Part shown: piece by piece, positions 1-55,745 of the stretch
How the letters are laid out: every line of letters begins with the position of its first letter
Position numbering within the stretch: the stretch's first letter is position 1
Assembly: GCA_945862215.1 (NCBI GenBank)
Contig: CAMAXY010000013.1
Span: 1-55,745, forward strand
Direction of reading: 5' to 3'
DNA from: Singulisphaera sp. GP187
Lineage (GTDB): Bacteria > Planctomycetota > Phycisphaerae > Phycisphaerales > SM1A02
DNA: 55,745 bases
Notes under the pieces: generated by a model
The model's database searches: none
What the model was told of the DNA's origin: nothing
Seen by the model: only the letters and a program-made list of their open reading frames with translations
Program-made: the position numbers and the translations under genes

Positions 1-512
1 CACTTCGAACCATGCCTGCGATTGTGATCGCGCAAGTGCAAGGACCCGCGCTTGCCGGTGGTTGTGCGATCGTTGCAGCATGTGACATTGTGTGCGCATC
101 TGACTCTGCAACTTTCGGATATCCCGTTCACCGAATTGGTGTCACTCCCGCAGTCAGTTTGCCCACATTGATGGCGACTATTGGATTCGGTGGAGCGCGA
201 TCACTTGCGCTCTCTGGAGAAATCATCGACGCGCAACGCGCGAAGGCGCTTGGACTTGTTCAATTTGTCGAGTGCGACGAATCTGCGCTTGCAGGTCGAG
301 TCACGGCGCTTGTTGATGCGCTCTTATTGAAAGGCCCACAAGCATTGCGTGCGACAAAGATGTGGCTGAATCAAATTGACGGCACGAGTCCTGAAGGATT
401 TCTAGGAAGCCGTGTTCATGACACGATCAATGCAACAGTAAAACTCTGCGGTCAAAAAGAAGCGGTCTCGATGCTTCAGGATTTCTGGAGCAAACGCAAA
501 GGTGCTTTATGA
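1..512 (+). CDS. Crotonase-superfamily protein, N-terminus cut by window edge
   Basis: This is the C-terminal two thirds of an enoyl-CoA hydratase/isomerase-like protein. The reading frame is already open at base 3, and the first visible residues (LRTMPAIVIAQVQGPALAGG) match the middle of the crotonase fold, so the true start lies upstream. The oxyanion-hole loop (QGPALAGGCAIVAACDI) is present. At the positions of the two general acid/base glutamates of crotonase I see Ala (GGCAIV instead of GGCEL) and Val (GYPVHRIG instead of the usual P-E-x-x-x-G). It may therefore not be a classical hydratase. It overlaps the next gene by 4 bp (ATGA). Acyl-CoA metabolism is the likely role; the exact substrate is unknown. 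Confidence 0.85.
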   Translation, partial: LRTMPAIVIAQVQGPALAGGCAIVAACDIVCASDSATFGYPVHRIGVTPAVSLPTLMATIGFGGARSLALSGEIIDAQRAKALGLVQFVECDESALAGRVTALVDALLLKGPQALRATKMWLNQIDGTSPEGFLGSRVHDTINATVKLCGQKEAVSMLQDFWSKRKGAL

Positions 513-916
513 AGTGGATCGAAGACATTCGCCGTTTTTTTCGGGATCTTGATTATTACTCCATCAAGCGTCCGACCACGACCTGGTCAAGGATGCTCAT
601 TCGAAATCTCTGGGTGACTTTGTGCTTGGCATTCATCTGCTCGATCGCAATGCACTTTCTTGCAAAGTCCTTTTCACCGCCTTTTACCTGGTGGGATTTC
701 CTCCGCAATGCACTCCTCAGCTGGCCCTTCTTCTATATAGGAGGGCTTGGCGTCTCAGGTTTTCTCTACATTTGGAAGATCACACACTCCCAACACTCTC
801 AAAATGTTCGAAAAACGCTCAGAACACAGGGAATCTGCCCGAACTGCAAGTATTCACTCAAAGGAAATCCTTTCGCCATTCGCTGCCCAGAATGCGGCAA
901 ACATCTCTTCGGGTGA
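509..916 (+). CDS. Small membrane protein with C-terminal zinc ribbon
   Basis: A 135-residue protein of unknown function. Two hydrophobic segments (about residues 33-52 and 69-91) are followed by a four-cysteine zinc ribbon at the C-terminus (C110-x2-C113 ... C126-PE-C129-G). This ribbon style is common at the ends of small planctomycete membrane proteins. The ATG overlaps the stop of the upstream crotonase gene (ATGA), and the next crotonase gene follows at once, so the three are probably co-translated. Nothing in the sequence assigns an enzymatic role; metal binding by the ribbon is inference from the cysteine spacing. Confidence 0.75.
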   Translation: MKWIEDIRRFFRDLDYYSIKRPTTTWSRMLIRNLWVTLCLAFICSIAMHFLAKSFSPPFTWWDFLRNALLSWPFFYIGGLGVSGFLYIWKITHSQHSQNVRKTLRTQGICPNCKYSLKGNPFAIRCPECGKHLFG

Positions 917-940
917 TTGACTTTGCGTACGCTTGAACCC

Positions 941-1726
941 ATGGAAGATCTCGTTCAACTCGCAGTTGCTCACGGTTGTGCAACGATCACGATGCGCCGG
1001 CCAGATGCGCGCAATGCACTGGACCTTCCGCTGATCCAAGCTTTCGCCGATGTTATCGCTCGCGTTGCGCAGCACATCAAAGAGACGCCGAATGACATTC
1101 GAGTTGTTGTCCTCGCCGGCGAAGGAAAATCGTTCTGTGCTGGTATGGACTTGAAGGCCGTGATGCATGACCCCATTCAAATGGGACGAATGCTCCGACA
1201 ACTTTCTATGACTCTGCTTGCGCTGCGACAATTGTCAGTGCCAACCATCGCACGAGTGCAAGGCGCTGCAATCGGTGGTGGTTGCGGATTGGTCGTCGTC
1301 TGTGACTTTGCCGTTACGCATCCTGAAGCCAAACTTGGATATCCAGAAGTCGATCTTGGCGTCTGCCCTGCAGTTGTAGCGCCTTGGCTGATCAAGAAAA
1401 TCGGCGCTGGACCTGCGCGAGCGATGTTGCTTTGCGGTGGAACGATGAAAGGCGACGAAGGATTCTCGCGCGGACTCGTCACGCACTGCGCACCGATCGA
1501 TCAACTCGATACGACGATCGCCACACTCGTTGCACGGTTACTGACTGGCGGACCAAACGCATTGGCATGCACCAAGAACATGCTGAACGAACTTGATGGA
1601 TCGAATGACGAGCAAGTTGCCATTGCAGCCGCAGAACTTTCGGCGAAAGTGATTGCGGGCGCAGAAGCGAAGGCCCATCTTTCGCGCCATTTTTCAGCAC
1701 ATTCCCGCTCGAATTCAGAAAGATAA
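941..1726 (+). CDS. Enoyl-CoA hydratase (methylglutaconyl-CoA hydratase-like)
   Basis: A full-length crotonase-superfamily protein of about 261 residues. It shows the N-terminal RRPDARNALD motif, the CoA/oxyanion segments (KSFCAGMDL and RVQGAAIGGGCGL), and one conserved catalytic Glu in GYPEVDLG. The second usual Glu (GGGCEL) is Gly here (GGGCGL). That pattern is typical of the AUH/LiuC methylglutaconyl-CoA hydratase group, which would fit leucine degradation alongside the nearby leucine-dehydrogenase and acyl-CoA dehydrogenase genes; the substrate is inference. The start is uncertain: ATG at 941 is given, but an in-frame TTG at 917 directly after the upstream stop would add 8 residues. The next gene begins 3 bp downstream. 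Confidence 0.85.
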   Translation: MEDLVQLAVAHGCATITMRRPDARNALDLPLIQAFADVIARVAQHIKETPNDIRVVVLAGEGKSFCAGMDLKAVMHDPIQMGRMLRQLSMTLLALRQLSVPTIARVQGAAIGGGCGLVVVCDFAVTHPEAKLGYPEVDLGVCPAVVAPWLIKKIGAGPARAMLLCGGTMKGDEGFSRGLVTHCAPIDQLDTTIATLVARLLTGGPNALACTKNMLNELDGSNDEQVAIAAAELSAKVIAGAEAKAHLSRHFSAHSRSNSER

Positions 1727-1729
1727 AAC

Positions 1730-2602
1730 ATGCTCCCAGTCGAAAGAACTGCCGATGGAATCGCCATCATCTCGCTCACCCCAAATCCAACAAAGCTTCG
1801 CGGTGGTGTTGTTGTCTTGGATTCTTGGTTGATCGAAGAAATCGCTACGACACTCGATGCAGTCGCTGCAACATCGCCCAATGGAATCGTTCTGCGTTCT
1901 GCAAGCGAAAGAGTTTTTGTTGCAGGCGCCGATTTAGCAGAGATCGATGCGCTCGATGACCTCGCACTTGATGCTTATTTGCGGCGAGGATCAGATGCAT
2001 TTGCGCGCCTCTTTCAAGTTCCTTGTGCAACTGTTGCGTTGGTACATCGCGCTGCGCTCGGTGGCGGATTAGAAATTGCGATGCACTGCGACGGCATCAT
2101 CGGAACACTTGCCAGAGCAGAGGAAAAGCCATGGAGAATTGGATTGCCCGAATGCGGCCTTGGAATTTGTCCTGGTTGGGGAGGCACGCAGATGTTGCCT
2201 GCGAGAATTGATCCCACAACTGCGATCACACAAACTGCAATAGGGCAGACAAATTCTGTGAACGCACTCCCTGCTGGATTGTTCGATGTTGCTGTGAATG
2301 CCGGTGAAGACGCCTTGCGTGTGGCGCTCGATTGGCTCGCGGCAAATCCCCGCTCGAAGCCGCAATCGCAACCAAAATCGATCAACGCTGTTCTTGCACC
2401 GACCATTCAAGCCGCCCTTGAAACCGCGCGCGGCGTTGTCACCGCGACGGAAGCTTCGAATGCGGTCATGGAATGTGTCGATATTGGGCTCAAGGGCGGC
2501 TGGCAAGCAGCACTTGCGGCAGAGCGAAAGCATCTTGTTGCACTTCGTCACACCTCTGTAGCCCGCGAAAAACTATCGCAATTCCTTAAACCTGCAGGCT
2601 GA
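1730..2602 (+). CDS. Enoyl-CoA hydratase/isomerase family protein
   Basis: The third crotonase-fold protein of the operon (290 residues), more like the hydratase part of FadB/FadJ. It has the oxyanion loop ERVFVAGADLAEI, the HRAALGGGLEIAMHCDG segment with the first catalytic Glu, and LPECGLGICPGWGGTQ with the second, so both acid/base glutamates are present, unlike the first crotonase of this operon. There is no 3-hydroxyacyl-CoA dehydrogenase domain. It starts 3 bp after the preceding stop and is probably the last gene of the unit, because about 100 bp separate it from the acyl-CoA dehydrogenase gene. Hydration of a 2-enoyl-CoA is the expected reaction; chain length is not inferable. Confidence 0.85.
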   Translation: MLPVERTADGIAIISLTPNPTKLRGGVVVLDSWLIEEIATTLDAVAATSPNGIVLRSASERVFVAGADLAEIDALDDLALDAYLRRGSDAFARLFQVPCATVALVHRAALGGGLEIAMHCDGIIGTLARAEEKPWRIGLPECGLGICPGWGGTQMLPARIDPTTAITQTAIGQTNSVNALPAGLFDVAVNAGEDALRVALDWLAANPRSKPQSQPKSINAVLAPTIQAALETARGVVTATEASNAVMECVDIGLKGGWQAALAAERKHLVALRHTSVAREKLSQFLKPAG

Positions 2603-2700
2603 GTCAATTTCGGCTCGGCGCTTCGCATAAGAACATTTCCCATTTTGATCGTCAAATAGGCTATTGTTCTGTTTCTCTCAAACACACGAACGGAGTTTTT

Positions 2701-4647
2701 ATGACAACGACAAACAGTACAAATCTTGCCGACAACCTGAAGAACATTTCCGCCAACGATCGCAAGCAGATCGAAGCTGCGCAAGAAATGCTCGGACCAG
2801 ATCCTGCCACGATGGGCGTGATGAAGAATACTTTTTGGGGAACATTTCGAGAGGACTTGCTCTTTCCATATCCCAAGAGTGCGCAAGAGGAGACTCAGCG
2901 CTGCAATGAACTGCTTGCAAGACTCGATACATATCTCAAGACCGAACATCCAACGCATGAAATTGATCAACAACAGCACATTCCAGAATGGGTTGTGAAA
3001 AAGCTTTTTGACCTTGGCGTGCTCGGTATGACTATCTCGCAAGAATTCCATGGTGGTGGGTTTGGAATCACGAGTTACAACCGAGTGCTTGAACGAATTG
3101 GGCGTGCGTGTGGTTCAACTGCCGTCATGGTCTCGGCGCATCAATCAATCGGATGCAAAGCCTTGATGCTCTTTGGAACTCCCGAACAGAAAAGTCATTT
3201 TCTTCCGCGTTTGGCGAAAGACACATTGAGTGCCTTCTGCCTCAGCGAACCAAATGTTGGATGCGATGCTGGAGGACAAGAAACACGCTGCGAAGTCAGC
3301 GAAGATGGAACGCATTTCATTCTCAATGGCGAAAAGAAATGGGCAACTTCTGCTGCGCTGAGTGGACTTTTCACAGTGATGTGCAAGCAGAAAATCACGG
3401 ATCCAAAGAGTGGAAAAACGAAAGATTCAGTGACAGCGCTCATTTGCACTCCAGATATGGAAGGCATCGAAATCTTCAGTCGCAATCGATCGAAGTGTGG
3501 AATCCGAGGAACATGGCAAGCGCGAATTCGACTGACCAATGTCAAAGTTCCGCGAACCAACTTGCTATCCAAAGAAGGCCGAGGACTGAATGTTGCTCTG
3601 ACGTGTCTGAATTATGGACGGTGCACTTTGTCTGCTGGAATGCTCGGCGGGGCGAAATACGCCTTCGAGCAGGCGACGAAGTGGGCGAAATATCGATATC
3701 AATTCGATCGACCGCTGGGCGAATTCGATCTTGTGAAGGAGCGACTCGCACGCAGTGCTGCATACGTGTACGCAATGGATGCGATGCTCTATATGACTAC
3801 TGGATTCCTCGACCGCGGCGACGAAGACATCATGTTGGAAACGGCGATGTGCAAAGTGTTCTGCAGCGAATATGGATTTCGCACGGTGGATGATGCGATG
3901 CAAATTCTGGGCGGCGAATCGTATATGACCGAGAATAATGTCGAACGAATTTGGCGTGATTCTCGTATTAATACGATCGTCGAAGGCGCGAACGAAGTCA
4001 TGCATTCATTCATATTTGCATACGGCTCAAAGCAACTCGGCGAATGGATGCTGGGAATCAAAGCGAAGCCATTCAAGCAAATCGGCGCGGCGGCGCGCAT
4101 TGGTGGAGAGCTCTTCTTGGGAATGCGTCGGCCAGTTCCAAGATTTGAAAAGATTCATCCAAAGTTGCAGCGGCACGCTCAAGAACTGATGTTCCGCATT
4201 CGGGACCATTCATACAACGTAAAAATGATGTTCAAGGAACACGAAGAGGGATTGATCGGAAATCAATTCATCCAAGCGCGCCTTTCAAAATGTGCGATGT
4301 GGATTCATGCAGTTTCATGCACGCTCAGTAAGTGCGATGCACGATTGCGATCAGGGTTGGAAGGTGCGAAGCTTGCACATGAAATGTTGGTGGTCGATCA
4401 ACTGTGCGCACTTGCAAATGCTGGGATCGATGAAGAGACGCGCGGTCTTCGCTGGAATATCGACGCAATCACTCGCACATGCGCAGATTCGGTTCTCGCC
4501 CAAGCGGATGGTCTCAGCAATGCGGAGTTTTCCATTCCAGAGCGCACGCCAGTGATGGCTGCTCGCGGAACTGGGCTGCCAATTGCGACCCACGGCATTC
4601 CACAGTTCGGAAGTGGAACGGCGTTCACTGGTCAAAAAGTGGAATAA
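2701..4647 (+). CDS. Acyl-CoA dehydrogenase, long form
   Basis: FAD-dependent acyl-CoA dehydrogenase of 648 residues, about 250 longer than short-chain family members and similar in size to VLCAD/ACAD9-type enzymes. The N-terminal helical part is followed by the FAD/substrate segment (FCLSEPNVGCDAG, KKWATSA), the middle beta domain and the C-terminal helical domain. The probable catalytic Glu is E428 in TIVEGANEVMH. A further C-terminal helical extension follows. ATG 2701 is supported by GGAG 5 bp upstream. It would oxidise an acyl-CoA to the 2-enoyl-CoA used by the upstream crotonases; in this context a branched-chain acyl-CoA is possible but not proven. Confidence 0.9.
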   Translation: MTTTNSTNLADNLKNISANDRKQIEAAQEMLGPDPATMGVMKNTFWGTFREDLLFPYPKSAQEETQRCNELLARLDTYLKTEHPTHEIDQQQHIPEWVVKKLFDLGVLGMTISQEFHGGGFGITSYNRVLERIGRACGSTAVMVSAHQSIGCKALMLFGTPEQKSHFLPRLAKDTLSAFCLSEPNVGCDAGGQETRCEVSEDGTHFILNGEKKWATSAALSGLFTVMCKQKITDPKSGKTKDSVTALICTPDMEGIEIFSRNRSKCGIRGTWQARIRLTNVKVPRTNLLSKEGRGLNVALTCLNYGRCTLSAGMLGGAKYAFEQATKWAKYRYQFDRPLGEFDLVKERLARSAAYVYAMDAMLYMTTGFLDRGDEDIMLETAMCKVFCSEYGFRTVDDAMQILGGESYMTENNVERIWRDSRINTIVEGANEVMHSFIFAYGSKQLGEWMLGIKAKPFKQIGAAARIGGELFLGMRRPVPRFEKIHPKLQRHAQELMFRIRDHSYNVKMMFKEHEEGLIGNQFIQARLSKCAMWIHAVSCTLSKCDARLRSGLEGAKLAHEMLVVDQLCALANAGIDEETRGLRWNIDAITRTCADSVLAQADGLSNAEFSIPERTPVMAARGTGLPIATHGIPQFGSGTAFTGQKVE

Positions 4648-4778
4648 CCGCTCACGAGATTTCCACTGTTTCCCCCCATTTTTCTGACGGTTTGGTCAGT
4701 AAGACCCTCATCGTCTATTCTTTTCCGTTCGTGTATCGCAGCGAGATCAGTTCACACTCATTTTCTTTGGAGCATTGA

Positions 4779-5870
4779 ATGCACATTCTTGAAAGCATGG
4801 TTCAGCACGGACACGAACGCATCTCCTTCACAAATGATCCGGCAACGGGATTGAGGGCGATCATTGCGATCCACTCGACAGTGCTTGGCAACGCGCTTGG
4901 TGGAACGCGACGCTTCCATTATGGAAATGAGAATGATGCGATTTTCGATGTGCTGCGACTCTCCGAAGGAATGACATACAAAGCTGCTGCTGCGGACCTC
5001 GCTCTCGGCGGCGGCAAGAGTGTCATTCTCTTGAATAAGCAAGGCGAACAACCAACCGAAGCTCAAGGACGCTCGATGGGTCGATTCGTTGAAAGTCATG
5101 GCGGTTCGTACATCGCAGCAGAAGATGTTGGAGTCAGTCCGCAGTTCTGTGATTGGATGGCACAAGAATGTCGCCACATCATGGGCGGCGAAGCTGTTTC
5201 ACATGGCGGTGATCCAAGTCCTTGGACCGCACTTGGTTGCTTCAATTCGATGAAGGCATGCCTGCGACATCTTGGTCGCAAGGTTGATTTCTCGAATCTT
5301 TCCGTCGGCGTTCAAGGATGTGGCGCGACGGGTTACAAGTTGGCAAAGTTGCTTCGCTCAGCCGGCGCTGCGGTCATGGTGACCGACGTGCATGTGCCAA
5401 CAATGAAGCGCGCCGTTGAAGAGCTTGGTTGCGTTGCGATCGGCAACGACCGCAATCTTTTCCACGAAAAACTGGACATTTTGGCACCTTGTGCGATGGG
5501 TGGAATGCTCGATCACGCGACAATCACCAACCTTCACTGCGAGATTATTTGTGGAACCGCGAACAACCAACTGATGAATCCGCATACTGATGGAGCACTG
5601 TTGAAGAAGCGCGGCATTCTCTATTCACCAGATTTCATCGCCAACGCTGGTGGTCTGATTCGGCTCGGCGGATTGCATCTTGGCATGACTGAAGCGACCA
5701 TCGATCAGAAGGTTGCGGCAATCGAAGAGACAACGCTTGCCGTGATGCGAGAGTCTGCTCATACAGATAGTGTTTCTGATGCTGCGATCGCTTATGCAAA
5801 GCGACGAATCGATGCGGCTCGCAAAGTCAAGGAAGCGCATTTGGCTCCGACAGCTGCTCCAACAGCATGA
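4779..5870 (+). CDS. Leucine dehydrogenase-type amino acid dehydrogenase
   Basis: NAD-dependent Glu/Leu/Phe/Val dehydrogenase family member of 363 residues, the length of bacterial leucine dehydrogenases. The GMTYKAAAADLALGGGKSV segment places the two active-site lysines at K68 and K80, the same numbering as characterised leucine dehydrogenases. The Rossmann motif is VGVQGCGATGYK. It would reversibly deaminate branched-chain amino acids to 2-oxo acids, feeding the E1/E2 complex encoded at 10366-13916. ATG 4779 has a TTTGGAG ribosome binding site 6 bp upstream. The thymidine kinase gene follows after 17 bp. Phe or Val preference cannot be excluded. Confidence 0.9.
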   Translation: MHILESMVQHGHERISFTNDPATGLRAIIAIHSTVLGNALGGTRRFHYGNENDAIFDVLRLSEGMTYKAAAADLALGGGKSVILLNKQGEQPTEAQGRSMGRFVESHGGSYIAAEDVGVSPQFCDWMAQECRHIMGGEAVSHGGDPSPWTALGCFNSMKACLRHLGRKVDFSNLSVGVQGCGATGYKLAKLLRSAGAAVMVTDVHVPTMKRAVEELGCVAIGNDRNLFHEKLDILAPCAMGGMLDHATITNLHCEIICGTANNQLMNPHTDGALLKKRGILYSPDFIANAGGLIRLGGLHLGMTEATIDQKVAAIEETTLAVMRESAHTDSVSDAAIAYAKRRIDAARKVKEAHLAPTAAPTA

Positions 5871-5887
5871 CAGGCTGATCGCATTCG

Positions 5888-6460
5888 ATGTTAAAGCCAA
5901 GTCTCGGTCGCCTCGAAATAATTTGCGGTCCGATGTTCTCTGGAAAGACAACGGAGTTGATTCGCCGCATTGAGAGCGCGCGTGAATTGGGTTTCACCAC
6001 ACTTGCGATTAAGCCAACAACCGATACGAGATATGCCCTACAGGAATTGGTCACACACACTGGCCAGCGCATTCAGGCATCTGCGGCACTGAACGCAGCA
6101 GAAATTCTCACGCGTGTTGGCGAACTGCGGATTTCGAATCGCATACAAATCATTGCGATCGACGAAGCGCATTTTTTTGGCGAAGAACTTTCACAAGTGT
6201 GTGTCACGCTTGTATCGGAGGGAACACGAGTCATCGTTGTGGGACTGGAATTTGATCACCGCGGCGATGTCTTTGAGCCTTTCCCCTCATTATTTCCGCT
6301 TTCAAACGACACGACTCGGCTTGTGGGAGTTTGCGCGCTCTGTGGCAACAAGGCAATACACACGCAACGCATGATCGCAAATTCTCAGCGGATCGTCGTT
6401 GGTGGTGTTGGCGATTACGAACCCCGCTGCGAAAAGTGTTTCGTGCCATCGCGAGGATGA
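5888..6460 (+). CDS. tdk: Thymidine kinase
   Basis: Type II thymidine kinase of 190 residues, the normal family length. It has the P-loop GPMFSGKTTELIRR near residue 17, the IDEAHFF Walker-B/lasso region, and a structural zinc site with CALCGNKA and a later CEKC pair. It phosphorylates thymidine with ATP in the pyrimidine salvage pathway. The next gene on the same strand, after 27 bp, encodes a concentrative nucleoside transporter, so uptake and phosphorylation of nucleosides are probably linked. The gene sits 17 bp after the amino acid dehydrogenase, apparently without functional connection to it. Confidence 0.95.
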   Translation: MLKPSLGRLEIICGPMFSGKTTELIRRIESARELGFTTLAIKPTTDTRYALQELVTHTGQRIQASAALNAAEILTRVGELRISNRIQIIAIDEAHFFGEELSQVCVTLVSEGTRVIVVGLEFDHRGDVFEPFPSLFPLSNDTTRLVGVCALCGNKAIHTQRMIANSQRIVVGGVGDYEPRCEKCFVPSRG

Positions 6461-6487
6461 TTCACAAAGCAGTATTCTCATGCGCAC

Positions 6488-7771
6488 ATGCAGCAACTCA
6501 CTGGCTTGATTGGCATTTGCGTCATCCTTGCAATTGGATTTGCGCTTTCTACAAACAGACGACGAATCAATGTGCGAACGATCGTCTCTGGAGTTGCAAT
6601 CCAACTGTTGCTTGCATTTCTTTTCCTGCGATTTCCACCTGTTGTTGGGGTCTTTGATCTTTTCGCTGCTGGTGTGACTCGTGTGATTTCATTTGCAGAT
6701 TCCGGCACGTCCTTCATCTTTGGAAAAGCCGCAGACCCAAGCGGACCGTGGGGGTTCATATTTGTTGTCAAGGTGCTGCCAATTATTATTTTCTTCGCAT
6801 CGTTGATGGCTGTCCTTTATCACTTGGGAATTATGCAGCGCCTTGTGGCAGTGTTGGCATGGGTCATTCGCCGCGTACTGAATGTCACTGGTGTTGAAGC
6901 TCTTTCTGCATCAGCGAATATTTTTGTTGGTCAGACTGAAGCACCACTCACCGTGAAGCCGTTCATTGCAACGATGACGCGATCGCAAATTATGGCTGTT
7001 ATGACAGTGGGATTTGCGACAATTGCAGGCAGTGTCATGGCGGCATACATCGTGATGCTCGGTGGCGATTCAGATGAAACTCGCATTCTGATGGCGAAAC
7101 ATTTAATGACTGCCAGCGTGATGTCTGCGCCAGCTGGATTGGTGATGGCGAAGCTGATGCTGCCAGAAACCGAAACTCCGCGAGATGAATCTCTTGATGC
7201 TCTCAAGACGATTCCAAAGACCACCTGCAATGTGATGGATGCAGCCGCCGAGGGGGCGACAGATGGTTTGCGACTTGCGCTGAATGTTGCAGCGATGCTT
7301 GTCGCTTTCGTTGCACTCTTGGCCTTATTGAATTATCCGTTGACAGCACTGAGTGAAATTGACTCAATCGCAGCGTGGCGGGCCGCGCACGGAATCCCAG
7401 TGCTGACATTTCAAAATATCCTTGGCTATGTCTTCACTCCCCTTGCTTGGTGCATGGGCGTTGGCACGGAAGACGCGCGTAAAGTTGGTTCACTCATGGG
7501 TCAACAAATTATTGCCACCGAATTTGTGGCATACGTCGATTTGAGTGCGTCGCTTCGTGACGGAACAATTGGCTTTCGGGCAGCGCAAATTTCCACGTAT
7601 GCGCTCTGCGGATTTGCGAATTTGCCGTCAATTGCAATTCAAATCGGCGGACTGAGCGCGATGGCACCAAATCGACGCGGCGACTTCGCGTCGCTTGGTC
7701 TGCGCGCAATGGTCGCGGGCGCACTCGCATGTTGGATGACTGGAAGTGTTGCAAGTTTGTTCATTGGGTGA
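6488..7771 (+). CDS. nupC: Concentrative nucleoside transporter (CNT/NupC family)
   Basis: A 427-residue polytopic inner-membrane protein of the CNT family. The family signatures are clear: an N-terminal helix bundle, the gate-like segment, the conserved FVGQTEAPLTVKPFI motif, and GFATIAGSVMAAYI. It imports nucleosides by cation symport. The 27-bp spacing from tdk suggests a salvage unit. A TATTCT hexamer at 6473-6478 lies 9 nt before the ATG and could be a -10 box giving a short-leader transcript; this is weaker than the 6-nt cases elsewhere in the window. Confidence 0.93.
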   Translation: MQQLTGLIGICVILAIGFALSTNRRRINVRTIVSGVAIQLLLAFLFLRFPPVVGVFDLFAAGVTRVISFADSGTSFIFGKAADPSGPWGFIFVVKVLPIIIFFASLMAVLYHLGIMQRLVAVLAWVIRRVLNVTGVEALSASANIFVGQTEAPLTVKPFIATMTRSQIMAVMTVGFATIAGSVMAAYIVMLGGDSDETRILMAKHLMTASVMSAPAGLVMAKLMLPETETPRDESLDALKTIPKTTCNVMDAAAEGATDGLRLALNVAAMLVAFVALLALLNYPLTALSEIDSIAAWRAAHGIPVLTFQNILGYVFTPLAWCMGVGTEDARKVGSLMGQQIIATEFVAYVDLSASLRDGTIGFRAAQISTYALCGFANLPSIAIQIGGLSAMAPNRRGDFASLGLRAMVAGALACWMTGSVASLFIG

Positions 7772-7812
7772 TGATTAATTTTTTCGATGCATAAAGTATC
7801 TTCACGCTGCGC

Positions 7813-8610
7813 ATGGCCGACGAATATTCAAACTCCAATTCATCATCGGCCGCGCGAAGTCATTCTGGCGGGTGCTGCGGATGCTCGGGATGCGGAACGA
7901 TCTTTGTGCTGCTCATTCTTGCTGCAGGGATTTATTTCGGAGTTCGATCGTGTGACAAGATCAGCGATGCCATCAAAAATTTCTCCTTCGTACAAACCAC
8001 AATCACCAGCACATTGACCAGTGCACTTGGGGATCTGCAACCACAAGGTGGACTGCTCGTTGGCTGGCGTGAAATCGATACGCGCGTGAAGTTCGATCGC
8101 GAAACAACGGTTGGTGCGTTTGGATACAAAGTCCCCGTCGGTTCCGTACATGTTTTTCTGGATGTTCCTGGCAATCGTGCGCAGTACATCATTCCATCCA
8201 ATGGACCAAACGACGAACATTGGGATGCTCAGCCCATCAGCGAAAGCGTCATCATGCTGACTCTTCCGGCGCCGATCGTGAATGACAAAGTGGTTGAAGT
8301 TCAATCAGATCCTGGAAAGATAAAGGTGTATATCGACAACGATTGGATGGAGCATCTCATTCCAAGTGGCGGCGACATAGACCAAGCGAAGAAACTTCTT
8401 CGACAGGCTGTCATTGAAACTGCGCAATCAAAGCCTGCACTTGCAGAAGTTCGAATCGAAGCGCGGCAAGTTGCGAGAAAGTTCTTTAGCGAACTTTTCA
8501 CCAGATCGCTTGGGCGACCCGTGACCGTCATCGTGCAATTTGCTGACGAGATTGGCGCTCAAGTTGGTGGTCAAGTTGGGGCTCAAGGCTCCAGCGATTT
8601 CCCAAAGTAA
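7813..8610 (+). CDS. DUF4230-like membrane-anchored protein
   Basis: A 265-residue protein with a Ser-rich, Cys/Gly-rich N-terminus (GGCCGCSGCG), one transmembrane helix (about residues 28-46, IFVLLILAAGIYFGVRS) and an extracytoplasmic beta-rich domain followed by helices. The segment from the Gly-Tyr-Lys-Val region through ITLPAPIV-like residues (here MLTLPAPIVNDKVVEVQ) resembles DUF4230 proteins, whose function is unknown; the assignment is from pattern memory only. The last 20 residues are Gln/Gly/Val repeats (IGAQVGGQVGAQG). It stands alone between the nucleoside transporter and gamma-glutamyltransferase genes. Confidence 0.7.
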   Translation: MADEYSNSNSSSAARSHSGGCCGCSGCGTIFVLLILAAGIYFGVRSCDKISDAIKNFSFVQTTITSTLTSALGDLQPQGGLLVGWREIDTRVKFDRETTVGAFGYKVPVGSVHVFLDVPGNRAQYIIPSNGPNDEHWDAQPISESVIMLTLPAPIVNDKVVEVQSDPGKIKVYIDNDWMEHLIPSGGDIDQAKKLLRQAVIETAQSKPALAEVRIEARQVARKFFSELFTRSLGRPVTVIVQFADEIGAQVGGQVGAQGSSDFPK

Positions 8611-8682
8611 TCCCAAGGTTTTCGAAGACTCGAATCGGCAACCGTGGACTCGCGCAATGCGATCGGAGTACTCTCGTCACCA

Positions 8683-10305
8683 ATGATTCAAGCGGCAATC
8701 CCATGTTCGGAAGATCTGCCATATCCATCGCAAAGACAGCTGGTTTTCGGCTGCGAAATGGTGGCAACGAGCCAGCCACTTGCAGCGCAAGCTGGACTTG
8801 AAATGTTGCGTCAGGGTGGAAGCGCTGCAGATGCGGCGATCGCAGCAGCTGCGGTGTTGACGGTGACCGAGCCCACAACAAACGGAATCGGTGGCGATGC
8901 ATTTGCAATCGTGTGGGATGGAAAATCACTGCACGGAGTGAACGGCAGCGGTCGATCACCTGCACTTTTGTCGCAGGAACACTTTGCAGGCATGAACAAG
9001 ATGCCAATGGATGGATGGTTGCCGATTACTGTTCCTGGACAAGTTGCGCTCTGGGCGGATGTCAATAAAAAATTTGGTCGATTGCCATTTGCAGCGCTTC
9101 TCGCACCTGCGATTGCATATGCGCGAGATGGATATCAAGTTGCCCCGCTCACGGCACAATTATGGAAACGTGCGACAGATGTGTATGCCAAGCGTGCAAA
9201 TACCCAAGCTTGGCGCGCAACATTTCTCAAAGATGGTGATGCCCCTCGTGCGGGATCGCGAATGCGGTTGCCAGATCATGCGCGCACGCTTGAATCGATT
9301 GCGCAAAGTGGTGGTCGCGCAATGTATGAAGGCGAACTTGCCAAAGCCATTGATGCGGCAGCTCGAGATCAAGGTGGCCATCTTCGAATCTCAGATCTTG
9401 CCGCACATAAAACTGAATTCGCCCCCACGATTTCCGTGCCATATCGCGGATACCGACTTCACGAAATTGCGCCAAATGGCCAAGGAATTGCTGCATTAAC
9501 TGCACTTGGCATTCTTGAAACCAGAGACTTCGCAAATCTCTCTGTGGATTGTCCAGATGCGCTGCATATCGCCATCGAAGCCATCAAGCTTGGCTTCGCA
9601 GATGCGCATGCGCATGTTGCAGATCCTGCAAACATGAGGATCACATCTGCGGAGTTGCTCGAACCTTCGCGGCTTGTCAAACTTGCAAAGCGAATCGATC
9701 TTGCTCAAGCACAAGATTTCAGCAGCGGCATTCCAAAGCCCGGCGGAACGGTTTATCTCTGCACAGCGGATTCACGAGGGATGATGATCTCATTCATTCA
9801 GAGCAACTATGCAGGATTTGGTTCTGGCGTTGTGATTCCTGGTACTGGCATCGCGATGCAAAATCGGGGAGCGTGTTTTAATCTTGAAACGGGTCATCCA
9901 AACTGTGTCGGCCCATCGAAGCGTCCATACCACACGATCATTCCAGGATTCGTCACGCGCACAACGTCGACTGGTGAAGAACCGGCGATGGCGTTTGGCG
10001 TGATGGGTGGATTCATGCAACCTCAGGGTCATGTGCAAGTAATGATGCGAATGATCGACTTCGCGCAGAATCCTCAAGCAGCACTTGATGCGCCTCGTTG
10101 GCAATGGATGCAAGGGAAATCGATTCAGTTGGAACCAGGATTCTCGGACGCAACAATCGCAGAATTACGCCGCCGCGGGCACGAAATCACAATTGCGGAC
10201 GCAAGAACGGTCACTTTTGGCCGGGGGCAAGCGATTGTTCGGATGAGCGATGGTTGGATGGGTGCCAGCGATTTGCGCGCCGACGGAATTGTTGCTGCGC
10301 GATAA
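8683..10305 (+). CDS. ggt: Gamma-glutamyltransferase (Ntn hydrolase)
   Basis: A 540-residue gamma-glutamyltranspeptidase-family precursor. The N-terminal part has the family signature for the large subunit (MVATSQPLAAQAG, GGSAADAAIAAA, NGIGGDAFAIVWDG). The autoprocessing nucleophile is Thr356 in PKPGGTVYLCTAD, where TVYLCTAD aligns with the TTHxSVVD start of the small subunit, followed by SGVVIPGTGIAMQNRG. No signal peptide is visible, so it may be cytoplasmic like YwrD-type members. ATG 8683 is chosen because a TACTCT hexamer ends 8 nt before it. An in-frame GTG at 8644 would add 13 residues. It hydrolyses or transfers gamma-glutamyl groups; glutathione is the usual but unproven substrate. 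Confidence 0.9.
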   Translation: MIQAAIPCSEDLPYPSQRQLVFGCEMVATSQPLAAQAGLEMLRQGGSAADAAIAAAAVLTVTEPTTNGIGGDAFAIVWDGKSLHGVNGSGRSPALLSQEHFAGMNKMPMDGWLPITVPGQVALWADVNKKFGRLPFAALLAPAIAYARDGYQVAPLTAQLWKRATDVYAKRANTQAWRATFLKDGDAPRAGSRMRLPDHARTLESIAQSGGRAMYEGELAKAIDAAARDQGGHLRISDLAAHKTEFAPTISVPYRGYRLHEIAPNGQGIAALTALGILETRDFANLSVDCPDALHIAIEAIKLGFADAHAHVADPANMRITSAELLEPSRLVKLAKRIDLAQAQDFSSGIPKPGGTVYLCTADSRGMMISFIQSNYAGFGSGVVIPGTGIAMQNRGACFNLETGHPNCVGPSKRPYHTIIPGFVTRTTSTGEEPAMAFGVMGGFMQPQGHVQVMMRMIDFAQNPQAALDAPRWQWMQGKSIQLEPGFSDATIAELRRRGHEITIADARTVTFGRGQAIVRMSDGWMGASDLRADGIVAAR

Positions 10306-10353
10306 GTTCGCATCTCTACTCAGGACCGTTTCTGCGAAACCGCCCCTCTGCGA

Positions 10354-10359
10354 TACACT
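10354..10359 (+). promoter_or_regulatory. Putative -10 box (TACACT) 6 nt before E1alpha start
   Basis: TACACT ends exactly 6 nt before ATG 10366, and no Shine-Dalgarno sequence is visible. A transcript starting about 7 nt after the hexamer would begin at the start codon and be leaderless. No good -35 hexamer is seen at 16-18 bp. This is one of several identical arrangements in the window. Confidence 0.45.
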
Positions 10360-10365
10360 TTTTCA

Positions 10366-11472
10366 ATGCCCATAAAGAGTATTTTGAAGTTGGAAATCGA
10401 GCGCGTCTCGATCCTCGACGAACACGGAAACTATGACGAGAAACTCGGTGCCGGTCTGATTCCAGACGCCGATATCGTCAAGCTTTACGAAGCGATGTCG
10501 TCGTGTCGCTATCTCGATGAAGTTGCTTTCAAATTGCAACGCTCGGGACGCATGGGAACCTATCCGCAGAACATGGGTCAGGAAGCCACAAGCTTGGCCG
10601 CGGCATATGTCTTGAACCAAGATGATTGGTTGGTCACTTGCTACCGCGAAAATTGCGGACTCTTCTGGCGCGGTGTTCCGATGGAAGCAATTCTTCTGCA
10701 CTGGATGGGCGACGAGCGTGGCAATGCGATGCCTCGTCCACACTTTGCGACTCCGATCGCCGTTCCGATCGGAACACAGATGTTGCATGCGACTGGATTG
10801 GCGTGGGCATCAAAGTATCGCGGGGAAAAACAAATTGCGTGCACATTCTTTGGCGATGGCGCAACAAGCGAAGGCGACTTCCACGAAGCTGCGAATTTTG
10901 CTGCGAATCTCGATATTCCTGTCGTTTTCTGTTGCCAGAACAACTTCTGGGCGATCAGCGTTCCTGGAAAAATTCAGTGCAGCGCTCCAACTGTTGCGCA
11001 GCGTGGCATCGCATATGGAATGCCTTGCCTGCAAGTCGATGGCAACGATATTTTCGCGTGCGTTTATGCAGTCAAAGAAGCTGCAGAACGAGCGCGCAAA
11101 GAATCCCGACCGACCTTCATCGAAATGGTGACCTATCGACTTGGCGATCACACCACCGCAGATGACGCGCGTCGATACCGCGATCAAGCCGAAGTTGATG
11201 TTTGGAAGTTGCGCGATCCTCTGCTTCGAACTCGTAAATTTATGGAAAGCAAGAAACTGTGGAATTCATCCAAAGAAGACGCGATGCGACAGCGCATCGA
11301 AGTCGAAGTGAACGCCGCAGTCGCGCGCAGCGAACAGATCGTGACGCCAGAAATCTCTGACGTTTTCAATTACACCTTTGCAGAACTGCCGTCAGATTTG
11401 GCGCAGCAACGCGATTCGATGCAAACACATTCGTTGGCATCTGAAGCCACAGTTCGATCGGAAGGACACTAA
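10366..11472 (+). CDS. 2-oxo acid dehydrogenase E1 alpha subunit
   Basis: Thiamin diphosphate-dependent E1 alpha subunit (368 residues) of a pyruvate or branched-chain 2-oxo acid dehydrogenase. The ThDP-binding motif runs from GDGATSEGDFHEAANFA to CCQNNFWAIS (GDG...NN). The substrate-channel and phosphorylation-loop region is YRLGDHTTADDARRYR, resembling branched-chain E1 alpha. The leucine-dehydrogenase-type gene in the same region favours branched-chain 2-oxo acids over pyruvate; this is inference. It forms a unit with E1 beta (3 bp downstream) and E2. It decarboxylates the 2-oxo acid and passes the acyl group to lipoyl-E2. Confidence 0.9.
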   Translation: MPIKSILKLEIERVSILDEHGNYDEKLGAGLIPDADIVKLYEAMSSCRYLDEVAFKLQRSGRMGTYPQNMGQEATSLAAAYVLNQDDWLVTCYRENCGLFWRGVPMEAILLHWMGDERGNAMPRPHFATPIAVPIGTQMLHATGLAWASKYRGEKQIACTFFGDGATSEGDFHEAANFAANLDIPVVFCCQNNFWAISVPGKIQCSAPTVAQRGIAYGMPCLQVDGNDIFACVYAVKEAAERARKESRPTFIEMVTYRLGDHTTADDARRYRDQAEVDVWKLRDPLLRTRKFMESKKLWNSSKEDAMRQRIEVEVNAAVARSEQIVTPEISDVFNYTFAELPSDLAQQRDSMQTHSLASEATVRSEGH

Positions 11473-11475
11473 AAA

Positions 11476-12444
11476 ATGGCAAATCTCAATCTTGTTCAAG
11501 CAATCAACCTTGCACTCATCCAAGAAATGGAAAAGGATGATCGTGTTCTGCTGCTCGGTGAAGATGTGGGCGTCAATGGTGGTGTTTTCCGAGTCACCGA
11601 GGGACTTCACGCACGCTTCGGCGCGCGGCGCGTTGTCGATACTCCGCTTGCTGAAAGTGGAATCATCGGCACTTCAATCGGACTTGCGATGGCAGGACTT
11701 CGACCAATTCCCGAGATTCAATTCGATGGATTCTTGGGCCCAGCGTATGACCAGATTTGCAGTCACGCCGCTCGTATGCGAACACGAACGCGCGGAGCGT
11801 TCACCGTGCCGTTGACGATTCGCGTTCCTGTCGGTGGCGGCATTCACGCACCCGAATTGCACAGCGATTCTCCCGAAGCAATTTATTCTCATCAACCTGG
11901 CCTCAAAGTTGTGATGCCAAGTTCGCCGTATGACGCGAAGGGACTTCTAATCAGTTCGATTCGCGATCCAGATCCAGTGATTTTCTTCGAACCCAAGCGT
12001 GTGTATCGCGCATTTCGCGAAGAAGTTCCAGAAGATGAATACACAATTCCAATCGGGAAGGCTCGCGTTGTGTGCGAAGGAACAGAACTGACCATCGTCA
12101 GTTGGGGCGCCAGCGTTCTGCAGTGCATGGAGAGCATCGAAAAATCTTCTCGTTCGATCGAATTGATTGACCTGCGCACGATTTTTCCGATGGATCTCGA
12201 AGCAATCGAAGCGAGCGTGCGCAAGACAGGTCGATGCGTTGTCGTGCACGAAGCGCCTCGCACAGGTGGCATGGGTGCAGAAGTCGCTGCTCAAATTATG
12301 GAGCGCTGCTTCCTGTATCTCGAAGCTCCAGTACAACGCGTGACTGGTTTCGACACGATTATGCCTTATTACAAGCTTGAATTGAGTTACATGCCCGACG
12401 CCAACCGCATCAGCGGAGCGATCGAGGATGTCTTCTCATTCTGA
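11476..12444 (+). CDS. 2-oxo acid dehydrogenase E1 beta subunit
   Basis: E1 beta subunit of 322 residues, with the transketolase pyrimidine-binding domain (LGEDVGVNGGVFRVTEGL, DTPLAESGIIGTSIGLA) and the C-terminal transketolase domain (ELTIVSWGASV, VVHEAPRTGGMGAEVAA). It pairs with the E1 alpha encoded 3 bp upstream to form the alpha2beta2 decarboxylase. The downstream E2 gene is separated by 62 bp, so E2 could have its own promoter. The subunit arrangement (separate alpha and beta) is the branched-chain/Gram-positive pyruvate dehydrogenase type, not the single-chain E1. Confidence 0.92.
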   Translation: MANLNLVQAINLALIQEMEKDDRVLLLGEDVGVNGGVFRVTEGLHARFGARRVVDTPLAESGIIGTSIGLAMAGLRPIPEIQFDGFLGPAYDQICSHAARMRTRTRGAFTVPLTIRVPVGGGIHAPELHSDSPEAIYSHQPGLKVVMPSSPYDAKGLLISSIRDPDPVIFFEPKRVYRAFREEVPEDEYTIPIGKARVVCEGTELTIVSWGASVLQCMESIEKSSRSIELIDLRTIFPMDLEAIEASVRKTGRCVVVHEAPRTGGMGAEVAAQIMERCFLYLEAPVQRVTGFDTIMPYYKLELSYMPDANRISGAIEDVFSF

Positions 12445-12506
12445 CCCACCCGATTCTTTCACGACTGACATCTCGATCGACTTCACCCCGTATCCTGAAC
12501 ACATAT

Positions 12507-13916
12507 ATGGCTGGACTCAAACAACCCGCGGACAAGAGCCACTTCCTTCTTCCAGATTTGGGTGAAGGTTTGGTTGAAGCAGAACTCATTCGTTGGCTGG
12601 TCAAGCCAGGCGAAGCAGTCAAGGAATCGCAGCCGATGGCTGAGATGCAAACAGACAAAGCACTTGTCGAAGTCCCGAGTCCGTGGGCTGGAACGATCAG
12701 CGAACTCTGCGGCAAGGAAGGCGACATTATTAAAGTTGCAGCAGTGCTCGTGCGATATGGCGTCGGCGTTGCAAGCGCGACGAAACCTGCGACTGCGCCA
12801 GCGAAGACTGCTGCGAAAGAATCCGCACCTGCCTGTGTCTCATCGCAAGTTGCCGCAGGCGTAAAGGGATCAGGCGACGACCTGAGCAAAGATCAAGGAA
12901 CTGTTGTCGGCAGTATGCAAGGAACATTGAATGTTGCCAGCCGATTCGCGCGCAAAGATGATGAGCATCTTGCGACAACGACATCAACAAAAACCCCGCA
13001 AGGCAAGTCGCTCGCAACTCCTGCAGTGCGACGAATTGCGAAAGAACTTTCGATTGATATCAATCGAGTCGATGGAACTGGCCGCGGTGGACGAGTCACC
13101 GCAACTGATGTTGGATCCTTTGCGGGCGCAGCTCCTTCGGCGAACAAAGCCAGAACTGCTGCAGCAGGAAATGGATTTGCAGCGCGCGCCGTCGCTGCTC
13201 CCATCAACTTGCCGCCCGTCGATAAAGATGGTGTTTCTCAGCGCATTCCATTCCGTGGAGTTCGTCGAAAGATCGCAGAAGCACTGGCAAAGTCCGTGCA
13301 AACTGCAGTGCATTTCACAGCAGTCGACGAGGCTGATGTCACACAACTCGACATCAAGCGTAAAGAATATTCCCGCGTCATTGGCCAGAAACTTTCAATG
13401 CTTCCATTTGTGATGCTTGCTGTTTGTAAGGCGCTTCGTGCATTCCCAGCGCTCAACGCGAATGTTGATGATGCGAATAACGAAATATTGATTAAGGGCG
13501 TAATCAATATCGGTGTCGCGGTCGATACAGAATCTGGATTGATGGTTCCGGTTATTCGCGATGCGGATCGCAAGTCGGCTTTAGAGCTTGCCACAGCAGT
13601 GAAAACCCTCGCATCAAAGTGCAAGGATCGTTCGATCACCCGCGAAGAATCGATGGGTGGAACATTTACCATCTCGAATGTGGGCTCGTACGGTGGAATG
13701 TTTGCGACTCCGATTATCAACTATCCAGAAGTCGCGATTCTCGCCGCAGGACGCGCACGAGAACGTGTGCTCGTCAAAGATGGAAAGTTCTACGCTGGAC
13801 TTGTTCTTCCCCTTTCGATCTCATGCGATCACAGAGTTGTTGACGGCGCGCAGGCGGTTCGATTCCTCAGTGAAGTCATTCGATTGCTGGAAAACCCCAA
13901 CGAATTCACCGTGTAA
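12507..13916 (+). CDS. Dihydrolipoamide acyltransferase (E2)
   Basis: E2 core of the 2-oxo acid dehydrogenase complex (469 residues). One lipoyl domain carries the lipoylated Lys51 (MQTDKALVEV). An Ala/Lys linker follows, then a peripheral-subunit-binding domain at about residues 172-207 (ATPAVRRIAKEL ... GRGGRVTATDV), a second Ala-rich linker and the catalytic acyltransferase domain with the His442/Asp446 pair in SCDHRVVDGAQAV. It accepts the acyl group from E1 and transfers it to CoA. No dihydrolipoamide dehydrogenase (E3) gene is present in the window, so E3 must be supplied elsewhere. Confidence 0.92.
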   Translation: MAGLKQPADKSHFLLPDLGEGLVEAELIRWLVKPGEAVKESQPMAEMQTDKALVEVPSPWAGTISELCGKEGDIIKVAAVLVRYGVGVASATKPATAPAKTAAKESAPACVSSQVAAGVKGSGDDLSKDQGTVVGSMQGTLNVASRFARKDDEHLATTTSTKTPQGKSLATPAVRRIAKELSIDINRVDGTGRGGRVTATDVGSFAGAAPSANKARTAAAGNGFAARAVAAPINLPPVDKDGVSQRIPFRGVRRKIAEALAKSVQTAVHFTAVDEADVTQLDIKRKEYSRVIGQKLSMLPFVMLAVCKALRAFPALNANVDDANNEILIKGVINIGVAVDTESGLMVPVIRDADRKSALELATAVKTLASKCKDRSITREESMGGTFTISNVGSYGGMFATPIINYPEVAILAAGRARERVLVKDGKFYAGLVLPLSISCDHRVVDGAQAVRFLSEVIRLLENPNEFTV

Positions 13917-13918
13917 AG

Positions 13919-14785
13919 GTGACAAAGTCGACGAACCAGATTGGCTCTGGCGATTCGCCAATTCTAGATTTGAACGATCCAAGACTCGACGACTATCGTT
14001 TTCTTCGCGATCGGGATTTGTCTGGTGCGCGAAGAAACGAAGGACTATTCGTTGGCGAGACACTGCCAATTCTCACGCAGATGCTTGCGATCCCAGGAGT
14101 GACTCGAAGCATTCTTGCCTCGCAGCGCATGGCAGAACGTGCTGCGCAAGTGATTGCGCAATCTGCATCGCCCAATGTTCCGCTACTCATTGCCTCCGAT
14201 GCGATCATCGAGCAAACTGCGGGATTTGATGTCCACCGCGGCGCGCTCGCCATCGGGCTTCGTGCTTCACTTGATTGCCGAACGCCATTCGATTCTGCGT
14301 TTCAAGCTGCCAATCTGCTGGTCGCTCTCGATGGCGTTATCAATATGGACAATGTGGGTGCAATTTTTCGTGGTGCTGCTGCGTTTGGAGTTAGCGGAGT
14401 CTTGCTCTCCAAAGATTCGCATGACCCGCTCTATCGAAAAGCCCTTCGTGTGTCGATGGGATATGCGCTGACGATTCCGTATGCATGGTGCAACGATCTC
14501 GCTTCGACAATCAGCGAAATGCGTGCTCGCCGACCTCTGTTGCGTGTTCTTGCTGCTGATTGTTCACGTTCTGCAAAGGACATCGCCGACTTCGATTCGC
14601 AAACACATGCCGAGACTCCGCCAACAATGCTGATCGTCGGCAGTGAATTCGAAGGAATCTCTCCTCTGGTTCTGAAGGCATCCACGGACCGCGTGCGAAT
14701 TCAGATCGCGGCATCGGTCGATTCGCTCAATGCTGCAGTGGCGGCAAGTATTTGCCTGCATCGGTTGGCGGCAAAGCCTATTTAA
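13919..14785 (+). CDS. SpoU/TrmH-family RNA 2'-O-methyltransferase
   Basis: SPOUT methyltransferase of 288 residues. The N-terminal substrate-binding domain contains DYRFLRDRDLSG...FVGE. The C-terminal knotted domain shows the three SpoU motifs: ALDGVINMDNVGAIFRGAAA (motif 1), IVGSEFEGIS (motif 2) and RIQIAASVDSLNAAVAASI (motif 3). It would methylate a ribose 2'-hydroxyl in rRNA or tRNA; the target cannot be told from sequence. The GTG start lies 2 bp after the E2 stop, so it is co-transcribed with the dehydrogenase genes although functionally unrelated. Confidence 0.88.
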   Translation: MTKSTNQIGSGDSPILDLNDPRLDDYRFLRDRDLSGARRNEGLFVGETLPILTQMLAIPGVTRSILASQRMAERAAQVIAQSASPNVPLLIASDAIIEQTAGFDVHRGALAIGLRASLDCRTPFDSAFQAANLLVALDGVINMDNVGAIFRGAAAFGVSGVLLSKDSHDPLYRKALRVSMGYALTIPYAWCNDLASTISEMRARRPLLRVLAADCSRSAKDIADFDSQTHAETPPTMLIVGSEFEGISPLVLKASTDRVRIQIAASVDSLNAAVAASICLHRLAAKPI

Positions 14786-15000
14786 CCGCTCAATAGTTGC
14801 GAGCGAAGCTGATTGGCAGCCTGCCTTCGCCAAATCTGAACGCAATCTTCACAGAACGCATTTGTAAGTCCATTATTTTTCCTCTTTCTTCTCTAGCCCC
14901 GCCTCGTCCCGTCTTGTTCCGTATTGTTCCGTCTTGAATTCTTGGCTATGGAAAGCCTCCAGTCGAGTCAATTTGAAGCATCACGCAAAGAGCCTTACAC

Positions 15001-15987
15001 ATGATTAAAGATCTCCAGAACCAAAGCCGTTGTTTCGACAAAATCCTAAAGCTTGCGATTGCAAGCGGCCCGATGCTGCTCGCAGCAACTTTTGTACTCA
15101 ACGTGCTGCCAGCTCGCGCAATGCCTGTGCAATCTTCCCAAGCTCCAGCAGTAAAGCCTGTTACAAAAAAACCTGCTGCGACAGCGAAATCACCAACGTC
15201 TACTACGACTACGACTGCGAAGAAGCCTTCAGCCGCAAAGCCGACGACGACAACTGCCACAAAGACTCCTGATGCCACTCCACCCCAAGCAGCAAAACCA
15301 TCCCTAGAAGAAACTCGACTGACACTTTCCAAGTGGATTGAAACGCAACAAATCATTTCGAAGGAGCGCAACGATTGGCAGCAGGGAAAGGAGATTCTCC
15401 AAAGTCGAATTGAACTGGTCGGTAAAGAGGTAGGAGTTCTCAACGAGAAAATTACTCAGTCACAGGCTGCTGTTGTGGAATCAAATACAAAGCGAGACCA
15501 ACTCATTGCCGAAAATGATCTGCTGAAATCATCAACCGCACAATTGGCGAATGCCGTGACTGTGATGGAAGAACAAGTACGAAAACTCTGTAAATTAATG
15601 CCAGAGCCAGTTGCGGCAAGACTCCTTCCTCTCCTGCAGCGCATCCCCGCGGATCCAACAAACACACGTGTTTCAACAGCAGAACGCTTTCAGAATGTTC
15701 TTGGAATTCTCACTGAGTTGAACAAGGTCAATAGCGAACTCGCGGTGACGTATGAAATTAAAACGCTCGCAGATGGATCATCAAGCGAAGTTCAGGTGCT
15801 CTACATCGGACTCGCTCAGGCGTACTACATCAGTCCACGAGGCGAGGGTGGCATCGGTCGACCAACAGAAGATGGTTGGAAATGGGATCCAGCCCCGGCA
15901 ACATCAAATTCGATTCTGAAGGCTCTCGAAATTATCCAAGGAAAAGAGACTCCCACATTTGTTCCACTCCCAATGAAGATCCAATGA
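15001..15987 (+). CDS. DUF3450-like periplasmic coiled-coil protein of TonB2-type system
   Basis: A 328-residue exported protein: a membrane-spanning or signal segment (about residues 18-40), a Pro/Ala/Lys/Thr-rich low-complexity linker (about 45-100), a long coiled coil (about 105-195) and a C-terminal domain with FQNVLGILTELNKVNSELAV and VLYIGLAQAYYIS. The arrangement and C-terminal pattern resemble DUF3450 proteins, which precede TtpC/ExbB-ExbD-TonB2 genes in Vibrio-type TonB2 loci. Its stop overlaps the next start (ATGA), so it is the first gene of the TonB operon. Role in this complex is inference from context; it may brace the motor in the periplasm. Confidence 0.78.
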   Translation: MIKDLQNQSRCFDKILKLAIASGPMLLAATFVLNVLPARAMPVQSSQAPAVKPVTKKPAATAKSPTSTTTTTAKKPSAAKPTTTTATKTPDATPPQAAKPSLEETRLTLSKWIETQQIISKERNDWQQGKEILQSRIELVGKEVGVLNEKITQSQAAVVESNTKRDQLIAENDLLKSSTAQLANAVTVMEEQVRKLCKLMPEPVAARLLPLLQRIPADPTNTRVSTAERFQNVLGILTELNKVNSELAVTYEIKTLADGSSSEVQVLYIGLAQAYYISPRGEGGIGRPTEDGWKWDPAPATSNSILKALEIIQGKETPTFVPLPMKIQ

Positions 15988-17471
15988 TGAACCTATTACG
16001 AACATTTTTGCTTGTATCCGCCGTCTCTCTTTCTTGTGGAGTTGTTGTCGCTCACGGCCAAACTCCCCAAGATTCTCCTGATGAAAATCCAACAATCAGT
16101 CAGGCTGCACGCAGCGCAGGGAATGAATTGAGCAAGAGCATTACTGAATTGAATGCGATGCGTGCACAAATTGCTGGCGAGAAGCTGCCACTTGCACAAG
16201 AGTTGACCACTTTAGAAGAAAGCGTCATCCAACTGCGCCGTGACAACGAAAAGGTCCAACGACTTGTGGATGCTGGCGCTCTTGAAATTGGAACGATGAA
16301 AGCGGAAATGAAAGTCCGTCAAGACGAATTGAGTTATATCGGCAGTTTGCTCGACGAATATGCCCGAACATTCGAAACGAAAGTCGGTGTTGGAGAAATG
16401 CAGATCTACGGAGAGCCTGTCGAGACTGCGAAACAGGCTGTCGAAAATAAAACACTTACTCCAACGGAACGATTTGCTCGACAAACTTTGTTTACCAGTC
16501 TCACAATCAAGCGGCTCTTCGATGTGATTGGTGGAAATCTATTCGCTGGAGTTGGCGTTGACACCCTTGGCACCGTAATGAATGGGCAATTCGCAATGAT
16601 CGGACCGATCACTTTCTTTCGCGCCGATTCTGGAATGGCAGGAGTCGCTGTTCCGCAAGTCGGTTCGCCCAACCCACTTGTGCGGCCTCTCGAAGGAGAA
16701 CTCTCTGGCGCGATCGGATCTTTGCTCGCGTCGGGCGAAGGAACTCTTCCACTCGATCCATCTCGCGGTGGCGCTCTCAAAGCTCTCGTCCAAAAAACAA
16801 ACATTGTTCATGTTTTCGTGAAGGGCGGCCCAATCATGTGGCCATTGCTGCTCGCATCTGTTGTCGCGGTGGCAGTCGTCTTAGAACGGTTGCTCTTCCT
16901 TTTGAGCGAGCAACGAAAACGGAGTCCAAAGACCCTCGGGAAATTTTTTGTCGAAGTTGGAAAAGGAAATCTTGCCGCAGCGATCGAACTCGCCAACAAG
17001 TCCAAGGACGCAGTGGTGACAACGCTCGGCTATGCGCTCGAGCATCGAGATCAATCACTCGGACATGCACTTGCGTATGCAGAAACGCGTGCTTTCAAGC
17101 GGTATCGACGCGGTATCGCAATTTTGGACACTGTCATTACGCTTGCTCCACTTCTGGGTCTTCTTGGAACCGTCACAGGCATGATGGCTTCTTTCTCTGT
17201 CATCGGCGGAGATTTGAGTTCACCCGGAGCAATCACCGGCGGTATCTCAGAAGCTCTCATCGCAACAGCGTTTGGACTTGTGATCGCAATCTGCTCGCTC
17301 TTGCCGTTCAACTATCTCAACAATCGAATTGAGGGAATTGAAAACGAAATGCTTGCCGCTGGTGAACAACTCAAGTTACTCGTCGAAAAGCGGATAGGTG
17401 AAACTTCCAATCTCGACGTTGATTCCATTCTCGAGTCATCCGCAGCCGCTGCAATAGCTGGAGGCGCCTGA
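15984..17471 (+). CDS. TtpC-like MotA/TolQ/ExbB channel protein with periplasmic extension
   Basis: A 495-residue ExbB-family proton-channel protein. ATG 15984 is chosen because it overlaps the previous stop (ATGA) and gives a good signal peptide (MMNLLRTFLLVSAVSLSCGV...HGQ). Residues about 30-130 form a coiled coil and about 130-285 a periplasmic domain. The last 200 residues hold three transmembrane helices (MWPLLLASVVAVAVVLERLL; TVITLAPLLGLLGTVTGMMA; ALIATAFGLVIAICSLLPF). The fusion of a DUF3450-like periplasmic region to ExbB is the TtpC layout of TonB2 systems. There is no second ExbB gene, unlike Vibrio. It would use the proton gradient to drive the TonB encoded downstream. Confidence 0.85.
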   Translation: MMNLLRTFLLVSAVSLSCGVVVAHGQTPQDSPDENPTISQAARSAGNELSKSITELNAMRAQIAGEKLPLAQELTTLEESVIQLRRDNEKVQRLVDAGALEIGTMKAEMKVRQDELSYIGSLLDEYARTFETKVGVGEMQIYGEPVETAKQAVENKTLTPTERFARQTLFTSLTIKRLFDVIGGNLFAGVGVDTLGTVMNGQFAMIGPITFFRADSGMAGVAVPQVGSPNPLVRPLEGELSGAIGSLLASGEGTLPLDPSRGGALKALVQKTNIVHVFVKGGPIMWPLLLASVVAVAVVLERLLFLLSEQRKRSPKTLGKFFVEVGKGNLAAAIELANKSKDAVVTTLGYALEHRDQSLGHALAYAETRAFKRYRRGIAILDTVITLAPLLGLLGTVTGMMASFSVIGGDLSSPGAITGGISEALIATAFGLVIAICSLLPFNYLNNRIEGIENEMLAAGEQLKLLVEKRIGETSNLDVDSILESSAAAAIAGGA

Positions 17472-17473
17472 CC

Positions 17474-17905
17474 ATGGCAGGTGGTGGAGGCGGCTTATCC
17501 CGCGGCAAAAAGAAAAAGGCTCGCATAGATATTATTCCATTGATCGACATTATCTTTTTTCTTTTGGCGACATTCATCATGGTCTCTCTCAGCATGTCGA
17601 AGAATCAAGGTGTGCAAGTTGCGCTGCCTGGAGCGGCATCAGCCCAGTCACTCGGCGATCAGTCGGAAATGGAAAAAGCCGTCACATTGAGCGTCAATGA
17701 CAAGGGTGAGATTTTCTTCAATAAAGACAAGATCACGCTGGCCCAGTTGCCAATGAAACTGCAGACATTCAAACTGACATCGAAAGATCCCAAGGTCATC
17801 ATCAATAGTGATGGCGCAGCGGACTTCAAGTATGTCGTCGGCATCTTGGACGAGGTTCGAAAGTTAGGGATCGCCAAGGTCGGCATCAATACGGACAAAA
17901 AATGA
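17474..17905 (+). CDS. exbD: ExbD-type biopolymer transport protein
   Basis: A 143-residue ExbD/TolR-family protein with a basic N-terminus (SRGKKKKARID), a single transmembrane helix carrying the functionally essential aspartate (IPLIDIIFFLLATFIMVSL) and a periplasmic domain (VTLSVNDKGEIFFNKDKI). It lies 2 bp after the ExbB-like gene and overlaps the TonB gene by 4 bp (ATGA). It would form the proton-driven motor with the ExbB-like protein and TonB. Confidence 0.92.
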   Translation: MAGGGGGLSRGKKKKARIDIIPLIDIIFFLLATFIMVSLSMSKNQGVQVALPGAASAQSLGDQSEMEKAVTLSVNDKGEIFFNKDKITLAQLPMKLQTFKLTSKDPKVIINSDGAADFKYVVGILDEVRKLGIAKVGINTDKK

Positions 17906-18618
17906 TGAAGGTGCGCGTGATCCTGTGCATCGTCGGCGCATTGCTCGTGCATCTCGCCGTCATTTGTTTCGGCGGCATTCTCTTTCTTGACGACGAGAAC
18001 AGCCACGCGAGTCATCAGAATATTGAGCTCTTGTCCGAAGATGTTGAGAAGGAAAAAGTCGAAGAAGAAGTCAAAGAAAAAGTCGAAGAACTCAAAGCGG
18101 AATCCGAAGCACCGCCCGATCCAAACCAAGCTCTCCAAAGTGTCGATTCTCCAGTCGCAAGTGATGATGCTCCTGCTCTCGATGCGGCGAGCCTGAGCGC
18201 AATCGAACAAGTACTCAACGGAACTGGCGGAGGTGGCGCCGGAGATTTCGGTGGAGGACTTTCCCTAGCATCAGGTGGGCGAATCGGCGGAACTGGAAAA
18301 GCCGGCGCAGATGATCAGGAATTTCAAGGAGCATTCAGTCTCTCTGAAATTGATCAAAGGCCACGCGCGATCCATCAAGTTGCTGGTGCATTTCCCGCAG
18401 ATATGCGTGCGAAGAATATCGACGGCGTCGTCACTTTGATCTTCATCGTCGATGAAACTGGCCGAGTCATTAATCCTCGAGTTGAAAAATCATCACACCC
18501 AGAATTTGATGCGCCAGCTCTAGAAGCTGTCCGTCAATGGAAGTTTGAACCTGCAATTAAAGGCGGACAGCGCGTCAGCTGCCGTATGAGAGTCCCCATT
18601 CGTTTTCAAGCGAAATAA
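17902..18618 (+). CDS. tonB: TonB-like energy transducer
   Basis: A 238-residue TonB-family protein: an N-terminal membrane anchor (VRVILCIVGALLVHLAVICF), a Glu/Lys-rich charged segment (about residues 48-75) in place of the usual Pro-Glu/Pro-Lys repeats, a Gly-rich stretch (about 110-145), and a C-terminal TonB domain with GVVTLIFIVDETGRVINPRV and VRQWKFEPAIKGGQ. It would span the periplasm and engage the TonB box of an outer-membrane receptor, plausibly the one at 23394-26432. It starts inside the ExbD stop and is followed after 4 bp by a TPR protein gene, as in TonB2-type operons. Confidence 0.9.
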   Translation: MMKVRVILCIVGALLVHLAVICFGGILFLDDENSHASHQNIELLSEDVEKEKVEEEVKEKVEELKAESEAPPDPNQALQSVDSPVASDDAPALDAASLSAIEQVLNGTGGGGAGDFGGGLSLASGGRIGGTGKAGADDQEFQGAFSLSEIDQRPRAIHQVAGAFPADMRAKNIDGVVTLIFIVDETGRVINPRVEKSSHPEFDAPALEAVRQWKFEPAIKGGQRVSCRMRVPIRFQAK

Positions 18619-18622
18619 AGTT

Positions 18623-20026
18623 ATGCGAATCACATCAACCATTATCGTGGCTCTCTTCTGTATCAACACCTCTTCCAATTTGGCGCATACGAAGGGAGAT
18701 TCTGCACCTGGTCCTTCAATGCAGATTGCTCAACCTGACTTGTCCATCATCTGGAATGATCCTGGTTTTCAGAAATCATTTATTGGCGGATATGGAATCA
18801 ATCCAGACATCGAGCCTCGTGTTTCTCAAGACGATATGGCGTTGCTCGAACTTGTGCGGCAACTGATGGCCGATGAACTGCCCGCTGCCGAAGCATTACT
18901 GAAAGATTCCGTCAAGCTCGATTCATCTGCGACGCTCGATCTCACTCTCGGCGGCGCGCTTTTTCAACAAGACAAGATGGATGATGCGTTGGTCAATTAT
19001 CGCAACGCAGTCGCAAAGTTTCCAAATTTTCGCCGTGCGTATCGAAGCATTGGCTTGATCTGCACTCGCAAGAGTCAATTCGAAAGTGCGATTTCGGCAT
19101 TCAACAAGATGATCGAACTTGGCGGAGCAGATGCATACACATACGGATTGCTGGGATATTGTCACTCTGCTCGACAGGACTATCAACCTGCGGAGGCGGC
19201 TTATCGCAACGCGCTGCTTCTACAACCGGAAAATGTTGAATGGCGACTCGGCCTCACTCGTTCTGTCTTCAAGCAAGCGAAATATGAGGACGCTGCAAGT
19301 TTGTTGGATGTGCTGATCACCACCTTCCCGGACAAAGCGGACTTCTGGCTCTTGCAAGCCCATACATACTTGGGACTCAAACAACCAATCAAAGCTGCGG
19401 TCAATCTGGAAGCGCTTGACTCCATCGGCAAGTCAACCGTCGACAGTCTTTACACGCTTGGAGACATTTATATTTCTGAAGGACTTCATGATCTCGCTCT
19501 CAGCGCTTTCGATCGCGCAATCACCAAAAATCCAGCACAAAGCGTGTCGCGACCAATGCGATCAACAGAAATGCTTGCGGCTCGCGGTGGCTTATTGCAA
19601 GCGAAAACTCTTCTCGCTCACGTGAAATCCAATTGGAACGAATCGCTCAATGATGTCGACAAACGCAAATTGCTCAAATTGCAAGCCAGATTGGCGATGA
19701 GCAGCGGCGCAGGTGATGATGAAACGGCTGCCGCACTCGAAGAAGTTATTCAGCTCGATCCCCTCGATGGGGAAGCTCTTATGTTGCTCGGACAGCACTA
19801 CAACCGATCCGGCAAGCCCGATCAATCGATCTTGTACTACGAACGGGCGGCGCGAATTGATGCGTTTGCAGCAAATGCGAAAGTGAAAATCGCACAAGTA
19901 TTTGTTGGTCAGAGCCGATTCAGCGAAGCGCTCCCCCTGCTTCGAGAAGCTCAATCTTTAAAACCGCGCGAAGACATTGCCAGATACATCGAACAAGTCG
20001 AACGTGCGTCTAAAAGCAAGCGTTGA
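18623..20026 (+). CDS. Exported TPR-repeat protein of TonB operon
   Basis: A 467-residue protein with a signal peptide (MRITSTIIVALFCINTSSNLAHT) and a tandem array of tetratricopeptide-like helix pairs over most of its length (for example LGGALFQQDKMDDALVNYR, LGYCHSARQDYQPAEAAYR, LGQHYNRSGKPDQSILYYER). A periplasmic TPR protein after TonB is part of known TonB2-type operons. It probably acts as a protein-protein scaffold around the TonB complex; the partner is not known. It is the last gene before a 268-bp intergenic region. Confidence 0.85.
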   Translation: MRITSTIIVALFCINTSSNLAHTKGDSAPGPSMQIAQPDLSIIWNDPGFQKSFIGGYGINPDIEPRVSQDDMALLELVRQLMADELPAAEALLKDSVKLDSSATLDLTLGGALFQQDKMDDALVNYRNAVAKFPNFRRAYRSIGLICTRKSQFESAISAFNKMIELGGADAYTYGLLGYCHSARQDYQPAEAAYRNALLLQPENVEWRLGLTRSVFKQAKYEDAASLLDVLITTFPDKADFWLLQAHTYLGLKQPIKAAVNLEALDSIGKSTVDSLYTLGDIYISEGLHDLALSAFDRAITKNPAQSVSRPMRSTEMLAARGGLLQAKTLLAHVKSNWNESLNDVDKRKLLKLQARLAMSSGAGDDETAAALEEVIQLDPLDGEALMLLGQHYNRSGKPDQSILYYERAARIDAFAANAKVKIAQVFVGQSRFSEALPLLREAQSLKPREDIARYIEQVERASKSKR

Positions 20027-20294
20027 TCAATTCTAAACGCTTTCTTTGCACAAACTGAACACATGACAATGTTTGTTCAATCACAATTGTGTCCATGCGG
20101 CAGAACCATGTTCACACACTCTTAACCATAAAAACACTTGTATTCAAGCAATTGAGAAGTAGTGTGTTTGTATCAGTACTCAAGAATGTTTTGAGCATTG
20201 AAAGAACAAGTTGTCTCAACTTGTTCTGAGCAGATCGTCGTTCGATTCTGCTGGTACATGGCTTCGAAATTCAATCCAGAAAGGTTTGCTCACA
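20027..20294. other. Palindrome-rich intergenic region before dockerin protein gene
   Basis: No gene is seen here. The stretch is AT-rich and holds several inverted repeats: TGAACA/TGTTCA around 20056-20079, the 10-bp palindrome CACAATTGTG at 20082-20091, and a perfect 11-bp inverted repeat at 20203-20227 listed separately. It probably contains the promoter of the secreted-protein gene at 20295 and operator sites; no convincing -35/-10 pair could be picked by eye. Confidence 0.5.
20203..20227. promoter_or_regulatory. Perfect 11-bp inverted repeat, likely operator or 5'UTR hairpin
   Basis: AGAACAAGTTG and CAACTTGTTCT face each other across a 3-nt spacer (TCT), 67 bp before ATG 20295. No T-run follows, so it is not an intrinsic terminator. 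A dimeric repressor/activator site or an mRNA stem-loop are both possible. Confidence 0.55.
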
Positions 20295-22019
20295 ATGAAG
20301 ACTCGCACGCTTTGCAAAACAGTCGCCGCGACCATAGGCGCATCTATGATTTCTCTCTCGGCGAATTCTGCGGAAATTTTAGTTACCGCTGATATCGCAA
20401 CATCAACCACTTGGACCAAAAACAACACATACAACCTGCAAGGTCAGCGCTACATCCTCCCAGGCGCCACGTTGACGATCGAAGCAGGAACCGTCGTCGC
20501 CAGCGATGTTGGTGGATCACTCGCCGTGACCCGAGACGCAAGAATCGATTGCGTTGGAACAAAACTAGAACCAGTTATCTTCACATCGAAGCAAGATGTT
20601 GCGACATGGACTGCAGGAAATCCAAAGACTGGAACGTGGCGCGCAGTGGCGAATGAATGGGGAAACGTCACAGTCATGGGTAACGGATTCATCGGCAAGT
20701 ATGGTGCTGGTGCGGTGACCACGAATACGGCTTCTCCAAATTCGGGCAACTATGCAAATATGGAAGGGCTGACCGCAAGCGGATCCAGTGACACTCGAAC
20801 GTTCTATGGTGGTGGAAACGATCTCGACAACAGCGGTCGATTTGAATACGTATCTCTTCGCTATGGCGGCAAGGTTGTGGGACTTGGAAATGAACTCAAC
20901 GGCCTTTCGCTTGGAGGAATCGGCAAAGAAACAAAAATCGACCACATCGAAATCATGAACAATGTCGATGACGGCATCGAGATCTGGGGTGGATGTGTTG
21001 ACTTGAAATATGTCACTATTTGGAACATCGGAGACGATTCACTCGACGTCGATCATGGATGGCGCGGTAAAATTCAGTTCGGATTGATCGTGGCTGGATA
21101 TTCGATTGCAGGCGCTGCATCTGGATCCGGTTTTTGTGATTCGCTTGTTGAAATGGACGGCGCCGCGAAAAGTGATGCACAACCAGTCACCACGGCTTGC
21201 TTCTATAACATGACACTCATTGGCCAACCTCTGAGTGGAAAGGCAGGAACCAAATGGCGCGACAACGCTCGAGCACAGTTCAACAATTGCATCTTCATGG
21301 ACATTGGAAAAGAAGTGGTCAAGAATGACAACACTGACGGAGAAGCAACGGACGGTCAAACTGGTTATGGCTATAACGGAACCCTTACTTTTGCTGACAC
21401 GTGGACGACGAATTACAACGTCTATTCAACAGTCAACCCGTATTCAAATCCTGCGTCCGCATACACAGCACAGCGAGCAGGAAAACTGATTCAGTACACG
21501 GACAGTGTTTTTTATAACAATGTGAATTCTGCTGCATACACCGAAGCAAACGCTCGTGGTGTATTTGCCGCTGCCAATAACAATGTGCTGGCAGTCGCAG
21601 GTTCGTCTCCAATCGCAAGTATCACCCGTGGGCCAAATGTGATCTCTGGAACTGTCGTTGTGCAACCAGTGATTTCATTGGATCCTCGCGCAACAAATGC
21701 AGCTGCAACAAGCGTCTCCGCCCCGATTTCCGATCCCTTTTTTACCACTGCCCAATACCGAGGAGCCTTCGGACCAAACGAAAATTGGCTCTGTGGATGG
21801 ACCGCAGCGGATGCATTCGGAATGAGCGTTCCACCTCCAACTGGCTGCGCTTCTTCTTGCCCAGCTGACATCAACTTGGACGGCATTGTCAACGGAACCG
21901 ATCTTGCTGGAATCTTGAGTGGATGGGGATCAAGTGGCTCATCAGACATCAACTCCGACGGAACAACCAATGGCGTAGACCTGGCCACCCTGCTCAGCGG
22001 TTGGGGCAACTGCATCTAA
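20295..22019 (+). CDS. Secreted protein with C-terminal dockerin-like repeats
   Basis: A 574-residue exported protein. ATG 20295 is chosen because AGAAAGG lies upstream and a signal peptide follows directly (MKTRTLCKTVAATIGASMISLSANSA). The central part is Gly/Asn/Asp-rich and beta-strand dominated, resembling repeat-rich surface proteins (right-handed beta-helix type). The C-terminus has two calcium-loop dockerin/EF-hand-like repeats (DINLDGIVNGTDLAGILSGWG and DINSDGTTNGVDLATLLSGWG), as is common in Phycisphaerae secreted proteins. Two Cys pairs (PTGCASSCP) precede them. Function unknown; its place between the TonB operon and the TonB-dependent receptor suggests a partner at the cell surface. 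Conservation with TonB-linked loci is unchecked. Confidence 0.8.
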   Translation: MKTRTLCKTVAATIGASMISLSANSAEILVTADIATSTTWTKNNTYNLQGQRYILPGATLTIEAGTVVASDVGGSLAVTRDARIDCVGTKLEPVIFTSKQDVATWTAGNPKTGTWRAVANEWGNVTVMGNGFIGKYGAGAVTTNTASPNSGNYANMEGLTASGSSDTRTFYGGGNDLDNSGRFEYVSLRYGGKVVGLGNELNGLSLGGIGKETKIDHIEIMNNVDDGIEIWGGCVDLKYVTIWNIGDDSLDVDHGWRGKIQFGLIVAGYSIAGAASGSGFCDSLVEMDGAAKSDAQPVTTACFYNMTLIGQPLSGKAGTKWRDNARAQFNNCIFMDIGKEVVKNDNTDGEATDGQTGYGYNGTLTFADTWTTNYNVYSTVNPYSNPASAYTAQRAGKLIQYTDSVFYNNVNSAAYTEANARGVFAAANNNVLAVAGSSPIASITRGPNVISGTVVVQPVISLDPRATNAAATSVSAPISDPFFTTAQYRGAFGPNENWLCGWTAADAFGMSVPPPTGCASSCPADINLDGIVNGTDLAGILSGWGSSGSSDINSDGTTNGVDLATLLSGWGNCI

Positions 22020-22069
22020 GTCATCAGTCGAGTGCAACTCGAATACTGTCACAAGTTTGGATTGAATCG

Positions 22070-22120
22070 GAGCGTCTGGTGTTTGAGACATTCTCGGCAT
22101 CAGACGCTCTTTTCTTTTTT
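22070..22120 (+). terminator. Rho-independent terminator after dockerin protein gene
   Basis: A perfect 9-bp stem (GAGCGTCTG / CAGACGCTC) with a 22-nt loop is followed by TTTTCTTTTTT. It lies 50 bp after the stop at 22019 and just before the AGGG ribosome binding site of the next gene. It separates the TonB/dockerin region from the receptor unit. Confidence 0.85.
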
Positions 22121-22131
22121 AGGGATTCACA

Positions 22132-23400
22132 ATGAGATTTACCTCGAAACAAACAACTATCGCACTGATCACGCAGCTCATCATCTTCATTGGGCAATCA
22201 GGTTGCGCCAACGAAAGTACGAATCCGAAAAGCGAGAGCGTTCTCAAGCAGCAGCCGGAGATGCCAGCAATACAAACCCCTGCGTCGCCTCCTCTAGCGA
22301 ATTTGTCCCGAGATGATTTGCTCGATTTGGCTTTTCAGATATCAACCAGCATCCCCATTGAACCGTTCGCCAGCGATCGTGCGCGAATGCAAGCGCTGGT
22401 GTCACAAGCCTGCATCAAGAATGGTTCTCTGATTCAAGCAATTCAATACGCATCAAGAATTGAAGGGTGGCGCCAAGGAGAATTGTTTGCACTGATTGGG
22501 CAGCAATACGCCACTGCAAATGAGACACAACGTGCTCGTGACTTTGCAGCAAGAGCAATGGAAGTCGCTACAAACGAAATTGACTGGCGACGTGAGCGAA
22601 TCGTAATTGAGACTGCCAAAATCTATTTACAGCTTGGTGACTCCGGGAAGGCCTCTGCTCTGGTGGAAGGAGTAACACAAGCGGAACTTGGCAAGCTCGA
22701 AACCGCACGAACTGCCATCGTGCTGCAATCGCAACTTGACAATCAGGCAGATATGTTTGACAAGGCTCTCGCCACAAAGAATTTCGATCTTGTCCGTGGT
22801 GCGATCGAGGGCTATCTGGTGTGGCTTGATCGCGTTTCGGAAGATGAGATTCGAACAACTCGTGCTTTGAAAGTAATCGATGATGCGCTTCCTGGACTTC
22901 CAGTTGATCTTCAGGTGAAATATGGAATCGATTTTGCAGACCATCTGCATAAAAACCTCAAGCGTGACCTTGCGATATTGAAGTTAGATAAAGCAACAGA
23001 AATATTTTCAGCAACGACTTTTTTACCAGAAGATGTTGCTCCACTTGGAGCCATGATTGCTCGGGCGCGTATACGAATGGGAGACGAAAAAAGTGCTCGA
23101 CTGTTTTTGCAGCGCTTTTATTCGGAACATTCCACTCGACGCGAAGGAATCGTGAATCTTCGTCGTGCAACATCACTTCGGGCTTTGGCTGAAGGGTTTT
23201 GCGAACTCGGCGACCGTGACGATGCGATTGCGTGCTACACCTGGGCACTCGAAGAAGGGACAATCAATCCCAACGCTCGCCCCCGTGCTGAAGATCTTGG
23301 CGCGACATGTATTTCGATGGCAGAGTGTGGAGTTTCGCTGACTCCAGAGCTAAAACATCAAATTGACACCATTCGAAGTTCGTTGACGTATCCATGGTGA
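22132..23400 (+). CDS. Exported helical-repeat protein upstream of TonB-dependent receptor
   Basis: A 422-residue protein not recognised by name. It has a signal sequence (TIALITQLIIFIGQSGC), where the Cys could be a lipid-attachment site although the -3 residue (Gln) makes the lipobox weak. The rest is alpha-helical with TPR-like pairs (ALVSQACIKNGSLIQAIQYA, LFALIGQQYATANETQRARD). Its stop overlaps the receptor start by 7 bp, so the two are co-translated. A periplasmic scaffold or chaperone for the receptor is possible, but that is inference from coupling only. Confidence 0.7.
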   Translation: MRFTSKQTTIALITQLIIFIGQSGCANESTNPKSESVLKQQPEMPAIQTPASPPLANLSRDDLLDLAFQISTSIPIEPFASDRARMQALVSQACIKNGSLIQAIQYASRIEGWRQGELFALIGQQYATANETQRARDFAARAMEVATNEIDWRRERIVIETAKIYLQLGDSGKASALVEGVTQAELGKLETARTAIVLQSQLDNQADMFDKALATKNFDLVRGAIEGYLVWLDRVSEDEIRTTRALKVIDDALPGLPVDLQVKYGIDFADHLHKNLKRDLAILKLDKATEIFSATTFLPEDVAPLGAMIARARIRMGDEKSARLFLQRFYSEHSTRREGIVNLRRATSLRALAEGFCELGDRDDAIACYTWALEEGTINPNARPRAEDLGATCISMAECGVSLTPELKHQIDTIRSSLTYPW

Positions 23401-26400
23401 ATTCGAATCAAACGAATTTCGTTTTGTTTCTTGTTGTTTGCCTTCTGACGTGCTTTGCTCAGGCGCAATCAACAGCGAGTGGCTCTATTCGCGGAGTCGT
23501 ATACGACAAAGAATTTGAGACTCCAATTCGCGGCGTTGCCGTCATGGTTTTAGGCTTGAAGTCACGGGCAACGACCAACGAAAACGGCTCGTATGTCTTG
23601 CCGAACCTTCCTGTCGGGGCATACACGCTGGTCATTACGAAAGAGGGCTATGTTCGAGAGGTCAAGGCGAATGTCCAAGTTAAATCCGGTGAACTTATCG
23701 ATACCGATGTGTATATGGCTGGTGAATTTGAAGACATGGATGAATTCGTAGTTCAAGATATTGAACTTGGAGGTGATGTAAAAGAAGAACAGCAGATGGT
23801 TGAGCCCATCGATCTGGAAGCCATCACATTCATACCAACTCTTGAACTTCAACTTCGACTCGAGAGTCCGCAAATGCTTGACTCCGTCGGAGTTGAAATG
23901 ATAAATCGCTCTGGCGCAGCTGATGCTGCTGCAGTTCTGCTGTTGGTTCCAGGAGCAAGTCTCCAAGATGGAAAGTACGCAGTTATCCGAGGGCTTCCGG
24001 ACCGATATGTCAGCACGCTTCTTGACGGTGTTCGACTTCCCAGTGCCGATCCAAACAAACGAGCTGTGAAGCTTGATCAATTTCCAAGTGCGGTCATTGA
24101 AAGCATTCAAGTCAGCAAGACTTTTACTCCAGATCAGCAGGGAGACGCTTCGGGTGGAGCGGTCAATATCATTTTGAAAGATATTCCCGACGAAGGCTTC
24201 TTGCAATTCAAATCACAGGTCGGCTTTAATTCTCAGGTGAAAAATGGAAGCTTTCTCACATACCCAGGTGGATCACTTGGGTTATTCGGAGAAAATAATG
24301 TTCTTTCATCGCATCCTGAATTGGAAGGACAATCGTGGCCAAACAACCCAACAGGAACGACGACTGGGGATGCGCCTCTCATCTATAAATGGTCGGTCGC
24401 AGGTGGAAACACTTGGGAGTTTGACGAGGGCACGAAGTTTGGCGCTTTCGGAAATTTTTTCTATGACCAAGATGCTTCATACTTCGACAACGGGGTCTTG
24501 AACTCTCTCGAACAAGCTGGAGTAGGCACTCCACTCGTTCCAGAGCAATTTGGTACTGGGGATAATTTCAAAACTCAACTCTTCGACGTGACACAAGGAA
24601 CACAATCGGTCCAATGGGGAGGAATGGGAATTTTGGGACTTGAAACCGAGAACAATAAACTCGCAGCAAAATTTTTGTACACACAACTCTCTGAGAATCA
24701 AGCCGTCTTACTGGTCGATACACGGGGAAAAGATTTTTACTTCCCTGGATACAACCCAAATGACCTAACAGGAATCGGTCATGATCAACCGGAAGCGGCG
24801 CCATACAACCGTCTTGAAACTCTGGATTACAGCCAATTAGGAACTCAATCGATCATTTTGAGCGGTGAACACTCGCTTGCGTTTCTTGGATTTGGTGATG
24901 GCGAAGAGGGTTCAGCCGATGTTTTTGGAGCGCCTGTTTTTGATTGGAGATTCTCTCTCAGTCAGGCAACAGAAAATCAACCAGACCAAACGCAGTTTGC
25001 CGCCTATTGGGTGCCGCCATTCGAAGTCGTTCCTGGAGTTGTTTTGCCCGAGCAATGGATTCAATATCCACCAGCGCAAAGCGCGTTTGTCGGGTGGGTT
25101 CAGCACATCAATTATTACAACGAAGAGAACAGCACGCAAGGCGCAACGAATTTGAAGTTACCGTTTACACAATGGAATGATCGTGAGGGGTATGTCAAAG
25201 CTGGTGCGTTTGCGGACTCTGTCAGTCGTTCGTACACACAGGACACATTCAGCAACAATGGCGATCCGAATTCGTCATACTCAAGCCCGTTCAATCAACC
25301 GTGGAGCGCAGTCTTCCCAAGCCAAGATCACCCCATCTATCAATCAACAACCGATATTTCTTATGACGGTGCCCAAGATATTATGGCGTACTACGGAATG
25401 GTTGATATGCCGATCAACGAAACGATGAGCATTGTGACGGGGGTCCGATACGAAACGACACAAATGTCAACAACTGTGATCCCTGATAAAAACGCCAACT
25501 GGATCAATGTACAAAATCAAACAGTACAAAACTTCGACGGCCCAAATGAATGGGATGCGAATTTTACAGACGATCGCATCTTGCCAATGATTGGGTGGAA
25601 CTGGGACATCCAAGATGATCTCGTTCTTCGAACAGCATTCGCCCAGACTTTGGCGCGTCCTAATTTTTTCGAGTTGGTTCCAGTGATTCAATACGAATAC
25701 ATCGGTGGACCAATCTTCATTGGCAACCCTGATTTACAGATGAGTTCGCTGAATAATTATGACATTCGATTGGACTGGACCCCGCACGAGAAATGGCTCG
25801 TCTCAGGCTCGCTTTTTTATAAAGATATTCAGGATCCAATTCAGTATGTGCAGCGATTCACAGAAGGATTTTCATACACAAGCCCACTCAATTTCCCAGA
25901 GGGTCAATTGTTCGGAGCTGAATTTGAAGCGCGCATCACCCTCGATCCATTATTCGGTGAAGAGTTTGCGGGTCTTGGTCTTGGAACAAACCTCACGGTG
26001 ATGAGTTCGCAAGTCACTCTCTCTGACGCTGACGCGGAAGCATTGGCTATCTATGGCGTCAACGAAACTACACAGCCAATGACTGCAACGCCAGACTTTA
26101 TTTGGAACATCAATGCGACTTATCAATACGAACCATGGGGAACGCAGATAGGGATTTTTTATAATTTGCAGGGGCAATCCCTGATCGCAGCTGCGAATCC
26201 GTATACGACTCTGCTGACGCCAGCAATTTATCAGCTGTCCTATGGCACTCTCAACTTCACGTGTTCTCAGGAAATTATTGAAGGTCTCCGTTTTTCTGTT
26301 GCAGCAAAGAACATTTTGAATCCAGAAATTCAAACCCAGTACCAAACAACAGAAGGAATAACTGGCCTTCAGTCCTCATACACTGCTGGAATCGACTTTT

Positions 26401-26432
26401 CGATTGGGCTGACGTACCAAATTACTTTCTAA
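23394..26432 (+). CDS. TonB-dependent outer-membrane receptor
   Basis: A 1012-residue outer-membrane transporter. After a signal peptide (FVLFLVVCLLTCFAQAQ) come a CarboxypepD_reg-like domain (GSIRGVVYDKEFETPIRGVA ... AYTLVITKEGY), a TonB-box-like MDEFVVQD at about residue 115, a plug domain (AADAAAVLLLVPGASLQDG, YAVIRGLPDRYVSTLLDGVR, GDASGGAVNIILKD) and a long C-terminal 22-strand-type barrel ending in an aromatic residue (GLTYQITF). The layout is that of SusC-like or carbohydrate/oligomer TonB-dependent receptors. The substrate is unknown. It shares a transcript with the upstream helical protein, and the TonB operon lies about 3.4 kb upstream. Confidence 0.9.
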   Translation: MVNSNQTNFVLFLVVCLLTCFAQAQSTASGSIRGVVYDKEFETPIRGVAVMVLGLKSRATTNENGSYVLPNLPVGAYTLVITKEGYVREVKANVQVKSGELIDTDVYMAGEFEDMDEFVVQDIELGGDVKEEQQMVEPIDLEAITFIPTLELQLRLESPQMLDSVGVEMINRSGAADAAAVLLLVPGASLQDGKYAVIRGLPDRYVSTLLDGVRLPSADPNKRAVKLDQFPSAVIESIQVSKTFTPDQQGDASGGAVNIILKDIPDEGFLQFKSQVGFNSQVKNGSFLTYPGGSLGLFGENNVLSSHPELEGQSWPNNPTGTTTGDAPLIYKWSVAGGNTWEFDEGTKFGAFGNFFYDQDASYFDNGVLNSLEQAGVGTPLVPEQFGTGDNFKTQLFDVTQGTQSVQWGGMGILGLETENNKLAAKFLYTQLSENQAVLLVDTRGKDFYFPGYNPNDLTGIGHDQPEAAPYNRLETLDYSQLGTQSIILSGEHSLAFLGFGDGEEGSADVFGAPVFDWRFSLSQATENQPDQTQFAAYWVPPFEVVPGVVLPEQWIQYPPAQSAFVGWVQHINYYNEENSTQGATNLKLPFTQWNDREGYVKAGAFADSVSRSYTQDTFSNNGDPNSSYSSPFNQPWSAVFPSQDHPIYQSTTDISYDGAQDIMAYYGMVDMPINETMSIVTGVRYETTQMSTTVIPDKNANWINVQNQTVQNFDGPNEWDANFTDDRILPMIGWNWDIQDDLVLRTAFAQTLARPNFFELVPVIQYEYIGGPIFIGNPDLQMSSLNNYDIRLDWTPHEKWLVSGSLFYKDIQDPIQYVQRFTEGFSYTSPLNFPEGQLFGAEFEARITLDPLFGEEFAGLGLGTNLTVMSSQVTLSDADAEALAIYGVNETTQPMTATPDFIWNINATYQYEPWGTQIGIFYNLQGQSLIAAANPYTTLLTPAIYQLSYGTLNFTCSQEIIEGLRFSVAAKNILNPEIQTQYQTTEGITGLQSSYTAGIDFSIGLTYQITF

Positions 26433-26490
26433 AAATCATGCTTCACCTTGGATTTAAATATCCAATGGGAGGGTGGCACTAAAAAAACTT

Positions 26491-26534
26491 CTGAACTGTT
26501 CCCACACTCGTGCGTAATGAACCAAACAGTTCAG
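26491..26534. promoter_or_regulatory. Perfect 10-bp inverted repeat upstream of htrA
   Basis: CTGAACTGTT (26491-26500) and AACAGTTCAG (26525-26534) are exact reverse complements separated by 24 nt. The downstream arm ends 17 bp before the ATG at 26552 and just before its AAAGGA ribosome binding site. It may be a split operator or an mRNA stem whose opening controls translation of the stress protease. The spacing is unlike CIRCE. Confidence 0.5.
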
Positions 26535-26551
26535 TACGAAAGGATGGGAAT

Positions 26552-28099
26552 ATGGGCGACGAAACAAGGCAACACAAGATTCAGAACTCTCGCGCAGCCG
26601 AGAAAATCTCACGAAAAGCGCAGGAAATTCTGCGAGCGCGAAATATGTTGGCTGCATTTGCGGTCATCATGAGCATCGCTGGACGCGAAGCTCCCGCGAA
26701 TGCAAATGATCAGGCGACGAAGGAAAGCGCCTCGGGCAATGCCAATTCGAACTCGACCGATGAAGTCCAGTATGCCAGAAGTCTGTCGCGCGCTTTCCGC
26801 GAAGTGGCAAAGCGTGTTGGTCCAAGCGTCGTTGCAATCACGACAATTGACCGCGCTCCTTTTTCGAACGACTTCGGACACAATAATCTAAAGAAATCAC
26901 AAAGCAATCCGCATATGCCTCAGCGCATGCGACCAGGAAGCGAACAGCGTGGCGAAGGAACAGGCATCATTTATTCAAGTGATGGATTGATTATTACAAA
27001 TAATCATGTCATTGCAGGAGGCGATGAAATTATTGTTCGATTGTCGGATGGGCGTGAGATGCCTGCGAAACAAGTGGGCAGCGATCCAGAAACAGATCTT
27101 GCGATCGTTCAAGTTCAAGCAACGGATCTTCATGCTGCAATATTTGGAGATTCCAACGCAATAGAAATTGGTGATTGGGTTCTAGCGATCGGTTGTCCAT
27201 TTGGACTAGAGCACTCTGTGACCGCAGGAATCGTCAGCGCAAAGGGACGCGACGGAGTTGGGCTCTCGACTTTCGAGGAATACATTCAAACAGATGCTGC
27301 GATCAATCCTGGAAATTCTGGTGGACCACTCATAGATCTTGATGGTCATGTGATTGGGATAAATAGTGGCATTGCTTCACAATCTGGCGGCAGTGCGGGA
27401 ATCGGCTTCGCAATTCCAAGTCACATCGTAAAGCGTATTGCCAACTCAATTTCGCAAGGCAATTCTGTGCGCAGAGGCTGGCTGGGAGTTTCGATGCAAG
27501 GGCTCGACCATGAACTTGCGAAAAGCTTTGGGCACGATTCGACCGATGGGGTTCTGGTCTCTGGGATTCTCACCGGAACTCCAGCAGCAGAAGCAGGATT
27601 GAAGGTTGGTGACATCATTGTGACACTCGATGGTAAGTCGACCCAGACCCCTACTCAGTTGATGCGAATAATTGCCAACAGTGAGCCGAACACTCCGATC
27701 ACGCTTGGTTTTATCCGAAGCGGTAAGTCAATGACGACCGACGCGACACTTGGAGAGCGACCAAATTCCTCTAGCACCACATCAGCACCCGAACCAGCTT
27801 CGCCGAACATCGAAGAATCACTCGGGCTCGAAATTCGAGCGCTCGACACAGAATCTGCAACTGCCCTCGGCGCAACGGGCAAGGGTGTCTATGTCTCATC
27901 GACGATCGAAGGTGGATCAGCCGAAACTGCAGGTTTAGCTCCAGGAGATGTCATCCGTGAAGTAAATGGAGTAGCGATTATCGATGTTGAAACTTGCCGC
28001 AGCGCATTGGCGAAATCAAAGCCCGGTCAAATCATTCGACTCTTGTTTGAACGCGAAGGAGCATCGCGCTTCACCATGCTCAGGCGCAATCCCAAATGA
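26552..28099 (+). CDS. htrA: HtrA/Deg-type periplasmic serine protease
   Basis: A 515-residue protease. ATG 26552 is chosen because AAAGGA precedes it; an in-frame GTG at 26510 lies inside the inverted repeat loop and would add 14 residues. A 30-residue charged N-terminus precedes the hydrophobic signal/anchor (MLAAFAVIMSIAG). The trypsin-like domain has the triad His152 (NNHVIAG), Asp182 (ETDLAIV) and Ser256 (NPGNSGGPL). Two PDZ domains follow (about 305-400 and 420-505). It would degrade or refold damaged envelope proteins. It stands alone between an inverted repeat and a strong terminator, so it is monocistronic and probably stress-regulated. Confidence 0.92.
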   Translation: MGDETRQHKIQNSRAAEKISRKAQEILRARNMLAAFAVIMSIAGREAPANANDQATKESASGNANSNSTDEVQYARSLSRAFREVAKRVGPSVVAITTIDRAPFSNDFGHNNLKKSQSNPHMPQRMRPGSEQRGEGTGIIYSSDGLIITNNHVIAGGDEIIVRLSDGREMPAKQVGSDPETDLAIVQVQATDLHAAIFGDSNAIEIGDWVLAIGCPFGLEHSVTAGIVSAKGRDGVGLSTFEEYIQTDAAINPGNSGGPLIDLDGHVIGINSGIASQSGGSAGIGFAIPSHIVKRIANSISQGNSVRRGWLGVSMQGLDHELAKSFGHDSTDGVLVSGILTGTPAAEAGLKVGDIIVTLDGKSTQTPTQLMRIIANSEPNTPITLGFIRSGKSMTTDATLGERPNSSSTTSAPEPASPNIEESLGLEIRALDTESATALGATGKGVYVSSTIEGGSAETAGLAPGDVIREVNGVAIIDVETCRSALAKSKPGQIIRLLFEREGASRFTMLRRNPK

Positions 28100-28156
28100 A
28101 TCATCTACCACCCGCTTGAAATGCGGGACTCCTGCGAAGCGTATTCGCGGGTACCA

Positions 28157-28195
28157 AGCCATGGCGGAACGCCCTCCGCCATGGTTTTCTTTTTG
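28157..28195 (+). terminator. Rho-independent terminator after htrA
   Basis: A perfect 10-bp GC-rich stem (CCATGGCGGA / TCCGCCATGG) with a 6-nt loop is followed by TTTTCTTTTT. It is 58 bp after the htrA stop and isolates htrA from the ebo genes. Confidence 0.9.
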
Positions 28196-28223
28196 CAATC
28201 GAACCTATGCTTCAAGTTCCACC

Positions 28224-29357
28224 ATGACACTCGACCGTTCATTGCAAGTTGATTTTCGTCACCGAGTGAGATTCACTGAAGATGTGTTTGCTCCTGACAA
28301 CGCAACGCTGGCGAGCGTTTGTTCTGATGGAATCCCGCGAAGAATGATTGCGTTTATCGATACTGGTGTTCACCAAGCTCGACCCGATATTGGAGAGAGA
28401 TTGGCGAATTATCTTGGAGCGCGTGGGAAAATCGGCGAGCCAGTTCCTGAACTCAAGATGATCGAAGTGGTCAGTGGTGGCGAAGAAGCAAAAAATTCAA
28501 ATGATGTATGCGAGCAAGTTATGGCCGCAGCAGATCGATATGGCATCGACCGCAAAAGCTTTGTCTTGGCGATTGGCGGAGGTGCAGTGCTTGATGCGGT
28601 TGGACTCGGCGCGACGCTTGCTCATCGCGGAGTAAGGCTCATTCGAATACCGACAACAACTCTGGCGATGGATGATGCCGCGATGGGTGTCAAGAACGGC
28701 ATCAATAAGTTTGGGAAGAAAAATTTCTGTGGGACTTTTTCGGTTCCGTGGGCAGTCATTGCTGACGAACAATTTCTGACAACGCTGACCGACCAACATT
28801 TTTTGTCTGGCTTCAGCGAAGCAGTCAAGATCGGATGTCTGAAAGATCCATCGCTGTTCGAACTGATCGAACAATCCGCTGCACGAATTGTTGCGCGTGA
28901 TCTTGTCGCAGCAATGCCGATTATTCGACGCAGTGCTGAATTGCACTTGGATCACATCACGCAAGGCGGAGACGCCTTCGAACTCAAAGAAGCTCGGCCG
29001 CTGGACTTTGGGCATTGGGCAGCGCACAAATTGGAATCGATGAGCACATACGAGATCGCTCATGGTGATGCTGTTGCGATTGGCATTGCACTTGACTGCG
29101 AATATGCGGTGCGAATGAAAATACTCTCTCAAAAAGATTCCACTCGCATCATCGCTTGCCTGCGAGCACTGCGACTTCCCACATGGCACCCCATGCTTTC
29201 ACATACTGATCAACTTCTGCGAGGACTCGAAGAGTTTCGAGAGCATCTTGGTGGCCGAATGAACATCACTCTTCTGCGGGCAATTGGGGAATCCACTGAA
29301 GTTCACCAAATGGATTCGGGCGTTGTTGCTGCATCGGCGAAGGCTCTTGCACCCTAG
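28224..29357 (+). CDS. eboD: EboD, 3-dehydroquinate synthase family protein
   Basis: A 377-residue sugar-phosphate-cyclase-fold protein. ATG 28224 is used because upstream sequence belongs to the terminator. It has the NAD-binding AIGGGAVLDAVGLGAT, the RIPTTTLAMDDAAMGVK loop and KNFCGTF, with metal ligands at Glu199 (GFSEAVKIG), His264 (DFGHWAAHKLE) and His280 (EIAHGDAVAIG). True AroB has a similar fold, but the neighbouring TatD-like, EboE, UbiA-like and phosphodiesterase genes identify it as the ebo-cluster paralogue. In cyanobacteria and other bacteria the ebo genes are linked to movement or processing of a secondary metabolite; the molecule here is unknown. Confidence 0.85.
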   Translation: MTLDRSLQVDFRHRVRFTEDVFAPDNATLASVCSDGIPRRMIAFIDTGVHQARPDIGERLANYLGARGKIGEPVPELKMIEVVSGGEEAKNSNDVCEQVMAAADRYGIDRKSFVLAIGGGAVLDAVGLGATLAHRGVRLIRIPTTTLAMDDAAMGVKNGINKFGKKNFCGTFSVPWAVIADEQFLTTLTDQHFLSGFSEAVKIGCLKDPSLFELIEQSAARIVARDLVAAMPIIRRSAELHLDHITQGGDAFELKEARPLDFGHWAAHKLESMSTYEIAHGDAVAIGIALDCEYAVRMKILSQKDSTRIIACLRALRLPTWHPMLSHTDQLLRGLEEFREHLGGRMNITLLRAIGESTEVHQMDSGVVAASAKALAP

Positions 29358-29360
29358 AAT
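29355..29360 (+). promoter_or_regulatory. Putative -10 box (TAGAAT) overlapping eboD stop
   Basis: TAGAAT, whose TAG is the eboD stop codon, ends 7 nt before ATG 29368. This could start a leaderless internal transcript for the downstream genes. No good -35 is seen. Confidence 0.35.
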
Positions 29361-29367
29361 CTGATTT

Positions 29368-29670
29368 ATGGCAACTTCTCTCACGACAAGCAAGATCGTG
29401 GACCAATATTTTTTAGAACACCGCGCAAAGGTGCTTGATATTGCAGCATTTCTTGATCGCTTTGATCGAGCTGCCGCTGCGGAGGGAGTTGCAGGATCCG
29501 CATCAACAACTGATGTGCGAGTGCGAGCATTGTGCGCTGCGCTTGATCTTCTGCGCGACGGACAGTCAGATCGCGCGCGACGCGCACTGGAATTGTGGAG
29601 CGATCATTCTGTAGAACCAGTTGCGAAAGCTGGAATGAAGGGTGCAATTGGCGCTGTGCCGCTTCCTTGA
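29368..29670 (+). CDS. Small helical protein between EboD and EboB
   Basis: A 100-residue, predicted mostly helical protein that I do not recognise. Notable stretches are [20 protein letters not shown] at the N-terminus and [20 protein letters not shown] followed by [16 protein letters not shown]. It has no signal peptide, membrane helix or cysteine motif. It lies 10 bp after EboD and 14 bp before EboB, so it belongs to the ebo unit. EboA is otherwise missing, but this protein is less than half the usual EboA length and I cannot align it to EboA. It may be a lineage-specific ebo component. Confidence 0.7.
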
Positions 29671-29684
29671 TATCGAGAAAAAAC

Positions 29685-30482
29685 ATGTACATCGATCCTC
29701 ATATTCATATGGTCTCGCGAACAACTGATGACTATCAGCGCATGGCGCTGGCGGGTTGCGTTGCGATCACCGAGCCAGCGTTCTGGGCGGGATACGACCG
29801 TTCGTGTGCGCAGGGTTTCATGGATTATTTTCGGCAGTTGACCGAGACCGAACCAAAGCGCGCAGCGCAATTTGGGATCCAACACCACACATGGCTTTGC
29901 ATTAATCCAAAGGAGAGTGAAGACATTGGTCTCGCGCGCGAAGTGCTTGCAGAGATCCCGAGTTTTCTTGATCAACCAAATGTGCTTGGGATAGGTGAAA
30001 TCGGACTGAACAAAAATTCTCGCAATGAGTTGATCGTGCTAGAGGAGCACATTGCACTTGCAAAAAGTCGCAACCTGCTGATCTTGGTGCACACTCCGCA
30101 CTTGGAAGACAAGATGAAAGGCACGCGAATGATTATGGATGCAATGAAAGATCATGGAGTCGATCCTGGTCGCGTGCTCATCGATCATGTTGAAGAGCAC
30201 ACCGTTCGACTCGTTCTTGATCGTGGATTCTGGGCGGGGATGACGCTCTATCCAGACACGAAGTGCACTCCGCAACGAGCAACCGATATCTTCGAAATGC
30301 ACGGAACAGATCGAATGTGGATCAACTCAGCCGCAGATTGGGGAATCAGCGATCCGCTCGCCGTGCCGAAGTGTCGCGACGAAATGCGCAGACGCGGTCA
30401 CTTGGACGCGATCATTCGCAAAGTCTCTTTCGACAATCCGCAAAAGTTTCTGTCGCAGTCTGGGCGATTTCGCGTGCAGTGA
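29685..30482 (+). CDS. eboB: EboB, TatD-like metal-dependent hydrolase
   Basis: A 265-residue amidohydrolase-fold protein of the TatD group. Start ATG 29685 puts the metal motif H6-x-H8 ([10 protein letters not shown]) at the N-terminus, as in TatD proteins. Further ligands are Glu in [10 protein letters not shown], His in VHTPHLEDK, His in IDHVEEH and Asp in [10 protein letters not shown]. The residues after the HxH ([14 protein letters not shown]) and the length match EboB-type proteins rather than housekeeping TatD DNases. Hydrolysis of a phosphoester or amide bond in the ebo metabolite is inference. The downstream ClpP-like gene starts within its stop codon (GTGA). Confidence 0.85.
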
Positions 30483-31483
30483 ATAAGCGTAATTTCATTT
30501 TCGCCGGCGCGGTATGTGCGGCATGTTCGCTTGCGGCATTCGGACAGACTGTTCCAAAGGGTGATGCGCCAGCAACGCCTACAAAATCTGAGGCGAAGCC
30601 AGCGGCGATCAAGACGGAAAGTTCGTCCAATCTTGTCGTTGTCATTCCACTTCAAGGGGTTGTTGGCCCAACACTTGATAATGATGAATGGTTCAGTGCA
30701 ACAGATTTTGAAAAAACTCTCAACAAGGCGGAAAAATTAAACCCAGCTGCAATCATTCTTGAGATCAACAGCGGCGGTGGACTTGTCGCTACCGAAGAAC
30801 GCATCATCCAAATGATCATTGATAGCCAAGGACGTGGAACTCGAATCGTTGCATGGGTGTTTGATGCTGGCAGCGCAGCTGCATTGATCACGCTTGCGTG
30901 TAAAGAGATATGCGTCATGCCTTCTGCACGAGTCGGCGCAGCCGTCACCATTGTCAGCGGTGAAAGTGGAACCGCATCATTAAAAAGCTTGACAGAAAAA
31001 GATCCAGAGCTTGCTGCAAAATATGAATCGTGGAAGAGTGCGATTCACAAATCTGCTGCTGAAGCAACTGGACGATCTCCCGCTATTGCTGATGCGATGC
31101 GAGATATGTCCAAAGAACTTTGGTGGTCGAGCGCAGGAGGATTTTCGGAAACCAGGCGCACAGAATCTGATGAACTTATTGATGGTCCAAAAACTGTCCT
31201 GACCCTGACAGCTGGAACAATGGAAAAAACTGGCCTTGCAAAGCAGAAAATTTCGCTCGACGACGTGATTCATTCGCTCGGAATGCGACGAAGCCCAGAG
31301 ATCAAAAAATTAAATTCTTACATGGAAATGAATCCAAAGAAATTTAAGAAGTTGCTGGGTGAAATTAAGAAACTCCGTCAAGCGGTGAATGACTCCAAGA
31401 CGAACTCAAGCAATAAGCGGCACTTCGCTGAAGAATTGACGAAGAAAATCCTCCAGGCAGAACAATTGCTCGGCGAGCTCTAA
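30479..31483 (+). CDS. Exported ClpP/crotonase-fold serine protease-like protein
   Basis: A 334-residue protein whose GTG start overlaps the EboB stop (GTGA); a signal peptide follows ([19 protein letters not shown]). Residues 51-150 look like the ClpP-like domain of NfeD/SppA-type membrane proteases: [22 protein letters not shown], and the nucleophile-type [13 protein letters not shown] with Ser132, then [10 protein letters not shown]. The C-terminal 170 residues are helical and end in a Lys-rich coiled coil. Unlike NfeD there is no C-terminal transmembrane/OB part. The overlap with eboB suggests coupled expression; no ebo role is known for such a protein. Confidence 0.75.
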
Positions 31484-31515
31484 TTCCAATCTACTCAATT
31501 CCCAATCCGCGGATC

Positions 31516-33069
31516 TCAACCACGCACTCCCAAATCGCGCATGACACGCACTGCGCAATTGTGCCCCGCAGCACCAATCACACTTCCCGCAGGATGGCAT
31601 CCCGCACTGCATGAATAAAGACCGTCGACTCCTGTTGCATACGGCATGCGGCGGTCAAATCCAAACGTGTTGTCGACATGATGAATGTGGCCATAGCGAA
31701 TGCCGATATCTTCTTCGATTCGCTTTGGTGTCAGTACATATGTATCGACAACCAAATCTCGAAATCCAGGACAGAACTGTTCTGCGATTCCAAAAATGTG
31801 ATCAACATATTTCGCTTCTTGATCCTTCCACGAAGTTCCCGCAAGTTCGTATGGCACCCACTGAACAAAGAATGCAGAATTATGATTTCCTTGCGGATCG
31901 CGAAGTGATGGATCGACTTGCGTGTGGATATACCACTCGAGTGTTGGACAATCCGCAAGTTCGCCCCGCATGACTTTTTCGAAACCCGCTTTGATTTCAC
32001 GAATGGGGTGATCGGATTGCGGAAGCAGATGCATCGTGCCATTGTGCTGCCCCCGATTTTCTGGAAGACATTTGAACTTTGGCAAGCCGCGCAACGCCAT
32101 ATTAATTTTCATCGTCGTCCCAGTGCGTTTGAAATTGTCGAGACGCGCATCGAGCGTGTCAGGCAAAACACCAGGGCCAACCATTTCGCGCAAACGAAAA
32201 GGATCCGCATTAGCAATGACGACTCTGGAATGAATCTCGCGATCATCCGCCAATACAACGCCGGTTGTTCGACCTTGGGTCGTGATGATTTTCGCAACAG
32301 ATGCACTGGTCAATATCGTGGCGCCGTGCGAACGCGCGGCATTCGCAAACGCATTGGCGACCGCACCCATACCACCCTTGGCGACCATCCATGTCCCATC
32401 TGCAGTGGGAAGCCGGCACATGTTGTGGACCAGAAAGTTCATTCCAGTTCCTGGCGTGCCGAATGAACCAGTCAAGCCAGAAAATCCATCGGTGACCGCG
32501 TACATCGCCACGAGCATCTCGCTCTTGAAGTCGAAGCGCGCTAAATAATCCTCAACCGTACCCGTGACAAGTTTCACAAAGACGTCCCGCAACTCTGGGC
32601 GAATATATTTTTCAGCCGTTGCCTCAACCGACACCGGCTCCGCAAGCCAACTCGGCGAGAGATCGTCACGAATGCGACCGATTTCGTCGGCAAGCGCGCC
32701 ATTTGCACGCCAATCTTGTTCGCTGAACATTGCCAAGAACTGTTCACGCATTGCTGACTGATCCGTGCCAAAAAGCAAATAACGACCATCAAGCATTGGC
32801 AGAAAATAATGCGGATTGCGGCGAATAAGCTCAAATTGAGCTCCAGTCCGCTGCATAATTTCCGGCGGCATCACGCCCAACAAGTACGAAGCCGTCGAAG
32901 TTCCCAACTGAGGTGCCTTTGGAAATGGATATTCGGTCTTGGTTGCTCCGCCGATCATTGCGCGCTCTTCCACAACCGTCACCTTCAGTCCTGACTTAGC
33001 CAAAATCGCAGCGGCGACCAACCCATTGTGACCTGCACCAACGATGATGACATCGGTTTGGATCGTCAT
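31516..33069 (-). CDS. FAD-dependent oxidoreductase, carotenoid desaturase/PYROXD2-like
   Basis: A 517-residue flavoprotein of the phytoene-desaturase/PYROXD2 superfamily. ATG at 33069 (reverse) places the dinucleotide motif directly at the N-terminus (VIIVGAGHNGLVAAAILA, VVEERAMIGGAT). A second FAD contact is at the C-terminus (GVDGLYSCSAGCHPAGSVIG). Substrate-domain residues (GMNFLVHNMCRLPTADG, GGMGAVANAFANAA) are typical of the non-carotenoid branch, so the substrate is unknown. It overlaps the upstream membrane-protein gene by 4 bp (ATGA) and converges with the ClpP-like gene, 32 bp apart. Confidence 0.88.
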   Translation of the reverse strand: MTIQTDVIIVGAGHNGLVAAAILAKSGLKVTVVEERAMIGGATKTEYPFPKAPQLGTSTASYLLGVMPPEIMQRTGAQFELIRRNPHYFLPMLDGRYLLFGTDQSAMREQFLAMFSEQDWRANGALADEIGRIRDDLSPSWLAEPVSVEATAEKYIRPELRDVFVKLVTGTVEDYLARFDFKSEMLVAMYAVTDGFSGLTGSFGTPGTGMNFLVHNMCRLPTADGTWMVAKGGMGAVANAFANAARSHGATILTSASVAKIITTQGRTTGVVLADDREIHSRVVIANADPFRLREMVGPGVLPDTLDARLDNFKRTGTTMKINMALRGLPKFKCLPENRGQHNGTMHLLPQSDHPIREIKAGFEKVMRGELADCPTLEWYIHTQVDPSLRDPQGNHNSAFFVQWVPYELAGTSWKDQEAKYVDHIFGIAEQFCPGFRDLVVDTYVLTPKRIEEDIGIRYGHIHHVDNTFGFDRRMPYATGVDGLYSCSAGCHPAGSVIGAAGHNCAVRVMRDLGVRG

Positions 33070-33551
33070 GGCGAACTTTGATTCAAGCGACCCTTTCGCC
33101 GATTGAGATGCCGAGTTCCCGCAACAACTCCCACAACTCCAAGTGACATCGAAGAAACCGCAAGCCACAGAGGTGGGCGCGCATATTTTCCTGTCATCGA
33201 CCAATCAGTCAGCGCCATCGTCGGCGGGCGCGGTGGGGGATTTAAATCTATCGCTCGATTTTTATCGATAACAATTTGGAGCGATCCAAATACCAAGATC
33301 GCCACAGCAAGTCCATAACCTGACGCGCTTCTACCTCCCCACCATGCGGCAGTAAATCCTCCGAAGAATGCGCAGATAACACTGAGGACTAGAGCGAAAA
33401 CATTCCACGTATTAGATGTCACCCACGAGTCTGCAACAAAGACCTGATCGGCTCCCAATAGAAATGCACCAAGCGTCATTCCAATCGAGACCATCAAGGC
33501 AACTGCCACATAACCAAGCACGACTCCAAACAAGATTCTGAAAAATTTCAT
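33066..33551 (-). CDS. Four-helix membrane protein of unknown function
   Basis: A 161-residue protein with four predicted transmembrane helices (about residues 5-35, 48-70, 74-94 and 128-146) and a Pro-rich loop (LNPPPRPPTMALTDWSM) between helices 3 and 4. No catalytic motif is seen. Its stop overlaps the oxidoreductase start, so the two form an operon. A TAAAGT hexamer sits exactly 6 nt before its ATG, suggesting a leaderless transcript. Confidence 0.75.
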   Translation of the reverse strand: MKFFRILFGVVLGYVAVALMVSIGMTLGAFLLGADQVFVADSWVTSNTWNVFALVLSVICAFFGGFTAAWWGGRSASGYGLAVAILVFGSLQIVIDKNRAIDLNPPPRPPTMALTDWSMTGKYARPPLWLAVSSMSLGVVGVVAGTRHLNRRKGRLNQSSP

Positions 33552-33557
33552 TTCATC

Positions 33558-33563
33558 ACTTTA
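33558..33563 (-). promoter_or_regulatory. Putative -10 box (TAAAGT) 6 nt before membrane-protein start
   Basis: On the reverse strand TAAAGT is followed by GATGAA and then ATG (33551). It has the same geometry as the other candidate leaderless starts; no clear -35. Confidence 0.4.
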
Positions 33564-33658
33564 CATTGTCGCAAACGAATCTACGCTCGACTCCCCGTGC
33601 GATATGGATGTCGCGCGAATATCTCTCGGACAATTCATTACTTGCAAGGACGCTTCTC

Positions 33659-34432
33659 ATGAATGATTCATTCGTAAATCGTATTCCCCCGCTCATCAAA
33701 AATTTCGGATTTGGCATGTTCTGCCTCGGCGCAACTCTTGCGCTCGGCGTCGTGCTCTCATCACAGTCGATCGGCAACGCGATTGTGCGTATCAAAATGC
33801 AGGACGCGCCCATTCAAGTGAAGGGTGTCGCAGAAATTGAGGTCGTTTCAGATCGTGCGACATGGCGTGGAACGGTTCGTGCCCGTGCAAAAACACTTTC
33901 GCAAGCATTTGAGATTCTCGAAACGGGTACGAACAAATTGCGAGCGATGCTCGTGGCGCACGAATTCAAAGCGGAGGAAATCAATGCGTGCGAAGTTGAT
34001 ACAACAATTGTCTTCGCTAAGAATTCAAAGGCAGAAAATACGAATGTGATCGAGTCATATGTCTTGTCGCAAGGCACAACAGTTCGAACAATGAATGTCG
34101 TGTCAGTTCGCGACCTGGCGTTTCGCGCTACCGATTTGATCAAAGAAGGTGTCGAAATTGATTCGGGTGCACCCTCGTACTACGTCAGCGTCCTTGAGTC
34201 AATCAAGCTGACTCTACTAGAAAAAGCTACGGAAAATGGTTACGAACGCGCTTCGCTTCTTGCGCGAGGATCGAAAAGCGAAGTAGGAGGTTTGATAAGT
34301 GCATCGCAGGGAGTTTTTCAGATTGTTCCTGTTGGTTCAACTGATATCAGCGATTATGGTGTGAGCGATACATCGACAATCAACAAGACGGTCAAAGCCG
34401 TTGTTACTCTTGCGTATCAAATTGAACAATAG
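33659..34432 (+). CDS. SIMPL-domain (DUF541) exported protein
   Basis: A 257-residue protein. ATG 33659 is chosen because AAGGA lies about 10 nt upstream; longer in-frame openings run to 33566. After an N-terminal membrane segment (FGFGMFCLGATLALGVVLSS) comes a SIMPL domain, starting with IQVKGVAEIEVVSDRATW and containing two beta-alpha modules (LSQAFEILETGTNKLRAML; LAFRATDLIKEGVEI). This is the usual form of periplasmic DUF541 proteins, of poorly known function and often linked to envelope stress. It is divergent from the membrane-protein gene. Confidence 0.85.
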   Translation: MNDSFVNRIPPLIKNFGFGMFCLGATLALGVVLSSQSIGNAIVRIKMQDAPIQVKGVAEIEVVSDRATWRGTVRARAKTLSQAFEILETGTNKLRAMLVAHEFKAEEINACEVDTTIVFAKNSKAENTNVIESYVLSQGTTVRTMNVVSVRDLAFRATDLIKEGVEIDSGAPSYYVSVLESIKLTLLEKATENGYERASLLARGSKSEVGGLISASQGVFQIVPVGSTDISDYGVSDTSTINKTVKAVVTLAYQIEQ

Positions 34433-34458
34433 ATCAGCTTGATTTCAATGGTTCGCCA

Positions 34459-34464
34459 TACACT
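34459..34464 (+). promoter_or_regulatory. Putative -10 box (TACACT) 6 nt before cytochrome c gene
   Basis: TACACT is followed by TTGTTC and ATG 34471. The TTGATT at 34439-34444 is only 14 bp upstream, short for a -35. No Shine-Dalgarno is visible, consistent with a leaderless start. Confidence 0.45.
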
Positions 34465-34470
34465 TTGTTC

Positions 34471-37266
34471 ATGCGAACTGGACGAATCACGCTTCTATCA
34501 GCCTTCTTTTTGATCGCCTGCGAAAAGGGTTCAGAAACGCCAGTCGCCCCTGCTCCTGTGGCGGCCGCCACCGCTTCTGCGATCCAGCGCGCAGGCGATC
34601 TTCTTTTTGCAAGATCGAATTGTGTTGAGTGTCATTCTGCTGATGCATCTGTTGCCAACCGCACTGGCTCGCTTGACGCACCGAAACTCGATCGAATTGG
34701 ATCGCGCGCGAGTTCGAGTTGGATTTCAAACTATCTCTCCGCACCCGCGCATACAGGTTCAACTGGAATGCGAATGCCAAACCTCTTGCATGGAATGGGT
34801 TCAGATGCAAATGCGAAAACTGTTCGACAGCTGACCGCATATCTTTCTTCGCTGCAAACTGGATCGACTTCGACTCCTTTTTTGACAACTCGTCCATCTC
34901 AAATTTCAGCTGGTGAAAAACTTTGGTTGTCGGTGGGATGCACCGCATGTCATCCAGCCGCCCCAAGCGATGATTGGTTGGGTGCAAAGTGGAATGCGAG
35001 CGAGCTTGTTTCTTTTTTAAAAAATCCGACATCCGTTTGGCCATCTGGACAAATGCCAAAGACGAATTTATCCGATGAAGAAACGCAAGCACTGGCATCT
35101 TGGCTCTTACGTAGCCAAGGACAACGCGCAGATGGATCGAGCGCGCTGACCAAGGCCCCTGGAATCACGGTTGATTATTTCGAAGGTGCATTTGAAGGTG
35201 TTGGACCAAATGCAAATGATGTTCCAACGCGATCTGGAATCATTGATCAAGTTGGTCTTCCTTCGTTTGCGCGTGATGATGCGTGGGGTGCGCGATACAA
35301 AGCGACGCTGACAATTCCAACCGATGGATCGTGGACTCTCTGGCTTGGAAGCGATGATGGATCATCGCTTTCAATTGATGGCAATGTGCTCGTTGAAAAT
35401 CCTGGTGTCCATGGACCCGATTGGAAAAAAGGGACATTGACGCTTACGGCTGGCCCTCACGAAATTCTCGTTACGTACTTTCAGGGAGCGGGGAATGCCG
35501 GCCTTCGCGTCGATTGGAGTGGGCCAAATCAAGATCGACGGCAAATTCCTGCGAGTGCGTATACGCGCGAAGCAATCGAACTGCGCCCGCCTGTTGCCGA
35601 TCACACAGAATTTACGAAAGCTGATATTGCGCAAGGCCGCGAACTCTTTATACAAGTTGGATGCGTGCAGTGTCACGGTTCTCCTGAAGTCGCGCTCTCG
35701 GCCGAAACTGCCGCACCAAAGATTTATACGCCACTTGAAAACCTAGATCCTTCGCGTGGTTGCTTGGCGAACGATCCGCCACTTGCTGCGCCGGATTATA
35801 AATTCACAGCAAGCGAACGTGATGCACTTCGAGCGCTCGTCGCAAATGCCAAGTCGCTTCTCGCCCCGCTTCCTCCAGAGGAATCTCTAGCGCTTCACTT
35901 GCTTGCACTCAATTGCACTGGATGTCATTCTCGCCAAGATGTTGGACAGCCGACAACAGAATCGATGGCGCTCTTTGCGGGAACTGCGGACCTCGGCGAG
36001 CAAGGTCGCGTTCCACCAACTCTCAATAATGCTGGAGCGAAATTGCGTACGAGTGCAATAACCGAGATTCTCGCTGGAAATGGCAGTGTTCGACCATATG
36101 TTCTCACTCGGATGCCACTCTTTGGCGCGGCATCAAGCAAGCCATTTCCCGCCCTTCTTGCCGCCGCCGATCACGCGCCCCGCGAAGAAGTTGATTCTGT
36201 CATCACCGATGAAATAGTTGAGGCTGGAACTCGACTGGCGGGACTCGATGGACTTGCATGCATTTCATGTCACGGAATTTCTGGTTATCCATCACTGGGC
36301 GTGCCCGCGATCGATCTTTCATACACCTACGCACGACTGCGCCATTCCTGGTTTGAAAAGTACATGCGAAATCCAGCAGCGATTTATCCTGGAACGCGTA
36401 TGCCAACATTCTGGCAAGCGGGGCAACGCATTCAGCCTGAAGTGTGCGCAGGCGATCCAACCAAGCAAATTGATGCACTCTGGACTTATTTGTCGCTGGG
36501 ATCTTCGATGCCATTGCCAAAGGGCATGGTTGCGGGCAACGAATTTGACTTGATGCCACAGGAACGACCGATTGTGCTTGGAACTTTTATGAATGGACTT
36601 TCTGCACGCTGCTTCGCCGTTGGATTTCCAGAGCAAGTCCACTTTGTCTATGACGGCGACCATCGTCGCACCGCCAAAGCCTGGCGCGGAAAGTTCATGG
36701 ACGCTGCAGGAACTTGGTTTGGTCGCGCAGGACTCTTGTGCGAACCTGCGGGCATCGATGTGATTGACTTTGCACTGGGAGATGCGGTTGCAATCTTGCC
36801 AAACTCCCAAGCGAATTGGCCCGAAAAATCTGGGCGCGATGCAGGCTGGCGTTTCTTGGGAAGTGACCGAGATTCGGCTGGCGTTCCAACCTTTCGCACC
36901 GCAGACAACACTCTATATATAGAGGAGCGCATCGCCCCCGCCCCGGCTATCGGCGGAGCACATCTTGTTCGAGAATTCATAATCCGTGCAAAAAATGAGC
37001 CGATGGGTGTGAACATTCGGGCTTGGACCGCACCAGAGATTGAGAGGATCGCTGGCGCAAGCAATGCGGGTACAGCTGTTCAAAATAGTTGGAAGGCTCA
37101 AAGCGGTCCAACAATTTTTGTGACGGGTGGTCCAGCTTTCGTACGGGCAGTTGATACGAGTGACCAAACAAGCGCAAGTGAATTACTTGTGCCTGTTGGA
37201 TTTCGAACTGGTTCAGATCCCGAGCGTCCATATGAGGCGCGCATTCGTTTGGAGTATGCCTGGTGA
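34471..37266 (+). CDS. Multihaem cytochrome c lipoprotein with PA14 domain
   Basis: A 931-residue lipoprotein (lipobox LIAC at the end of the signal sequence). Five CxxCH haem sites are visible, at Cys51 (CVECH), Cys157 (CTACH), Cys398 (CVQCH), Cys482 (CTGCH) and Cys597 (CISCH). A PA14-like carbohydrate-binding domain lies at about residues 230-370 (WTLWLGSDDGSSLSIDG ... HEILVTYFQGAG), splitting the cytochrome part. The C-terminal 280 residues have no haem site. This architecture is typical of planctomycete envelope dehydrogenase systems. Its stop overlaps the start of the propeller protein gene (GTGA), so they probably form one complex: a propeller oxidase handing electrons to the cytochrome. 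Confidence 0.88.
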   Translation: MRTGRITLLSAFFLIACEKGSETPVAPAPVAAATASAIQRAGDLLFARSNCVECHSADASVANRTGSLDAPKLDRIGSRASSSWISNYLSAPAHTGSTGMRMPNLLHGMGSDANAKTVRQLTAYLSSLQTGSTSTPFLTTRPSQISAGEKLWLSVGCTACHPAAPSDDWLGAKWNASELVSFLKNPTSVWPSGQMPKTNLSDEETQALASWLLRSQGQRADGSSALTKAPGITVDYFEGAFEGVGPNANDVPTRSGIIDQVGLPSFARDDAWGARYKATLTIPTDGSWTLWLGSDDGSSLSIDGNVLVENPGVHGPDWKKGTLTLTAGPHEILVTYFQGAGNAGLRVDWSGPNQDRRQIPASAYTREAIELRPPVADHTEFTKADIAQGRELFIQVGCVQCHGSPEVALSAETAAPKIYTPLENLDPSRGCLANDPPLAAPDYKFTASERDALRALVANAKSLLAPLPPEESLALHLLALNCTGCHSRQDVGQPTTESMALFAGTADLGEQGRVPPTLNNAGAKLRTSAITEILAGNGSVRPYVLTRMPLFGAASSKPFPALLAAADHAPREEVDSVITDEIVEAGTRLAGLDGLACISCHGISGYPSLGVPAIDLSYTYARLRHSWFEKYMRNPAAIYPGTRMPTFWQAGQRIQPEVCAGDPTKQIDALWTYLSLGSSMPLPKGMVAGNEFDLMPQERPIVLGTFMNGLSARCFAVGFPEQVHFVYDGDHRRTAKAWRGKFMDAAGTWFGRAGLLCEPAGIDVIDFALGDAVAILPNSQANWPEKSGRDAGWRFLGSDRDSAGVPTFRTADNTLYIEERIAPAPAIGGAHLVREFIIRAKNEPMGVNIRAWTAPEIERIAGASNAGTAVQNSWKAQSGPTIFVTGGPAFVRAVDTSDQTSASELLVPVGFRTGSDPERPYEARIRLEYAW

Positions 37267-38885
37267 AAAAAATTCGAACTCACATTTTGTTTTTATTGAC
37301 TCTCGTGTCTTTGTCACTCACGCCAACACTTCGCGCTCAAGATGAGCCAAAGACCACAGAAAAAAAGATGGACATTATTCCAGCAAGATTTCCAAAGCGT
37401 GAAGCGCAATATTGGAAAATCGAAACGATTCCAGTTCCCAAAGGAATCGTCGCTGAAGTCACTGGCATTCTTCCGATGGACGGCGATCAAATCATGGTCA
37501 GTACACGCCACGGCGAAGTATGGTTGATCGCTGGTGCATCGACTGCCGATCCAAAGTGGTCTCTCTTTGTTGATGGCTTGCAGGAACCGCTTGGTCTGAC
37601 GCTGAAGTTCACGGACAAAAATAATAGTGTCAGTGATGGTTGGCTTTACATCACCCAGCGTGGAGAACTTTCACGTATGCGCGACGCGAACAATGATGAT
37701 CGTGCAGATCAAATCGAGACGATCTGTGATGCGTGGAGTATCTCCGGCAACTATCACGAGTACACCTTCGGTCCGGTCTTTGATGACGATGGAAATGCGT
37801 GGGTCACACTCAATCGTCCCTTTGGATCTCAACCTTTCGGTGCACCTGCGTGGCGCGGATGGACACTCAAGATTTCTCCCGATGGGTCGTTCACTCCCAT
37901 CGCGGCGGGATTGCGCTCACCGTGTGGGATCGCGCGCAGTCCAAGCGGCGAATTTTTCTACAGCGATAATCAAGGAGAGTGGTGTCCGACGAATAAACTT
38001 TCTGTGCTCGAAGAAGGAAGTTGGCATGGGCACCCCTTTGGAATTCTTGACACATTCAATCCAAAATCCAAGGTTGCATATCCAGTGCCAACAACAGATG
38101 GAACGCCTGACACACTTGGCGCGCAGAGACCAACAAAAAACGAAAATACTCCAAATGATTATCCAGATGGAAAGCGCATCATCGAAGCGCAGAAACAAAT
38201 GCCAACGCTTGTCTTGCCTGCGGTGTGGTTTCCATATGACAAAATGGGCCGAAGTGCAGGGCAATTCGTGTGGGACACAACCAACGGAAAATTCGGACCC
38301 TTTGCGGATCAAATCATCATCTGTGATCAATATTCTGCGTGCCTCATGCGAGTTGATCTGGAAAAAGTCGGCGGTCAATGGCAAGGTGCATGCTTTCCAT
38401 TTCGTAGTGGATTTGATTGCGGAATCATTCGACTTGCCTGGGACAAAGATGGATCGCTGCTCTGCGGCGAAACGAATCGTGGATGGGCTTCGCTTGGCGA
38501 ATCAACGCAAGGACTTCAGCGCATGCGTTGGAGTGGAGAAACTCCATTCGAGATCTTGCGAATGCGTGCGCGCCCCGCGGGCTTTCATTTGGAATTCACA
38601 GAGCCAGTCGATCGCGCAACAGCGATGAATCCAGATTCATATCGGATGAGTTCGTACACATATCTGCTGCACGCGCCATACGGAAGTCCAGAAGTTGATA
38701 CAGAAAAACTTGTCGTACGCCCACTCTCTGTCAGCGATGATGGACGAACTGTGGAACTCGCCGTCGATGGAATGCGCGATGGTTTCGTTCACGAACTTCA
38801 CGCAGATGGAATTCGCAGTGCGAAGGCGGAGATTTTGCTTCACTCGGATGCGTATTACACACTCAACGCGCGACCAGTGGAATAA
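37263..38885 (+). CDS. Exported sorbosone-dehydrogenase-like beta-propeller protein
   Basis: A 540-residue secreted protein with a signal peptide (HILFLLTLVSLSLTPTLRAQ). Residues about 50-430 form a beta-propeller of the soluble glucose/L-sorbosone dehydrogenase kind (VEVTGILPMDGDQIMVSTR-type blade; ADQIETICDAW; GIARSPSGEFFYSDNQGEW). A short beta domain follows (RPAGFHLEFTEPVDRATAMN). Such proteins are common partners of planctomycete multihaem cytochromes. The GTG start overlaps the cytochrome stop by 4 bp. The likely role is oxidation of a sugar or polyol in the periplasm; the cofactor (PQQ or none) is not evident. It converges with the DUF3500 gene, 3 bp away. Confidence 0.82.
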   Translation: MKKIRTHILFLLTLVSLSLTPTLRAQDEPKTTEKKMDIIPARFPKREAQYWKIETIPVPKGIVAEVTGILPMDGDQIMVSTRHGEVWLIAGASTADPKWSLFVDGLQEPLGLTLKFTDKNNSVSDGWLYITQRGELSRMRDANNDDRADQIETICDAWSISGNYHEYTFGPVFDDDGNAWVTLNRPFGSQPFGAPAWRGWTLKISPDGSFTPIAAGLRSPCGIARSPSGEFFYSDNQGEWCPTNKLSVLEEGSWHGHPFGILDTFNPKSKVAYPVPTTDGTPDTLGAQRPTKNENTPNDYPDGKRIIEAQKQMPTLVLPAVWFPYDKMGRSAGQFVWDTTNGKFGPFADQIIICDQYSACLMRVDLEKVGGQWQGACFPFRSGFDCGIIRLAWDKDGSLLCGETNRGWASLGESTQGLQRMRWSGETPFEILRMRARPAGFHLEFTEPVDRATAMNPDSYRMSSYTYLLHAPYGSPEVDTEKLVVRPLSVSDDGRTVELAVDGMRDGFVHELHADGIRSAKAEILLHSDAYYTLNARPVE

Positions 38886-38888
38886 AAA

Positions 38889-39935
38889 CTATTTTGTTGC
38901 GGAAGCTGGTGTGGCGACTGGCACGGCTGTGGGAACTGGCGAAGGCGCATGCGAATGATTGCTCTCTTGCAAATGAGCGCGCAAAATATTTGTAGCAAAA
39001 TCATTTGCTGGATCACGCCAAATTGTGTGGACATGATCCGCAGTTCCACTTGTGCAATCAAATTCGATAATCGTTGTTGGTCCTTGAAGTCGGTAATAGT
39101 GCGGCTTTGTTTCATCGTCAGCGCCAATCCAAGCAAAATGCATCTGTTCGATGCCAGCGTCAGTGATGCGTTTCATTTCTGCATCGGCGAAATCGCCACG
39201 GAGTCGATCAGCGAATACTCGAAGTAATGCCGACCCACGCTGCTGTTGATCGACAGTCATGTCGGCAAATGTGATTCCCATCGGCGAATCCATCTTCGCA
39301 GTTGCTGGATTTGCGATGATGTCCGCTGGAACATTCGTCCCAAGAATCGCTTTTGCTTTTTGTTCTGGTGTCAGCGACCGCAACAGAGCAAATGCAAGAT
39401 CTCGCTCCTCTGCGAGTGGCCGATCCCCTGCTCGCGCTCCACTGGGAACTTGAAATGGCGCAGAGCCCATAAACATTGGCGTCACGACAAACGCATTTAT
39501 TGGCGCCGTAAAATTGAGAGAAAGGTGGTGACCTTCCAAACGAAATCCCCACAAATTTCGCCCACTTAGCGTTCCAAAAATAGCCAACTTGTACGCACCT
39601 TCGTTATATCGCTCAGGCTGGCTCTTGCCCAAGAACGCTTCGAGTGCACAGATACCCTCGACCTTTGCGATTCCCTTCGTGGAAAGCACCGAACGTAGCA
39701 GCGCATCCAAATCCAACCGCGAATCTTCATCAAGCTCGTCCAGTCTCACCCCGAATCGCTCGCCTGGAAGATAATTCCACGCAGTCCGCCGAGGATCGTC
39801 GAATTCTGTACACCCGCTTTGCCGCTCGGCTTGAGAGAAACCGTCGACCAACTTTACCGCTGCATTCTGTGTGACTGCAGCCGCCCCAGCAGGCGCCGCG
39901 GATTGCAGCATGAGGACGATTCCCAAAGCAAGCAT
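38889..39935 (-). CDS. DUF3500-family exported protein
   Basis: A 348-residue protein with a signal peptide (LALGIVLMLQSAAPAGAAA). The family core is visible: WGFRLEGHHLSLNFTAPINA, TPMFMGSAPFQVPSG, AEERDLAFALLRSLTPEQ and the C-terminal HYYRLQGPTTIIEFDC...DHVHTIWRDPANDFA. DUF3500 proteins are of unknown function. The C-terminus is an Ala/Pro/Val tail. It is transcribed divergently from the amidotransferase gene; only 20 bp lie between the two start codons, with overlapping -10 boxes. Confidence 0.85.
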   Translation of the reverse strand: MLALGIVLMLQSAAPAGAAAVTQNAAVKLVDGFSQAERQSGCTEFDDPRRTAWNYLPGERFGVRLDELDEDSRLDLDALLRSVLSTKGIAKVEGICALEAFLGKSQPERYNEGAYKLAIFGTLSGRNLWGFRLEGHHLSLNFTAPINAFVVTPMFMGSAPFQVPSGARAGDRPLAEERDLAFALLRSLTPEQKAKAILGTNVPADIIANPATAKMDSPMGITFADMTVDQQQRGSALLRVFADRLRGDFADAEMKRITDAGIEQMHFAWIGADDETKPHYYRLQGPTTIIEFDCTSGTADHVHTIWRDPANDFATNILRAHLQESNHSHAPSPVPTAVPVATPASATK

Positions 39936-39941
39936 CCTTCG

Positions 39942-39949
39942 ATCATAAT
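39942..39949. promoter_or_regulatory. Overlapping divergent -10 boxes between DUF3500 and amidotransferase genes
   Basis: On the plus strand CATAAT (39944-39949) is followed by 6 nt and ATG 39956. On the minus strand TATGAT (39947-39942) is followed by 6 nt and the ATG at 39935. The two hexamers share 4 bp, so only one RNA polymerase could be bound at a time. Both transcripts would be leaderless. Confidence 0.45.
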
Positions 39950-39955
39950 GTGTCT

Positions 39956-40642
39956 ATGACGAATCCAATCATTGGCTTGACCGCAAATCTTGTACGTGAC
40001 GACAAGGGTCGACTTCGACATGAGGTCAAGGGAACGTATATCGATGCTGTCTTACGCGTGGGAGGTACGCCAATCATGCTGCCGGCAATCGCCAGTTTGC
40101 GCGCCGCGATGATTGATGTTGTTGATGGCATCATCATGACTGGTGGCGATGACATCGACACTCGGCCATTTGGTGTTGCAATGCACCCAAAGTCAGAAAT
40201 TATGGAAAGCGATCGACAAGCTGCAGAATTTGCGCTGCTTGATGCATTGAAGATGCGACCAGAAAAGCCAGTCCTAGGCATTTGTCTCGGTATGCAGATG
40301 ATGGGAGTTCATGCAGGATGCCCAATCATCCAACATCTTCATGATCTGAAACCTGATGCAGATCGACACAAATTTGATAATCCACACTTGGTCGAAAGCG
40401 AAATCGGTTGCGGTCCCGTTGCAAGTTGGCATCATCAAGCGCTCGAAGATTGTGGACCATTCGAGGCAATCGGATGGAGTGACGATGGCGTACTCGAAGC
40501 GATTCGAGATTCGAGCAAACCTTTTTATCTTGGTGTGCAGTGGCACCCAGAAAGAACGAAGGACCCAATTATGGGAGATGCGATCATCGCGCGATTGATC
40601 GAAGCAGCCCGCGCACATAAGTTGACGACGCTTATCCGATGA
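39956..40642 (+). CDS. Class-I glutamine amidotransferase-like hydrolase (peptidase C26)
   Basis: A 228-residue PuuD-type gamma-glutamyl hydrolase/amidotransferase. It has the GGDDIDTRPFG motif, the nucleophile elbow GICLGMQMMG with the catalytic Cys, and the His-x-Glu pair in VQWHPERTKDP. ATG 39956 is preferred (CATAAT 6 nt upstream); GTG 39950 is the alternative. Its stop overlaps the eboE ATG (ATGA), and it heads the eboE-eboC-eboF operon. It may cleave a gamma-glutamyl amide in the ebo-linked pathway, or act in unrelated polyamine catabolism; the first is inference from coupling. Confidence 0.85.
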   Translation: MTNPIIGLTANLVRDDKGRLRHEVKGTYIDAVLRVGGTPIMLPAIASLRAAMIDVVDGIIMTGGDDIDTRPFGVAMHPKSEIMESDRQAAEFALLDALKMRPEKPVLGICLGMQMMGVHAGCPIIQHLHDLKPDADRHKFDNPHLVESEIGCGPVASWHHQALEDCGPFEAIGWSDDGVLEAIRDSSKPFYLGVQWHPERTKDPIMGDAIIARLIEAARAHKLTTLIR

Positions 40643-41814
40643 ATCCATTTGTTCTTGGTTACTGCACAAATGTGCACAGCGGCACCACGCTTGCCACAAC
40701 GCTCGAAGCACTCGATCGTCATGCAACGGCTGTTCGTCAATTCGTAAAACCAATTGGACTGATGCCGATTGGATTGTGGCTCAGCGCGCGCGCCGCGCAA
40801 GAAGTTGTCGATGATCCTGATGGAATTGCACGATTGCGAGATTGGCTTTTCAATCGCGGGCTTGTTGTCTTCACGATGAATGGATTTCCATACGGCGATT
40901 TTCACGCGGGCAGAGGTAAGAAAGCCGTCTATGAACCGCACTGGGCCGATGTGCGCCGCGCGCTATACACCATCTCACTCGCAGACATTCTTGCAGGACT
41001 TCTGCCTGATGTGACAATCGCTCCAGACATCGCAGGTGAAGGCTCGATCTCGACATTGCCGCTTGGATGGAGATCGACATTCACACAAGAAGGATGCGGC
41101 GCGAGTGTCGGCTTGGCATCTGCGCAATTAGAACAAGTCGCGCGACACTTAAAGAGGATTGAAGATTCAACTGGCGTGTGCATCCATCTCGACCTCGAAC
41201 CAGAACCAGGATGCGTGATCGACCGTGCGAAACAGATGGTCGATTTCTTTGATCAGTGCATTCGTCCAAGTGCTGCTCTCCAAGATCCGCGCAGATATCT
41301 GCGCGTCTGCCACGACATCTGTCACAGTGCTGTGATGTTTGAGCCGCAGGTAGAGGCGCTTGAAACATATCGACGTGGTGGAGTGCGAATCGGCAAAGTG
41401 CAGGTTTCGAGTGCGATCACATGTGACGGATCAGAGCGCGCCTTCCGAGCACTTCGCGCCTTCGACGAACCAAAGTTTCTACATCAAACGTGTGTCCTCG
41501 ATGGAGCAGGCGAAGTGCATTTCTTTGATGATCTTGAACGTGCCTTTGATGAAGCGCCAAATGGCGTCTGGCGGGTTCACTTTCATGTTCCAGTCGATAC
41601 AGAATTTCTCGGGCCACTCGGCACAACCCGCCGTGAAATTGCTGAGTTCCTCGCTGCGGTCAAGCCCGAAGATGGCATCCGACATTACGAGGTCGAAACA
41701 TACGCATGGAATGTTCTGCCAATGAACCTTCGCCGCGACAGTTTGGCGCGTGGTATTGCCGATGAACTGATCTGGACACGCGCTCAGATGATTGCTCACG
41801 GAATGCACAAATGA
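40639..41814 (+). CDS. eboE: EboE, TIM-barrel metabolite traffic protein
   Basis: A 391-residue xylose-isomerase-like TIM-barrel protein. The start YCTNVHSGTTLATTLEALDR, the VVFTMNGFPYGDFH segment, DILAGLLPDVT with GEGSISTLPLGWR, and the later HLDLEPEPGC and CHDICHSAVMFE motifs match EboE proteins. In characterised ebo clusters it is needed for export or maturation of a secondary metabolite (for example the scytonemin monomer in cyanobacteria). It overlaps both neighbours by 4 bp, so it is tightly coupled to the amidotransferase and EboC genes. Confidence 0.88.
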   Translation: MNPFVLGYCTNVHSGTTLATTLEALDRHATAVRQFVKPIGLMPIGLWLSARAAQEVVDDPDGIARLRDWLFNRGLVVFTMNGFPYGDFHAGRGKKAVYEPHWADVRRALYTISLADILAGLLPDVTIAPDIAGEGSISTLPLGWRSTFTQEGCGASVGLASAQLEQVARHLKRIEDSTGVCIHLDLEPEPGCVIDRAKQMVDFFDQCIRPSAALQDPRRYLRVCHDICHSAVMFEPQVEALETYRRGGVRIGKVQVSSAITCDGSERAFRALRAFDEPKFLHQTCVLDGAGEVHFFDDLERAFDEAPNGVWRVHFHVPVDTEFLGPLGTTRREIAEFLAAVKPEDGIRHYEVETYAWNVLPMNLRRDSLARGIADELIWTRAQMIAHGMHK

Positions 41815-43208
41815 CCCTTCTCCAAAAAAACTCTGCAGTTCGTGACTGGCTCGACCTTGCACGCATCTCCAACTTGCCAACGATCGTGACTGATTCGCTG
41901 GTTGGAATTGCGATTGGTCTCTCAATGGAAACTGCCGCAGCGACGGCATTCACCTTTCAGGGCGCCACCATCGCGGTCATTTTTGGCATGTGTGCTTTTT
42001 ATACCGCAGGCATGGTTCTCAACGGCATCGTCGATCGCGATGTTGACGCAATCGAGCGCCCGAATCGCCCGATCGCTGCCGGCCGAATTCGTTTGCCATG
42101 GGCGTGGACTGCGTTCATTGTTCTCATGCTGCTCGGATTTTTCTTACGGCCCACATTCGCTGCGACTCCGATCCCCGTCGCGGTCGCAGCGCTCATCGGG
42201 ATCTGGCTCCTGGCCTATGCCCATTCAACGCGATCGTTCATGCTGCAAAGGCTGGCCAAAATTTGGTGTGTCATTTCAGTCATCGCGGCACTTTGGTGGG
42301 CTGTCGACATGATGATCAAGGATCCATTCGACCTGACTGCTTCTGGATTCGATCCCAGTACCAAGGAGTCCATCCGGATCGGACACTTTGCGCTGAATGC
42401 GCCTGTTCTTCTTATCGCGCTTTCACTCATTGCATACAACCTGCTTCACAAACGCACTGCCTTTGCGATTGGCTTTCTTGCGCTCTGTCGATTTCTTGTT
42501 CCGATCGCGGTTGCGATGTCGATCTTGGAACCAAGTGGAACAGTGGGAAGGATTTGGACAAGCAGTCGCTTTGTACCAATACTCATTGGGAGTTCGCTCA
42601 TTCTGTTCCTCCCTCCACTCATGATTGCGATTCACACAATCATGCTTTCGATCGTTGCTCGCCAAGAGATGTCAAGCGAAGGAGCTGAATATCGCTGCAG
42701 TCGTTGTGCGTATCCGCTGAAAACGATCGCCCCAAAAGTTTGCCCTGAATGCGGATGCAGCCTGACTCAAGTACCACCTATAGGCGATCGCCCTCTCTCG
42801 AAACGCATGCGTCGTGCTTCGCCGTTTCTTGCTGCGATAGCGATCACGCCAGCATTGCTGATGCTCATTCAACAAATTTACTCCATCAGTTTCTTGAAAT
42901 CATTTCCGATTCTTAGTGTGTCCGTACTTTCTGGATACATGACATTGCCATATTGGGTGGTGACATCAGCCACTCTTTTTCTTGCAATACTTTTTTCAAT
43001 CTGGTTCATCATTGCCGCAACGCGCGCGTTTCGTGCTGCTGTGTCGCATCCATCTCGCCGGCCAGCTGGAATCGCCGCTCTTATTGCCGCACTCGCACTG
43101 CTTGACGCCGTAAGCGCCGCAATGTTGCAAGCGACGTTCATAAGTATTGCATGCATTTTTCTTTGGTTCTTCACGCGCTGGCTTCAGCGCCGCATTGCTG
43201 GAAGCTGA
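41811..43208 (+). CDS. eboC: EboC-like UbiA prenyltransferase fused to zinc-ribbon/membrane module
   Basis: A 465-residue membrane protein. Residues 1-290 resemble UbiA-family prenyltransferases with about eight helices, the first Asp-rich motif (NGIVDRDVDAIERPNRPIAA) and a reduced second motif (YAHSTRSFMLQRLAKIW). Residues about 288-318 form a four-cysteine zinc ribbon (CSRCAYPL ... CPECGCS). About 335-460 add four more helices. EboC proteins are normally only the UbiA part, so this is a fusion in the planctomycete zinc-ribbon style. It overlaps eboE by 4 bp. It may prenylate or move a lipophilic substrate; the added module is of unknown role. Confidence 0.82.
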   Translation: MTLLQKNSAVRDWLDLARISNLPTIVTDSLVGIAIGLSMETAAATAFTFQGATIAVIFGMCAFYTAGMVLNGIVDRDVDAIERPNRPIAAGRIRLPWAWTAFIVLMLLGFFLRPTFAATPIPVAVAALIGIWLLAYAHSTRSFMLQRLAKIWCVISVIAALWWAVDMMIKDPFDLTASGFDPSTKESIRIGHFALNAPVLLIALSLIAYNLLHKRTAFAIGFLALCRFLVPIAVAMSILEPSGTVGRIWTSSRFVPILIGSSLILFLPPLMIAIHTIMLSIVARQEMSSEGAEYRCSRCAYPLKTIAPKVCPECGCSLTQVPPIGDRPLSKRMRRASPFLAAIAITPALLMLIQQIYSISFLKSFPILSVSVLSGYMTLPYWVVTSATLFLAILFSIWFIIAATRAFRAAVSHPSRRPAGIAALIAALALLDAVSAAMLQATFISIACIFLWFFTRWLQRRIAGS

Positions 43209-43239
43209 ATAACCCGCGCCCGTCAGTTTGCTTTGCAAC

Positions 43240-43245
43240 TAAACT
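43240..43245 (+). promoter_or_regulatory. Putative -10 box (TAAACT) 6 nt before eboF GTG
   Basis: TAAACT is followed by TCTCAA and then GTG 43252. It supports this GTG as the true start and suggests an extra leaderless transcript inside the operon. No good -35. Confidence 0.4.
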
Positions 43246-43251
43246 TCTCAA

Positions 43252-44637
43252 GTGCCACAACGTCTTGCACTACTCAATTTCGTCGGGCTGACGCCAAATC
43301 TATTGGGAGATGCGACGCCAAACCTTGTTGATTTCGCGAGACGCTGTGGCGGCATTCGATCGCTTATTCCAGATCTGCCTGCGGTGACATGCACGGTGCA
43401 ATCGAGCATATTGACTGGCACGACCCCTGCGCATCACGGCATCGTTGGCAATGGATGGTTCGATCGCACGCAGAATGAAGTGCAATTCTGGAAGCAGTCG
43501 AGTGCGCTCGTGGGCGGCGAACGCATTTGGGATTTCGCACGCAAGCGCGATCCATCGGTGACAACTGCGAATCTTTTTTGGTGGAATGCGATGTACTCAA
43601 CCGCAGACATCACAGTCACGCCGAGGCCGATCTACTGCGCCGACGGTCGCAAACTTCCCGATGTCTGGACAAACCCATCCAATTGGCGCGACGAACTTCG
43701 CAGCGAGATCGGCGACTTTCCGCTCTTTCATTTCTGGGGACCCGCCGCAGATATTCAATCGACTGATTGGATCGCACGCGCCACAATGATGACTGTTGCG
43801 AAGTTCGATCCGACACTCACGCTTGTCTATCTGCCTCACCTGGATTATGCCCTTCAAAAATTTGGTCCGGCTGACCCGCGCATTCGCAGTGAATTGCGCG
43901 AGATCGATGGAGTTTTTGCGGCGCTCTTGAAATTCTTCGACGACCGTGGCATTCGTGTGAGTGTGATCAGTGAATACGGCATTTCTCCCGTTGCGGGTGC
44001 GGTGCATCTCAACCGAGTGCTTCGCGATGCTGGATTCTTGACTCTGCGCAACGAACTCGGCCGCGAGATGCTCGATGCTGGTGCGTCGCGCGCATTTGCT
44101 GTGTGCGATCATCAGGTTGCGCACATCTATGTTGCGCACGAACGCGACCGCAGCGAAGTTCAACGCATTCTTCAAGCGACTGCTGGAGTCGAAATGGTTC
44201 TCGACGCGCAAGGCAAACACGCTGCGGGTCTTGATCATCCACGCGCTGGAGATCTTGTTGCAATCAGCACAGCGGATCGCTGGTTCGCATATCCATGGTG
44301 GCATGATGATGCGCGCGCGCCAGACTTCGCGCGCACCGTCGACATTCACCGCAAGCCTGGATACGACCCATGTGAACTTTTTCTTGATCCGAAAATTCGA
44401 TTTGCCAAAGGTCGTATTGCATGGCGACTTTTTCAGCGCAAGCTTGGTATGCGCGTGCTCCTTGATGTCATTCCACTCGACGCATCACTTGTGCGTGGAT
44501 CGCACGGTCGAGTCGAAATGGCTCATGCGCGCAGACCGCTGATGATGGTGGATGATGGCGACAATGATGATCTAGAAGTCCGCGCCTGCGATGTCATGCC
44601 GTTTCTCATGCGTCAGATCTTTGGTCGAGATGGGTGA
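43252..44637 (+). CDS. eboF: EboF, nucleotide pyrophosphatase/phosphodiesterase-like protein
   Basis: A 461-residue alkaline-phosphatase-superfamily protein of the NPP type. It begins with a core beta strand (RLALLNFVGLTPNLLGDATP), and the nucleophile region is LPAVTCTVQSSILTGTTPAHHG. Metal-binding residues are seen at LPHLDYALQKFGP and VISEYGISPVAGAVHL, and near DLVAISTADRWFAYPWWHDD. There is no signal peptide. It is the last gene of the amidotransferase-EboE-EboC unit (43-bp gap). It is expected to hydrolyse a phosphodiester or pyrophosphate in the ebo metabolite; this is known only by analogy. Its 3' end is overlapped by a degraded gene on the other strand. Confidence 0.85.
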   Translation: MPQRLALLNFVGLTPNLLGDATPNLVDFARRCGGIRSLIPDLPAVTCTVQSSILTGTTPAHHGIVGNGWFDRTQNEVQFWKQSSALVGGERIWDFARKRDPSVTTANLFWWNAMYSTADITVTPRPIYCADGRKLPDVWTNPSNWRDELRSEIGDFPLFHFWGPAADIQSTDWIARATMMTVAKFDPTLTLVYLPHLDYALQKFGPADPRIRSELREIDGVFAALLKFFDDRGIRVSVISEYGISPVAGAVHLNRVLRDAGFLTLRNELGREMLDAGASRAFAVCDHQVAHIYVAHERDRSEVQRILQATAGVEMVLDAQGKHAAGLDHPRAGDLVAISTADRWFAYPWWHDDARAPDFARTVDIHRKPGYDPCELFLDPKIRFAKGRIAWRLFQRKLGMRVLLDVIPLDASLVRGSHGRVEMAHARRPLMMVDDGDNDDLEVRACDVMPFLMRQIFGRDG

Positions 44638-44831
44638 ACGCTTTACAGCACAACGCGTGTGCGCACTCATCAATTGCGGGCGCAGCGGGACTTTGGCTTG
44701 CGCAATGATCTTCGTCAATTCTTCGCTGGTCTGCGTCCAATCGACAATATCCACTTTGTATGGCAGGTCTGAATGCGAAATGCTTCGGTCAACTTTCCAC
44801 CGATCGCGAGACTCATTGGCACTTCAGTCAT
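44572..44831 (-). pseudogene. Remnant of MNT-type nucleotidyltransferase gene
   Basis: Reading the reverse strand, SDLPYKVDIVDWTQTSEEL followed by TKIIAQAKVPL is the C-terminal signature of minimal nucleotidyltransferases of HEPN/MNT modules. The upstream part (AIGGKLTEAF) continues only after a change of frame, and the N-terminal GSxxR...DxD active site is absent. The open frame then runs on into the 3' end of eboF without a natural end. It is a truncated, frameshifted copy lying 1 kb from an intact MNT/HEPN pair. Confidence 0.5.
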
Positions 44832-44867
44832 GACCAACGGCTTCGAAGACTAGTAGATTGTGCATGT

Positions 44868-45373
44868 ATGGCGACCAAATGGTACTGGGCTAGGGATGGG
44901 AAGCAGTTTGGACCGGTGGGTCGGGTGAATTGCGAAGTCTCGCTGGAAGCGGCAGCCTTCGGCCAAATGACTTGGTGTGGAAAGAAGGTCTGGCAGAGTG
45001 GGCAGAGGCTCGAAAAGTCAGCGGATTGTTTCCCAATGATCCCCTAAAGTTTCCTCACAAGGTCGCAAGTACTGAAAACGTGTCGTTTGATAGCAGTTTG
45101 CCACCAAAATTTTCACCACCCGCAACTTCGGATTTACATCAGGCCCCAGCGATCGTAGGAAATCCATCCATAACGGGCTGTTGCCCTAAGTGCGGACAAT
45201 CGACATGGAAATGTCATTTGGGTTGTCTGCCAACACTTTTCATTGTTTTGCTTTTTCCCATTGGGTTGTTGCTTTTGTTGATGCCGAGGCGCTGGGAATG
45301 CGCAAATTGTCACTACTCATATTCATCGAGTGATAAGCCTTATGGATTTATGGGTTCCACGATAAACGTTTAA
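44868..45373 (+). pseudogene. Frameshifted GYF_2-domain membrane protein gene
   Basis: ATG 44868 begins a GYF_2 domain (MATKWYWARDGKQFGPV). The expected continuation (GSGELRSLAGSGSLRPNDLV, then WKEGLAEWAEARKVSGLF) is in a different frame, entered near 44918 in the G-rich stretch GGTGGGTCGGG. A 1-bp loss there explains it. The second frame continues to a C-terminal CPKCG...C zinc-binding pair, a transmembrane helix (FIVLLFPIGLLLLLM) and another CANC pair, ending at 45373. It is either a recent pseudogene, a sequencing error in the G run, or a slippage site. GYF_2 proteins bind proline-rich peptides in other contexts. Confidence 0.65.
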
Positions 45374-45386
45374 AGCGACACGCACT

Positions 45387-45779
45387 TTAGCGCATCAAGC
45401 CACTGCGGCTACGAATGCCGTCATGCAGCTTGCGAAACTCCACTGAAAAAGCTGGAAGCGTTACCCGCAGTGCATCCGCCAGAGGCAACCTGTAGATATG
45501 CACGGCGTCATTGCGCGCCCGCAATATCTGCGTGAGCACTTGCTCGTCATGCGCCAAACCAAGCGTAACCAATGCGGCAAATGACTCGCGCGGACCTGCG
45601 GGTTGCAATCCCTGCGTCACGGCGTAAGCCCGCGAAGACTTCCACGCAACTTCATAGCACAATTCAAAATGAAGAATTGCCGAGTCGCACGCAAATGGCG
45701 CAGAACCCGCCAATAACGCTTCCTCAAAGCGTTCCAGCACGCGGCTAAAATCATCTAACAATAATCGCAGTCGATCCAT
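45387..45779 (-). CDS. hepT: HEPN toxin (HepT/HI0074 family)
   Basis: A 130-residue HEPN-domain protein, all helical, listed from ATG 45779 (MDRLRLLLDDFSRVLERFEE); ATG 45785 adds two residues. The helix carrying RARNDAVHIYR contains the R-x4-H-x-Y motif of HepT ribonuclease toxins; the Tyr is the residue AMPylated by the partner MntA in characterised type VII systems. It is encoded directly after the mntA-like gene, 7-13 bp apart. It may also be called a nucleotidyltransferase substrate-binding protein. Confidence 0.82.
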   Translation of the reverse strand: MDRLRLLLDDFSRVLERFEEALLAGSAPFACDSAILHFELCYEVAWKSSRAYAVTQGLQPAGPRESFAALVTLGLAHDEQVLTQILRARNDAVHIYRLPLADALRVTLPAFSVEFRKLHDGIRSRSGLMR

Positions 45780-45792
45780 GGGCATGATTTGC

Positions 45793-46101
45793 TCAGGCCA
45801 CCCGCCGCAACAAAGGTCGAATAGCTGAAGCAAATTGCGCGTCGGCGGTGTCTAAATCAACGACATCGATTGGTCGAACGGTTGGCAACGCGTCAATGTC
45901 CGCCAGAAACTCTTGCCAGGCATGTTCGCTGCGTGCGCCAGTCCATTCAATGGCAATATCTAAATCTGAATCAATGCGAGCAGTTTCACGCGCGAAACTG
46001 CCAAATAAAGAAACCACAATCCCTCGCGGCTTCCACTTTGTAGCAAGCGCGGCAAGAGCGTCTTGCACACCCTGCGGAAGTTTGAATATGTTTTCACGCA
46101 T
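45793..46101 (-). CDS. mntA: MNT nucleotidyltransferase antitoxin
   Basis: A 102-residue minimal nucleotidyltransferase. The active site is visible as SLFGSFARETARIDSDLDIAI (G-S-x-x-R then D-x-D). It pairs with the downstream HEPN gene as in type VII toxin-antitoxin modules, where it AMPylates and silences the toxin. A promoter-like CTGACA-N16-TACAGT lies 8 nt before the ATG. Confidence 0.85.
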   Translation of the reverse strand: MRENIFKLPQGVQDALAALATKWKPRGIVVSLFGSFARETARIDSDLDIAIEWTGARSEHAWQEFLADIDALPTVRPIDVVDLDTADAQFASAIRPLLRRVA

Positions 46102-46109
46102 TCACAACA

Positions 46110-46137
46110 ACTGTATCACCCAACCACGCCGTGTCAG
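46110..46137 (-). promoter_or_regulatory. Promoter of mntA-hepT
   Basis: On the reverse strand CTGACA (46137-46132) and TACAGT (46115-46110) are 16 bp apart. The ATG at 46101 follows 8 nt after the -10, so the transcript has almost no leader. Confidence 0.5.
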
Positions 46138-46328
46138 AGAGACATCATTTGGTTGATTGCGTTGTTCACAATGGGATCGCAATTTCGCATGCGACCCGAT
46201 CGCTCGGTATCTCGCGCAAGACAACTCGCAAGTGGCTTGCGAGCAATGACAAGCGTCGATTCAGTGCGTTTCCTGTATCACCGCGGTGCTGAAATCCAAA
46301 TGCTGCCTGCGTGCGGTCGACCTGAGAC

Positions 46329-47846
46329 ATGCACAAAACCATTAAAAAAAAAGACTTTCCCGCGATGCCACGGCTGCGCAACGATCGCCTCACGAGGGAA
46401 CGCGCACGCGGCGATACGCTTGCCTCAATGGTGCCAGCGAACACGCTCGTCAACGATGTCCATTCAGGGTTGAACGCGACAAATGTGCGCGGCATCCACC
46501 AACCCATTTCGATTGATGCGCTACGTGAAGTGATCATGCTCGCCGCGTCGCGTGGTGAATCTGTGGCGGTGTGTGGATCGCGTCATGCGATGGGTGGACA
46601 GCAGTTCTTGAGCAACGCACAACTGATCGACATGCGAAGTCTTTCGCGTGTGATTGCGCTCGACATGGAGCGCGGTTTGCTGACGGTTGAAGCAGGAATC
46701 CAATGGCCTGCGTTGATCGAAGGTGCGCACGCGTTGCAGCGCGCGCGTGCTCCAACGCAAGAGCCTCACTGGGGAATCGCGCAGAAACAAACGGGTGCCG
46801 ATGCACTCACGCTTGGAGGCGCGTTGAGTGCCAACGCGCACGGTCGCGGGCTGACGATGCCGCCGATCGTGCATGACGTGGAATCGTTCACGCTCATTGA
46901 TGCGCGCGGCGCATCGGTGCTGTGCAGTCGCAGTGACAATGCCGAACTCTTCTCGCTCGCCATCGGTGGATACGGACTCTTCGGCGTGATCGTGACGATC
47001 ACGCTGCGATTGTGCGCTCGCGTTGCCGTGCGCCGCGTGGTTCGCATGATTGATATCGATGACGCTGCGAACGCCGCGCGTCGTCGCGTCGAGGCTGGCT
47101 TTCTATACGGCGACTTCCAGTTCGACATCGATCCGAAATCGCCTGAGTTTCTCACGAAAGGCGTCTTCAGTTGCTATCAGCCTGTGGTTGGCGCGACGGT
47201 GCCTGACGCGGCGCACGAACTGGCTCCCGAAGATTGGGAGCGTCTGTTGCTGCTCGCGCACATCGACAAAAATGAGGCTTTTCGCCGCTATGCACAGCAT
47301 TATGTCGCCACTGATGGACAACTCTACTGGTCCGACACGCATCAACTCGGTGTCTATCTCGATGGCTATCACGAGCGCCTCGATGCGATCATGCATGCGC
47401 CGTGCAAAGCGAGTGAAATGATCACGGAAATTTATGTTCCGCACGAACGGCTCATCGACTTGCTCCACGCCGCCGCGCAGATGCTCACCCAACGCGGCGC
47501 CGAAGTAATCTACGGAACGATTCGACTCATCAAAGCCGATTGCGAGAGCTTCTTGCCTTGGGCGAAAGCTGATTACGCGTGCGTGATCTTCAATCTCCAT
47601 GTCCATCACAGCCCTACAGGTTTGACGCACGCAGCCGACAGTTTTCGTGCGCTCATTGACCTCGCGCTTGTTCGCGGTGGAAGTTTCTTTCTCACATATC
47701 ACCGCTACGCAACACGCGCGCAACTCCTCACTGCCTATCCAATGTTGCCTGCATTCCTCGCAAAAAAGGACGCATACGACCCAGCGCATGTGTTCTCAAG
47801 TGATTGGCATCGCGCCTTGCGCGCAACACTCTGCGAAGACGCGTGA
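46329..47846 (+). CDS. FAD-linked oxidase (FAD_binding_4/VAO family)
   Basis: A 505-residue flavoprotein of the vanillyl-alcohol-oxidase superfamily, like sugar-lactone oxidases. The FAD-binding part has AVCGSRHAMGGQQFL, where the His may hold FAD covalently, then RGLLTVEAGIQWPALI and GADALTLGGALSANAHGRGL. The C-terminal cap ends in GGSFFLTYHRYATRAQL. The start is uncertain: ATG 46329, 46365 and 46431 are possible, and family members often begin near the NDVHSGLN segment (favouring 46431). It likely oxidises an alcohol or sugar lactone. It is GC-richer than its left and right neighbours. Confidence 0.85.
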   Translation: MHKTIKKKDFPAMPRLRNDRLTRERARGDTLASMVPANTLVNDVHSGLNATNVRGIHQPISIDALREVIMLAASRGESVAVCGSRHAMGGQQFLSNAQLIDMRSLSRVIALDMERGLLTVEAGIQWPALIEGAHALQRARAPTQEPHWGIAQKQTGADALTLGGALSANAHGRGLTMPPIVHDVESFTLIDARGASVLCSRSDNAELFSLAIGGYGLFGVIVTITLRLCARVAVRRVVRMIDIDDAANAARRRVEAGFLYGDFQFDIDPKSPEFLTKGVFSCYQPVVGATVPDAAHELAPEDWERLLLLAHIDKNEAFRRYAQHYVATDGQLYWSDTHQLGVYLDGYHERLDAIMHAPCKASEMITEIYVPHERLIDLLHAAAQMLTQRGAEVIYGTIRLIKADCESFLPWAKADYACVIFNLHVHHSPTGLTHAADSFRALIDLALVRGGSFFLTYHRYATRAQLLTAYPMLPAFLAKKDAYDPAHVFSSDWHRALRATLCEDA

Positions 47847-47847
47847 T

Positions 47848-48741
47848 TCAGAAGGAGCCACAGAATCTTTGCGCTAAACAAATATTCTCACCCCGTGCAA
47901 GGATTCTATTTTTACCCCCTTGGCTCGCCAGATATTCCTTGGTGAGAGAATCCGCATCGAACACACGTACGAAGCGATACCCCATGGCAGAGAGAAAATC
48001 CGGCAGATCCTCCGTTGCGATGCCCCATTTGAATACTTCCTTTTTTAGCCAAAGCCACCACTCCACCCATTTTGTAGCCGATTCAAACTGGATAGAGCCT
48101 GACGACTGCTTGTTCATATAGGTAAAAAGAAAATAGCAATTATCCGCCACCGTACAGGATTGGATATGCCCAAAAAACCGCCTTATCTCTTGTTCATCCA
48201 GATACATGGTGATGCCCTCTGCAATAAAGAGAGTGGGCTTCTCCGGTGAAAATGCCGTGCCGTGCAACACGTCAAAAACGGATTGATTTGTAAGGTCTAT
48301 CGGAAGCAGCGTGAGATTATTTATGTTCTGCAACACCGCTCTCTTAGCCTGTTGGGTAGCCGGGTGATCTAATTCAAAAAATTCTACTTTTTTAAAGTGC
48401 TCGCAGAGCATGGCTAAGAGCGGATCAAATCCACTCGCGATCCCCACCACCTGCTGTATCTGCGCAGCCTCTAAAAATTCTCTGGTGACCTGCTCAATGC
48501 AGCGTTTTCGCAGGGCATAATGCAAATACAAACCGGGAAGGCTTATACGCTGAATAAATTTGAGCCAATATCGATTTACAAGAGTGAGATGCCAAGGCGT
48601 ACCAATCGCCGCTTCCACAAAGCGGCGATAGAAATTTGCGCGTGTTCTATCGACTATTCCTGCAAACAAGGCGTCGTCTGCCAATAGAAGCTGAGATTTT
48701 GCAATCAATAAGGCCGTGGCGCTTGGTGTATTTTGCTTCAC
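47848..48741 (-). CDS. LCM-family SAM-dependent methyltransferase
   Basis: A 297-residue class I methyltransferase of the leucine-carboxyl-methyltransferase-like family. Motif I is VGIASGFDPLLAML, the acidic residue is in FFELDHPATQQAK, and LFIAEGITMYLDEQE is the typical post-II segment. GTG at 48741 (reverse) is chosen because AAAAGG lies about 10 nt upstream. The gene is clearly AT-richer and uses different codons than neighbours, which suggests recent transfer. Its stop faces the stop of the FAD oxidase gene 1 bp away. Substrate unknown. Confidence 0.8.
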   Translation of the reverse strand: MKQNTPSATALLIAKSQLLLADDALFAGIVDRTRANFYRRFVEAAIGTPWHLTLVNRYWLKFIQRISLPGLYLHYALRKRCIEQVTREFLEAAQIQQVVGIASGFDPLLAMLCEHFKKVEFFELDHPATQQAKRAVLQNINNLTLLPIDLTNQSVFDVLHGTAFSPEKPTLFIAEGITMYLDEQEIRRFFGHIQSCTVADNCYFLFTYMNKQSSGSIQFESATKWVEWWLWLKKEVFKWGIATEDLPDFLSAMGYRFVRVFDADSLTKEYLASQGGKNRILARGENICLAQRFCGSF

Positions 48742-49082
48742 ACGTAATACCTTTTCCCTTACAGACGCTGGCGTGCCCGAGTGGACGAAGGATAGTGGAC
48801 CTCCCCACTTTCGGTGGACAACCCAGACGAGGGGGCACTTCGCGAAGTGATGATGAAAATTCTTCCTCAGGAAAATCTCGCGACCTGGATCTCGCAAGTG
48901 GAGGCGAGAGTTTCTCTCCAAGCCATTTCAGAAATGCTTCCAAATGCCACGAAGTGTCACCTTTGTGACCGGTATGGACCATGCTCGGCAATGCCTTGAA
49001 GTGGTGCCAAGACTGGTACGGTCCAAGAACAGTATCAGCATCTCCCATTTGACTGGATTTTTTTTGTACATACAATATATGT
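48742..49082. other. Gene-free spacer with IS-end-like motif
   Basis: This 341-bp stretch holds no convincing gene. It contains an inverted copy of the TGTCCACC-N6-GGGGAGGTCC motif (48795-48820), a perfect 14-bp palindrome CACTTCGCGAAGTG (48836-48849), and the brnT promoter at its right end. Small open frames here lack ribosome binding sites and recognisable domains. Confidence 0.5.
48795..48820 (-). repeat. TGTCCACC-N6-GGGGAGGTCC motif, inverted copy
   Basis: On the reverse strand TGTCCACC, six variable bases and GGGGAGGTCC are identical to the core of the repeats at 51089 and 51358. Shared flanks outside the core are not seen. It is probably the end of a mobile element that has been lost; the element family is not identified. 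Confidence 0.5.
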
Positions 49083-49085
49083 ATG
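49049..49085 (+). promoter_or_regulatory. brnT promoter with overlapping operator palindrome
   Basis: TTGACT (49049-49054) and TACAAT (49071-49076) are 16 bp apart. The brnT ATG (49083) follows 6 nt after the -10, so the mRNA would start at or near the start codon. The inverted repeat CATACA-N5-TGTATG (49069-49085) covers the -10 box and the start codon, a suitable place for BrnA to repress its own operon. Confidence 0.65.
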
Positions 49086-49373
49086 CCAAGAATCGAATTC
49101 GAATGGGAACCGCGCAAAGCTGCTTCCAATCGAACCAAGCATAAAGTTTCCTTTGAAGAGGCGGCGACCGCCTTTGAAGATGAGCGAGCTCTGGTGATTG
49201 ACGATCCTGAGCATTCGAAGTTCGAAGAACGATTCGTGCTGCTTGGAATGAGTCGCTTGCCCCGCGTCTTAGTTGTGGTGCACTGTTTTCGAGAATTGCA
49301 TCAGAAGATCAGAATCATCTCGGCGAGAAAGGCCACTCGCCATGAACAATCTCAATATTCCAAGAAGGCCTAA
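49083..49373 (+). CDS. brnT: BrnT family toxin
   Basis: A 96-residue RelE-fold ribonuclease toxin. It has the N-terminal FEWEPRKAASNRTKHKVSFE, then EEAATAFEDERAL, HSKFEERFVLLGMS and the C-terminal basic catalytic strand IRIISARKATRHEQSQY typical of BrnT. The brnA antitoxin gene follows 12 bp downstream, the normal order for this type II system. It cleaves RNA and is neutralised by BrnA. Confidence 0.92.
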   Translation: MPRIEFEWEPRKAASNRTKHKVSFEEAATAFEDERALVIDDPEHSKFEERFVLLGMSRLPRVLVVVHCFRELHQKIRIISARKATRHEQSQYSKKA

Positions 49374-49385
49374 GAAAGGATCATT

Positions 49386-49616
49386 ATGAAAAGCGAATAC
49401 AACTTTTCGAAATCAAAACCAAATCCGTACGCGCGTAAATTAAAAAAGCCCGTGACCATTCGACTTGACGAATCCACCGTACGGTATTTCAAGAAATTGG
49501 GGAAAGAGCTGGACATGCCGTACCAGAGCTTGATCAATCTCTATTTGCGGGATTGCGCTTCGAGCGGGCGTTCACTTTCTTTGAAGTGGCGACCTAAGAG
49601 CGGCCGCGCGGCTTGA
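49386..49616 (+). CDS. brnA: BrnA family antitoxin
   Basis: A 76-residue antitoxin with a ribbon-helix-helix DNA-binding part (KPVTIRLDESTVRYFKKLGK followed by ELDMPYQSLINLYLRDCA). AAAGGA lies just before the ATG. It binds BrnT and is expected to repress the operon, probably at the palindrome over the brnT start. Confidence 0.9.
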   Translation: MKSEYNFSKSKPNPYARKLKKPVTIRLDESTVRYFKKLGKELDMPYQSLINLYLRDCASSGRSLSLKWRPKSGRAA

Positions 49617-49773
49617 GGTCATTTATTTTTTTGGTTTCAACATGCTCACCGCGAAGCGCAATCAGTCCGGTGCAAATTTGTAGGGGCGTTGCATGATCTT
49701 GCGCGAGATACCTAAAATCTGTCACCCATGTACCAGAACACATAAAGCAATCTCGGGATCCGAAAATTCATCT

Positions 49774-49780
49774 GAAAGGA
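49774..49780 (+). promoter_or_regulatory. Ribosome binding site supporting a TTG start
   Basis: GAAAGGA lies 8 nt before TTG 49789, which gives the hydrolase a signal peptide near its N-terminus. It favours this TTG over the in-frame ATG at 49810 and the earlier ATG at 49693. Confidence 0.55.
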
Positions 49781-49788
49781 ACAGTGCT

Positions 49789-50844
49789 TTGACCAAAACG
49801 AATCCTCGAATGCGTTTTGTAACTTGTGCGATTGGCGCGGGAGTGCTTGCATTGAACTCAAGTCGTGCGTGCGCTGCGCCACCGCCCTCACCACCGCCTG
49901 CACCCACGACGGTGACTCCGCTCGCTCATGTGGAGGAGCGTGGCACCGGACCGATCACGATGATTCTGATTCCGGGACTTTCGTGCGACTGGCGCATCTA
50001 TGACGCATTCATGACTCGCAACGCTTCGAAGTACCGCATGCTGGCGGTGACTCTTCCGGGATTTGGCGGAAGCACTGCTCCACCAATCGCGGCCGACGCG
50101 TCGCCGATGGACGGGAAGTGGTTGCTCAACGCGCAGGCTGCGATACTGAAATTGATTCAGGAACGCAAACTAGACAAGCCCGTGATCGTGGGACATTCGC
50201 TTGGCGGGCACTTGGCGATTCAACTTGCAGCAGGGCATGGAGAGCACATCAAGAGTGCAATCTCGATCGATGGGCTGCCGCTCTTTCCTCCACCACCACC
50301 GGGACAACCCGATACGGCAGAGGCGCGTGCCGCAATGGTGAAACAGTTTGGAATCATGATGAACTCGATGCCCGTGGAATCCTGGGCAGACGGGCAAAAG
50401 AGATCGGTGGCGATGCTGGTGACAGACCCGGCGCGCGCGAAAGCATTGGGAGAAATCTGCGCCGAAGTGCCGAAATCAAACACAGTGGAATACATGTTGG
50501 AGATGATCGGTTCAGATCTGCGCCCACAGATGGGAAAGATTCAGATTCCACTGCTGACCATCAGCGCTGTGTCAAATGATGGGGGGCCAGAGATGACCGC
50601 AAATATTCGAGCGGTGGTGCGCGATGAGTTCAAGGGAGCATCGCCAAGTGTGAAGCTTGTGACATTCGAGGACTCGCGTCACTTTATAATGGACGATCGC
50701 CCCGCGGATCTCGATCAAGCGATCGCGACGTTTCTTGCAGGCGGAAAAGTTGATGATGTTGTGACAAAGAAGGCTGCGCCTGCGCAAGTCGCTCCTGCGC
50801 AAGTCACACCGGCGCCGGCAACAAGCGAAGCTCATCGCGAATAG
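49789..50844 (+). CDS. Exported alpha/beta hydrolase
   Basis: A 351-residue secreted alpha/beta-hydrolase-fold protein. The signal peptide (FVTCAIGAGVLALNSSRACA) is followed by a Pro-rich linker (PPPSPPPAPTTV). The fold's oxyanion segment is LIPGLSCDWRIYD and the nucleophile elbow is VGHSLGGHLAIQ, with catalytic His in DSRHFIMDDRP. The C-terminal tail is Ala/Pro/Val repeats (APAQVAPAQVTPAPA). The substrate (ester, lactone or amide) cannot be told. It may have arrived with the surrounding accessory region; composition is GC-richer than the brn genes. Confidence 0.85.
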   Translation: MTKTNPRMRFVTCAIGAGVLALNSSRACAAPPPSPPPAPTTVTPLAHVEERGTGPITMILIPGLSCDWRIYDAFMTRNASKYRMLAVTLPGFGGSTAPPIAADASPMDGKWLLNAQAAILKLIQERKLDKPVIVGHSLGGHLAIQLAAGHGEHIKSAISIDGLPLFPPPPPGQPDTAEARAAMVKQFGIMMNSMPVESWADGQKRSVAMLVTDPARAKALGEICAEVPKSNTVEYMLEMIGSDLRPQMGKIQIPLLTISAVSNDGGPEMTANIRAVVRDEFKGASPSVKLVTFEDSRHFIMDDRPADLDQAIATFLAGGKVDDVVTKKAAPAQVAPAQVTPAPATSEAHRE

Positions 50845-50862
50845 CGCACATCGCGGCAAGAT

Positions 50863-50938
50863 GCGCGGTGGTTGTGCCGCGCTGTTCTTGAGCGAGTTCG
50901 CCAGCGCGCATCAAATGAAACCCGCGCTCGCCTGCTTG
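50863..50938 (-). pseudogene. IS91-type transposase fragment (second copy)
   Basis: The reverse strand reads GFHLMRAGELAQEQRGTT, closely matching RFHVMRTDELTGELTQEQRG of the larger IS91 remnant at 53860-54375, with a 12-bp internal deletion. The pieces are in opposite orientation. About 75 bp are recognisable. Confidence 0.6.
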
Positions 50939-51088
50939 AAATGGGCAACCAGTGTCGAAAAACGACACGAGGCGCCCATCTCAGGGATACTGCGGCCCTG
51001 GCGGACTGACGAAACTCCGGTGTGTATTGACGCAGAGTGACCAAGAATAATTCCCAGCGACACGCTCCTTGATGCGAGATCAAACTCG

Positions 51089-51123
51089 CCGATTCTTAGT
51101 GTCCACCAAATCTGGGGAGGTCC
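51089..51123 (+). repeat. 35-bp direct repeat, copy 1
   Basis: Starts CCGATTCTTAG and contains TGTCCACC-N6-GGGGAGGTCC. It matches copy 2 (51358-51392) at 34 of 35 positions; the mismatch is T/C at position 12. Confidence 0.85.
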
Positions 51124-51354
51124 TCCATGGACTTGCCCGCATTTCGAAGACACACATTATGTTGGTTCATGAAAGTCTCCTTGGTGAGTTGCGAGGTTCG
51201 CTTCAGTATCCCAGAGGCGCAAACGAGATGCGCAAACATGTGTTTCCGCCCTTCTCTAGTCGGAGCAGACGGAGTTTTGTGACAGGACTTCAAAAGATTT
51301 CTGAGGTTTATTGGAACGCCCGAGTTCTTGAGCGAAATCCGAGGGCATCAGCCT

Positions 51355-52317
51355 TCACCGATTCTTAGCGTCCACCAAATCTGGGGAGGTCCAACATGTG
51401 GTCAGCTGCCTCCACATCACCCGTCGAGCGGCGACCGCGGCGATTGTCAGTGGTACGCCGAGAATCACCGAGTTCAACGCGAGGAGCAACCAGATCGGAC
51501 GCCACGCAATGCCCGTCGCGGGCAGATGTGCGAGTCCAGCGATGCGCGCTGGTCGAGGCAGCGCACCTATCCCATCACTCCATTCTTCCATCGAACTGCC
51601 TGTGGCGAGCTCGGTTGAGGAGAAGTAGCGAAGGCGAAGAACGCCATGAACGACAAACGTGCGAAGCGGCCACCCGTATGCACGAGTCTCGTCGATGCAC
51701 TGTTCCTCCATGAAAACCGTCTTCGCAATCTCGTCCGGCGTCTGCGTGTATTGAGCAACGAGTCGTGATTCGTCGAGCGCAGTGGTCTCGTACCACACCG
51801 AGACAAGCGGCGCATGAATGGGAACCTCGCCAGTGACTTCACTGCCCAGATGTCTTGTAAACCAGTGCGGTCGTGGCACAACGAGCGCACGCGCAGGATC
51901 GTCGACATCCTCGTCGCGGCTCAAGAATGCGCCGCCATTGAGGCAACGCCACGACCAGTCCTTCGCAACGTCTGAGGATTCGTCGCCTCGAAACGCGCAC
52001 TCAACGACAATGATCGAATCGAACAGTCCTCTGCCGAGCCTCCAGACAAGTGCGTTGTTTTCACAGCGGAAAACTCCTTGCGTGCGTTCGGGCAGGCGGT
52101 CATGACCCCAGAACACACTTCCAGCCCCCCAACTTGTCGGAGTCACGAGGGTCCAGAGTTGGAGGATCACCGGCCGTTCATCGTCACGAAAACGAAGTAG
52201 CTCTCCATGACCAGCACCAGAGGGATAACTCGCATCCCATGCGGCAAGTGCGCTGACACCAAATGATGCGAGCGCCCCAACACAAACTGATGTGACGATG
52301 TACCTGGTCAGCTTCAT
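51355..52317 (-). CDS. Membrane protein of unknown function, 3' end formed by a repeat
   Basis: A 320-residue protein, listed from ATG 52317 because the upstream gene ends at 52340. It has an N-terminal helix (IVTSVCVGALASFGVSALAA), a large extracytoplasmic part (about residues 30-260) and a second helix (IWLLLALNSVILGVPLTIAAVAA) near the C-terminus. This two-helix layout is common in uncharacterised planctomycete proteins. The last dozen residues come from repeat copy 2, so the original C-terminus may be lost. It is downstream of the transglutaminase-like gene on the same strand. Confidence 0.6.
   Translation of the reverse strand: MKLTRYIVTSVCVGALASFGVSALAAWDASYPSGAGHGELLRFRDDERPVILQLWTLVTPTSWGAGSVFWGHDRLPERTQGVFRCENNALVWRLGRGLFDSIIVVECAFRGDESSDVAKDWSWRCLNGGAFLSRDEDVDDPARALVVPRPHWFTRHLGSEVTGEVPIHAPLVSVWYETTALDESRLVAQYTQTPDEIAKTVFMEEQCIDETRAYGWPLRTFVVHGVLRLRYFSSTELATGSSMEEWSDGIGALPRPARIAGLAHLPATGIAWRPIWLLLALNSVILGVPLTIAAVAARRVMWRQLTTCWTSPDLVDAKNR
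51358..51392 (+). repeat. 35-bp direct repeat, copy 2
   Basis: Near-identical to copy 1, 269 bp downstream in the same orientation. On the reverse strand it encodes the last residues (WTSPDLVDAKNR) of the membrane-protein gene 51355-52317, so the repeat has been inserted into or has replaced that gene's 3' end. Confidence 0.85.
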
Positions 52318-52339
52318 TGCGATCTGTCGAGTCCGCGCC

Positions 52340-53392
52340 TCATGGATTGCACGGTAACAACTTTCCCCACTCTGGATTCCACGGGATTGGGAGATAGTCG
52401 GCGATGTCACAACCCAGAACATCTTGTCGGAGCGGGAGTGCCCAAGCAGGCCAGACGCAATTCCCGAACCCCACATGCCTCTCGCAGCAGAAAGCGAGTC
52501 TCGCACAGAATGTTTGGCGAAGGTCAGGATTCGTGTACCAAGGCTTTCCCTCAGTGGGTTCAACTCCAAAGAGACCCTCGGGAGCAAGTTCCCGTACCCG
52601 ATCATGTACTGGATTGCCATCGGAATCAACCACTCGACCACTGCAACCTTCGAAGCAGAAGCGATGTGCATCGGCCAATGCGGCGTCTGCGTTGTCGAAC
52701 GGTCCACGGAGTGGTGGATGTTTGGATCTCAAAGGATCGACCCACCAGTACTTGCCGTTGGGATCGATGAGAATCCCAATCGCATGTCCACGAACATCCC
52801 CTCCACAGTATGCAAGAATGAGCCCATACTTGCCGCTCCAGCCGGTCAGCCGCCGGAGCATGAAGCGAAGAACGGCATCTGCGAAGTCATCACAGTCAAA
52901 GTCTGGTTCAGCAGATCCTCCTCTTCTGTAGATCCCCCCGTTCTCACCGTCTCTCATGCATTGCGAGCCCAGCAACGACCGTCTCAGCAAGAACTCCAAC
53001 ACGCACCTCACTTTGCCGGGAGCCATGTCTGGTACTTCCGATTCGGTGGATTCAGTTGGTGCTTCAGCCAGCGAGTCTGGAACAAGCAACGGGACGACCT
53101 TCATCCCATCGCTCGTGATGAGTGATCCAATACATTGAACATGATCGACCGTGCACCGAGACTGTGCCGTCAACCCGTCGATGGCCAGTGCATAGTGTTT
53201 GAGATACGCCTCGATGTCTACTTCAGGTTGCGGAGCGAGCTCTCCAGTGAGTACGAACACGCGAAACTCCGACTGAACTTCCGGGTCGTCTCGAAGCAGG
53301 TCTGTGATGCCGTAGTGTTCGCCACTCGAGAGATCGAGATTGAGACGGTGACTGTAGATTGGGGTGAATACCTCATGCTCTGGAGCCAGCAT
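52340..53392 (-). CDS. Transglutaminase/papain-like protein
   Basis: A 350-residue protein that I cannot name. Its centre carries a possible Cys-His-Asp triad in the order of transglutaminase-like peptidases: Cys167 (DFDCDDFADAVLRFML), His203 (VRGHAIGILID) and Asp219 (KYWWVDPL). There is no signal peptide. The C-terminal 130 residues contain several Cys and Trp (FCFEGCSGRV, FCARLAFCCERH). Function would be peptide or isopeptide cleavage if the triad is real. It is 22 bp upstream of the membrane-protein gene; its own 5' flank is the end of an IS3 remnant. Confidence 0.6.
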   Translation of the reverse strand: MLAPEHEVFTPIYSHRLNLDLSSGEHYGITDLLRDDPEVQSEFRVFVLTGELAPQPEVDIEAYLKHYALAIDGLTAQSRCTVDHVQCIGSLITSDGMKVVPLLVPDSLAEAPTESTESEVPDMAPGKVRCVLEFLLRRSLLGSQCMRDGENGGIYRRGGSAEPDFDCDDFADAVLRFMLRRLTGWSGKYGLILAYCGGDVRGHAIGILIDPNGKYWWVDPLRSKHPPLRGPFDNADAALADAHRFCFEGCSGRVVDSDGNPVHDRVRELAPEGLFGVEPTEGKPWYTNPDLRQTFCARLAFCCERHVGFGNCVWPAWALPLRQDVLGCDIADYLPIPWNPEWGKLLPCNP

Positions 53393-53440
53393 CGCAGAAA
53401 ACAGACCAGGGACGTGTCAATACCTTTGAGACACTTTTGT

Positions 53441-53847
53441 TTATGAAATCGCGACTTTCTGCTCGGTTTTGTTCGTGGTTTGGTCTGGCGACTCCGGTCG
53501 ATTGATCCAGACCTGGTCAGGAAGTGATGGCGCGCGTGGTTGCCCACGAACAAATCGTTCGGGATGTTGCTTCCAAAACTGGTCGAGCGCACGCTGACGG
53601 ACGCGTTGAAGTTGCAGGTGTTCTCCGCGGTAGACCTGCGATGGCGCGAAGTACGCGATGCCCTCGTGGTGATGTCGATTGTTGTACCAATCGAAAGCGA
53701 GCGGGCACCAGTCTTGCCACTCGTCGAAAGTCATTCGCCGATCGGGCCAGGCGGGTCCGTACTTCAAGGTTTTGAATTGTGATTGGGAGAACGCGTTGTC
53801 GTTGCTGGTGCGTGGCCGTGAATGCGATTGTGTGATATTCATTTCGC
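53441..53847 (-). pseudogene. IS3-family transposase, C-terminal fragment
   Basis: The reverse strand encodes the end of an integrase-core transposase: HSRPRTSNDNAFSQSQFKTL, WYNNRHHHEGIAYFAPSQVY and HPERFVRGQPRAPSLPDQVW. The N-terminal two thirds with most DDE residues are missing; the fragment abuts an IS91 fragment near 53850. It is only distantly like the complete IS3 element at 54432-55743. Confidence 0.75.
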
Positions 53848-53859
53848 AAAGACACTGCG

Positions 53860-54375
53860 AGAGATGCCGCGACGTCATGTGTTTGGCGCCATGCTTGCGG
53901 AGTCGATCCTCGCGGTCGTGCCGCATCGTCATTTCACATTCACGATTCCTAAGATGCTGCGGCCGTACTTTCGATTTCACCGCGGACTGCTCAAGCAACT
54001 CTGTCGTATCGCGCATCAGTGAGTGACTTTCTGCGGGATGCGTTTGGCGAGACGGACGGCGTCCCAGCCATCGTTATGGCGATCCACACCTTCGGCGAAT
54101 ATCTCGACTTCCATCCGCACTTGCACGCGCTGGTTGCCGACGGTCTGTTTGACCGCGAGGGCCGGTTTCATGTGATGCGCACTGACGAACTCACTGGCGA
54201 ACTCACTCAAGAACAGCGTGGCACGACAGACGCGTTTTTTGCCGGCAATCACGCGGCGCTGGAGCAACTGTTCCGTGCGCGCGTGATCGAGTTCTTGGTC
54301 GAAGTTGGATTGCTGCCAGCGGATCGAGCGCGCATGTTGCGCGGTTGGGTGCATTCTGGATTCCAAGTATTTTAA
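53860..54375 (+). pseudogene. IS91-type transposase remnant, frameshifted and truncated
   Basis: VPHRHFTFTIPKMLRPYF and HRGLLKQLCRIAH (first frame, ending at 54022) and then SDFLRDAFGETDGVPAIV, HTFGEYLDFHPHLHALVADG (second frame from about 54019) are successive parts of IS91-family transposases. The C-terminus stops at WVHSGFQVF. The zinc-finger N-terminus and catalytic Tyr region are missing. The frame change at 54017-54022 and both truncations make it non-functional. Confidence 0.75.
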
Positions 54376-54431
54376 AAGTACAAGTCCACCAGAGTCGGCG
54401 CATTGCGGCGAACGAGTGTCAAGATATGGAG

Positions 54432-54468
54432 CTGACAGGTACCCGACTACAGAGCCACCCCTTATGAG
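54432..54468 (+). repeat. Left terminal inverted repeat of IS3 element
   Basis: CTGACAGG at the outer edge and CCACC-C-CTTATGAG at the inner edge match the reverse complement of the right end; the middle is diverged. Confidence 0.8.
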
Positions 54469-55301
54469 GTTTCGGCGATCATAATCGATGCCGCCTTTCG
54501 TGTGTTTCCCGTCATTTCCATCCGTTGCACCAACCTTCGCGCCGCAGATACTTCGCACTTTGCCGCGTATTCCGCCGGTGTTTGCTTGCCCAGCGCGCGC
54601 TGTGGTCGTCGATGGTTGTAATCCGCACGCCACCTTGCGCAAAGGAATCGCGCCTCCGCGAGTGTCGTAAAAATCTCGCTCGACAACAGCTCGTCGCGCA
54701 ATCTGGAGTTGAAACTTTCAACGATTCCGTTCTGCCACGGCGCGCCTGGCTCGATATACAGCGTGTTGGTTCCGCTTTCTTTACACCACTCTTTCATCAC
54801 ATCCGCGATGAACTCACTTCCATTGTCGCTGCGAATATTTTCTGGCGCGCCACGTATCGCCGTCAGTTCATCAAGCACCATAATCACATCGTGCGACTTC
54901 AATTTGCGTGAGACTTCAAGCGCAATATTTTCCCGCGTGTATTCATCCAACACCACCAACATCTTGATTGGCCTGCCATCCGCCGTTCGATCAAAAATAA
55001 AATCCAGACCCCACACTTCGTTCTTGCGCGTTGATTGCTTGCGAAGAATCCCAGATTCCGCGGATCCAATTCTTCGCTTTTTCCTGCGGATTTGCGGCAC
55101 TTTCAGACCTTCTTCTCGCCAGACAGTGCGCAGTGGTTTGTGATTTACGCGCCAACCTTCACGACCCAACAAGTCTTGCATGTATCGCCAACCACGTCGC
55201 GGATGCTTGCGTGAGAGTGTGCGCAAGCGCGTTGCAAGACGCGTTCGATATGTGTTCTCAACAAGTTTTCTCTGCTGCACACTTCGATGTTGACCAACCA
55301 C
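54462..55301 (-). CDS. IS3-family transposase OrfB (DDE integrase core)
   Basis: A 279-residue retroviral-integrase-type transposase. An HTH_21-type N-terminus (HPRRGWRYMQDLLGREGW) is followed by the DDE core: Asp in VWGLDFIFD, Asp in NIRSDNGSEF and Glu in PWQNGIVESFNSRLRDELL. The listed GTG start is nominal: the frame stays open upstream through LSPALRRRAIQHV into the end of orfA, in the -1 frame. OrfAB is therefore probably made by -1 frameshifting, as is usual in this family. Confidence 0.88.
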   Translation of the reverse strand: MVGQHRSVQQRKLVENTYRTRLATRLRTLSRKHPRRGWRYMQDLLGREGWRVNHKPLRTVWREEGLKVPQIRRKKRRIGSAESGILRKQSTRKNEVWGLDFIFDRTADGRPIKMLVVLDEYTRENIALEVSRKLKSHDVIMVLDELTAIRGAPENIRSDNGSEFIADVMKEWCKESGTNTLYIEPGAPWQNGIVESFNSRLRDELLSSEIFTTLAEARFLCARWRADYNHRRPQRALGKQTPAEYAAKCEVSAARRLVQRMEMTGNTRKAASIMIAETS

Positions 55302-55375
55302 GCGACATGCTCGTCGTTGCGAGATCGCGAAAATAGTTGTGACGTGTTGGATGGCCCGACGCCGTAGCGCCGGGC

Positions 55376-55666
55376 TTAGAATTCCCCCTTGGCCACCTCT
55401 TTCAAGATCTGAATGTCGAGTGCTTGATCCGCAACCAGACGCTTAAGCCGGCCGTTCTCGCGCTCCAATTCTTTCAAGCGCTTCACCGCGTCGCGGTCGG
55501 TGGATCCGTACTCCGTTCGCCATCGATGCAGTGTCATCAAAGACACGCCAAGCGATTTTGCGACATCTTCAAGCGTCTTTCCCTGCGATAACGCCTCGTC
55601 AACTTCTCTCAACTTCGCCACGATCTCTTCTGGTCTGTGGCGTTTCCTAGTCATTGCACGCTTCAT
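55376..55666 (-). CDS. IS3-family transposase OrfA
   Basis: A 96-residue protein with a helix-turn-helix (LEDVAKSLGVSLMTLHRW) followed by a leucine zipper (LKELERENGRLKRLVADQAL) used for multimerisation. It ends in AKGEF; the AAGGGGGAA run just before the stop is a possible slippage site into the OrfB frame. Confidence 0.88.
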   Translation of the reverse strand: MKRAMTRKRHRPEEIVAKLREVDEALSQGKTLEDVAKSLGVSLMTLHRWRTEYGSTDRDAVKRLKELERENGRLKRLVADQALDIQILKEVAKGEF

Positions 55667-55705
55667 TCGAAACTCCTTCTGGCCCTGTTGGGCCTGGGTT
55701 AGTTT

Positions 55706-55743
55706 CTCATAAGCGGTGGTCCTTTATCGAGGTCTCCTGTCAG
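55706..55743 (-). repeat. Right terminal inverted repeat of IS3 element
   Basis: CTCATAAG-C-GGTGG at the inner edge and CCTGTCAG at the outer edge mirror the left end. Confidence 0.8.
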
Positions 55744-55745
55744 AG

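Follow-up and report, generated by a model that had tools for sequence, protein, structure and literature searches.

The analysed window is a stretch of 55,745 nucleotides, contig C13 of a 2.79-Mb genome that is 93.5% complete. It holds a complete set of six ebo genes in a split arrangement, D-G-B followed by E-C-F (Table 1). The genes do not form a contiguous operon as they do in compact relatives; 10.16 kb with eight genes lie between the end of eboB (30482) and the start of eboE (40639). An earlier, sequence-only reading of this DNA had proposed a genuine but split ebo set in a planctomycete. Family models and controls against the same genome located the genes where that reading had placed them; its distance of about 8.5 kb between the halves has to be replaced by the measured value.

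Table 1. Genes of the split ebo locus, with the evidence used to assign them.
Feature	Position	Strand	Evidence
HtrA/DegP-like protease, not an ebo gene	26510..28099	+	TIGR02037 431.6 bits (cut-off 416.2)
eboD, sugar phosphate cyclase	28224..29357	+	NF004852 470 bits (cut-off 333)
eboG, small protein replacing eboA	29368..29670	+	100-aa ORF between eboD and eboB
eboB, TatD-like metal-dependent hydrolase	29685..30482	+	58% to Deinococcus EboB; protein begins MYIDPHIH
NfeD1b/SppA-like protein, insert gene of closest species	30482..31483	+	PF25145 51.7 bits (cut-off 40)
CrtO/phytoene-desaturase-like FAD oxidoreductase	31516..33204	-	NF045689 156.6 bits (below cut-off 1000)
Small membrane-like protein, recurrent insert gene	33066..33551	-	also in L055, L092, L138, L148, L156
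SIMPL (DUF541) protein	33566..34432	+	PF04402 61.8 bits
Cytochrome c with PA14-like domain	34465..37266	+	PF00034, PF13442, PF07691
Propeller-like protein	37263..38885	+	PF23500 21.8 bits (below cut-off 27)
DUF3500 protein, recurrent near eboE	38889..39935	-	PF12006 266 bits
C26 class-I amidotransferase/peptidase (p), constant insert gene	39950..40642	+	PF07722 125.9 bits
eboE, TIM-barrel protein	40639..41814	+	NF035939 398.7 bits (cut-off 250)
eboC, UbiA-type prenyltransferase with inserted zinc ribbon	41811..43208	+	PF01040 45.9 bits (cut-off 34.2)
eboF, type I phosphodiesterase/nucleotide pyrophosphatase family	43252..44637	+	PF01663 197.7 bits

The small open reading frame between eboD and eboB lies 10 bases past the former and 14 bases ahead of the latter. 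All 28 loci that have both neighbours and were retrieved via other ebo genes contain such a frame between the two (identity 49-97%). Two Deinococcus plasmids carry a hypothetical gene at the same place, in the order D-hyp-B-E-C-F; a profile of the window's family matched the two proteins with 90.5 and 76.4 bits, and hhalign gave 99.5%. In the accessible part of the 2016 description, EboG is reported to stand in for EboA, each excluding the other, and this also in Deinococcus (PMC5133447). From its position and profile matches we identify the frame in the window as EboG, the substitute of EboA. The earlier reader could not find EboA because EboG takes its place: none was detected in the genome (0 matches at E<=1, an absence that is not absolute at 93.5% completeness), but the small gene itself had been overlooked. 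The locus thus has EboG and lacks the EboA gene of the eboABCDEF type. No detectable relationship was seen between EboG and two EboA proteins (hhalign 0.1%), and neither NCBIfam nor Pfam gave a family match for the EboG of the window. The gene shows a dN/dS of 0.045-0.108, and residues R19, D24, A26, A27, L29, D30, R31, R34, D49, R51, R69, S78, D79, A93, and G95 are invariant in 50 sequences. Its predicted structure consists of three helices (mean pLDDT 82.6) and matched none of the 3 chains compared with it. Of the 106 EboG-bearing loci, 102 have the gene no more than 400 bp from EboB, a biased proportion, since EboG itself had served to find 80 of the 126 loci examined. The apparent gap in planctomycete ebo is filled by EboG instead of EboA, and the protein is now easily recognised despite matching no Pfam or NCBIfam model here.

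The identity of eboE is certain from its family model. Of the other proteins named for a profile search by the sequence-only reading, EboC and EboF returned the expected UbiA and PF01663 domains, but EboC scored 62.2 bits against NF035940 (cut-off 250) and NCBIfam gave no EboF-specific match. EboC is placed by its UbiA domain, by its position behind eboE, and by the motif residues that it has kept: Y64, N71, D75, and D79, all four invariant in alignment A3, are retained. Position 72 is G in the window and D in 54 of the 71 EboC rows; G or A occurs in 16 rows, which are 13 of the genus together with L138, L056, and L057; the remaining row, L104, is set aside as misread. The zinc ribbon has the form CxxC...CPEC. 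Some further loci have comparable ribbons; within the genus, L034 and L037 gave no match to the pattern. We think that the EboC of the window would still prenylate. An EboF-family gene stands beside eboC, and the eboF orthologues of compact relatives are likewise positioned after eboC. The E-C-F half is not constant, however, because eboF is detached in two genomes, where it was absent within 3.5 kb (G005) and 2.7 kb (G016) past eboC. The 4-base overlaps of eboC with eboE and of eboE with the C26 gene suggest that p-E-C is translationally coupled.

Purifying selection acts on all six ebo genes (overall dN/dS 0.003-0.30). Comparison of the window with two to five species gave values of 0.003-0.053 for B, 0.018-0.068 for E, 0.074-0.157 for D, 0.112-0.298 for C, and 0.115-0.116 for F, and both halves are therefore probably in use. 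Synonymous divergence between the window and G008 is a mosaic (dS 1.41 for D and 0.07 for F), pointing to recombination, which may blur the history of the opening.

Upstream of eboD, the HtrA/DegP-like gene is a frequent neighbour, also in the compact loci L064, L103, L113, and L127. The genes inside the gap vary far more. The NfeD1b/SppA-like gene was found in the window, L038, L040, L043, L044, and L054, with a fragment in L173. The FAD oxidoreductase and SIMPL genes were observed solely within the genus; DUF3500 recurs beyond it, as do the small membrane protein, cytochrome, and propeller, and DUF3500 lies near eboE also in L055, L116, L125, L134, L142, and L150. Within the genus, L034-L037 are without cytochrome, propeller, and DUF3500, and L033 and L052 are without FAD oxidoreductase and DUF3500, in each case with ebo intact. 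Since the subsets vary in this way, the insert genes other than C26 are best regarded as lineage additions and not as fixed parts of the pathway. The earlier reading had left a choice between cargo of the same pathway and a later insertion, to be settled by asking if the intervening genes are always there. They are not, as the C26 gene alone is constant in the opened clade. The comparison favours a later opening of a compact operon, with FAD oxidoreductase, SIMPL, cytochrome/propeller, and DUF3500 genes that come and go.

It is nevertheless conceivable, if unlikely, that the FAD oxidoreductase, cytochrome, propeller, SIMPL, and DUF3500 proteins are working parts of the ebo pathway in this lineage, for example in periplasmic oxidation of the exported product, like ScyE for scytonemin. 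The small membrane protein, cytochrome, and propeller retain their order behind eboB in a second genus (L055, L156), the dN/dS of the insert genes is 0.06-0.23, the N-termini of cytochrome and propeller read as signal-like, and a Streptomyces ebo locus bears a ScyD/ScyE-type gene. However, none of these gap genes is present in every species of the genus whose ebo set is intact, and the propeller reached merely 12.3 bits against ScyE_fam (cut-off 80).

Gene order was compared over 126 loci examined by profile, with 7 duplicates set aside. The order D-G-B-E-C plus F, on one strand and with no C26 gene, was observed in 34 distinct loci. B and E are both spanned by 68 loci, with at most 471 bp between them in 47 (41 distinct) and more than 1.2 kb in 21. 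A C26 gene is present in 20 of these 21; the exception, L076 (Ketogulonicigenium), has a different gene order. With the further opened locus L163 (G218), which also has the C26 gene, the count for joint-spanning opened loci of the window's clade is 21 of 21. The absence of this gene from all 41 compact loci is no evidence by itself, because gaps of 471 bp are too short for a C26 gene of 690 bp. In a tree of D+G+B+E, the C26-bearing loci form one clade next to the compact L103/L113/L127, with an SH-like value of 0.93 (67 loci) that falls to 0.765 once 17 loci are added (84 loci); the trees are those of ebo proteins, not of species. The C26 gene is shown by 32 of the 39 tips in the clade, and those without it (L092, L095, L120, L156, G001, G007, G015) are mostly contig ends, or else losses. 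We conclude that the C26-associated opening was probably one event. The ebo cluster as such was opened more than once, since outside this clade two genomes, G053 and G057, have B and E separated by 2.75 kb and 149 kb, respectively, with no C26 match, and in G048 and G240, again without the C26 gene, G-B has become separated from D-E-C. These openings elsewhere also mean that the junction may simply be breakable and that the C26 gene need not be the cause.

Homologues of the C26 gene are also found away from ebo. The best homologue lies on another contig in 14 of 16 compact genomes searched (37-46% identity), none was found in compact genomes G028 and G045, and one is present in all six f2 genomes without ebo matches. 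Within the genus, the gene occurs in 15 of 15 EboE-bearing genomes and is missing from the four without EboE (G001, G007, G015, G018); a lost contig could be the cause of this joint absence, as the genes are neighbours.

One further reading is that ebo consists of two separable modules. D-G-B would be able to work alone, sometimes linked to an EmrB-type exporter of its own, and E-C-F would be an optional membrane unit to which the C26 enzyme belongs. We consider this doubtful, slightly more so than a pathway role of the gap genes. In G015, a genome of 95% completeness, D-G-B is retained and eboB is followed by 6.7 kb of other genes; no match was obtained there for EboE, EboC, EboF, or C26. The sister-family genomes G040, G044, G052, and G056 have D and B together with EboF-like matches of about 40%, and showed no EboE over the cut-off and no EboC match. 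G001 and G007 resemble G015, although here the contigs break off immediately after eboB or among the insert genes, and lost contigs may account for the missing half. An EmrB-type (DHA2) exporter gene follows eboB on the same strand in eight loci (L057, L058, L060, L092, L107, L120, L129, L148) and in L163; three of these exporters scored 244-262 bits against TIGR00711 (cut-off 230). In L060 (G033), eboB is separated from the rest of the cluster and the exporter is still behind it. Nevertheless, of the genus's 19 genomes, 18 have an unlinked homologue, among them G018, which is without the five ebo genes searched, and this counts against an ebo role of the exporter. If the two-module reading is true, the ebo proteins would make a molecule rather than form an exporter, and the genomes named may keep one ebo half without the other.

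A single recent insertion of a mobile element with unrelated cargo is a very improbable origin of the split. The contents between B and E do appear unrelated to ebo, and integrase-like frames of IS3 appearance can be read at 53.4-55.3 kb of the window and near D-G-B of G015. The slot is, however, open in several genera with differing contents and always with the C26 gene, the insert genes lie on both strands, and no integrase was recognised among the larger open reading frames in the slot.

Neither EboD nor EboB is a housekeeping AroB or TatD protein; grouping with these was part of what the sequence-only reading had named as fatal to its proposal. EboD gave just 207 bits against the AroB model TIGR01357 (cut-off 305), and a separate AroB-like gene on contig C5 reached 291.5 bits, itself below that cut-off. 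The EboD of the window is nearer to the Ketogulonicigenium and Deinococcus EboD than to the AroB-like protein of its own genome, with 45.5% identity to the Ketogulonicigenium protein and 35.7% over 207 aa to its own AroB-like protein. EboB has a weak TatD similarity of about 31 bits (30.6), and a distinct TatD gene on contig C40 scored 219 bits. Motif residues are common to the four EboB proteins compared, and we take them to be metal ligands. The idea that housekeeping AroB and TatD stand by accident in the neighbourhood of E-C-F, suggested by the wide superfamilies to which both proteins belong, is refuted by the separate genes, by the identity of EboD, and by the compact order common to 34 loci.

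Taken together, the evidence on identity and opening history makes it highly probable that the window carries a complete EboG-type ebo set of a Phycisphaerales-like bacterium, derived from a compact operon that was later opened. The ancestral operon would have had the order D-G-B-E-C-F, as in relatives and Deinococcus. In the window's clade it would have opened between eboB and eboE, probably once, and a C26 gene, kept elsewhere by other genomes of the order, would have come to lie upstream of eboE, as tree and linkage indicate. The outcome would be two halves pointing the same way, [htrA]-D-G-B and p-E-C-F, separated by a slot where genes particular to a lineage (exporter, FAD oxidoreductase, cytochrome, propeller, DUF3500) may settle and get lost. 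The window thus stands between the compact and the dispersed state of the ebo genes.

The system as a whole is already known, and the window represents a variant of it. EboG and variants of ebo gene order were described in 2016, as far as the accessible part of that paper shows (PMC5133447). The EboG-type operon of Deinococcus (L074, L075; Yurchenko et al., 2016, PMC5133447, as available in part) has the same six genes as the window, a homologous EboG (90 bits), and the order D-G-B-E-C-F of the window's compact relatives; in the window, by contrast, eight other genes occupy the 10.16 kb that separate B from E, and EboC carries a zinc ribbon as well as a G at motif position 72. The eboABCDEF operon of Bacteroidetes, Cyanobacteria, and eustigmatophyte plastids shares the EboB, EboC, EboD, EboE, and EboF families with the window, in which EboA was not found and EboG is present instead. 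The prenyltransferase Ubi-297 belongs to the same family as the window's EboC, with Y64, N71, D75, and D79 invariant in alignment A3, and has its usual arginine replaced by tyrosine, according to the accessible part of its description (PMC9235831); the EboC of the window, a putative prenyltransferase, differs by G at position 72 and the zinc-ribbon insertion. New here are the identification of EboG, the C26 gene at the opened junction, and the linkage with an exporter, for which the literature searched yielded no earlier report. That search, mostly of open-access literature, found nothing on planctomycete ebo beyond the 2016 paper (PMC5133447).

Nostoc mutants deleted for eboA, B, C, E, or F retain the scytonemin monomer in the cytoplasm (PMC6282210, accessible part). 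An EboC homologue has been reported to farnesylate 8-hydroxyquinoline-2-carboxylic acid (PMC9235831, in part), and EboD to be a distinct branch of sugar phosphate cyclases, possibly using sedoheptulose 7-phosphate (PMC5133447, in part). From such family knowledge a functional scheme can be drawn, which we offer tentatively, as it is somewhat likelier to need revision than to hold as a whole. EboD would cyclise a sugar phosphate, probably sedoheptulose 7-phosphate, and EboC would prenylate the EboD-derived product in the membrane. EboB, EboE, and EboF would contribute hydrolase, isomerase-like, and phosphodiesterase steps, EboG would be a small helical protein that most likely partners EboB, and the prenylated product would serve small-molecule export or surface placement. 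The intermediate between compact and dispersed operons, together with the half-sets, bears on whether ebo synthesises a prenylated metabolite (2016 proposal) or moves one across the membrane (2018 proposal).

The view that ebo is confined to a few bacteria, as the sequence-only reading had it, is not borne out for the genes: among 195 Planctomycetota genomes, 135 have an EboE that scores above the cut-off. EboG was detected in at least 40 of the 195, a lower bound because at most 26 first-look candidates were scored per genome. Elsewhere in the phylum the set is dispersed, and the distance between EboG and EboE exceeded 470 kb in all ten single-contig genomes that have both EboG and an EboE over the cut-off. 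This wide spacing agrees with the 2016 statement, in the accessible part of the paper, that three planctomycetes are without ebo clustering (PMC5133447).

Synonymous divergence was found to be uneven across the ebo locus. Between the window and genome G008 (loci L040 and L041) it was 1.41 in eboD and 0.07 in eboF, and in the comparison with G016 (L043) it was 0.17 in the cytochrome gene and 0.67 in eboE. This mosaic pattern points to homologous recombination between species.

The ND of the NDxxDxxxD motif was kept in 54 of the 71 EboC rows of the alignment; the second position was G or A in EboC of the window's genus and of three further loci (L138, L056, and L057). A zinc-ribbon insertion in EboC was detected in most of the genus and in some other loci. 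One genome, G004, carries EboC genes as a tandem pair.

Partial sets consisting of eboD, eboG, and eboB were found in L053 (G015), L173 (G001), and L174 (G007). Searches of these three genomes gave zero matches for eboE, eboC, eboF, and the class-I amidotransferase/peptidase gene (C26), with the contigs of G001 and G007 stopping right after eboB or inside the genes that lie between eboB and eboE. An integrase-like frame near the partial set of L053, putative and recognized by reading, resembles the frames listed for the window. Another type of break was seen in L166 together with L165 (G240) and in L071 (G048), where eboD adjoins eboE and the eboG-eboB pair is separate. The eboD-eboB pair occurs twice in G014 (on contigs C58 and C93), a genome listed with 4% contamination. 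On a Gemmatirosa plasmid (L078, an unannotated record), an EboG-type set has a different order, with eboG, eboB, and eboF on one strand and eboE on the opposite one.

A DUF3500 gene next to or near eboE was observed in more than one lineage, being present in the window and in L055, L116, L125, L134, L142, and L150.

Coordinates of features in the window and in locus L051
Feature	Location	Strand
Enoyl-CoA hydratase-like genes, three side by side (putative, by reading of sequence)	window 12-2602	
DUF3500 gene	window 38889-39935	
eboC	window 41811-43208	
IS3-looking integrase-like frames (putative, by reading of sequence)	window 53441-55301	minus
Tandem EboC genes of G004 (502 and 355 bits)	L051:8745-11632
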